DNA of 29,930 nucleotides from a virus. The notes under the pieces were generated by a model that worked only from the letters and a program-made list of their open reading frames with translations, did not search any database and was not told the DNA's origin. The DNA is taken from the IMG/VR virus record IMGVR_UViG_3300032056_000005, positions 1-29,930 of that record. One strand, 5' to 3'. Of this stretch, positions 1-29,930 are shown one piece after another. Numbering within the stretch: the first letter of the stretch is position 1; each line of letters opens with the position of its first letter. The translations under genes and the position numbers were made by a program.

Positions 1-127
1 TTTTTTTTTTGGCAGTAAACCGTCTGTATATATATGGAGGGATATTCTATGAGCAGAGTAATTGCAATTGCAGCAGTACTTCTTCTCTCAATTCCGTCGG
101 CAATGGGCGTTCAGGCGGCCCTAACAC
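1..127. repeat. Left copy of 127-bp terminal direct repeat (circle junction)
   Basis: These bases recur without a visible mismatch at 29804-29930, beginning with ten T residues and running into the first gene. An exact terminal overlap is what an assembler leaves at the ends of a circular or circularly permuted molecule, so the unit genome is 29,803 bp and the first gene is complete. The length of 127 also matches a common maximum assembly k-mer, so the repeat itself need not exist as two physical copies. Confidence 0.95.
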
Positions 128-492
128 CGTCGCGCGGCGCAATTGCCGGATGGCTGGCCGCGATAGGGATCGAATTGGCCTACCTCTCGCTGGCGTTGTT
201 GGAAGTACCGGAACGGCTACGGTCAACGGTTCGGGCAACGGCAGTATGGGCCGTTAGTTCGGCAATATTGCTGAACACCCTCGCCGACTACTCCGCAAAG
301 GTTCCGAACGGGCTGACCGGCGCAGAGGCGTTCGTTCAATCCTTCGACTGGCTATTACTGGCCTTATCCGTCGCCGAAAGCGCGCCGCTTTCCGGTTTAG
401 CCTTCGCCATTGCGTTGATCCTTCACAACCTCAACCACCGGTCAAAAATCTCTCGACAAACCCCCTTGACAACGCGAAGATCGGTGGTATAA
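49..492 (+). CDS. Small multi-span membrane protein, unknown function
   Basis: I do not recognise a family. The 147-aa product opens with a hydrophobic stretch (about residues 4-25) that could be a signal anchor, and further hydrophobic segments lie at about 31-52, 65-82 and 100-128, so three to four membrane passes are likely. I chose the ATG at 49 because GGAGG sits 8 bases before it; an in-frame ATG at 34 lies upstream of that ribosome site. It is the first gene after the circle junction and the two-copy TATATATATGGAGGG element, and its 3' end contains the promoter for the replication gene. A membrane role in early infection or exclusion is possible but unsupported. Confidence 0.75.
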   Translation: MSRVIAIAAVLLLSIPSAMGVQAALTPSRGAIAGWLAAIGIELAYLSLALLEVPERLRSTVRATAVWAVSSAILLNTLADYSAKVPNGLTGAEAFVQSFDWLLLALSVAESAPLSGLAFAIALILHNLNHRSKISRQTPLTTRRSVV

Positions 493-493
493 T
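466..493 (+). promoter_or_regulatory. Sigma70-type promoter for the primase-helicase gene
   Basis: TTGACA (466-471) and a perfect TATAAT (488-493) are separated by 16 bp. The CCCCC before the -35 box resembles the CCCTC seen before other promoters of this genome. It lies in the last codons of the preceding membrane-protein gene and gives a leader of about 50 bases to the ATG at 552. Confidence 0.8.
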
Positions 494-551
494 ATAGGCT
501 TAGCGGTCAAAAGTGGCCAATTCGGAGATTTGACAACGATAAGGGGTTTGT

Positions 552-3455
552 ATGGAACTGCGAACACTGCTACCGGATCGCGGGTATATCGTTCTGATGG
601 CCCAACGCGGCGACCGTCGCGAGTTTGTGACGGTTGAAGCCGGTCAGTGGGCAACGCTGGAACAGAAAATCGGTGCGGTGAAGGATAAGGCCAATCTGTA
701 CCTTTCGCGCGCCTCGCTGACGGTAAAGCCGGAAGCGGGCAAGCGCGGAACGTCTGACCTTTGCGGTTGGCAGAAAGTAGTCACCGTAGACCTAGACTAC
801 GGTTCTGCCGGTCACAACCGCGAAGGGTATCCGCCGGATCGCGACGCCGCGTTAGCACTGCTGGAAAAGCTTCCCAGCCCGTCAGCCGTCCTTTCCACCG
901 GCAACGGGCTATTGGTGTTTTGGGTGCTGGATCAAACGTACCCGATTGATGTGGTTGAGAAGGTTCAAAAAGGCATTCAGCGCGAATTGGAAGCCGTCGC
1001 CGCTTTGCGCGGGTACGTTGTTGACGATACGTCGGAGCGGGTGCGGATGTTCCGCGTTCCCGGGACGCTGAACCACAAATCTGATCCACCGAAGCCGGTT
1101 GAGTGGTTGTTCACCGATGGGCCGATCTATTCCCTTTCCGACCTCTCCGCCTACGCGCTGGAAATCCTTCCGGCGTTGCGGCTGAGCAGCGGTCAGCTTA
1201 GTGAGGAAACCGTTCGCGAGTTGTTACGGTATATCCCTCGCGAAGGGTTGGACTACAACCGTTGGCTGGCGTCGGTGTGGGCCGTTCAGTCGCTCTTTGA
1301 CGAACAGACGGCAGAGCGACTGTTAGACGAATGGGGTACACCCAACTGGCGGAAGCACAAGAAGCCGGAAGGGAAAGAGACTTCACCGGCAATTCTCATT
1401 GCGCTGGCCAAAGAGTACGGCTTTGCCGGTTCTGTCCGCAGTGAAGGGTTTGACGCCGTTCCGATTGCGCCGGAATTGCCGAACACACTGACGGTAGAAC
1501 AACGTTACCTTGACGTTCCGATGCCGTCGGAACGGGTAGTTGTTCTAAAGTCGGCAATCGGCACCGGAAAGACCGAACTTATCCGACGCTGGTTGGCCGA
1601 GCACTATCCGAAACAACCGGTGCTGGCCGTCTCTCACCGCGTTTCGTTGGTGAAGCAGATGGCGCAGCGGTTAGGACTGGAAAGCTACTTCAGCGAAGGC
1701 GAATGGAACGTTGACGCAAAGCGCCTGGCGGTAACGTTGCATTCGGTGGATAAGGTCAGCCCAAAGATAACGTATAAGGTAGTTGTCGTTGACGAAGTAG
1801 AACAATTCCTTCAGGCGTTGGTGTTTGACCGCAATCTCAGCAGTCGGAAGCTGAGCGTCTTCATTCACTTACTATCGCGGCTGGCTGCAGCAGAAAAGAT
1901 TATCCTCGCCGACGCCGACGCTGGCCCGTTGACGCTGCGGCTCCTCACCGCGTTAGGCGGGTCGGTACGGTCAATCGTCAATACGTATCGGCACTGTACG
2001 TATGAGTTGGTGTACCTCTCACCGACACCAGAGGAGGTTCTCAATCAAGCGCGGCGACTGTGTGCTGAAGGGTACAAAGTCGCAATCGCCTGCAACACCA
2101 AAGCCGACGTTGAGCGGGCCGAGATTTTCTTCAAAGCGGAACTACCAACTAAGCGGTTACTGGCCGTCACCGCAGACGGTCGCGAAGGGAACACCGACGT
2201 TCTGGCCAATCTAAACGAACGGCTAGAGACGGTTGATATTTTCCTCTTCTCACCATCCGTCGGTACCGGCGTTTCGATTGAACGGAACGATTTTGTTCTG
2301 TTCGGTATTGCCCGTTCCGCGCTGGAAGGCGTCGGTAATTCGTTGGACTTTGCCCAACAGCTAGGCCGGTTCCGAAACCCCATCGGAAAGACCGCGTTCT
2401 GTTGGGTTGACCCGAAGACGTTCAAGAACGTCGCAACCGACGCCGAACACTACCGCGATCTGGCCTTAATCCGTAAGAGCGCGGCGGATTTGCGCTTTGC
2501 GCCGGACGGTCAATCTTTCGTCCCACTGGCCGGTTTTGACGCACTGTACACCGACCTCTTCGCAATCGCGAAGGCCAAGGATGCGCTGCTAAAGCGCAGT
2601 TTCCTCAACAGTCTGGCCGGTATCTGGAACAGCAGCGAGATTGCTGCGGTACCGGCCAAGGGTGTTAAGGAAGCACTGACGCGAGAAGCGGCGCTGAATA
2701 TCCGAAAGGTTATCAACGGTAGTCGCCGCGAGAAGGTAGAAGTGGAGATCGCCGCGATTGCGAATGCCCCGAACACCGAGGCCGAGGCGAAAGCGGTTGA
2801 TCAACTGGAATACTACGCGCAGAAAGAAGAAATCGCCGAGCGGTACGGTTGTGCAATCGAAGAGGTAACGGCGGAATTGGTCAAAGCAGACCGCAACGGC
2901 GCTTATCAGAAAGCTCAGCGGTTGTACGCGCTGGTGAATGCGGAATACGCGCAGTGGAAGGATCAGCAAGAGCGGATTGAAAAGCCGACTGCCGATCTCC
3001 GGCTGTTCGGCCCGTTCACCGAATGGCTGCTGGCGATCCTTACCGTCTTCAGAATTGAACTCCGCGAAGGCGCACCGGTTCGGGCAACACCGGAAGGGAT
3101 TGCGTTCCTGAAGACCTACCGGTCAGCGATTGAAGCGCTGCTCGGTGTTCGCGTTCGGTCAGACGTTGACACCGCGCCGATCCGAACACTGTCGGCTATT
3201 TTAGCCACCGTCGGCATTCGCGTTGTCGGCGTTCAGCGACGCGAAGGAACAACGCGCGTTCGCGAATACCGGCTGGCCGGAGTTGAGGAAGCGTTCAAGC
3301 GAACGCGGGGGATCGCAAAGCGGTTTGAGGTCATCAAATCGTTGCAATCGCAACTTTGTCACAGGAGTTCTCAATATATTATGAGTATCCGATCTCCTGT
3401 GACAGAAGGATCATTAACCGGCGCCGCGCTGATTGAATGGAAAGGAGAGCGCTAA
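552..3455 (+). CDS. Primase-polymerase fused to superfamily 2 helicase (replication initiator)
   Basis: This 967-aa protein probably primes and unwinds DNA at the replication origin. Residues 1-200 look like a RepB/PrimPol-type archaeo-eukaryotic primase: a D-x-D pair (D80, D82) and the motif RVPGTLNHK (about 168-176). A helical region at about 216-265 resembles the primase C-terminal (PriCT) domain. The helicase follows, with Walker A SAIGTGKT (334-341), HRVSL (about 362), Walker B VVVDEVE (D414-E415), SVGTGVSI and QQLGRFR. This order recalls cyanobacterial plasmid CyRepA-type initiators and herpes UL9-like origin-binding helicases; the assignment is from motifs only. Residues about 936-951 are encoded by a copy of the dispersed inverted repeat. 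The leader carries AAGGGG before ATG, and the stop overlaps the next start (TAATG). Confidence 0.88.
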   Translation: MELRTLLPDRGYIVLMAQRGDRREFVTVEAGQWATLEQKIGAVKDKANLYLSRASLTVKPEAGKRGTSDLCGWQKVVTVDLDYGSAGHNREGYPPDRDAALALLEKLPSPSAVLSTGNGLLVFWVLDQTYPIDVVEKVQKGIQRELEAVAALRGYVVDDTSERVRMFRVPGTLNHKSDPPKPVEWLFTDGPIYSLSDLSAYALEILPALRLSSGQLSEETVRELLRYIPREGLDYNRWLASVWAVQSLFDEQTAERLLDEWGTPNWRKHKKPEGKETSPAILIALAKEYGFAGSVRSEGFDAVPIAPELPNTLTVEQRYLDVPMPSERVVVLKSAIGTGKTELIRRWLAEHYPKQPVLAVSHRVSLVKQMAQRLGLESYFSEGEWNVDAKRLAVTLHSVDKVSPKITYKVVVVDEVEQFLQALVFDRNLSSRKLSVFIHLLSRLAAAEKIILADADAGPLTLRLLTALGGSVRSIVNTYRHCTYELVYLSPTPEEVLNQARRLCAEGYKVAIACNTKADVERAEIFFKAELPTKRLLAVTADGREGNTDVLANLNERLETVDIFLFSPSVGTGVSIERNDFVLFGIARSALEGVGNSLDFAQQLGRFRNPIGKTAFCWVDPKTFKNVATDAEHYRDLALIRKSAADLRFAPDGQSFVPLAGFDALYTDLFAIAKAKDALLKRSFLNSLAGIWNSSEIAAVPAKGVKEALTREAALNIRKVINGSRREKVEVEIAAIANAPNTEAEAKAVDQLEYYAQKEEIAERYGCAIEEVTAELVKADRNGAYQKAQRLYALVNAEYAQWKDQQERIEKPTADLRLFGPFTEWLLAILTVFRIELREGAPVRATPEGIAFLKTYRSAIEALLGVRVRSDVDTAPIRTLSAILATVGIRVVGVQRREGTTRVREYRLAGVEEAFKRTRGIAKRFEVIKSLQSQLCHRSSQYIMSIRSPVTEGSLTGAALIEWKGER
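3341..3404 (+). promoter_or_regulatory. Composite inverted-repeat element, copy 1 (inside a gene)
   Basis: Upstream half-dyad GTTGC-AATC-GCAAC (3341-3354), then TGTCACAGGAG (3357-3367), AT-rich core with TATTAT, and CTCCTGTGACA (3394-3404). It lies inside the 3' end of the primase-helicase frame and is translated there. It points toward the nuclease-like gene starting 51 bases downstream, so it could give that gene its own promoter. Confidence 0.8.
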
Positions 3456-3898
3456 TGCCCGCGTTCCGCACCGATTTGGCCTTCGGTAAAGCCGCCGAAA
3501 CGCGGATTGCCGCTGCGGTGGTTGAAGCACTGTTCCCTTCCGGTGTTGCCGTCCGCTGGCCGGAAACGGCATTGGTGGATTTTGTGATCATCCAAAACGC
3601 CGTTGTGGTTGCGGCGCTGGAAGTTAAACGCCGTCGCGTTCCGTCAACTGCGTTCGACGAAACGATATTGCCGGAAGCGATTGTCCGTACCGGCGTTGAG
3701 TTGACCGAGCGGCTGAAAATCCCGTTGCTGGCCGCAATTGCGTTCAGTGACGATACGCTGTTCGTTTTCCGCGTTCGGCCACAGCAGAAGGTTATCCAAA
3801 TCCCAAACCGCGCCGGTAATCCGGTACCCCACCACTGTTTTTCTCTGGCCGGTACCGACGTTATCCGTCTTAAGACGGATTTTTCAACGTCACTTTGA
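3455..3898 (+). CDS. Small PD-(D/E)XK nuclease-like protein
   Basis: The 147-aa product has an acidic residue in LVDFVII followed by the strand-type motif AALEVKRRR, the spacing and E-x-K signature of PD-(D/E)XK nucleases. The family includes Holliday-junction resolvases and restriction-like enzymes; which one this is cannot be told. I prefer the ATG at 3455, which overlaps the stop of the replication gene (TAATG) and follows AAAGGAG, over an in-frame ATG at 3437 that precedes that ribosome site. Placement directly after the initiator/helicase suggests a role in DNA replication or repair intermediates. Its last 12 codons contain an intrinsic terminator and its stop lies in the two-copy element before the packaging genes. 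Confidence 0.65.
   Translation: MPAFRTDLAFGKAAETRIAAAVVEALFPSGVAVRWPETALVDFVIIQNAVVVAALEVKRRRVPSTAFDETILPEAIVRTGVELTERLKIPLLAAIAFSDDTLFVFRVRPQQKVIQIPNRAGNPVPHHCFSLAGTDVIRLKTDFSTSL
3863..3884 (+). terminator. Intrinsic terminator ending the replication block
   Basis: ATCCGTCTTAAGACGGAT is a perfect palindrome able to form a hairpin and is followed by TTTT. It lies within the final codons of the nuclease-like gene, so termination would occur before the stop codon for part of the transcripts. Confidence 0.6.
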
Positions 3899-3936
3899 GT
3901 TATTTGGCAACAAACCGTCTGTATATATATGGAGGG
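3891..3936 (+). promoter_or_regulatory. Two-copy upstream element before packaging genes
   Basis: CACTTTGAGTT, TTTGGCA and AAACCGTCTGTATATATATGGAGGG recur in the same order at 29795-29844 (whose right part is also bases 1-41). Both copies include the stop codon of the upstream gene and the ribosome site of the next. It could be a phage-specific late promoter with TTGGCA and TATATATAT as its boxes, or a translational leader signal. Because the TATA stretch abuts GGAGG, a normal sigma70 start would remove most of the leader. Confidence 0.55.
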
Positions 3937-3941
3937 GGTAA

Positions 3942-4133
3942 ATGGATTTCGAGGAACTCGTATCAATCGCGCTGGAAATCGCCCGCGACCGGTCACTGAA
4001 ACCATCAGACCGGATTGCCGCGTTGCGGCTGTTGTTCCCGATAGCCCTCAAACGTTCCGAACAGCGCCCGACCGATCCCGATGAACTCTTTGAACGCATC
4101 CGCGCCGCCGTTCTCGCCGAACAACCTTCCTGA
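3942..4133 (+). CDS. Possible small terminase subunit or small helical protein
   Basis: A 63-aa, mostly helical product starts 5 bases after a GGAGGGGG ribosome site and overlaps the large terminase start by 53 bases. Position directly before the large terminase is where the small, DNA-recognising subunit normally sits. The protein is much shorter than typical small terminases, which combine a helix-turn-helix with an oligomerisation core, and I see no clear DNA-binding motif. The name therefore rests on location only. Confidence 0.5.
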   Translation: MDFEELVSIALEIARDRSLKPSDRIAALRLLFPIALKRSEQRPTDPDELFERIRAAVLAEQPS

Positions 4134-5655
4134 AACCGGCCCGTTGGGCCGTCGGCGACTGCGCGCAGCGGATGATCTCGAATACTTTGCGCGGGCTTAT
4201 TTTCCCGACCTTTTCCCAACCGAACCGCCACCGTTTCACCGCGAGGCGTTTGCACTGCTGAACGAAATTGCCGCAAACGCCAGACAGAAACGGCCAGGAA
4301 AGCGACTGGCGATTGCCTACCCGCGAGGGCACAGTAAAACCACTATCTACAGCCGCGTTGCCGTTATCCATTCGCTGTTGTACCGTTGGTCTCCGTTGAC
4401 AATTCTTATCGGCAACAACGATAGAAGCGCAAAGCGGTTGCTGAAGAATATCAAAGACGATTTAGAGAGCAACGAACTCTTACGCGAAGATTTTCCGATC
4501 CTTCACCGACCGGCAAAAGTCTGGTCTGCGACCGCAATCGAACTCGCCGACGGCTGCGCGGTTTCGGTGTTCGGGCGCGGTAGTGGCGCCATACGCGGAG
4601 TGGTCTCAAAACGAAGGCCGACGCTGGTAATCGGTGACGATATTGAAGACGACACCAGCATCCGCAGCGAGATCGAAACATCGGCGCTGATCGAATGGTG
4701 GAATAGGGCGGTACTGGCCGTCGGCGATAATATCACCGGTACCACAACCTATATCCTTGTCGGTACCATTCTGGCCAGACAAAGCCTATTCGTTTCGTTT
4801 GCCGAAACGCCAGGCGTTACCGCGTTGATCTATCCGGCGCTGATCACCCCTCCGACCAATACCGACCTTTGGGCCGAATGGGAACGGCACTATACCGCGC
4901 ATCCGGTTGATACGCCGGAAGCGGATACGTTCTACCAACAACACAAAACTGAATTGGCCAAAGGCGCTACGCTGTTGTGGGATCGGCCAGACGCGCTGTG
5001 GTATATCTATCAGTATCGTCTTAGTCGCGGTGAGTTGGCCTTTCAGCGCGAGCTTCAGAATAACCCCTATTCCGACGATACCCAGCCGCTCGGCCCGTTG
5101 CCGGAAAGTGATCCGATCACCGGTTATCGGATTGCGGCGCTTGACCCGACCGTCAGCGGCGCAAAGACGGCAGACTATCCGGCCTACGTTGAGATCGTCT
5201 TTGATCCGGCCACAAAGAAGGCCGTATTGGATTACTGTTTGGCCGAACGGGCAGACTACGGCACAACGGTACGGATGATTGCGGATCGGATTGCGCAACT
5301 ACCGAAACCGCTTGATGGGTTGGTAGTAGAGGCCAACAGCGCCGGTGCGGTGATTGCCGATCTGTTGCAGCAAGAGCTAATCCGACGCGGGCGAACCGAA
5401 GTTGCGACCAAGATTTACAACAAAGTACCGAAGGCACAACGGATAGCGGCCCTGGCCGTCTACGCCAGACGCGGGCAGTTTGCGATACGGCGAGGATTAG
5501 GCGGCGAGTTTGTAAGAGAATGGCAGTCGTATCCGGCGGTCAGAAACGATGACGCACTTGACGCGGCGGCGACGGCAATGCGGTTTTTAGAAGAGCAACG
5601 ATTACTACTGTTGGGTGAACCGAATGCATACTTCTTCGACCCAGAAGAGCTATAA
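4081..5655 (+). CDS. terL: Terminase large subunit (packaging ATPase/nuclease)
   Basis: The 524-aa product is the motor that cuts concatemeric phage DNA and pumps it through the portal. The ATPase half has Walker A YPRGHSKTT (80-88) and Walker B LVIGDD (D186-D187). The RNase H-like nuclease half shows its acidic residues in AALDPTVSG (D355), VVEANSAG (E427) and DDALDA (about D501). Length fits the family. The ATG at 4081 lies inside the preceding small gene and lacks a good ribosome site, so translation may be coupled; no better start is visible before the conserved region. The end overlaps the methyltransferase start. Confidence 0.93.
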   Translation: MNSLNASAPPFSPNNLPETGPLGRRRLRAADDLEYFARAYFPDLFPTEPPPFHREAFALLNEIAANARQKRPGKRLAIAYPRGHSKTTIYSRVAVIHSLLYRWSPLTILIGNNDRSAKRLLKNIKDDLESNELLREDFPILHRPAKVWSATAIELADGCAVSVFGRGSGAIRGVVSKRRPTLVIGDDIEDDTSIRSEIETSALIEWWNRAVLAVGDNITGTTTYILVGTILARQSLFVSFAETPGVTALIYPALITPPTNTDLWAEWERHYTAHPVDTPEADTFYQQHKTELAKGATLLWDRPDALWYIYQYRLSRGELAFQRELQNNPYSDDTQPLGPLPESDPITGYRIAALDPTVSGAKTADYPAYVEIVFDPATKKAVLDYCLAERADYGTTVRMIADRIAQLPKPLDGLVVEANSAGAVIADLLQQELIRRGRTEVATKIYNKVPKAQRIAALAVYARRGQFAIRRGLGGEFVREWQSYPAVRNDDALDAAATAMRFLEEQRLLLLGEPNAYFFDPEEL

Positions 5656-6499
5656 TCCGCGATTTGGGGTTCAGACCGGCGATATTTGGCGGGTGGGAAA
5701 TCAGTATTTGGTTTGCGGCGACGCCGCCGATCCTTCGGTTAAAGAAACCGTTACGCGGTTGTTGCCGGTAGAGACAATCCTTACGTCACCACCTTACCCG
5801 AAAGTTCGGAAATATCAAGAGATCGGCGACGTACCGTTTGCGGTTGTTACCGGTATCCTCGCCGGTCTGGCCGAGATCGAAACCGTTCAGAGTGCGTTTG
5901 TCAATCTCGGTATCGTTCACATCAACGGTACCGTTTGGCGGTATTGGGAAACACTGATCGAAGCGTTTCCGTTCCCTCTGTTCCAATGGATCGTTTGGGA
6001 TAAGCTCACACCGGTCCCGCGAGACGAGAACGGTAGGTTACTGCAATCGTTCGATTTTGTGTTTCACTTCAAGCGACCGGATCACCGACCGCCGCTACAG
6101 CGTTCGCGAAAGCTAAAGACTGCCGGGAAGGTATCGAACGGTTTCACCGTTCGCGAGCCGGACGGACGAATACGACGGTTTGAACCGGAAAATAGTTCGT
6201 ATCGAACACCGGAATACGGGATTGAACACAACGTTATCCGACTACCGAACGAACACCGCCGCGATATACGAACGGCGCATCCGGCAGTGTTTCCGGTTGA
6301 ATTACCACAGTGGGTTATGAAGGCCTATCGATACCAATACTGGCTAGACCCGTTTGTCGGATCGGGGTCAACGCTGATCGCCGCCGAGCGCGAAGGGTTG
6401 CGGAGTGTTGGGATTGAAATCGTTCCGTACTACGCCGATCTCGCACTGGCCCGCTGTGAGAAAGAAGGGTTAGCGATTGAGAGGATACACCGGCAATGA
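5615..6499 (+). CDS. DNA methyltransferase, beta-class (N4-cytosine or N6-adenine)
   Basis: This 294-aa enzyme should transfer methyl groups from S-adenosylmethionine to an exocyclic amino group in DNA. The catalytic motif TSPPY (57-61) comes before the SAM-binding motif DPFVGSGST (245-253), the order of beta-class enzymes; TSPPY favours N4-cytosine but does not prove it. The middle region (about 120-215) would recognise the target. No restriction partner is encoded, so it is probably an orphan enzyme protecting phage DNA or marking it for packaging. Start is GTG at 5615 or ATG at 5624, both inside the terminase gene. It overlaps the portal start by ATGA. Confidence 0.88.
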   Translation: MNRMHTSSTQKSYNPRFGVQTGDIWRVGNQYLVCGDAADPSVKETVTRLLPVETILTSPPYPKVRKYQEIGDVPFAVVTGILAGLAEIETVQSAFVNLGIVHINGTVWRYWETLIEAFPFPLFQWIVWDKLTPVPRDENGRLLQSFDFVFHFKRPDHRPPLQRSRKLKTAGKVSNGFTVREPDGRIRRFEPENSSYRTPEYGIEHNVIRLPNEHRRDIRTAHPAVFPVELPQWVMKAYRYQYWLDPFVGSGSTLIAAEREGLRSVGIEIVPYYADLALARCEKEGLAIERIHRQ

Positions 6500-7725
6500 T
6501 CCCCCAAACGGCACAATCGAAAGCCGCGCTGATCCACACCATTCGTCAGGCGGTCAACCCACCGGCCAGACCGTTGCCGGTACCGTTGCGGTCTCTATTT
6601 GGTAGAGAGTTCCGAACGCCGTTACCGGTTCTTCAAGCGGTGATCGCTGCGGTTGCGGATAAGCTCTATCTGGCCAGGGTGCGAAACCGGCGGAAAACCG
6701 TCGAACAGCAAATCGGGCGGATACTCACCACGTCGGAGTATCAACTACGACTGTTGTTCGCGGCGGTTGTGCGCGACGGTACCGGCTATCTGATGATCGT
6801 CACCGATCCGAAACCCGCATTGGTGTTTGTACCGGCATACGACGGAACGATAGGCGCGTTTTCGTTCACCGACGGCGCGATAGGGATTGTCGGAATTACC
6901 GATACTGGCGAGCGGTTGTTGACGGTGTTCCGAACCGGTACCATCGAACGCTATCGCGAACAGTCGCAACAATGGGTTCGCACCGAAACCGAACGCTGGC
7001 CGTATCCGATACCGGTGATCGAATTCGGTGACGGAAAATCGTTCGTTGAGCCGCTCATCCAACTGCAAGACGATTTAAACCTAGCCGTCTTCGATCTTCT
7101 TGCCGCAAACCGCGCCGTAGGCTTTCCGGTGCGGTATATCCTCGGTAGTGCCAGTAGTGATTACCTCACAAACCTTTTCGGTCAACCGTTGATCGACGCA
7201 ACTGGCGCGCCGATCCGGCGAACGATAACGCTTGAACCAGGCGCGTTTGTGCGGATCAGTGAACCAAATGCCGAAATCGGCCAGCTTTCCGCTTCTCCGC
7301 CCGACGCGACCACCATTAATACGCTGTTGGAATTGTTCAGTCTTTTCACCGGCGTACCGCTCTTCTTCTTCAAGGGTACCGTACCTTCTGGCGCCGCCAT
7401 TCAGGCGGCTGAACAACGGCTGAATGCGACGGTAGAACGGTATCAATCACTGCTTTCCGATCCCCTTCGCCGCGTTTGCGCAACGCTGGCCGCATTGGTG
7501 GCAAACCGTCAGAGTGACGAAGACGAATGGGTGGTTGACTGGTATCCGCCGCAGATCGAAACCGAAGAACTACGGGCGCAACGGGTGAAGTGGGTGGTTG
7601 AAGCGGTGAATGCCGGTCTAATGAGCAAAGAAGAAGCCGTTCGTACCATTCACCCAGACTGGCCGGAAGAACGGATTATTGAGGAGGTAGCAAAGCTCAA
7701 TGGAAGCCCAGAACCAGGAAACTGA
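6496..7725 (+). CDS. Portal protein
   Basis: The 409-aa protein would form the dodecameric ring at one capsid vertex through which DNA enters and leaves. The sequence fits the SPP1 gp6-like/HK97-type portals: an N-terminal helical region, a beta-rich wing (about 90-170), a long helix around LIQLQDDLNLAVFDLL, and a C-terminal clip region. I see this from overall pattern and gene order (terminase, then portal, scaffold, coat), not from a single catalytic motif. The ATG overlaps the methyltransferase stop; the 3' end overlaps the scaffold gene by 26 bases. Confidence 0.82.
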   Translation: MIPQTAQSKAALIHTIRQAVNPPARPLPVPLRSLFGREFRTPLPVLQAVIAAVADKLYLARVRNRRKTVEQQIGRILTTSEYQLRLLFAAVVRDGTGYLMIVTDPKPALVFVPAYDGTIGAFSFTDGAIGIVGITDTGERLLTVFRTGTIERYREQSQQWVRTETERWPYPIPVIEFGDGKSFVEPLIQLQDDLNLAVFDLLAANRAVGFPVRYILGSASSDYLTNLFGQPLIDATGAPIRRTITLEPGAFVRISEPNAEIGQLSASPPDATTINTLLELFSLFTGVPLFFFKGTVPSGAAIQAAEQRLNATVERYQSLLSDPLRRVCATLAALVANRQSDEDEWVVDWYPPQIETEELRAQRVKWVVEAVNAGLMSKEEAVRTIHPDWPEERIIEEVAKLNGSPEPGN

Positions 7726-8179
7726 GATTACCGAGCCGGTAAAACCGCCGGTTGAACAACCGACCGAAGACCTTCGCGCCACCCTTCGCAGTGAGATTGA
7801 AGCAGAATTGCGCGAAGCGTTGCGGAAAGAGATCGAAGCCGAACTGCGAGAGAAGTTGCGCGAAGAGATCGCGAAAGAGTACGAAGCACAACGGCGGAAA
7901 GAAGAGCTTCAGCGCGTTCGGCAATCGCTGATCGAAGAGTACGAATTGAACAGCGAGCAGATCGAAGTACTAGACCTTTTACCGATTGAAGACCCTACCG
8001 AATTATCGCGACGGGTTGAGCGATTGTTTGGGCGGCAAAAGACGCCGAAGGTCAAATCACCGCAATTGATTACCGAACCGGAAGTATTTACCGTTGCACA
8101 GATCAAAGACCCCGCGTTCTGGCGACAAAACCGCGAGAAAATCCTACGCGCCGCAGCAGAAGGTCGTATTGTTGAATAG
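7700..8179 (+). CDS. Capsid scaffolding protein
   Basis: A 159-aa, very highly charged protein with long Glu/Arg/Lys heptad-like helices (about 24-80), including three near-repeats of EIEAELREALRKE type, and a basic-leaning C-terminal segment. This composition and position between portal and coat genes are typical of scaffolding proteins that guide procapsid assembly and are then removed. No protease gene is visible nearby, so the scaffold would leave intact or be cut by host enzymes. A GGAGG lies 12 bases before the start. Confidence 0.75.
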   Translation: MEAQNQETEITEPVKPPVEQPTEDLRATLRSEIEAELREALRKEIEAELREKLREEIAKEYEAQRRKEELQRVRQSLIEEYELNSEQIEVLDLLPIEDPTELSRRVERLFGRQKTPKVKSPQLITEPEVFTVAQIKDPAFWRQNREKILRAAAEGRIVE

Positions 8180-8189
8180 GAGGGAGTAA

Positions 8190-9104
8190 ATGACCGTCAA
8201 CTTAGGTAGTGGAAACGTCGGGTTAAACTACGTTCCGACAATCCTTGCCCAGCGCGCCCTTGAACTTCTTCGCGCTACCCATATTCTGCCGCGCTTTGCA
8301 ACACCCGATACGCGGTATGAAACGGCCCAATTCGGCCAGACGATTACAATCCCCCGCCCAATGAGTACGACTGCGAACCAGAAGCTACCAGGCCAGCAGG
8401 TGACCATCCAAACACCAACCGGATCAAACGGATTGCAGATCACCCTCAACCAGCATTGGGAAGTGACAACGGTAATCGAAGATACCGCCGCGTTGCTGGC
8501 CAATCAATCACTGATGGATTTATTCGTCCAAGACGCTGTTCGCTCGCTGGCAGAGCAAATGGAAGCGTCGCTGTTCACCGCCCTTAACGCTGCGGTGACA
8601 ACGAACGATACCGACGCCGCCGCAGCGCTGGAACTTTCCGAAATCCGGTTGGTGCGCCAGCGTCTGACTGAGGCTCGTATTCCGGTCAGTGGTCGGATTG
8701 CGGTGATCGGGCCGGAAGTTGAGACACAGATCAAGAGCGATACCGGTCTGGCGAACTACTTCGCGTACCAGCAGGCGACCATTGCCGAAGGTTCCATCGG
8801 GCGCCTAGAGGGGTTTGACTGGTACGTCTCGCAGTTGGTGCCGGTGATTACCGGAACGCCGAATAAGCGCGCCAACTTCTTCTACCATCCGCGAGGTCTG
8901 ATTGTGGCCATCCGGCCATTACCCGAAGTACCTTCCGGTATGGGCGCGGTAACGTCAACCGTCACCGACCCCGAAAGTGGGTTGGCAATGCGGGTTGTGA
9001 GCAGCTATAACCCGAACTACCTCGGAACACAGATCACACTCGATATGCTGTGGGGTGTCGGCGTCGTTCGCGAATACACCTGGCGGGTACGAACGAATGT
9101 TTAG
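8190..9104 (+). CDS. Major capsid (coat) protein, P22-like
   Basis: The 304-aa product forms the icosahedral shell. Features resembling the P22 coat-protein family are the N-terminal LAQRALELLRATHILPR, the segment FGQTITIPRP, and the late ESGLAMRVVSSYN motif; the fold would be HK97-like. An excellent GGAGGGAGTAA leader precedes ATG. It follows the scaffold gene by 10 bases and overlaps the next gene by 8. It should be the most abundant virion protein. Confidence 0.87.
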   Translation: MTVNLGSGNVGLNYVPTILAQRALELLRATHILPRFATPDTRYETAQFGQTITIPRPMSTTANQKLPGQQVTIQTPTGSNGLQITLNQHWEVTTVIEDTAALLANQSLMDLFVQDAVRSLAEQMEASLFTALNAAVTTNDTDAAAALELSEIRLVRQRLTEARIPVSGRIAVIGPEVETQIKSDTGLANYFAYQQATIAEGSIGRLEGFDWYVSQLVPVITGTPNKRANFFYHPRGLIVAIRPLPEVPSGMGAVTSTVTDPESGLAMRVVSSYNPNYLGTQITLDMLWGVGVVREYTWRVRTNV

Positions 9105-9462
9105 TTACGATCCTGGCCAAATCAACCCAGATACCGGCCAGCCGATTTCGGCGATCCGGTTCCTGCTTCAGGATACCGTCGAAGAGCTGGCCGAGTTCAC
9201 CGATGCAGAGATTGTGGGGGTTTACCAACAAACCCCCAGTAGTCATCCGCAACGGGTACGGGTGTACTACGCCGCCGCACTGCTGGCCGAAGCGCTGTAC
9301 CGCCGGTACAGCAGGGACGTATCCTTCTCCGCCGGTGATCTGAAGGTTAACTACGAACTACGCCGCCAACACTGGCAGTTGTTGGCCAACGAATTAGCCC
9401 AGACGGCGCTTCGGCAGATCGGTGAAGGGTTGGTGTGGTACACCGAGCGCGGGGTTTGGTAA
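9097..9462 (+). CDS. Head-tail connector (adaptor) protein
   Basis: A 121-aa mainly helical protein with the adaptor-like start SYDPGQINPDTGQPISAIR, then DTVEELAEFTDAEIVGVY. These features fit the gp15/gp6-like adaptors that sit under the portal. I take ATG at 9097, just before the coat stop, because homologous proteins normally begin close to the SYDPG segment; an in-frame ATG at 9055 would add 14 residues. The stop is followed two bases later by a reversed copy of the dispersed composite element, an abrupt break in an otherwise continuous structural operon. Confidence 0.78.
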   Translation: MFSYDPGQINPDTGQPISAIRFLLQDTVEELAEFTDAEIVGVYQQTPSSHPQRVRVYYAAALLAEALYRRYSRDVSFSAGDLKVNYELRRQHWQLLANELAQTALRQIGEGLVWYTERGVW

Positions 9463-9464
9463 GT

Positions 9465-9528
9465 TGTCACAGGAACGGTGAAGCTATAATAATATTGAGA
9501 ACTCCTGTGACAAAGCTGACTGGTCAAC
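9465..9528 (-). promoter_or_regulatory. Composite inverted-repeat element, copy 2 (reversed)
   Basis: Read on the minus strand: GTTGACCAGTCAGC, then TTTGTCACAGGAGTTCT, core TCAATATTATTATAGC and a degenerate right arm ending in CCTGTGACA. The upstream dyad is on the high-coordinate side, which fixes the orientation. As a promoter it would fire antisense into the connector gene; as an operator or road-block it could separate head and tail transcription. Confidence 0.75.
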
Positions 9529-9630
9529 CATCCGCGCCGGTGATCGGGCAATAACCCGAAAGTATTAGACGTTTAATTCGCGAATTGTAGTTCGTAGTTC
9601 CTCTCAAACCCTCTCAACGCGGCGCGGATC
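9529..9630. other. Non-coding spacer between two opposed composite elements
   Basis: About 100 bases with no convincing reading frame, lying between a reversed and a forward composite element in the middle of the head-tail operon. It contains a short hairpin CGGGcaataaCCCG (9545-9558), a perfect 12-bp palindrome AATTCGCGAATT (9575-9586), and two CCTCTCAAAC/CCTCTCAACG near-repeats. It could be an origin, a regulator site or a small RNA; nothing decides between these. Confidence 0.4.
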
Positions 9631-9694
9631 GTTGCGGGTGAAACGTTGTCACAGGAGTTCTTAAGATATATTATAGCTTCCGCGCTGCTGTGAC
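9631..9694 (+). promoter_or_regulatory. Composite inverted-repeat element, copy 3
   Basis: GTTGC-GGGT-GAAAC upstream dyad, TTGTCA, TGTCACAGGAGTTCT left arm, core with TATTATAGC, and a decayed right arm (CTGCTGTGAC). The element ends 8 bases before the ATG of the head-closure gene; a start point near 9682 would give a leader of about 20 bases. Confidence 0.8.
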
Positions 9695-9702
9695 GGTGAT
9701 CT

Positions 9703-10071
9703 ATGCGAGCAACAGACCGAGCAACCCTCCGCGCCTTAGCGCGGCGGTTTCTTACCGATACCGTCTTTACCCTCGCCCGTTCGGTGACGATTACCGACTT
9801 CGGCAACCTTCAAGAGACCTTCACCCGTTCCGGTTCGTTTCGCGGGCTGTTGGTGATTAATCGTTCGATCAACGCGGTCAGACAGCAGACGAAGGGAACC
9901 GACGCGGGTGAGACCGTTACCGGAACGGTACGTATCCTCTGTGAAGAAGCACCGCCAAACGTCGAATGGGTTGAGGTGAACGGTGAAATCTATCGCGTTC
10001 TGGCGGTGATCGCACTGCCGTACCGCGTCTTTGAAGAATTGCAGTGCAAACCGCGACGGGAGGTCGTATGA
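9703..10071 (+). CDS. Probable head-closure (stopper) protein
   Basis: The 122-aa protein has a helical start and a beta-rich body with VTITDFGNLQETF and VEWVEVNGEIYRVLAV, the pattern of small head-completion proteins (SPP1 gp16-like) that plug the connector after packaging. Identification rests on size, pattern and position between the adaptor and the first tail-tube-like gene. The ribosome site is weak (GACGGTGAT), and the gene sits right behind a composite element. Its stop overlaps the next ATG (ATGA). Confidence 0.62.
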   Translation: MRATDRATLRALARRFLTDTVFTLARSVTITDFGNLQETFTRSGSFRGLLVINRSINAVRQQTKGTDAGETVTGTVRILCEEAPPNVEWVEVNGEIYRVLAVIALPYRVFEELQCKPRREVV

Positions 10072-10505
10072 CGTATCTGGCCAGAGATTTTATCTTCGAG
10101 ATTAACGCCGGTTCGGGCTTTGTGACCGTCGGCGGCATTCAAGAGTGGTCGTTTACCGTTGAAACCGAGGTTCAAGACGCGACTACCGTCGGAAACACCG
10201 GCTGGAAAACCGAAATCCCAACACTCCGTAAGGCGCTGATTGAGTGTTCGGGGTTCGTTGCGGTCAACGGAGTAACCCGCGACGCCGGTCAATTGGCGGT
10301 GTTGAGCGCGGCGACAACCGGCGCTTCCGTTCAGTTTCGCGTCTCAACAACGATACTGAACGGTGGCAACCCGATAGGCAGTATCTCCGGCAACGCCTAT
10401 ATCGAATTGACTACCGGCGCCGGAGGCGGAACGTCTGAACTCGGTGAGTTTTCCTTCCGCGTTCACTTCGTTGGTCAGCCGACGTTCAGCGGAATATTTG
10501 CCTAG
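10068..10505 (+). CDS. Tail-tube-like protein 1
   Basis: A 145-aa beta-rich protein related to the product of 12291-12719: both begin with a strand plus a GIQEW/GIQSW turn and end in a glycine-rich loop followed by a strand pair and a terminal FSG/YTG-x-FA. Tail-tube proteins stack into the hollow tail. Having two related genes suggests one is the main tube subunit and the other a minor tube, tail-tip or decoration protein. I chose ATG at 10068 because GGGAGG precedes it and it overlaps the upstream stop. A composite element begins 4 bases after the stop codon. Confidence 0.7.
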   Translation: MTYLARDFIFEINAGSGFVTVGGIQEWSFTVETEVQDATTVGNTGWKTEIPTLRKALIECSGFVAVNGVTRDAGQLAVLSAATTGASVQFRVSTTILNGGNPIGSISGNAYIELTTGAGGGTSELGEFSFRVHFVGQPTFSGIFA

Positions 10506-10508
10506 GTA

Positions 10509-10572
10509 GTTGCCAACGGAACTTTGTCACAGGAGTTCTCAATATTATTATAACTTCAAACCTCCTGTGACA
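10509..10572 (+). promoter_or_regulatory. Composite inverted-repeat element, copy 4
   Basis: GTTGC-CAAC-GGAAC dyad; TTGTCA (10524-10529) and TATTAT (10546-10551) with 16-bp spacing; right arm CCTCCTGTGACA. A start near 10558 would give a leader of about 33 bases containing AAAAGGGG before the GTG of the minor-capsid gene, a good fit for a working promoter. Confidence 0.82.
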
Positions 10573-10591
10573 CCGGTGAAAAGGGGTACCG

Positions 10592-11560
10592 GTGACGGTC
10601 ACAAAGCTCATCCAAGCAATCCTAGAAGCCTATAGTCGCGCCGAGGCGAAGTTGCTCGCTGCCGTCGCTGATGCGGTAGAACGCAAAGATCGCGAACGGC
10701 AGTTGGCCGAACTCCGCCGCCAGGCGCAACAGATCGTTGAGCAATTACGGGCCGGAACGGTTGACCAGGCGCTGAAGGCGCTGATTGCAGCGTTTGAAGA
10801 GGGCGCGACAAAGGCCAAGGCCGATACCGTACTGGTCAACCCGACACCGAATGCCTTTCTCGCTGCCGAGTTGTTCAACCTCCTCGGTGAAACGCGGTTT
10901 GCACTGTTACGACAAACCGAAGACGCCTTCCGAACTGCCGTCGCCGCCGAAGTATCGCCGGTGCTGCTCGGCGCGGAAACGCGGTTAGGTTCGGCGGCGG
11001 ACGTATTAGCCTATCTGGCCGAGCGCGGGTTTACGTTCAGGGATCGTAGCGGACGCGAATGGGAATTGGCCAGTTACGTTGAAATGGCCACCCGAACGGC
11101 GACAATGAACGCCTTCCGCGAAGGTCGGGCGGCGTCACTGCTGGCCAACGGGTACGATTTGGTGGTTATCCGTTCCGGCCCGTCGCGCTGTCCGAAGTGC
11201 GATCCGTACAACGGAAAAATCGTCAGTCTGACCGGCAAACACCCGAAATACCCTTCACTAGAACGGGCCAAAACCGACGGCGTATTTCACCCGAACTGCC
11301 GCTGTTCCTTTTCGGCTTACATTGAGGGGTTGACGGAAACCGAACCGGTTGAACGGGTTCCGAACTATTACGCCGAAGAGCAAGAACTACGGCGGTTAGA
11401 ACGCGAAGCGAGGTCACTGCGGCGGATTGTTGCCGTTACCGGAGACGAGGCCGCAAAAGACCAATTGAAGGTCGTCACAGAACAGATAAAGGCGTTGGTT
11501 GAGGATACTGAAGGATTGACCCGAAAGCCGCACCGAGAACAGATAGGAGTACCGCGATGA
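10592..11560 (+). CDS. Minor capsid protein with MuF-like C-terminal domain
   Basis: The 322-aa product has a long helical N-terminus (1-130) and a C-terminal domain with RSGPSRCPKCDPYNGK and VFHPNCRCSFSAYIEG, the Cys/His pattern of phage minor-capsid protein 2/Mu gpF-like proteins that join the head interior or portal. Start is GTG with AAGGGG upstream. Such genes normally follow the portal; here it sits between two tail-tube-like genes, so the head and tail modules have been rearranged. The C-terminal tail (about 255-322) is highly charged. The stop overlaps the next ATG. Confidence 0.8.
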   Translation: MTVTKLIQAILEAYSRAEAKLLAAVADAVERKDRERQLAELRRQAQQIVEQLRAGTVDQALKALIAAFEEGATKAKADTVLVNPTPNAFLAAELFNLLGETRFALLRQTEDAFRTAVAAEVSPVLLGAETRLGSAADVLAYLAERGFTFRDRSGREWELASYVEMATRTATMNAFREGRAASLLANGYDLVVIRSGPSRCPKCDPYNGKIVSLTGKHPKYPSLERAKTDGVFHPNCRCSFSAYIEGLTETEPVERVPNYYAEEQELRRLEREARSLRRIVAVTGDEAAKDQLKVVTEQIKALVEDTEGLTRKPHREQIGVPR

Positions 11561-11898
11561 GTGTTCGGTTTCACTGGAACGGCGCAAGGGTGAAGTTGTC
11601 ACTCAACCGAAAACGAAAGGAAGCACTTCGCGACGCGGCGGAATACCTTTTAGACGAAAGTAAGAAGTTGGTACCGTTTGATGAAGGCGTCTTGAGCGCT
11701 TCCGGTTCGGTTGCGGTGAATGAAAAAGGAACAAAGGCGGTGGTTGGGTACAATACTCCTTATGCTGTATACCAGCACGAGCGTACCGATCTCTACCATC
11801 CAAACGGTCGTAGCGCGAAGTACCTTGAACGTCCGCTACGAGAAAAACGCCAGCGGATTATCGATTACTTCCGTCGCCGCCTCCGAGAGGCCGTATGA
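11557..11898 (+). CDS. Minor capsid/HK97 gp10-like head-tail joining protein
   Basis: The 113-aa protein contains KKLVPFDEGVLSASGSV and VVGYNTPYAVYQHE followed by NGRSAKYLERPL, a pattern common to gp10-like and minor-capsid-2 proteins that help complete the neck. Located in an ATGA chain between the MuF-like protein and a tail-completion protein. GGAG precedes the start. Exact role in the virion is inferred from order. Confidence 0.72.
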   Translation: MSVRFHWNGARVKLSLNRKRKEALRDAAEYLLDESKKLVPFDEGVLSASGSVAVNEKGTKAVVGYNTPYAVYQHERTDLYHPNGRSAKYLERPLREKRQRIIDYFRRRLREAV

Positions 11899-12290
11899 TT
11901 AGGTTACTCTTACGCGACTACCTTCAGACGTTATTCCCTTCCGTCACCTTCACCGTTGACTATCTACCGGCAACAACGGCCCTCTGTTGCGCGTTGGTTG
12001 CAACCGCCGGTACCTTCAGCGACGGAAAGTTTGCGATTGATGAGGTCGGTATTCAGTTTCTCCTACGCGGAGAAGACCGACAGACAACGGCACAGACGGC
12101 AGAGACGCTGTATCGCGCGTTGGTGTCGGCAAAGTTCGATTTGCCGCCGTATCGCATCCTCTCCGTTTCCGTACCGTCTGCGGGGCCGGTGTTTGTCGGG
12201 GTAGACAACGGATTATCGTACTACAGTATCAACGCAGTATTCCTCACCGTTCGCACCGGCAGTGCGGCGGGGTATCGTCAGGAGGCGTAA
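11895..12290 (+). CDS. Tail terminator/minor capsid protein
   Basis: The 131-aa product begins with a helix, then strands around GIQFLLRGEDRQTTAQTAETLYRAL and ends with strands (YYSINAVFLTV). This alternation is typical of tail-terminator or minor-capsid-3 proteins that cap the tail tube before it joins the head. It is coupled at both ends: ATGA at the start, and its TAA is directly followed by the tube ATG. Confidence 0.65.
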   Translation: MIRLLLRDYLQTLFPSVTFTVDYLPATTALCCALVATAGTFSDGKFAIDEVGIQFLLRGEDRQTTAQTAETLYRALVSAKFDLPPYRILSVSVPSAGPVFVGVDNGLSYYSINAVFLTVRTGSAAGYRQEA

Positions 12291-12719
12291 ATGTTTCCGG
12301 CCAGAGCGGTAGCGATAGAAGTTCAGATCAGCGGTACGTATACTGCAATTCCTGGTATTCAAAGCTGGAAACTGAACGTTGAAAATGAAGAGGAAACGAT
12401 CTTCACCATCGGCGGTTCAACCGGCTCGGTGATACCGGTGGCGAATACGGTGAGTGTTGAGGCGTCCGGTTATTTGGTGTGGGACGGATCGAACATCAAC
12501 AGTACCCAACGCTACGTTATCACTTCCGCCCGAACGTTCCGCCGCGATAACTTCCGTATCCGACTGCTGAACCCGACTTCAGGCGCCGAGATCGGAGCGA
12601 TCACCGGTGCGGGATATTTTCGGCTGACGGGTACAGGCGGCGGAGCAAACGCGAAGAGTGATTTTGGGTTCGTCTTTACGTTTGACGGAGCACCAACCTA
12701 CACCGGCGCGTTTGCGTAA
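12291..12719 (+). CDS. Major tail-tube protein (tube-like protein 2)
   Basis: A 142-aa beta-rich protein directly before the tail chaperone and tape measure, the usual place of the major tail protein. It resembles the product of 10068-10505 along its length, for example IPGIQSW and GYFRLTGTGGG near the end. CAGGAGG precedes the ATG. A composite element begins 4 bases after the stop, exactly as after the other tube-like gene, so gene plus element may have been duplicated together. Confidence 0.75.
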   Translation: MFPARAVAIEVQISGTYTAIPGIQSWKLNVENEEETIFTIGGSTGSVIPVANTVSVEASGYLVWDGSNINSTQRYVITSARTFRRDNFRIRLLNPTSGAEIGAITGAGYFRLTGTGGGANAKSDFGFVFTFDGAPTYTGAFA

Positions 12720-12722
12720 TTC

Positions 12723-12809
12723 GTTGCGGACGGAACTTTGTCACAGGACTTCTCAATATATTATATATTCATACTTCCTGTGACATCCGCGTAGGGACTT
12801 CCTGTGACA
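12723..12809 (+). promoter_or_regulatory. Composite inverted-repeat element, copy 5, plus extra right half-site
   Basis: GTTGC-GGAC-GGAAC dyad, left arm TGTCACAGGACTTCT, core with TATTATATAT, right arm ACTTCCTGTGACA ending at 12785. A second right arm ACTTCCTGTGACA occurs at 12797-12809. The extra arm ends 13 bases before the tail-chaperone ATG. Confidence 0.78.
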
Positions 12810-12822
12810 GAAAGGATGATTG

Positions 12823-13173
12823 ATGAAGGATTTTGATGCCTTCCTGAAAGAACTAGAGGGTAGCGGCCCGATTTTCAAGCTCTTCGGTGACGTTTACCGG
12901 CTACCGACTTCACCATCGGCGTTGTCGGTGTTAAAGCTCCTCGCCCTCCGGCGAAAGCCGGATGAGATTGCGGATGATCAGTTAGTGTTGGAAATATTCC
13001 GTTCCTTCTTTGGCAATGCGGTGAAAACCGACGGAACAACCGGCGACTTCGTTAGTGAGTGGTTAGAGCGCGGGTTGACGATCACCGCGATGATCGAACT
13101 GTTGAAGTGGGTTCTGGCCGAATACCGGCTGGCCGGTGAAGGGAATAGTGAGGGAAAAGGGTTGACTGGCTGA
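12823..13173 (+). CDS. Tail assembly chaperone, short form (lambda gpG-like)
   Basis: The 116-aa product binds the tape measure protein during tail assembly in related phages. It is helical, acidic and directly precedes the tape measure gene with a 200-base gap that is open only in another frame. Start is the ATG after AAAGGA; a TTG one codon earlier is less likely. Ribosomes reaching AAA at 13156 can slip to make the longer form; otherwise they read four more codons and stop at TGA. Confidence 0.8.
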   Translation: MKDFDAFLKELEGSGPIFKLFGDVYRLPTSPSALSVLKLLALRRKPDEIADDQLVLEIFRSFFGNAVKTDGTTGDFVSEWLERGLTITAMIELLKWVLAEYRLAGEGNSEGKGLTG

Positions 13174-13379
13174 TCTCCGCCTGGGGCGCAATTGAGGCGG
13201 ATTTTCAGCGCGAATATCAGATTGACCTTCGACGCGAACTGCCGTCAATGTCGTTGCGGCGGTTTCTGACCTTACTGACCAACTTATCACCCAACGCGGT
13301 TACTCCGACGGCGATCAAACGCGAGCGGGACAGCGATCCGGTGGAAATCGCAAAACAGATTAAGGCACTACTTCAATGA
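12823..13379 (+). CDS. Tail assembly chaperone, -1 frameshift fusion (gpGT-like)
   Basis: If ribosomes slip back one base on GGGAAAA, the 112 codons of the short form continue with 73 codons in the -1 frame to give 185 aa. I translated that frame by hand: it reads without a stop from AGG at 13158 to TGA at 13377, and includes LISAWGAIEADFQREYQIDL and MSLRRFLTLLTNL, the W/F/Y-x-DL and rFxxLLxxL pattern of Gp15-type chaperone extensions. The stop overlaps the tape measure ATG (ATGA). Programmed -1 frameshifting at this spot is widely conserved in siphophages. Confidence 0.85.
13152..13158 (+). other. Slippery heptamer for -1 ribosomal frameshift
   Basis: G GGA AAA in the zero frame (GGGAAAA) permits both tRNAs to re-pair in the -1 frame and differs by one base from the lambda G-GT site GGGAAAG. 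A possible stimulatory stem TCCGCC/GGCGGA (13176-13181 with 13196-13201) lies 17 bases downstream, further than usual. Confidence 0.82.
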
Positions 13380-15253
13380 ACGTCGGTGAACTCTTTGCAA
13401 CCTTATCACTGAACGATCAGCCGTTCCGCGCCGCACTAGACGCGGCGGAGAACTCGTTGAGATCGTTCCGTTCCTCGCTGGCTTCAGCCGCCGAGGCTGC
13501 GGCTGGGTTGGTGAAGGGCGCGGCTATCGGCGGGGTTGTTGCCGTCGGCGGTGCACTGACCGGCGCTGCGGCGGCGGGGTTGTCGTTTAACAACGCACTA
13601 GAACAGACAACCGCGCAACTGCAAGCGATGACGAAAGACGCCGCACAGACGGAAGCAATTCTTCAGATGATCAAACAACGCGCCGCCGAAACGCCGTTTG
13701 CGTTCACCGAAATGGCCAACGCGGCGGCTTCGTTGTTACCGGCGGCAAAGGCGTCCGGTGCTCAGTTAGAAGACCTTCTCGCCGTTGCCGAGGTTCTCGC
13801 CGCCAGCAATCCGGCGCAAGGCCTTGAAGGGGCCGCGTTCGCCCTCCGCGAGGCGCTGAGCGGTGACTTTGTGTCTGTGGTCGAACGGTTTAACCTTCCG
13901 CGCTCGGAGATCAACCGACTGAAAGAAGAGGGCGTACCGGCGTTGGAAGCCATCCGGCAAACGTTGGCCGGTATGGGGTTAGATGCTTCGGTCGTCAGCG
14001 CGCAGGCGAATACGCTACAAGGCCGTTGGGGTCGGGTGACGGATATCCTTCAACAATTGGCCGGTGTCGCCACACAACCGATCTTCGACGCGGCCAGCGC
14101 TGCACTGGGCTGGTTTGCCGATCTGTTAGAACGGAACTTACCGGTGCTACAGCAATTTGCAGAAACAATCGCCGGTCGGTTACGCGACGGATTGACCGCC
14201 GTTCAGCCGGTGTTGGGTACGATTGCGGCTACGGTACAAAACGCATTCGGTGCCATCGGCCCGTTGGTCGCCGACGCAACCGCCAAACTAGCCGAGTTCA
14301 CTCCGGTGATTGAAACCGCGAAGACGGTGCTCAACGATCTTTGGGTTTCCGTTCAACCGGCGCTGAACGAACTCGCCGCGTTGTTCGGAACGGTCAAGGA
14401 TCGGGTAACGGGGTTGTTCGGTACGGTCGGTGAGAAAGCACCGGCGGTGAAAGGATTACTGGCCAATTTGGCCGGTGTTGCCGTTGCTTCATTCAGACAG
14501 ACCGCACAAACGATTGCCTCGGTGATCGGTATTATCCGTTCCGTCTTTGACGCCTTTGCGCCGTTGGTCGAAGCTATCGTTTCGGTAATCGTCGGCTTTC
14601 TCGAAGAGAACGGCGCAAAGATATTGGCGTTCTTTTTGACGGTCAGAGAGAAGATCGGATCGATTATCGTTACGCTGTTGGAAATCGCCACCGCGATCCT
14701 TATTCCGATCTTTACGTTCCTGGCCGATTTCATAAGCGACAACCAAGAGACGATAAAGGAAATATTCAGTCGCGTTTGGGGCGCAATTGAAGGGATCGTT
14801 TCCGGCGCGCTATCGGTTGTTGAAGGCTTACTAAAGTCGGTGCTGGCACTACTTAAGGGCGATACGGATACAGCACTGGCCGAATTGGAAAACGCTTTCA
14901 ACGCGGCGTTTGAAGGGATTAAGAAGGCCTTCTCTTCGTTGTTCGACTGGGCCGCGCCGTTTGTCGAAGAGCAGGTCAAGAACCTTACCGAAACGATCAT
15001 CGGCTTCTTTGACAACGCGGTAAAGACGATCACCGGATTGCCGGAAAAGGTCAAGAACGCCGTATCTGACTTCGGCGGATCGGTGTTTGAAGGGGTCTCT
15101 TCGGCGTTCCAACTTCCACAGTTGCCGCAATTACCGTTCTTCGGTCAACCGAACCAAAACCGAACGGTGAACATTACGGTCAACGCGCAGTATCCGTCAA
15201 CGGGCCGTTCGTTGTTTGACGATATAGCACTGGCTGCGAGGGTGATACGCTGA
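13376..15253 (+). CDS. Tape measure protein
   Basis: The 625-aa protein sets tail length and probably aids DNA entry. It has the N-terminal tape-measure pattern (FNNALEQTTAQLQAMTKDA, then AETPFAFTEMANAAASLLPAAKASG), a hydrophobic Gly/Ala segment at about 46-70, a second hydrophobic region at about 380-465, and a helical body rich in Ala, Val and Phe. It is the longest structural gene. By the usual 0.15 nm per residue the tail would be roughly 90 nm. ATGA couples it to the chaperone, and its TGA overlaps the next ATG. Confidence 0.92.
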   Translation: MNVGELFATLSLNDQPFRAALDAAENSLRSFRSSLASAAEAAAGLVKGAAIGGVVAVGGALTGAAAAGLSFNNALEQTTAQLQAMTKDAAQTEAILQMIKQRAAETPFAFTEMANAAASLLPAAKASGAQLEDLLAVAEVLAASNPAQGLEGAAFALREALSGDFVSVVERFNLPRSEINRLKEEGVPALEAIRQTLAGMGLDASVVSAQANTLQGRWGRVTDILQQLAGVATQPIFDAASAALGWFADLLERNLPVLQQFAETIAGRLRDGLTAVQPVLGTIAATVQNAFGAIGPLVADATAKLAEFTPVIETAKTVLNDLWVSVQPALNELAALFGTVKDRVTGLFGTVGEKAPAVKGLLANLAGVAVASFRQTAQTIASVIGIIRSVFDAFAPLVEAIVSVIVGFLEENGAKILAFFLTVREKIGSIIVTLLEIATAILIPIFTFLADFISDNQETIKEIFSRVWGAIEGIVSGALSVVEGLLKSVLALLKGDTDTALAELENAFNAAFEGIKKAFSSLFDWAAPFVEEQVKNLTETIIGFFDNAVKTITGLPEKVKNAVSDFGGSVFEGVSSAFQLPQLPQLPFFGQPNQNRTVNITVNAQYPSTGRSLFDDIALAARVIR

Positions 15254-16083
15254 TGTTTACGCTTTCATTTGTGAGAGTACTTTATAACTCAGAAGTGCTG
15301 TTTAATCTATCTTCTGTTGCGGAAATACTCAGTCTTTCCGGCTTCGAGGCCGTATCTTATCAAATAACTGACAACTCAAAACCTTCTACCATTGAGTACG
15401 CTCCTTTTGTCTGGGGACGGAAGGATTTTTCGGTTGTGTTGTTTGTGCGGGGTTCAACGCTTAGTGAGTACGCAACTAAGCTAGAAACAGTTTTATCCGC
15501 GTTCAGGCAGTACAGAGAAGTAAATACTGCACATAGGTTCATCATCCAAAACAACCAGACGAACAAAAGCTACAACATTCCGGTAGTTATAGAAGAAGTA
15601 AGTATAAGCAAACAGACCGGCTTCTCTGCGACTGTCGCCGTTCGCGGCAGGAAAAGAGCACTCACTGTATTTAACAACTCTGTCCCCACCTCAGTAGGCG
15701 CTACGACATCCGCCGAAGGTTTACCAAAAACGGTTAGTTTCTCTTATACCGGATCGTTCCCCGCCCCACTCATAATCGTTCTGTATGGGCCTATCAATCA
15801 AGGATTTCAGATTTCTCGCCAAACGTCAAATCCATTATTCAATTTCACTTTGACCGTCGGAACAACAATCCCATCTGGCGTTTTGGTTGAGATTGATTAT
15901 AGGTATTTCCTTGCCGGAGGATCATCGCCGGTTAAGAACATTCAGTACCTAGCAAACCCAGAAATAGCACCCGATCTGGTTACTGTTCCTTCCTCTGTAA
16001 ATCAATTTACCTTATCCGGTCCGTCAAGTACAGGAACCGTCATAATTGGTGCTTATCTTATGAGCTGGTCAATTTATGAATAG
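15253..16083 (+). CDS. Distal tail (Dit-like) protein; atypical composition
   Basis: The 276-aa beta-rich product follows the tape measure, the standard place of the distal tail protein joining tube to tip. Its N-terminal half (1-135) fits Dit/siphovirus tail-component proteins (FVRGSTLSEYATKLETVL), and the C-terminal half looks like a separate beta-sandwich. Codon use is unlike the neighbours: more TTT, AAC, TCT and ACT, few CCG or CTGGCC. Two 60-base lines counted by hand here have 42% and 45% G+C against 50% in a line just upstream. This suggests replacement from another phage. Confidence 0.72.
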   Translation: MFTLSFVRVLYNSEVLFNLSSVAEILSLSGFEAVSYQITDNSKPSTIEYAPFVWGRKDFSVVLFVRGSTLSEYATKLETVLSAFRQYREVNTAHRFIIQNNQTNKSYNIPVVIEEVSISKQTGFSATVAVRGRKRALTVFNNSVPTSVGATTSAEGLPKTVSFSYTGSFPAPLIIVLYGPINQGFQISRQTSNPLFNFTLTVGTTIPSGVLVEIDYRYFLAGGSSPVKNIQYLANPEIAPDLVTVPSSVNQFTLSGPSSTGTVIIGAYLMSWSIYE

Positions 16084-17128
16084 AGTTGTTCTCTACAACG
16101 GAGCTGGCCAGGCTTTGATGACTTTTCAAAACACTTCGGTGCAGTGCTCTTCGGCGCTGAACGAAATCGGATCGGCGACGGTAGAGACCGATGAAGTACC
16201 GATTAACGTTGTGAATACTCTGTGCAGCAACCCGGACAACTTCCTTCGCGTCTTTTTCGCACAGCGTTCGTTTGCAACCGATCCACAAACGGTAATTTGG
16301 TCTGGGTTTGTTACCGGTGCTACCGTTCGCCGCGAACCGGCGAGAACGGTAACAACGATTACCGCCATCGGGGCTGAAGATTTTCTCCGCCGTCGGTTTG
16401 TGTTATTTCCGAAAGGAACAACGCCGGACAATCAATACCGCTGGTACGCGAACGGTACCGCACTCGGAACGATTATCAACGGGCTGTTGCGGAACTATCA
16501 AAGTGACGGGCAACGCTATCTCAGTAACCCGTTTCCGTTTCCGATAATCTCGGACGTTCAAACTACTGTCACCGTACCGGAGATTGACACCGGTGAACGA
16601 ACCCCTTATGAGGTTTTGCGGGCGATTATCGGGCGGTACGGAACCTACTTCAAAGCAGTGATCGAAGGAACGAACAGTATCCGGTTAATCGTTCGTACCC
16701 TCTTTGCTTTCCCCGCGCCGGTAACGGTACTGACCCCAACGGTACCGTTTGTGAGCGAGTATCGCGAAGACTGGGCCGCGACAGACGAAGGCGCGCTGAT
16801 TGTCTGGTACGGCGGATCGTCAACACCGTTTCAAGCGGCTTCTTCGTATTTCTTGACGGCCAGAGAGCGGTTGTATCGGGCCAACTCCAACAACCAGGGC
16901 GAGGCCGCATTTGAAGCGGTGTCTTCGCTTGATCCGTACCCTTCAAAGCGAAGAGTTGTCTCCGTCTCACTGACCGGCCCGTTTCCGCGAGAACTACTGA
17001 TCACCGGCAACGCCGTCGCGCTGAGAAACGAATTTGGGTTCGGTAATCTGGCACTGATCCGGTCGGTAACGTACCGTTCGCAAAACGAGGTAGACAACGC
17101 AACAATAGAACTAACGGACAAACTATGA
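16076..17128 (+). CDS. Baseplate/tail-tip protein (Gp37-like)
   Basis: The 350-aa protein resembles the siphovirus ReqiPepy6 Gp37-like tail proteins: an N-terminal beta region with SVQCSSALNEIGSATVETD, the segment AIGAEDFLRRRFV, then TPYEVLRAIIGRYG, and a C-terminal domain ending VTYRSQNEVDNATIELTDKL. It likely forms the hub of the tail tip on which fibres sit. It overlaps the Dit-like gene by 8 bases, and base use returns to the genome norm. The next gene overlaps by ATGA. Confidence 0.72.
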   Translation: MNRVVLYNGAGQALMTFQNTSVQCSSALNEIGSATVETDEVPINVVNTLCSNPDNFLRVFFAQRSFATDPQTVIWSGFVTGATVRREPARTVTTITAIGAEDFLRRRFVLFPKGTTPDNQYRWYANGTALGTIINGLLRNYQSDGQRYLSNPFPFPIISDVQTTVTVPEIDTGERTPYEVLRAIIGRYGTYFKAVIEGTNSIRLIVRTLFAFPAPVTVLTPTVPFVSEYREDWAATDEGALIVWYGGSSTPFQAASSYFLTARERLYRANSNNQGEAAFEAVSSLDPYPSKRRVVSVSLTGPFPRELLITGNAVALRNEFGFGNLALIRSVTYRSQNEVDNATIELTDKL

Positions 17129-18024
17129 GCGAAACCGAACGAACAACAGTCTTAACGCTGGCTGATACCGTTCGCGATCTCCGCCGCCGCGTTGAACAGT
17201 TAGAGCAGAAGGCTGTGTTTAGCCGCAATAACGCGAACGGTATTCGATTCAACGGCGATTTGCAGACGAACTTTATCCGGTTAGGGCAGGCGAACAGTAT
17301 ACCGCTTCGCAACCAGAATACCCCACAAATGAGGGTTCGCGGTGCCGACACCAACGCAACGTTTTTTGAAATCTTTTTTGACCGGTTTCAAAACTCGGTA
17401 TTCTTTGAAGTGGGCTGCGAACGAGAAGTTGAAGGGGGTGGCGCCGGTAATCCGGTTCGGGCAATCCATAGGGAAATGAACCCGAACACCAACCGCGATC
17501 TGGTGAGGCCGGTGTTTATGGCGTTGATGGGCGGCGACAACAACCCGGCAACCGCGTTCTTTGGCCAACGTCTGTATATGAGCGGGTCGGTGCTCTCTGA
17601 CCCTACCGGAACTACCTTTCAGACGAGCGGTGGTCTTCAAACCATCCTCTGGGCCGGTTACGATAGAGGTCAAAGTACCTGGCGGTATTACGTCAACGCA
17701 AACTGGCAGATACTATCTGACGAACGTACAAAGCGCGATATTCAATCGTTCACCAAAACCGCCGACGGGCTACAACCGCGCCGGTTCCGTCGGGTTGACT
17801 GCGAGACTGAAGAGGTCGGCTTTGTGGCGCAAGAGGTCGAACGGGTATTGCCGGAGGCGGTTGGAGAGGTAGACGGAACAAAGACACTCAAAGAAACGGT
17901 AATCCTTGCCGCGTTGGTCAACTCGGTGAACGAATTGACCAAAACAGTCAACGAATTGCAACAACGGATTGAGCAGTTGGAGGTTGAACGGTGGAAATCG
18001 TCACCGAACTCGTCGAAGCCCTAA
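17125..18024 (+). CDS. Tail fibre/spike with C-terminal S74 intramolecular chaperone
   Basis: The 299-aa protein is a trimeric host-binding candidate. It has an N-terminal coiled coil (about 12-30), a beta-rich, variable middle with many Asn and Phe, and a C-terminal peptidase S74 domain starting SDERTKRDI (Ser198-Asp199), then EEVGFVAQEVERVLPEAV, and a last coiled coil (about 265-290). In this family the trimeric chaperone helps folding and cuts itself off before the conserved Ser. The middle part has no recognisable receptor domain and is short for a fibre. Confidence 0.88.
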   Translation: MSETERTTVLTLADTVRDLRRRVEQLEQKAVFSRNNANGIRFNGDLQTNFIRLGQANSIPLRNQNTPQMRVRGADTNATFFEIFFDRFQNSVFFEVGCEREVEGGGAGNPVRAIHREMNPNTNRDLVRPVFMALMGGDNNPATAFFGQRLYMSGSVLSDPTGTTFQTSGGLQTILWAGYDRGQSTWRYYVNANWQILSDERTKRDIQSFTKTADGLQPRRFRRVDCETEEVGFVAQEVERVLPEAVGEVDGTKTLKETVILAALVNSVNELTKTVNELQQRIEQLEVERWKSSPNSSKP

Positions 18025-18320
18025 CCGCCGGTCATAGCGGGTTGACCGCCGGTCAGTATTTGGTGAACGCCCTACTAGGCGCCGTCGGTGCCTTTGTCGC
18101 CGCCGTTGCGTCTTCAGCCGAAGACCGGATCGAACTACCGCGTTACGAAAACGGCCAGATTAGTTTAGGCGTTGTCGGAACACTGGTAGTCGGTGCCGGT
18201 GCCGCGTTGGTGATCGGTTACGGCGGATGGGTACCGTTGGTTGCCGGTATGGTCGCAGAGATTGTCGTACCGGCGGTGTTGGAAATTGTACGAAGGGAGG
18301 TCGAACGGTGGAAGCGGTAA
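17991..18320 (+). CDS. Holin-like membrane protein
   Basis: The 109-aa product has hydrophobic segments at about 24-43 (YLVNALLGAVGAFVAAVA), 59-77 and 78-96, with a charged C-terminus (REVERWKR), a class I holin-like layout. It begins at GTG with GGAGG upstream, inside the fibre gene, and is followed by another small membrane peptide and the lysin, which supports a role in timed membrane opening. No conserved holin motif is evident. Confidence 0.65.
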   Translation: MEIVTELVEALTAGHSGLTAGQYLVNALLGAVGAFVAAVASSAEDRIELPRYENGQISLGVVGTLVVGAGAALVIGYGGWVPLVAGMVAEIVVPAVLEIVRREVERWKR

Positions 18321-18415
18321 TTGCGAAATCGTTTCCGTTGCTGGTAGCAGCGTTAGTACCAGAGTACGCTCCGGTACTATTGATCTTTGGTTTGATTGCG
18401 TTGCTAAGGGGGTGA
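18308..18415 (+). CDS. 35-aa single-span membrane peptide
   Basis: A very short gene beginning GTG with GGAGG 8 bases upstream and overlapping the holin-like gene end by 13 bases. The peptide is nearly all hydrophobic (FPLLVAALV, then VLLIFGLIALLRG) and ends two bases before the lysin ATG. It could be a second holin, pinholin or antiholin. Its strong ribosome site and tight packing argue that it is translated. Confidence 0.5.
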   Translation: MEAVIAKSFPLLVAALVPEYAPVLLIFGLIALLRG

Positions 18416-18417
18416 AA

Positions 18418-18987
18418 ATGATAACGGCGCAATTCGCAGTCGTAATTCCTCAGATCAACCGCCAACGGGTGTTGGAAACACTGGCCCGTTTTTGTACGCA
18501 ATACGATCAACCCGCGCAACGCGAAATTGCGGATCGCTATATCACCCGATGCGCGGAAATTGGGCTGTACACACCAATGGTGATCGCTCAAGCGCTGTTG
18601 GAAACCGGATACTTCAACAGTTGGTGGTCTAGCCCGCCGCGCCATAACTTTGCCGGTATCGGCGTTACCGGCCAGAGCAGCCGCGAACGGCCAGCACAAG
18701 GCTACTGGGCGGAGAAAGACGGCGTTTGGTATCGCGGCTATTCGTTTCCTTCAATCGCCGAAGGAATTGAAAATCACCTAGCGCTATTGCTAATCTACGC
18801 AACCGTACCGGATAAACGAACAAAGGCGCAAAACGATTGCATTGCCGGTTCCGTTTTTGCGTCACTGGCCCGCACTCACCGGTATACCGGCAAGGCGCCG
18901 TTTTGGATCGATCTCAACGGCAAATGGGCAGTCCCTGGCAACGGATACGCTCAGCGGATCGCGGCAATCGCGGCGCAGTTGGTGTAA
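18418..18987 (+). CDS. Endolysin, glucosaminidase (GH73-like)
   Basis: The 189-aa enzyme should cut the glycan strands of the host cell wall. The core PMVIAQALLETGYFNSWW has the likely catalytic Glu62, followed by the NFAGIGVTG segment and YSFPSIAEGIENHLALL, as in the endo-beta-N-acetylglucosaminidase family. No signal peptide or wall-binding domain is visible, so release through a holin is expected. ATG at 18418 follows AAGGGGGTGAAA; the frame remains open upstream but that part overlaps the holin gene. A reversed composite element starts immediately after the stop. Confidence 0.85.
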   Translation: MITAQFAVVIPQINRQRVLETLARFCTQYDQPAQREIADRYITRCAEIGLYTPMVIAQALLETGYFNSWWSSPPRHNFAGIGVTGQSSRERPAQGYWAEKDGVWYRGYSFPSIAEGIENHLALLLIYATVPDKRTKAQNDCIAGSVFASLARTHRYTGKAPFWIDLNGKWAVPGNGYAQRIAAIAAQLV

Positions 18988-18988
18988 C

Positions 18989-19052
18989 TGTCACAGGAGT
19001 TCTGAAGCTATAATAATATTGAGAACTCCTGTGACAACGTTACAGACGTAAC
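18989..19052 (-). promoter_or_regulatory. Composite inverted-repeat element, copy 6 (reversed)
   Basis: On the minus strand: GTTAC-GTCT-GTAAC, a perfect version of the upstream dyad, then TTGTCACAGGAGTTCT, core TCAATATTATTATAGC and AGAACTCCTGTGACA. Arms are perfect 15-mers. It points back into the lysin gene, so it would make antisense RNA if active, or act as a block at the end of the late operon. Confidence 0.8.
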
Positions 19053-19073
19053 TACTTACAACACAAACAGAAA

Positions 19074-19103
19074 CCCTCTCGGCATTCACCGAGAGGGCTT
19101 TTT
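19074..19103. terminator. Bidirectional intrinsic terminator between convergent genes
   Basis: CCCTCTCGG-cattca-CCGAGAGGG, a 9-bp GC-rich stem, followed by CTTTTTG on the plus strand and by TTTCTGTTTG on the minus strand. It ends late structural/lysis transcription and the converging minus-strand gene. Confidence 0.88.
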
Positions 19104-19116
19104 GTTTGTCGGGTAG

Positions 19117-19473
19117 TTATCGGCGACTTCGCGGCGGCTTTCGGAACTTCCACTTCACCGGTACCACCGGCGGCGGTTCGGGCGCTACGCGGTGCTCGAA
19201 AAACTGACCGTCGTCAATCACCAGCGCGCCATCCGGCGCCTCGGTGTGGTTCTCGGTGATCCGTAGGCCGACGTTATCGTAGAAGACGTAGAACGTCTTC
19301 TCTGACGATTTGGCCAGTAGATCGCTGATTAGCAGCGCCTCGCCGATAGTCTCAACCGGTTCGCTACCGGTCAGAAGGTTGAAGTCAACGCCTTCGTTGG
19401 CGTAAATCCTAATTGCGTACTCGCCGTCGGTCAGTACGGCAACTTCTCGGTTAACGCGGGTTAGGAACTTCAT
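19117..19473 (-). CDS. Unknown 118-aa protein, only minus-strand gene
   Basis: No family recognised. The product is beta-rich at the start, acidic in the middle (EGVDFNLLTGSEPVETIGEAL) and ends in a Pro-rich, basic tail (PEPPPVVPVKWKFRKPPRSRR ends). It has AAAGGAGG 6 bases before ATG and a consensus promoter. It lies opposite to everything else and faces a divergent gene across a control region with a composite element, the position a regulator often takes, but no helix-turn-helix or other DNA-binding motif is visible. The basic tail could bind nucleic acid. Confidence 0.72.
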   Translation of the reverse strand: MKFLTRVNREVAVLTDGEYAIRIYANEGVDFNLLTGSEPVETIGEALLISDLLAKSSEKTFYVFYDNVGLRITENHTEAPDGALVIDDGQFFEHRVAPEPPPVVPVKWKFRKPPRSRR

Positions 19474-19510
19474 CGGAAACCTCCTTTGGGTAAAGATCGA
19501 TTACGTCTGT

Positions 19511-19539
19511 AGTATAGCGCTGCCGGTTCGGGTTGTCAA
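19511..19539 (-). promoter_or_regulatory. Consensus promoter of the minus-strand gene
   Basis: On the minus strand CCCTCTTGACA, 17-bp spacer, TATACT (-35 at 19539-19534, -10 at 19516-19511). It gives a leader of about 30 bases to the ATG at 19473. Confidence 0.87.
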
Positions 19540-19545
19540 GAGGGT

Positions 19546-19607
19546 TGTCACAGCAGTGCTGATCTTATAATATATTGAGAACTCCTGTGACAAAGTTCCA
19601 CAGTCAC
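19546..19607 (-). promoter_or_regulatory. Composite inverted-repeat element, copy 7 (reversed)
   Basis: Minus-strand reading: partly conserved dyad ending GGAAC, TTTGTCACAGGAGTTCT, core CAATATATTATAAG, and a decayed right arm (AGCACTGCTGTGACA). It lies between two divergent consensus promoters and is oriented toward the minus-strand gene. Confidence 0.77.
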
Positions 19608-19631
19608 CGGCGCGGGCCGGTACGAACCCAC

Positions 19632-19660
19632 TTGACAACTCCGCCGGTCGGTGATATACT
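19632..19660 (+). promoter_or_regulatory. Consensus promoter for the 212-aa protein gene
   Basis: TTGACA (19632-19637), 17-bp spacer, TATACT (19655-19660), preceded by ACCCAC. Leader of about 60 bases to the ATG at 19728. Confidence 0.87.
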
Positions 19661-19693
19661 AACAGCGTAATCGGTTCGGTTCACTGATAGGAG

Positions 19694-19710
19694 GTTCGCG
19701 GGCCGCGAAC
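19694..19710. promoter_or_regulatory. Near-perfect palindrome in the 5' leader
   Basis: GTTCGCGGGCCGCGAAC has 8-bp arms around one central base. It directly follows a GGAGG and is itself followed by a second ribosome site (AGAGG) before ATG. It may be an operator at about +25 or an RNA hairpin that moves ribosome entry. Confidence 0.5.
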
Positions 19711-19727
19711 TAGAAAGAGGTAAACCA

Positions 19728-20366
19728 ATGGGTTCTGTGACGTATCCTTATATCAGCACTTACTTAAAAGGGTTTTCCGTACTGTTCGGCGATTTTACCG
19801 GCTATCTAGTGCTGGTTGAAAACACCGCAATCGCGGTAAACGGAACCGCCGCGTTGGTGGTTGAGTTCCCACCGGATAGCGTTCCGTTCCGGTTCCTCGG
19901 TAACGAGGTACCGACTGTGGTTGTTCGGGCGCTTGATCAGCTACCGAGGGTGAACACTCTCGCAATAGAAAACCTCGGCGATAAGCAGCGGCTAACCGCC
20001 GTCTGTGAAGGTGGGATAGGGGCTGATTTTTCCATACCGCCGAGCGGGAGTAAGACCTTAGCACTGGCCGGTAAGCTAAAGAAGGTTGCAGACCAGCCAG
20101 CAACAGAGGAATTGGGGACGCGGAAATTGTCCGAGTTCGCCAACGGCTGGCACTTTAGCGAGTTTAGCTGGCTGAAGACGATTGTGAAGCCGGTGGTAGA
20201 ATCGGTCAAAACCGTACACCCGCTGGCGCCGAAGGCGACGTTTGTTGACGCTGATATAACACTGGCTTCTAATCTGGTGGCGCCGAAGCCGGTACCAATT
20301 CTCCGGCTGAAGTTCACCGGCTTCGGTAAGGTTACGGCGTTGATTGTTCCGGCAACCGGAAACTAG
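19728..20366 (+). CDS. Unknown 212-aa protein with its own promoter and terminator
   Basis: No family recognised. The sequence is a series of beta-strand and turn segments (AIAVNGTAALVVEFPPDSV, then RFLGNEVPTVVVRAL) without a signal peptide, cysteine pattern or catalytic motif. It begins after AGAGG and is the only gene of its transcription unit: a consensus promoter, a 60-base leader with a palindrome, and a strong terminator. A monocistronic, strongly promoted gene outside the structural block suggests an early or continuously made protein, such as a host-interaction protein, or a separately expressed decoration protein. Confidence 0.7.
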   Translation: MGSVTYPYISTYLKGFSVLFGDFTGYLVLVENTAIAVNGTAALVVEFPPDSVPFRFLGNEVPTVVVRALDQLPRVNTLAIENLGDKQRLTAVCEGGIGADFSIPPSGSKTLALAGKLKKVADQPATEELGTRKLSEFANGWHFSEFSWLKTIVKPVVESVKTVHPLAPKATFVDADITLASNLVAPKPVPILRLKFTGFGKVTALIVPATGN

Positions 20367-20389
20367 AACCCAAACAACACCGAGACGAA

Positions 20390-20416
20390 CCCTCACCAAC
20401 AACGGTGAGGGTTTTT
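20390..20416 (+). terminator. Intrinsic terminator after the 212-aa gene
   Basis: CCCTCACC-aacaac-GGTGAGGG, an 8-bp stem followed by TTTTT. Confidence 0.9.
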
Positions 20417-20417
20417 C

Positions 20418-20481
20418 GTTGCGTTAGAAACGTTGTCATAGGAGTTCTCAATATTATTATAGCTTCAGCGTTCCTGTGACA
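20418..20481 (+). promoter_or_regulatory. Composite inverted-repeat element, copy 8
   Basis: GTTGC-GTTA-GAAAC dyad, TTGTCATAGGAGTTCT left arm (one C-to-T change), the standard core TCAATATTATTATAGCTTC and right arm GTTCCTGTGACA. A consensus sigma70 promoter begins 6 bases after the element, so two promoters or an operator-promoter pair are stacked. Confidence 0.82.
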
Positions 20482-20487
20482 ACCCTC

Positions 20488-20516
20488 TTGACAGCCGATT
20501 GCCGCTGTGGTATACT
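20488..20516 (+). promoter_or_regulatory. Consensus promoter for the 66-aa protein gene
   Basis: CCCTCTTGACA, 17-bp spacer, TATACT. Leader of about 35 bases with AGGAGG before ATG. Confidence 0.88.
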
Positions 20517-20558
20517 ACGGTCACAACGGTAATCGGTTTACTACTTAGGAGGTCACCA

Positions 20559-20759
20559 ATGAAGCCCGTAACTTACGAACACAAGGAATACCGCTCGGTA
20601 GTTCGCTACAACCCCCAGACTCATAAGTTTATCGTCTATTTGTACCGCAACGAAGAACTAATCGAACTTCAGACCTTCAGCGACTACGATACCGCCGACA
20701 ATTACGCCTATCTTATCACTATCATTGAAGACTTATGTGATCGATTAGGTCTCCGCTAA
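20559..20759 (+). CDS. Unknown 66-aa protein
   Basis: No family recognised. A small acidic protein with beta-strands (YRSVVRYN, HKFIVYLYRN) followed by one helix (DTADNYAYLITIIEDLCDRLG), a compact beta-alpha layout shared in outline with several other small products of this genome. ATG at 20559 follows AGGAGG; an upstream in-frame start would lie within the promoter. It forms a one-gene unit with its own promoter and terminator, as expected for an early take-over or anti-defence protein, though no such function is shown. Confidence 0.75.
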   Translation: MKPVTYEHKEYRSVVRYNPQTHKFIVYLYRNEELIELQTFSDYDTADNYAYLITIIEDLCDRLGLR

Positions 20760-20771
20760 TCCTCTCCGTCA

Positions 20772-20810
20772 ACCGCCTACCGGTCAATCCGGTAGGTGGT
20801 TTTTTTTTTG
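20772..20810 (+). terminator. Strong intrinsic terminator
   Basis: CCTACCGG-tcaat-CCGGTAGG stem, extendable by ACC/GGT, followed by ten T residues. Confidence 0.92.
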
Positions 20811-20870
20811 CGCTCCGGCCCGTCTCATCAACCGGCAGAAAAATCCGCGAAATTTCCTCAAAATACCCTC

Positions 20871-20899
20871 TTGACAAACGTCAGCCGGTATGCTATATT
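20871..20899 (+). promoter_or_regulatory. Promoter for the 72-aa protein and polymerase block
   Basis: CCCTCTTGACA, 17-bp spacer, TATATT. An A-rich stretch lies just upstream. Leader of about 50 bases with GGAGG before ATG at 20957. Confidence 0.85.
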
Positions 20900-20956
20900 G
20901 TAAGTTAGATAAGTAATCGCAACGGTCAAGCGAAGTTAGTCAACGGAGGTACCACA

Positions 20957-21175
20957 ATGAAATTCAACAAAGTTCGGAACGGCGAGTATCGGGCGGAGGT
21001 TCGCAAGGGGGTGTTTCTCTGGGTAGTTCGCGAAGGTCGCAACTGGGTATGGTTCCTGGGCGGCTACGATCCGAACCTAGGAGCTTGGGAAACGGATAAC
21101 AACGGGCCGTTTCCCACCCGCCGAGAAGCAATCGCCGACGCACTGGCCAATTACGAAGAGCTTCTAGCTGAATAA
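20957..21175 (+). CDS. Unknown 72-aa aromatic-rich protein
   Basis: No family recognised. Three beta-strands rich in Trp/Phe (FLWVVREGRNWVWFLGGY), then a turn with NNGPFPTRREAI leading into one helix (IADALANYEELLAE). The W-x-x-x-G followed by PF/PY-T-R-x-E-A-helix pattern also appears loosely in the 83-aa product of 29252-29503. GGAGG precedes ATG. First gene downstream of its promoter; followed by a hairpin lacking a T tract, so transcription may read through toward the polymerase. Confidence 0.73.
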   Translation: MKFNKVRNGEYRAEVRKGVFLWVVREGRNWVWFLGGYDPNLGAWETDNNGPFPTRREAIADALANYEELLAE

Positions 21176-21183
21176 TCCGAACA

Positions 21184-21213
21184 GCCCCTGCCGGTAGCGA
21201 TACCGGTAGGGGC
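21184..21213 (+). other. Stable RNA hairpin without a T tract
   Basis: CCCCTGCCGGTA-gcga-TACCGGTAGGGG, a 12-bp stem with one mismatch and a GNRA-type loop (GCGA), followed by CACCAAC rather than T residues. This is not a standard terminator; it may stabilise or divide the transcript between two small genes. Confidence 0.65.
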
Positions 21214-21234
21214 ACCAACAGAAAGGATACACAG

Positions 21235-21468
21235 ATGTTTTGGGAAAAGGTTACTATCGAAGGAGCTTCAACGATTGTGATCGAAAAGGATTTGGTACGA
21301 GGGGTTGTTAAATGGTCGGTTACGACGGCAAACCGGATTATCGCCGGTGAAGCCGCAACGGTAGCCGAGGCATTCGCCGAGGCCGTAGCCGCCGCGAACG
21401 ACCAGCAACGAAAGCTAACGGATGAAGCGATTAAGGAATTCAATCTGGCCGATTTGCTCGATCAGTAA
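21235..21468 (+). CDS. Unknown 77-aa protein
   Basis: No family recognised. Beta-strands at the start (KVTIEGASTIVIEKD, VVKWSVTT), then a long Ala/Glu-rich helix (ATVAEAFAEAVAAAND) and a C-terminal helix. GAAAGGA precedes the ATG by about 8 bases. No own promoter seen; probably co-transcribed with the preceding gene through the hairpin. Confidence 0.72.
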   Translation: MFWEKVTIEGASTIVIEKDLVRGVVKWSVTTANRIIAGEAATVAEAFAEAVAAANDQQRKLTDEAIKEFNLADLLDQ

Positions 21469-21484
21469 TCAACCGCATCCGAAC

Positions 21485-21508
21485 GCCGCCGGAACAACCG
21501 GCGGCTTT
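21485..21508 (+). terminator. Weak terminator-like hairpin before the polymerase gene
   Basis: GCCGCCGG-aacaa-CCGGCGGC stem followed only by TTTGG. The stem is very strong but the T tract short, so partial termination ahead of the polymerase gene is likely. Confidence 0.5.
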
Positions 21509-21533
21509 GGCGCGTTGCTAGAAGGGAACTTCG

Positions 21534-23696
21534 ATGAAATACATCAGCGAGCTTAGTGACGTTCAAAGCGCGATCACCGAAATCACCGATCCGCGCTGGC
21601 TACCGGTGATCGCTATCGATATAGAGACCGCACCGATACCGGCACTGGTCGGTTATCCGCGTTCGGGGAAAAAGAAGGAATACAAAGAGTACCTAAAGAA
21701 GGTAGAGGGTCTACCGTTGTTCGATCAGCCGGTACCGGATTGGGTTCCTGGCCACATTCGCCGGTTGTTAGAGTTGGACGCGGTTGACTGCGATCCGGTA
21801 CGGCCTGGCCTTGACCCCTACACCAGTGATATTTTCCTTTTTCAAATTGCCCGTTCTGACGGCGAGCGGGTTGAGAGTTGGGTATTTAACCTTCACCGGT
21901 TACCGGTTGAGGTTATCCGCCCGTTGCTACGGCTAGACGGGCTGTATCTCGGTCACAATATCCAATTCGATCTGGCCTTTTTCCTTCACTATCTCGCCGA
22001 AGCACCGCGCAACGTCTTTTGCACCGCGACGGCGTCGCGGGTGTTGTTCCTCGGCCTAGACCTCCGGCACTCGCTGAAGGATTGCGCCGAACGGTTTCTA
22101 GGCGTTCGGTTGTCAAAGGATATTCGCGAAACCTTCGGTAAGTGGGCGCTTGATCCAACGCCGGAACAGTTGGAATACGCGGCCAGAGACGCGGAAATAC
22201 TGATCCGGCTGTACGACGCGGAAATCGATCTGGCCAAAACGCTAGACAACGAAGACGCTATTAGAACGTTCGCTTCACTGGCCTACCCGACGGCGCTGAT
22301 CGAATACTGCGGTTTGGTATTCGACGCGGATCGCTGGTTAGAGGTTACTGCGTTGGCCGAACAGAAGCGGGCCGAGGTGGAAAAGGAACTACGCAAATGG
22401 CTAGAACTGCCGGATACCGTCTCGGTTACTCAACGTTCGGAAGTACTCAACGCGCTGGCGCTGAAGGGAATAGCGCTTCAGTCGCTTGATAAAACGGAGC
22501 GAGACGCGGCGGCGAAGAAGTTCAACAGTCCGTTCTTTGACCTCTATGACCGCTGGTCAAAGTATCAAAAGCGGGTAACAACGTATGGCCAAAACTTTCT
22601 GGCCTACATTCACCCGTTGACGGGTCGGATACACCCACAATTCAAAATTGCCGGTGCTGCAACCGGTCGGTTTGCTTGCGAGCGGCCTAATCTGTTGAAT
22701 ATCCCAACCGACGGCGAAGAGTTGGATATTCGATCCGCATTCAAGGCGCCGGAAGGGTTTGTATTCGGTAATTCCGACTACGCGGCAATGGAACAGAGGA
22801 TTGCGGCGGACTTATCCTGTGATCCGGCGCTGGTAGAGCTATTCCTCTCCGGCGGCGACAATCACAGTATCACCGCCGCGTTAATGTTCCATTTGCAGAT
22901 TGACCGGTCGGCAACCGAGCCGGTTCCGGTCAAACTAGAGTTTCGCGGTCAGGAAATCGAAGGATACCGGATACCAAACTGGCCGGTGAAGGAAATCATC
23001 CGGTTTGTGTTGGATAGTGGGCTGGCGGCGAAGATCGGCAAGGATTACAAGAAGACGACGCGGCAGATTGCGAAAGTGGTAGCCTTCCTGTTTTTCTACG
23101 GCGGAACACCGGTGGGACTGGCCAGGAAGTTGCTTTGTGCGAAAGAGGAAGCCGAGGCGTTCTTTGAACGGTTTTCCAAAGCGTACCCGATACTGACCAA
23201 ATGGTTCAAGGAAACCGGCCAGAGGGCCGTAACCGAGCGTTGGTTTGTATTGGGGATTGACTGCGGGTCATCGGTGACGTATGGCAACCTTCGCCGATGG
23301 TTTGCGATACCGCCGATGTCGGAAGTTGACCTTTTCCACAAGCGCGAAGCGGAGCGCGAACGAGAGCGGAAGCTCTCCGCCATTCGCCGCGAAGCGCAAA
23401 ACTTTCCTTGTCAGGGCGGCAACGCGCTGATTTTAGCCAAAGCTATGCAGCGCTTGACGCGGATAAAGCAGCCCGATCCGACGGCAACAACACCGGAAGC
23501 GCGGTTAGGTATCCGCGCAGCGGTTTGGTTGCCGATCTACGACGAAGTGGTGTTGCTGGCTACTCGGCGGGCAACAGACGAACAAATCAGCGAGCTGTTG
23601 AAGACGGAACTCGAAGCAGCCGCGAACGAGTTTATGCGCGTCTGCCCAGCGCTGGCCGAACCCAATCCAGTATCAGACGTTTGGCGGAAGTATTAA
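21534..23696 (+). CDS. DNA polymerase, family A, with 3'-5' proofreading domain
   Basis: The 720-aa enzyme replicates the phage genome. The exonuclease domain has D29-x-E31 (AIDIET), GHNIQFD (140-146) and YAARD (Y215, D219). The polymerase domain has ATGRFACERPNLLNIP (about 376-391), motif A SDYAAMEQR (D415), motif B R510/K514/Y522-G523, and motif C IYDEV (D670-E671). Motif C normally reads HDE, so Tyr in place of His is unusual. No 5'-3' exonuclease domain is present, as in phage T7-like and many siphophage polymerases. A composite element begins 4 bases after the stop. Confidence 0.95.
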   Translation: MKYISELSDVQSAITEITDPRWLPVIAIDIETAPIPALVGYPRSGKKKEYKEYLKKVEGLPLFDQPVPDWVPGHIRRLLELDAVDCDPVRPGLDPYTSDIFLFQIARSDGERVESWVFNLHRLPVEVIRPLLRLDGLYLGHNIQFDLAFFLHYLAEAPRNVFCTATASRVLFLGLDLRHSLKDCAERFLGVRLSKDIRETFGKWALDPTPEQLEYAARDAEILIRLYDAEIDLAKTLDNEDAIRTFASLAYPTALIEYCGLVFDADRWLEVTALAEQKRAEVEKELRKWLELPDTVSVTQRSEVLNALALKGIALQSLDKTERDAAAKKFNSPFFDLYDRWSKYQKRVTTYGQNFLAYIHPLTGRIHPQFKIAGAATGRFACERPNLLNIPTDGEELDIRSAFKAPEGFVFGNSDYAAMEQRIAADLSCDPALVELFLSGGDNHSITAALMFHLQIDRSATEPVPVKLEFRGQEIEGYRIPNWPVKEIIRFVLDSGLAAKIGKDYKKTTRQIAKVVAFLFFYGGTPVGLARKLLCAKEEAEAFFERFSKAYPILTKWFKETGQRAVTERWFVLGIDCGSSVTYGNLRRWFAIPPMSEVDLFHKREAERERERKLSAIRREAQNFPCQGGNALILAKAMQRLTRIKQPDPTATTPEARLGIRAAVWLPIYDEVVLLATRRATDEQISELLKTELEAAANEFMRVCPALAEPNPVSDVWRKY

Positions 23697-23699
23697 ATC

Positions 23700-23763
23700 G
23701 TTGATCAGTCAGTTTTGTCACAGGAGTTCTCAATATTATTATAGCTTCAGAACTCCTGTGACA
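23700..23763 (+). promoter_or_regulatory. Composite inverted-repeat element, copy 9 (best arms)
   Basis: Upstream GTTGATCAGTCAGT, then perfect 15-bp arms TGTCACAGGAGTTCT and AGAACTCCTGTGACA around an 18-bp core. -35 TTGTCA and -10 TATTAT are 16 bp apart. A start near 23750 gives a leader of about 36 bases with AAAGGGG before the nuclease ATG. Confidence 0.85.
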
Positions 23764-23785
23764 GTAGCGAGAAAGGGGAACACCG

Positions 23786-24469
23786 ATGATCGTTGAACAA
23801 CTTACCGAACTACTGAAGCAGAGACCGGCCAGACCACAGCGGTTGGTGTACGCCAGCGACGCAACCGGCTGTGAGCGGAAACTAACACTGGCGCTGTTGG
23901 GCGTTCCGGCAACCGACGCCGTAAGCCGCGATCACTGGTTGTGGTCGGCGGAGATCGGTACGGCCATTCACCAACAACTACAATCGTTGTTCCAACAACT
24001 CTACCCAGACTGTCAAACCGAATTGCGGGTAGAAGAAGCGGGGATACTATCCGGTCGGATTGACGTATTGGCCAGGATTGACGGAAAGCTGACGGTGATC
24101 GATATTAAGACCGTCAGCAGCCGCGAATACCGCGCCAGAACGAAGATCGGTCAGTACAAGGATCAGATCAACCTTTATGGCCGTCTGACCGGCGCGGAGG
24201 TCGGTTGTATCCTTTTGGTCAACCGCGATACCGGCGAATTAGACGAAATCGTCTTCGATATTGACAACGAACGAGCCGAGGCGCTGCTTAACCGCGCAGC
24301 CGGTATCGTTGCACTGGCCAAAAGCGGCGTTATCGGTCGGGCGGAGTGGTTTGGAAGTCAATACTGCGCGTTGTTTTGTCCGTATCGAACCCTCTGCTAC
24401 GATCTTGACAACACCGGATTTGTGGGATATAATACAACTACGGCGATTGAGCCGGAAGTATTTGAGTAA
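23786..24469 (+). CDS. Cas4/RecB-like PD-(D/E)XK exonuclease with Fe-S cysteines
   Basis: The 227-aa protein has the Cas4/RecB-type nuclease layout: a first Cys (C29), GTAIHQQL (H62), GRIDVL (D93), VIDIKTV (D106, K108), QINLY (Q127-Y131), and a C-terminal cluster C194-x3-C198-x5-C204, which with C29 could hold a 4Fe-4S cluster. Such enzymes trim single-stranded ends in recombination. No CRISPR array is present, so a role in phage recombination or end processing with the neighbouring SSB-like and resolvase-like proteins is more likely than spacer acquisition. It has its own composite element upstream and holds a promoter in its 3' end. Confidence 0.88.
   Translation: MIVEQLTELLKQRPARPQRLVYASDATGCERKLTLALLGVPATDAVSRDHWLWSAEIGTAIHQQLQSLFQQLYPDCQTELRVEEAGILSGRIDVLARIDGKLTVIDIKTVSSREYRARTKIGQYKDQINLYGRLTGAEVGCILLVNRDTGELDEIVFDIDNERAEALLNRAAGIVALAKSGVIGRAEWFGSQYCALFCPYRTLCYDLDNTGFVGYNTTTAIEPEVFE
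24415..24433 (+). promoter_or_regulatory. Perfect consensus promoter inside the nuclease gene
   Basis: TTGACA (24415-24420) starts the -35 box; the -10 TATAAT ends at 24433. Within that interval I count a gap shorter than the full 17-bp spacing only if the last nuclease codons are miscounted; by line position TATAAT begins at 24428, so the spacer should be re-measured. It would drive the SSB-like gene, whose ATG follows GGAGG about 50 bases later. Confidence 0.5.
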
Positions 24470-24481
24470 TAGGAGGGAACA

Positions 24482-24982
24482 ATGCTAAACGATTTGGTAA
24501 AACGCAACGGAAACGGCAACTCATCCGGCAGTCTGAAAGACCTTGACGACGGGATTTATGAAGCAGAGTTCACCGGCTACCGAGAAGCGAAGCGGGCGAC
24601 GTTCGAGACCCGAATGAGTGAAACGCCTGAGTTTGAAGAGTGCGTCGTATTCACCTTCGCTTTGGTGAATGAAGACGCCGAAGCGTCAATCTGGGTGCGG
24701 AAGGCGGTCATCTGGCCAGGTGAAGGCGCAAAGAACAAACCGCGCAGTGCGTTGTATCGCACCCTGTGCGAGTTACTGGGCAAGCGAGACCTTGACAAAT
24801 CCGATCTGGCCGACCTTGACGCGGCTGTCAACGGTTGTGTAGGTAAGCGCTACCAAATCGTACTGGAAAGCACTGCAAGTGGTTGGAAAAAGGTAACGAA
24901 GGTAATCCCGATTAAGCCGCGTAAGCGGGTTATCGAAGAGCGGACAGTGACAGAGGTGGTGGATGAAGAAATCCCGTTCTAG
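24482..24982 (+). CDS. Putative single-stranded DNA-binding protein
   Basis: The 166-aa product has a beta-rich core (DGIYEAEFTGYREAKRATF, VVFTFALVNEDAEASIWVRKAV, KRYQIVLESTASGW) and an acidic C-terminal tip ending DEEIPF, closely similar to the DDDIPF tip of bacterial SSB that recruits repair partners. The core is not a textbook SSB OB-fold sequence, so it may belong to a distinct phage SSB group. It lies between the Cas4-like and resolvase-like nucleases, as expected for a replication/recombination protein. Its end overlaps the next start by 20 bases. Confidence 0.68.
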   Translation: MLNDLVKRNGNGNSSGSLKDLDDGIYEAEFTGYREAKRATFETRMSETPEFEECVVFTFALVNEDAEASIWVRKAVIWPGEGAKNKPRSALYRTLCELLGKRDLDKSDLADLDAAVNGCVGKRYQIVLESTASGWKKVTKVIPIKPRKRVIEERTVTEVVDEEIPF

Positions 24983-25367
24983 GTGGAAGTACCGCGAACG
25001 GGAAGCCGTAAAAACAATTCAAGCAGTATTGGGAAGGGTGAAAGACCCTTCCCTTGCTGCGTTGGTGACGGCTACCGGTCGGGTTGGCCACTTAACGCAC
25101 TTAGGCGCAGATGGGATTGTCGGCGACGGCGATACCGGCGCGGTGGTTGAGGTCAAGGCCCGCAAGGGTATGGTGTCGGCGGATATTCGGTCGGCGTTGG
25201 TGCAACTCACCGAAATTGCCAACGCGCTTCAACGCTGGCCAATTCTCGTACTTTCGTTTGTTGAGGACGTACCGGCAGCGGTTGAACGCAATTGGGCGTT
25301 GGTGCCGGTATCGTTGTTAGAAAGGTTGGCGTATGAGCGAGAAGGAATTACTGAACGCGATCCTTAA
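24963..25367 (+). CDS. Holliday-junction resolvase-like PD-(D/E)XK nuclease
   Basis: The 134-aa protein carries GADGIVGDGDTGAVVEVKAR, in which the Asp and the E-x-K of VEVKAR match the PD-(D/E)XK core, after a basic N-terminus (MKKSRSRWKYRERE). VRC/Hjc-like phage nucleases have this size and layout. It could resolve branched DNA before packaging. It starts inside the SSB-like gene (GAGGTGGTGG upstream) and overlaps the next gene by 35 bases. Confidence 0.68.
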   Translation: MKKSRSRWKYREREAVKTIQAVLGRVKDPSLAALVTATGRVGHLTHLGADGIVGDGDTGAVVEVKARKGMVSADIRSALVQLTEIANALQRWPILVLSFVEDVPAAVERNWALVPVSLLERLAYEREGITERDP

Positions 25368-25704
25368 GCGCTTTCCGAGGATTGCCGAAGAGGTCAAACA
25401 GAAACCAAGAGTGGCCAGGAAGGTAGTTCGGTTGGCGTTGAGAGAGCCGCGAACGGTAGCGACGCTGATCAAGCAATTCGGCTACACCGATAGGCTGATC
25501 CTGGCCGCATTCCGGTGCTGGCCGGAACTCGCAACCGTCGCGGAGACAGACGAAACGGCGGCTACAATCCTTTCTGACCTTCAGCGGGCGGTAGAGAACG
25601 TTCCGCCGCACTGGCGGGCGCTACTGTTCACCGGCGACAAACGTTCACCGAGGGTACGGGCCGCGCTGAAGCGGATCAAAGAAGTGCTGGGGGAAGGCGT
25701 ATGA
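25333..25704 (+). CDS. Unknown helical protein, 123 aa
   Basis: No family recognised. Almost all helix, strongly basic in the first 60 residues (FPRIAEEVKQKPRVARKVVR) and with a Leu/Ala-rich repeat-like arrangement of short helices. ATG lies inside the resolvase-like gene, so translation is probably coupled; the TGA overlaps the next ATG. A DNA- or protein-binding accessory of the replication group is likely, without further evidence. Confidence 0.7.
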   Translation: MSEKELLNAILKRFPRIAEEVKQKPRVARKVVRLALREPRTVATLIKQFGYTDRLILAAFRCWPELATVAETDETAATILSDLQRAVENVPPHWRALLFTGDKRSPRVRAALKRIKEVLGEGV

Positions 25705-25898
25705 GCAAACAAAAGTGTTTTCTCTGCCTTGAACGAAATGCCGTCAGTGACGGCCTTTGTCGCAGGTGCAAACGGTTGGTTGACGAGGCCGGAGACGGTG
25801 ACTGGCTACTGTACCTTTCGGCAAACAGCGCGTATTGGGCGCGGTCGGAAATCCGGCAGCGACTGATCAAAGAGAAACTGAGAGGAGGGAACAAATGA
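25701..25898 (+). CDS. Small zinc-ribbon-like protein
   Basis: The 65-aa protein has two pairs of cysteines, KCFLCLERN (C6, C9) and GLCRRCKR (C20, C23), which can bind one zinc, followed by a helical tail rich in Arg/Lys. Such knuckles bind nucleic acid or proteins. It is joined by ATGA overlaps to both neighbours and is the only small protein here with a plausible DNA-binding motif, so it is a weak candidate regulator for the composite elements. Confidence 0.72.
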   Translation: MSKQKCFLCLERNAVSDGLCRRCKRLVDEAGDGDWLLYLSANSAYWARSEIRQRLIKEKLRGGNK

Positions 25899-26509
25899 TC
25901 GAAATTATCTTCGCGGGGGTAGTACTGTACCTTTTAGTACGCTACGGCGTTTTCGCCCATATCCTTGATACGATTGACCTAAGCGACAACCTTACAAAGG
26001 CGGTCAATTGGGCCAAAACGGTACGAGGCGTTCCGGCAGCCGCCGGTGCCTTTGCGTTTGCGCTGATTGCCTTCGTCTGTGCCGGTCTGGCCGTCCGATA
26101 CGATCTTTTACCGACGTATCGGTTTGTTCTGCCGGTCGGTCAACGGGTACTGGAAGTCAACAGTGAATATCTGGCCTACTTTACCGTATTCTTGACGCTA
26201 TTACCGACGCTGATCGAAATTGCCAGTGCCGGTCTGATTAAGCAGCAGATCACCGCAATGCAGTACGCCGCGTACTTCTTTATCGCTTTTGATCTTTTTA
26301 CCGACTACTTCGAGGCGCGGTTGATGGTAGTCGAATGGGAACAGATGGGCCTTTTCAACCCACTCGGCCCGTTCGCGTCAACGGCGAAGGTTATTCTGGA
26401 AATGGGTTGGACGTTCCTGGCCAGCTTCGGGTTTGAGTTTCTGGCCGTTCTCTGCTTTATAACCGCGCTGTTGTTGGCGGCCAATTCGCGTTCACCGGCG
26501 AGGGGGTGA
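25895..26509 (+). CDS. Multi-span membrane protein linked to the FtsK-like ATPase
   Basis: The 204-aa product has hydrophobic segments at about 2-20, 45-67, 94-116, 120-140 and 165-195, so four or five membrane passes. ATG at 25895 follows GAGGAGGGAACAA and overlaps the zinc-ribbon stop; the frame is open upstream but that part would lie in another gene. It ends 4 bases before the FtsK-like gene, which suggests they form one membrane complex. Function unknown. Confidence 0.75.
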   Translation: MIEIIFAGVVLYLLVRYGVFAHILDTIDLSDNLTKAVNWAKTVRGVPAAAGAFAFALIAFVCAGLAVRYDLLPTYRFVLPVGQRVLEVNSEYLAYFTVFLTLLPTLIEIASAGLIKQQITAMQYAAYFFIAFDLFTDYFEARLMVVEWEQMGLFNPLGPFASTAKVILEMGWTFLASFGFEFLAVLCFITALLLAANSRSPARG

Positions 26510-26513
26510 TCGT

Positions 26514-27695
26514 ATGGATCGGCAGACGGATGGGATTGTTGTCGGTGGGGTGCTGTTGGTCGTTACCGTTCTGGCCAACAGTAACCCCTTCCTTGCCGCC
26601 CTTGCCGGTATGGTTTGGTTTGTGGCGTTTCGACCGGAAGTGTTGACCGGTCTGATCGAACAGACCAAACAACTAACAGACGAAACCACAAAGGCAGTCA
26701 AGGCGTTACTTCCGGCGCGAGAAGAAGAGTGTCACAGGAGTTCTTATAATAATATAAGCGTAGAACCTCCTGTGACGCCGGTGAAGACCGAACAACCGCG
26801 TCAACCGGCCAAACCGGCACCGATAACGTATCCGCCGTCTTCGTTGCTCAATCTAGCCACAAAACCGACGGCGTTCAGTGTTCCCATCGGCGTTGATCAC
26901 ACCGGTCGGTTTCGCTGGCTAGACGTTCAACGCGATTTGGTGCACTGTGCCGTTTACGGTACCAGCGGTGCCGGTAAGGATCACCTATTACGTTGTTGGT
27001 ATCTCTCACTGGCCGACCAGCGGTCAATCCGTTGGGCAATTGTTGACGGGAAGGGCGACTGGCTGGTACCTTCAATCGTTGAGGACGAACGAAACCTTTT
27101 CCCACCGGCTGGCGGGTTTGGGGACGAAGGAACGGCGCGGATCAAAGACGGATTGAAGGAAATCCTTCGCGAAGCCGCGCGTCGGGCCGCGTTGATCGTT
27201 GAGGCCGGAGTTCGATCACTCGAAGAGTACAACGAACAAACCGGCGCGAACGAACCGTTGTTGATCGTTCTGATCACCGACGTTATTGACGCCGTTGCGG
27301 AGGTAGAGAAAACGCTTACCGCACTGATCAGCAAGGCCAGATCGTTAGGTATTAGGGTAATTTTCTCAGTGCAAACACCAACCGGCTTTTCGATGCAGTG
27401 GCGGATGAACGTCGGTACGGTGCTGGCCGGTGCGTTGGTTGATACGTCGCAAGACGCCGTCGCGCTCGGTATCCGCGATACAACAAAGCTACCGTTCCGC
27501 CCTTCAGCGCTTCCGCCGCCGCCAGCCGGTGCGGGGTTGTTTGTGTTTCGTCAAGGCGGTGATATTCGGCTTATCCGAACACCGCTGATCACCCAAACCG
27601 GCCAGCAAAGTAGTGCGTTTGACCGGCTGGTTCGCGAACGAAGGAACACCGCGTTGCTGGCCGATCTGTTGTCACAGGAGATTTCTACGCGGTGA
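26514..27695 (+). CDS. FtsK/TraB-like DNA-translocase ATPase with membrane anchor
   Basis: The 393-aa protein has two hydrophobic segments (about 7-21 and 24-40), a variable linker, and an ATPase domain at about 120-330 with Walker A GTSGAGKDH (149-157), a DGKGDW motif (178-183) and Walker B-like LLIVLITDVID. The P-loop ends in Asp instead of Ser/Thr, and the Walker B lacks the usual DE pair, so activity may be altered. FtsK-like motors pump double-stranded DNA. Residues 73-88 in the linker are encoded by a composite element. AGGGGG precedes ATG. No gamma (KOPS-reading) domain is evident. Confidence 0.8.
   Translation: MDRQTDGIVVGGVLLVVTVLANSNPFLAALAGMVWFVAFRPEVLTGLIEQTKQLTDETTKAVKALLPAREEECHRSSYNNISVEPPVTPVKTEQPRQPAKPAPITYPPSSLLNLATKPTAFSVPIGVDHTGRFRWLDVQRDLVHCAVYGTSGAGKDHLLRCWYLSLADQRSIRWAIVDGKGDWLVPSIVEDERNLFPPAGGFGDEGTARIKDGLKEILREAARRAALIVEAGVRSLEEYNEQTGANEPLLIVLITDVIDAVAEVEKTLTALISKARSLGIRVIFSVQTPTGFSMQWRMNVGTVLAGALVDTSQDAVALGIRDTTKLPFRPSALPPPPAGAGLFVFRQGGDIRLIRTPLITQTGQQSSAFDRLVRERRNTALLADLLSQEISTR
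26730..26776 (+). promoter_or_regulatory. Inverted-repeat element, copy 10 (inside the ATPase gene)
   Basis: TGTCACAGGAGTTCT, core TATAATAATATAAGC, right arm AGAACCTCCTGTGAC with one extra C. The upstream GTTGC dyad is missing. It is translated as CHRSSYNNISVEPPVT in the linker between membrane anchor and ATPase, in the same frame as the copy in the primase-helicase gene. Confidence 0.78.
27670..27680 (+). repeat. Isolated left half-site of the composite element
   Basis: TGTCACAGGAG within the last codons of the ATPase gene, 46 bases before a complete copy. No matching right arm follows. Confidence 0.6.
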
Positions 27696-27699
27696 GTTC

Positions 27700-27763
27700 G
27701 TTGCGGGTGGAACTTTGTCACAGGAGTTCTCAATATTATTATAGCTTTAGCGTTCCTGTGACA
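27700..27763 (+). promoter_or_regulatory. Composite inverted-repeat element, copy 11
   Basis: GTTGC-GGGT-GGAAC dyad, TGTCACAGGAGTTCT, standard core TCAATATTATTATAGC, right arm GTTCCTGTGACA. It begins 4 bases after the ATPase stop and precedes a consensus sigma70 promoter by about 48 bases. Confidence 0.83.
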
Positions 27764-27811
27764 GAGGATTACCGCGCCTGGCCAATTTGGTGATCTTCTT
27801 TACCAACCCTC

Positions 27812-27840
27812 TTGACAACCGGCGCGGAGTTTGGTATACT
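27812..27840 (+). promoter_or_regulatory. Consensus promoter for the small-gene operon
   Basis: CCCTCTTGACA, 17-bp spacer, TATACT. Leader of about 35 bases with GGAGGGAAG before ATG at 27881. It probably drives the whole run of small genes to 29802 and may continue through the circle junction. Confidence 0.87.
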
Positions 27841-27880
27841 GTGATTACGGTTCGGAACGGCGACGGAACGGAGGGAAGTT

Positions 27881-28237
27881 ATGAAGGTACGGCGGTCGGA
27901 AACAACGTTGGTGATTGAGCTACCCGAAGACGGCGAGCGGGTTGAGATTGAGTTTCCGAATACGTTTCGGATGTTCTACGGTTCGGCAAAGACGGAGATA
28001 GTTTCCGATGATTTAAAGTATATCATCGGCGCGTTGGAACACCATCTGGCCAGACTGGCCAGCAACGCGATAGACGCAGAGGTATTTGCCCGCCTGACCG
28101 GTAATCCGCGCTGGCTGGTGTACGACGCGGAAACCGGCCATTCATACGAGGCCTCCTACGAAGTTGAGGGGTTTCCGAGGGTGGAATACCAAAACGGTCG
28201 GGCTGTTTGGATTAACGCAGAGGGAGGGAACGAATGA
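27881..28237 (+). CDS. Unknown 118-aa acidic protein (paralogue A)
   Basis: No family recognised. Begins with beta-strands (ETTLVIELPEDGERVEIEF), then a helix (LKYIIGALEHHLARLASNAIDAEVF) and a strand region ending VEYQNGRAVWINAEGG. From about residue 53 onward it is clearly similar to the sequence encoded at 28239-28439. First gene of the small-gene operon, with GGAGG before ATG. Confidence 0.75.
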   Translation: MKVRRSETTLVIELPEDGERVEIEFPNTFRMFYGSAKTEIVSDDLKYIIGALEHHLARLASNAIDAEVFARLTGNPRWLVYDAETGHSYEASYEVEGFPRVEYQNGRAVWINAEGGNE

Positions 28238-28439
28238 AGATCATCCGCTTGCGCGGCTGGCGCTGAACGCGCTTGACGCCGAGCGGTACGCGCAAACGGC
28301 CGAGCGCCCGCGCTGGTTGGTATACGAGGCCGACAGTGGCAATTCGTTCAATACGCTGTTGGAGGTTGAAGGCGCAGCGCGGGTTGAGTTCGTTAACGGA
28401 AAGGTAGTTTGGTTTGATCCAAAGGAAGGTGACAAATGA
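28234..28439 (+). pseudogene. Start-less tandem paralogue of the preceding gene (paralogue B)
   Basis: From GAT at 28239 the frame reads HPLARLALNALDAERY, then PRWLVYEADSG and VEFVNGKVVWFDPKEGDK, aligning with residues about 53-118 of paralogue A. The N-terminal part is missing. The ATG at 28234, well placed after GGAGGG, is in the wrong frame and stops after ten codons. The useful frame has no ATG or GTG; a TTG at 28164 lies inside paralogue A. Either it is a broken duplicate or it is reached by frameshift or an unusual start. The frame has stayed open and divergent from A, which hints at some selection. Confidence 0.62.
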
Positions 28440-28663
28440 TTACCGTTCACACAGGCGCCGGAGAAAGTCGGATCGTTAGCACCGGCACCGGCTATACCGC
28501 CGTCTACGCAGGGGTTGATACCAAGGCACCGGTTCGGAATAACGAATTAAACGCGGCCCTTGATCTCATTGAGATTGTCGGGCTGTACGAAGGGCCGCTG
28601 ATGGCACTGATGGTAACAGAAACGCTCCGGTCAAAACTGGCCGAACTAGGGTACAATCTATAG
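28436..28663 (+). CDS. Unknown 75-aa protein
   Basis: No family recognised. Two Gly/Ser/Thr-rich strand segments (HTGAGESRIVSTGTGYTAVY) followed by two helices (ALDLIEIVGLYEGPLMALMV). ATG overlaps the preceding TGA; AAGGTGAC upstream acts as ribosome site. Part of the small-gene operon. Confidence 0.7.
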   Translation: MITVHTGAGESRIVSTGTGYTAVYAGVDTKAPVRNNELNAALDLIEIVGLYEGPLMALMVTETLRSKLAELGYNL

Positions 28664-28672
28664 GAGGGTTGT

Positions 28673-28960
28673 ATGCGTACACTGGCCAGAGCAGTGAGTT
28701 ATCCGGCTGAAGTAGCGTTGTCAGAAGGCGACGGGTTGTACTACTTCACCGCCGCCTACGAAGACACAATCCTCAGCGATACCGCAGGAACTATTACCGA
28801 AGCCGCCGAGGAAATCGTTCGATTTCTAACCTTCTGGGCAGCGCAGAAAGGTCACTCGTTCGGGGTTGTTCGAGATATTGCGGAAACGCTGGCCGTTGTG
28901 GTTGCGAACGAAACCGGCCAGCATCCGAGGGTGATATACCGTAAGTTAGTCAATCTTTAG
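28673..28960 (+). CDS. Unknown 95-aa protein
   Basis: No family recognised. A basic start (MRTLARAVSYP), strands around GLYYFTAAYEDTI, then long helices (ITEAAEEIVRFLTFWAAQKG and DIAETLAVVVANE). GGAGG lies 7 bases before ATG in the string ggagggttgtATG, which is repeated before the gene at 28989. Confidence 0.72.
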   Translation: MRTLARAVSYPAEVALSEGDGLYYFTAAYEDTILSDTAGTITEAAEEIVRFLTFWAAQKGHSFGVVRDIAETLAVVVANETGQHPRVIYRKLVNL

Positions 28961-28988
28961 GAGGTTCATAGCGCTGTCGGAGGGTTGT

Positions 28989-29243
28989 ATGAAGATTGCA
29001 CCGGAATGGCAACAGAAAAATTACGGATACCGGATTATCTTCTATCCGCGATACAGTATCGAACTCTATCGCGGCGAAGACGGCTGGCTATCCGCATTCG
29101 TTGATAAGCCGATTGTCTACGATACCGACCTTGCGCTTCCGTTCCGCGACGCGCTCCGGCGCGTTCTGGAGTTTGCGCGGGGTTGGGGAATTAGTGAAGA
29201 GGATATTAGGACCGTTGAACAGACGGCGCCGGTAGAAGCGTAG
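28989..29243 (+). CDS. Unknown 84-aa protein
   Basis: No family recognised. Aromatic strand-rich start (YGYRIIFYPRYSIELYRGED, W at 33), then LPFRDALRRVLEFARGWG helix and an acidic end. The strand-strand-W-turn-helix plan is shared with the 66-, 72- and 83-aa products, so these may be distant members of one small fold. Confidence 0.72.
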   Translation: MKIAPEWQQKNYGYRIIFYPRYSIELYRGEDGWLSAFVDKPIVYDTDLALPFRDALRRVLEFARGWGISEEDIRTVEQTAPVEA

Positions 29244-29251
29244 GAAGTCGT

Positions 29252-29503
29252 ATGTGGTACAAAGACAAAGCGAATTGGCGCGGTAATCTCGGTAATTGCG
29301 TTGTGGTGCTGATCCCTCGCAACAGCGGCTGGTATTACCGCTTTGAAGGGATCGAAAACGGGCGGAAGTGGGTAACAACGGATGAAGGCCCGTACCGCTC
29401 GGCCTATCTTGCCGGTCTGTACGCTGTTGAAGAGGCCAAACTGTACGACGTTGACCGGCGGATGATTAACCAGTTGTCAACAACGCTGGCCGAATTGGTG
29501 TGA
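29252..29503 (+). CDS. Unknown 83-aa protein
   Basis: No family recognised. Strands NCVVVLIPRNSGWYYRFEG, a WVTTDEGPYRSAY turn and a helix (LAGLYAVEEAKLYD). The turn resembles WETDNNGPFPTRRE in the 72-aa product. GGAAG precedes ATG. Its TGA overlaps the next GTG start. Confidence 0.72.
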   Translation: MWYKDKANWRGNLGNCVVVLIPRNSGWYYRFEGIENGRKWVTTDEGPYRSAYLAGLYAVEEAKLYDVDRRMINQLSTTLAELV

Positions 29504-29802
29504 CAATTGCCACAATTCCGATTGAACTCTATCATCTGTCGGAAGCCGTCTTCTGCTTAATCGAACCGAAAGAAGACGGCTTTCGGTGCTGGATCGAATA
29601 CTTCACCGACGGCGAGCACTACCGCTCGCAGCCGGTAACGATCACCGGAGATCGGAGCGCGGTTGACGGGTATCTACAAGCGCTGGTCGAGTTCGGCGAG
29701 CTTTCCTTCACCGTCTACCGCCCGCCGGTGTTTGTTCGCGAAACTCGCCTACGTTTGGCCGAGCTTCTCAGACCTAAGACCGATTTTGTATCGGCACTTT
29801 GA
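29500..29802 (+). CDS. Unknown 100-aa protein
   Basis: No family recognised. Begins GTG in a GTGA overlap, so it is likely translated by coupling. Contains strands (AVFCLIEPKEDGFRCWIEYF), a helix (SAVDGYLQALVEFG) and a basic helix near the end. The stop codon lies in the two-copy element that also follows the nuclease-like gene, and both genes end in S-x-L or SL before TGA. Confidence 0.7.
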   Translation: MTIATIPIELYHLSEAVFCLIEPKEDGFRCWIEYFTDGEHYRSQPVTITGDRSAVDGYLQALVEFGELSFTVYRPPVFVRETRLRLAELLRPKTDFVSAL

Positions 29803-29813
29803 GTTTTTTTTTT
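29780..29813 (+). terminator. Possible weak terminator at the end of the small-gene operon
   Basis: CCGAT-tttgt-ATCGG is a 5-bp stem, followed 9 bases later by ten T residues. The stem is short and separated from the T tract, so termination is uncertain; the T tract may instead be an upstream promoter element. Confidence 0.35.
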
Positions 29814-29844
29814 GGCAGTAAACCGTCTGTATATATATGGAGGG
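29795..29844 (+). promoter_or_regulatory. Two-copy upstream element before the first gene
   Basis: CACTTTGAGTT, a T-rich stretch, TTTGGCA, and AAACCGTCTGTATATATATGGAGGG. It matches 3891-3936 apart from a longer T run and small changes around GGCA. It precedes the membrane-protein/replication block across the circle junction. Confidence 0.55.
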
Positions 29845-29930
29845 ATATTCTATGAGCAGAGTAATTGCAATTGCAGCAGTACTTCTTCTCTCAATTCCGT
29901 CGGCAATGGGCGTTCAGGCGGCCCTAACAC
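29804..29930. repeat. Right copy of 127-bp terminal direct repeat
   Basis: Identical to bases 1-127. The gene fragment beginning at ATG 29852 is the start of the membrane-protein gene already listed at 49 and is not a separate gene. Confidence 0.95.

Follow-up and report, generated by a model that had tools for sequence, protein, structure and literature searches.

A gapped dyad dispersed at conserved places in uncultured phage genomes as a putative regulator-binding site

Introduction

A long gapped dyad recurs eleven times in the stretch of viral DNA analysed here (29,930 nt; hereafter the window), which raises the question of what this element does. The initial annotation described the copies as a composite operator-promoter regulon built of units of about 64 bp, in which a promoter lies between two operator arms. 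The window carries an identical 127-base repeat at both termini and is thus probably a complete phage genome. Its terminase was assigned from homology to relatives and from gene position, and it also encodes an SPP1-like portal, a P22-like coat, major tail proteins, a tape measure and an endolysin. Replication-type genes are represented by a family A polymerase, a primase/helicase with a Herpes_ori_bp match (ORF 552-3455) and an FtsK-like ATPase (ORF 26514-27695). Identification of a 223-aa early protein as a sliding clamp was unsupported when checked.

The element in the window

The arms read TGTCACAGGAGTTCT and AGAACTCCTGTGACA and span 47–49 bp from arm to arm. All eleven copies were found where they had been annotated; with up to 3 mismatches allowed, 21 arm matches were observed against 0.32 expected, a number reached in no shuffle. 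The left arm is almost invariant (perfect or with 1 mismatch in all 11 copies). The right arm is loose, with its outer ten bases mainly kept, and because it is perfect in only two copies (18989 and 23716) strict palindromy extends over about 10 bp (TGTCACAGGA/TCCTGTGACA). A 16-base left extension, GTTGC-N5-GAACTT, is clear in about eight copies and is included in the annotated forward starts; the dyad itself is shorter than the 64-bp unit. Two half-sites near 12797 and 27670 also proved real, yet weaker. Nine of the eleven copies lie in intergenic gaps, as annotated, and the other two (3357 and 26730) are inside the primase and FtsK-like ORFs. TTGTCA and TATTAT are indeed 15–17 bp apart in ten copies, the exception being the copy at 26730, whose core is TTATAATAATATAAG. 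The features are as follows (window coordinates).

Element 1: 3357..3404, + strand; 3′ end of the primase/helicase ORF, ahead of the PDDEXK and terminase genes; left extension from 3341
Element 2: 9465..9512, - strand; starts 3 bp past the stop of gene 9097-9462
Element 3: 9647..9695, + strand; immediately 5′ of gene 9703-10071
Element 4: 10525..10572, + strand; flanked by tail-protein gene 10068-10505 and minor head gene 10592-11560
Element 5: 12739..12785, + strand; second tail-protein gene on one side, then 12823-13173
Half-site: 12795..12809, - strand; adjoins element 5; 3 mismatches
Element 6: 18989..19036, - strand; both arms perfect; past the endolysin gene in a convergent gap, followed by a two-way terminator
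Separate sigma-70 promoter TTGACA-17-TATACT: 19511..19539, - strand; adjoins element 7
Element 7: 19546..19592, - strand; flanked by divergent sigma-70 promoters 19539(-) and 19632(+)
Element 8: 20434..20481, + strand; follows a terminator-like hairpin, with promoter 20488(+) 7 bp further
Separate sigma-70 promoter TTGACA-17-TATACT: 20488..20516, + strand; adjoins element 8
Element 9: 23716..23763, + strand; both arms perfect; gap between the DNA polymerase gene and PDDEXK gene 23786-24469
Candidate regulator gene: 25333..25704, + strand; 123-aa all-helical protein with two HTH-like segments
Element 10: 26730..26776, no strand assigned; FtsK-like ORF, in the linker ahead of the ATPase domain; core unlike other copies
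Half-site: 27670..27684, + strand; 3′ end of the FtsK-like ORF; 2 mismatches
Element 11: 27716..27763, + strand; 20 bp past the FtsK-like stop codon and 5′ of promoter 27812(+)
Separate sigma-70 promoter TTGACA-17-TATACT: 27812..27840, + strand; 3′ of element 11

Elements in related phages

Two contigs that are 95% identical to the window, L022 and L031, carry elements at matching places; their metagenomes (3300028839 and 3300028818) are from hot-spring mats at 51 and 62 degrees (sample table, PMC9600594). Element 1 shows 0/67 changes between L022 and the window at an overall divergence of about 5%. The L022 element at 10525 looks like the window element at 12739, which suggests exchange between element copies.

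A gapped-dyad scan of genome contigs identified three copies on two contigs of MAG KatS3mg105, from a Katase hot-spring sample (described in PMC9671151). Terminase and coat proteins on these contigs are 45–50% identical to those of the window, and mis-binning is the probable source of the phage contigs in the Gemmatales bin. The Katase dyad, TGTCACAGGACTTTTCT/AGAAAAGTCCTGTGACA, has copies at the capsid end and also within the FtsK-like linker, and two further KatS3mg105 contigs have one element within the FtsK-like ORF, located like element 10 in the linker. The outer arms are identical between the Katase contigs and the window, and the inner arms have changed on both sides together. A TGTCACAGGA dyad also turned up on eleven other genome contigs, which do not resemble the window and seem to be chance matches, and further matches to the arm 15-mer in viral contigs were single copies, also without similarity to the window.

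Single-protein searches with the terminase and polymerase returned few relatives, and an alignment search with the terminase returned mainly distant terminases. The useful clade came from an alignment search with the FtsK-like protein, which yielded 17 viral contigs; the one that was looked up (3300028820) is from a hot-spring mat (sample table, PMC9600594). This large clade and the window have in common a primase, polymerase, nucleases, the FtsK-like protein and two membrane proteins, and almost no structural genes. All 17 contigs carry a dyad with arms TGTCACAACAC/GTGTTGTGAC[GA] around a core TA[TG]AAATAAAAGA. We found 171 copies, 164 of them exactly 46 bp long, and among these 164 left-arm positions 2–11 are invariant save for one base in one copy. 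The arm consensus is clade-specific in that each lineage has its own, common to all copies in a genome. In a wider scan of viral contigs the element occurred on 86 stretches, with several copies per contig.

A search of related phages had been set beforehand as the test that could refute the annotation, with absence or random placement of the elements as the adverse outcome; the elements are present, and at fixed places. At the 3′ end of the primase ORF an element is found in 12/12 relatives, 12–24 bp ahead of the stop codon (51 bp in the window). The FtsK-like ORF contains the element in 17/17 relatives, with copies in the linker and near the end of the ATPase domain. In 14/14 an element follows 6–11 bp after the capsid stop codon, usually together with more copies about 100 bp apart, and in 11 genomes an element lies 16–17 bp ahead of the start codon of the membrane-protein gene TM1. 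Protein identity across phages that have these fixed places is 39–53%. Element orientation agrees with the FtsK direction in 150/171.

Selection and orientation

For the copies in the FtsK linker, agreement at four-fold third bases is 97% in the arms versus 69% in the flanks, and this constraint on third-codon positions indicates that selection acts on the DNA. Inner stem pairs vary independently, without covariation. Furthermore, in the window and in three relatives (G014, G015 and G018) elements occupy convergent gaps or the space that separates a terminator from the next sigma-70 promoter. Placement outside predicted transcripts, together with independent variation of the inner stem positions, argues against an RNA element.

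At the site ahead of the terminase gene, relatives differ in the direction of the core, which is inverted in place in 12/28, within flanks that are up to 95% identical; in G002 and G006, for instance, the core at this site is nearly the same but reversed. In contrast, past the capsid gene inversion was found in 0/42, the core having a single direction in 42/42, and ahead of TM1 the direction is constant (11/11). The contrast of 0/42 with 12/28 gives a Fisher p of 3e-6, the strength of which is overstated by the phylogenetic non-independence of the relatives. Short inverted repeats are known to mediate inversion mutations. The contrast thus reads as selection on direction at the post-capsid and pre-TM1 sites only, and the element seems to work directionally at some sites and in either orientation at others. 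A TATAAT/TACAAT-like sequence with no evident -35 lies some 50 bp past the terminase-side element, so that a role as an upstream site is plausible for this element.

Promoter content and a candidate regulator

Ten of the window copies score 10/12 against sigma-70, and a sigma-70 reading of these copies is plausible. The only 11–12/12 match in window positions 1–15000 is at 466, yet that stretch contains five elements. Promoters in the forward orientation had been annotated, but the reverse strand of most copies scores nearly as well (9–11 of 12), and the copies at 9465(-) and 18989(-) point away from any drivable gene. A promoter embedded in the element would have no obvious target in several cases, where the copy is flanked by a terminator on one side and a separate promoter on the other or has convergent terminators on both sides; the same holds for the two or three copies within the FtsK-like ORF. 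The 171 elements of the 17 relatives usually reach 8/12 at best against sigma-70, and near-perfect TTGACA-17-TATA[AGC]T promoters are located elsewhere in the same genomes. The sigma-70 promoter therefore fails as a universal function of the element. Thus, one part of the composite regulon stood, namely dispersed dyads at conserved places that are promoter-like in the window, while its sigma-70 feature is not conserved.

The product of 25333-25704 occupies the same gene position as a 144–151 aa protein in 16/17 relatives, and models of the family at this position contain two helix-turn-helix-like segments. An HTH_18 match in this family is weak (15/17 members, best E 0.001), as is the profile link between the window protein and the large-clade family (11% probability). 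Fold searches with the candidate gave no significant structural match; sigma-like viral proteins among the fold matches had E above 3 and so were not used as evidence. The two-HTH-like protein is the most likely candidate binder, a lead that names a small conserved protein for a direct binding assay.

Discussion

We consider it likely, though by no means secure, that the element is the binding site of a regulator, a phage protein, and that some copies contain a promoter. The observations behind this reading are the architecture, the conserved places, selection at the DNA level, the concerted change of the arms and in-place inversion at one site only. A phage-encoded regulator would recognise the inverted TGTCACA... 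arms, which are separated by roughly three to three and a half turns of the helix. Arm sites and protein would co-evolve lineage by lineage, in which case a lineage-specific consensus common to all copies is to be expected. Copies that precede genes (post-capsid, pre-TM1, primase end and intercistronic in the window) have a directional AT-rich core that would probably be the regulated promoter of the next unit. For the lineage of the window we envisage a weak sigma-70 promoter, TTGTCA-15/17-TATTAT, whose -35 and spacer would be covered by one arm, the other arm lying past the start. Copies in convergent gaps or 5′ of separate promoters would serve as orientation-free operators or upstream sites. 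We infer the protein, the direction of its effect and the transcription start at any copy.

A repressor on the arms could instead silence early units or halt elongation, with the AT-rich core giving a promoter match by coincidence. Such pure operators, or roadblocks of the stoperator type, which we judge unlikely, would suit the copies found within ORFs, in convergent gaps and, for small early genes, between the terminator and the promoter, as well as the similar promoter scores on both strands; the stoperator repressor too has two DNA-binding domains (PMC9283540). However, orientation is fixed behind the capsid gene and ahead of TM1 though the core inverts elsewhere, stoperators differ in form (see below), and no integrase was seen in the window. 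An improbable reading is that the elements are cis sites for replication, segregation or DNA handling, oriented along the genome and read, for example, by the primase/helicase or the FtsK-like translocase. The replication-type module common to the clades, the agreement with FtsK direction and the copies within the primase and FtsK-like ORFs all speak for it, but the close spacing to TM1 and to the capsid stop codon suits gene control better, and orientation flips freely near the terminase.

Small promoter-gene-terminator cassettes are separated by elements in G015, copies are homogenised within a genome and cores are inverted in place, all of which would fit cassette-boundary recombination sites or a miniature mobile element spreading among gene ends. 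We regard this as quite improbable, since the length is constant at 46 bp, places are fixed across phages of such low protein identity, no duplicated target bases were seen, no empty sites occur in the 95% relatives and no recombinase gene was found. Long inverted arms, and several copies right behind stop codons, could also suggest an RNA hairpin acting in mRNA processing, stability or termination. This reading is very improbable and was rejected: the right arm is degenerate, the inner stem does not covary, several copies are outside predicted transcripts, and an Rfam search with the element gave no match at the gathering score.

A regulator-binding site would place the element beside several known systems. 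The ESAS of Cluster K mycobacteriophages are imperfect 15–17 bp inverted repeats in units of ~45–50 bp, with the left repeat better kept than the right and a consensus that varies by subcluster; they have a SigA-like -35 in the left arm and hexamers 17–18 bp apart, are mostly intergenic and ahead of start codons, and their regulator is unidentified in published work (PMC3203893, PMC11373665). The element described here has the same kind of repeat in a unit of the same size, likewise with a better-kept left arm, a clade-dependent consensus and a mostly intergenic location. Thus, the annotated absence of any similar phage element does not extend to form, as ESAS combine a dyad with an inner SigA promoter, but it does hold for sequence: the ESAS arm consensus, TGTTGACATGCATACAG (from Adephagia), is unrelated to TGTCACAGGAGTTCT. 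The ESAS-linked 13-bp SAS at start codons, GGGATAGGAGCCC, had no match in the window with up to 2 mismatches. As to an inner promoter, the hexamers of the window copies are 15–17 bp apart and match at 10/12, and the large clade usually matches at 8/12. Finally, ESAS sit in the non-structural half, whereas our elements are also found in structural operons, ORFs and convergent gaps. Because sequence, SAS association and range of locations differ, we do not file the element as an ESAS; we place it among dispersed phage dyad control sites. ESAS-type dyads in the literature searched were from mycobacteriophages only. Such an architecture with unrelated sequence, in 171 further copies from 17 uncultured phages, suggests a wider use of dispersed dyad control sites among phages.

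L5-like (Cluster A) stoperators are likewise dispersed control sites bound by a phage protein, but they are 13-bp asymmetric sites with the consensus GGTGGMTGTCAAG; this sequence had one 2-mismatch match in the window against 0.8 expected and is not enriched. Cluster O mycobacteriophages have more than 30 dispersed 17-bp dyads in and between genes, of unknown function (PMC4351075). That repeat, TGTTCGG-N3-CCGAACA, was not found in the window, and it is a short compact palindrome whereas the element is a long gapped dyad.

The large-clade core resembles T4-type late promoters in having TA[TG]AAATA and no evident -35. T4-type late promoters, TATAAATA, lack a -35 and also lack dyad arms, and no gp55-like factor was identified here. 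Speculatively, and with rather little likelihood, the elements could belong to an undescribed transcription system of hot-spring tailed phages, in which a small two-HTH or sigma-like protein would read the inverted TGTCACA arms and the AT-rich TATAAATA-like core and would switch on middle and late units. The core would be small enough to invert spontaneously between the arms, so that selection on its direction could be read site by site. The comparative data set, through position, arm co-evolution and in-place inversion, separates directional from orientation-free use.

Rearrangement of the elements

Two paralogous major-tail-like genes of the window, 10068-10505 and 12291-12719, are each followed directly 3′ by an element. 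In L022, a relative 95% identical to the window, the element behind the first paralogue resembles the window element behind the second, suggesting from this comparison that elements were exchanged between the two loci. At the same spot ahead of the terminase operon, close relatives carry the 46-bp element in opposite orientations between near-identical flanks:

L202 (a relative) 16132-16279, and matching places in the other relatives: inverted element in the region upstream of the terminase operon

We also observed a series of small autonomous cassettes in L189 (7795-11950) that recur at intervals of about 600 bp, each ordered as sigma-70 promoter, small gene, terminator and element.

Additional putative promoter sequences

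A 37-bp repeat, TTGGCA...ACCGTCTGTATATATATGGAGGG, looks like a second promoter type. It precedes a membrane-protein gene (49-492) as well as a small gene ahead of terminase (3942-4133); a further 51 bp upstream of the repeat are partly similar, and its exact core is retained at position 4564 of L022.

Window 5-41, 3900-3936 and 29808-29844: 37-bp repeat
Window 24405-24433: perfect TTGACA-17-TATAAT promoter inside the PDDEXK gene

The next gene (24482) begins just after the latter promoter, and several relatives carry a similar one at the corresponding place.

Assignment of the hot-spring contigs

Phage contigs L056, L062, L160 and L161, which represent at least two related phages, are filed under the metagenome-assembled genome Gemmatales bacterium KatS3mg105, into which they were probably mis-binned.
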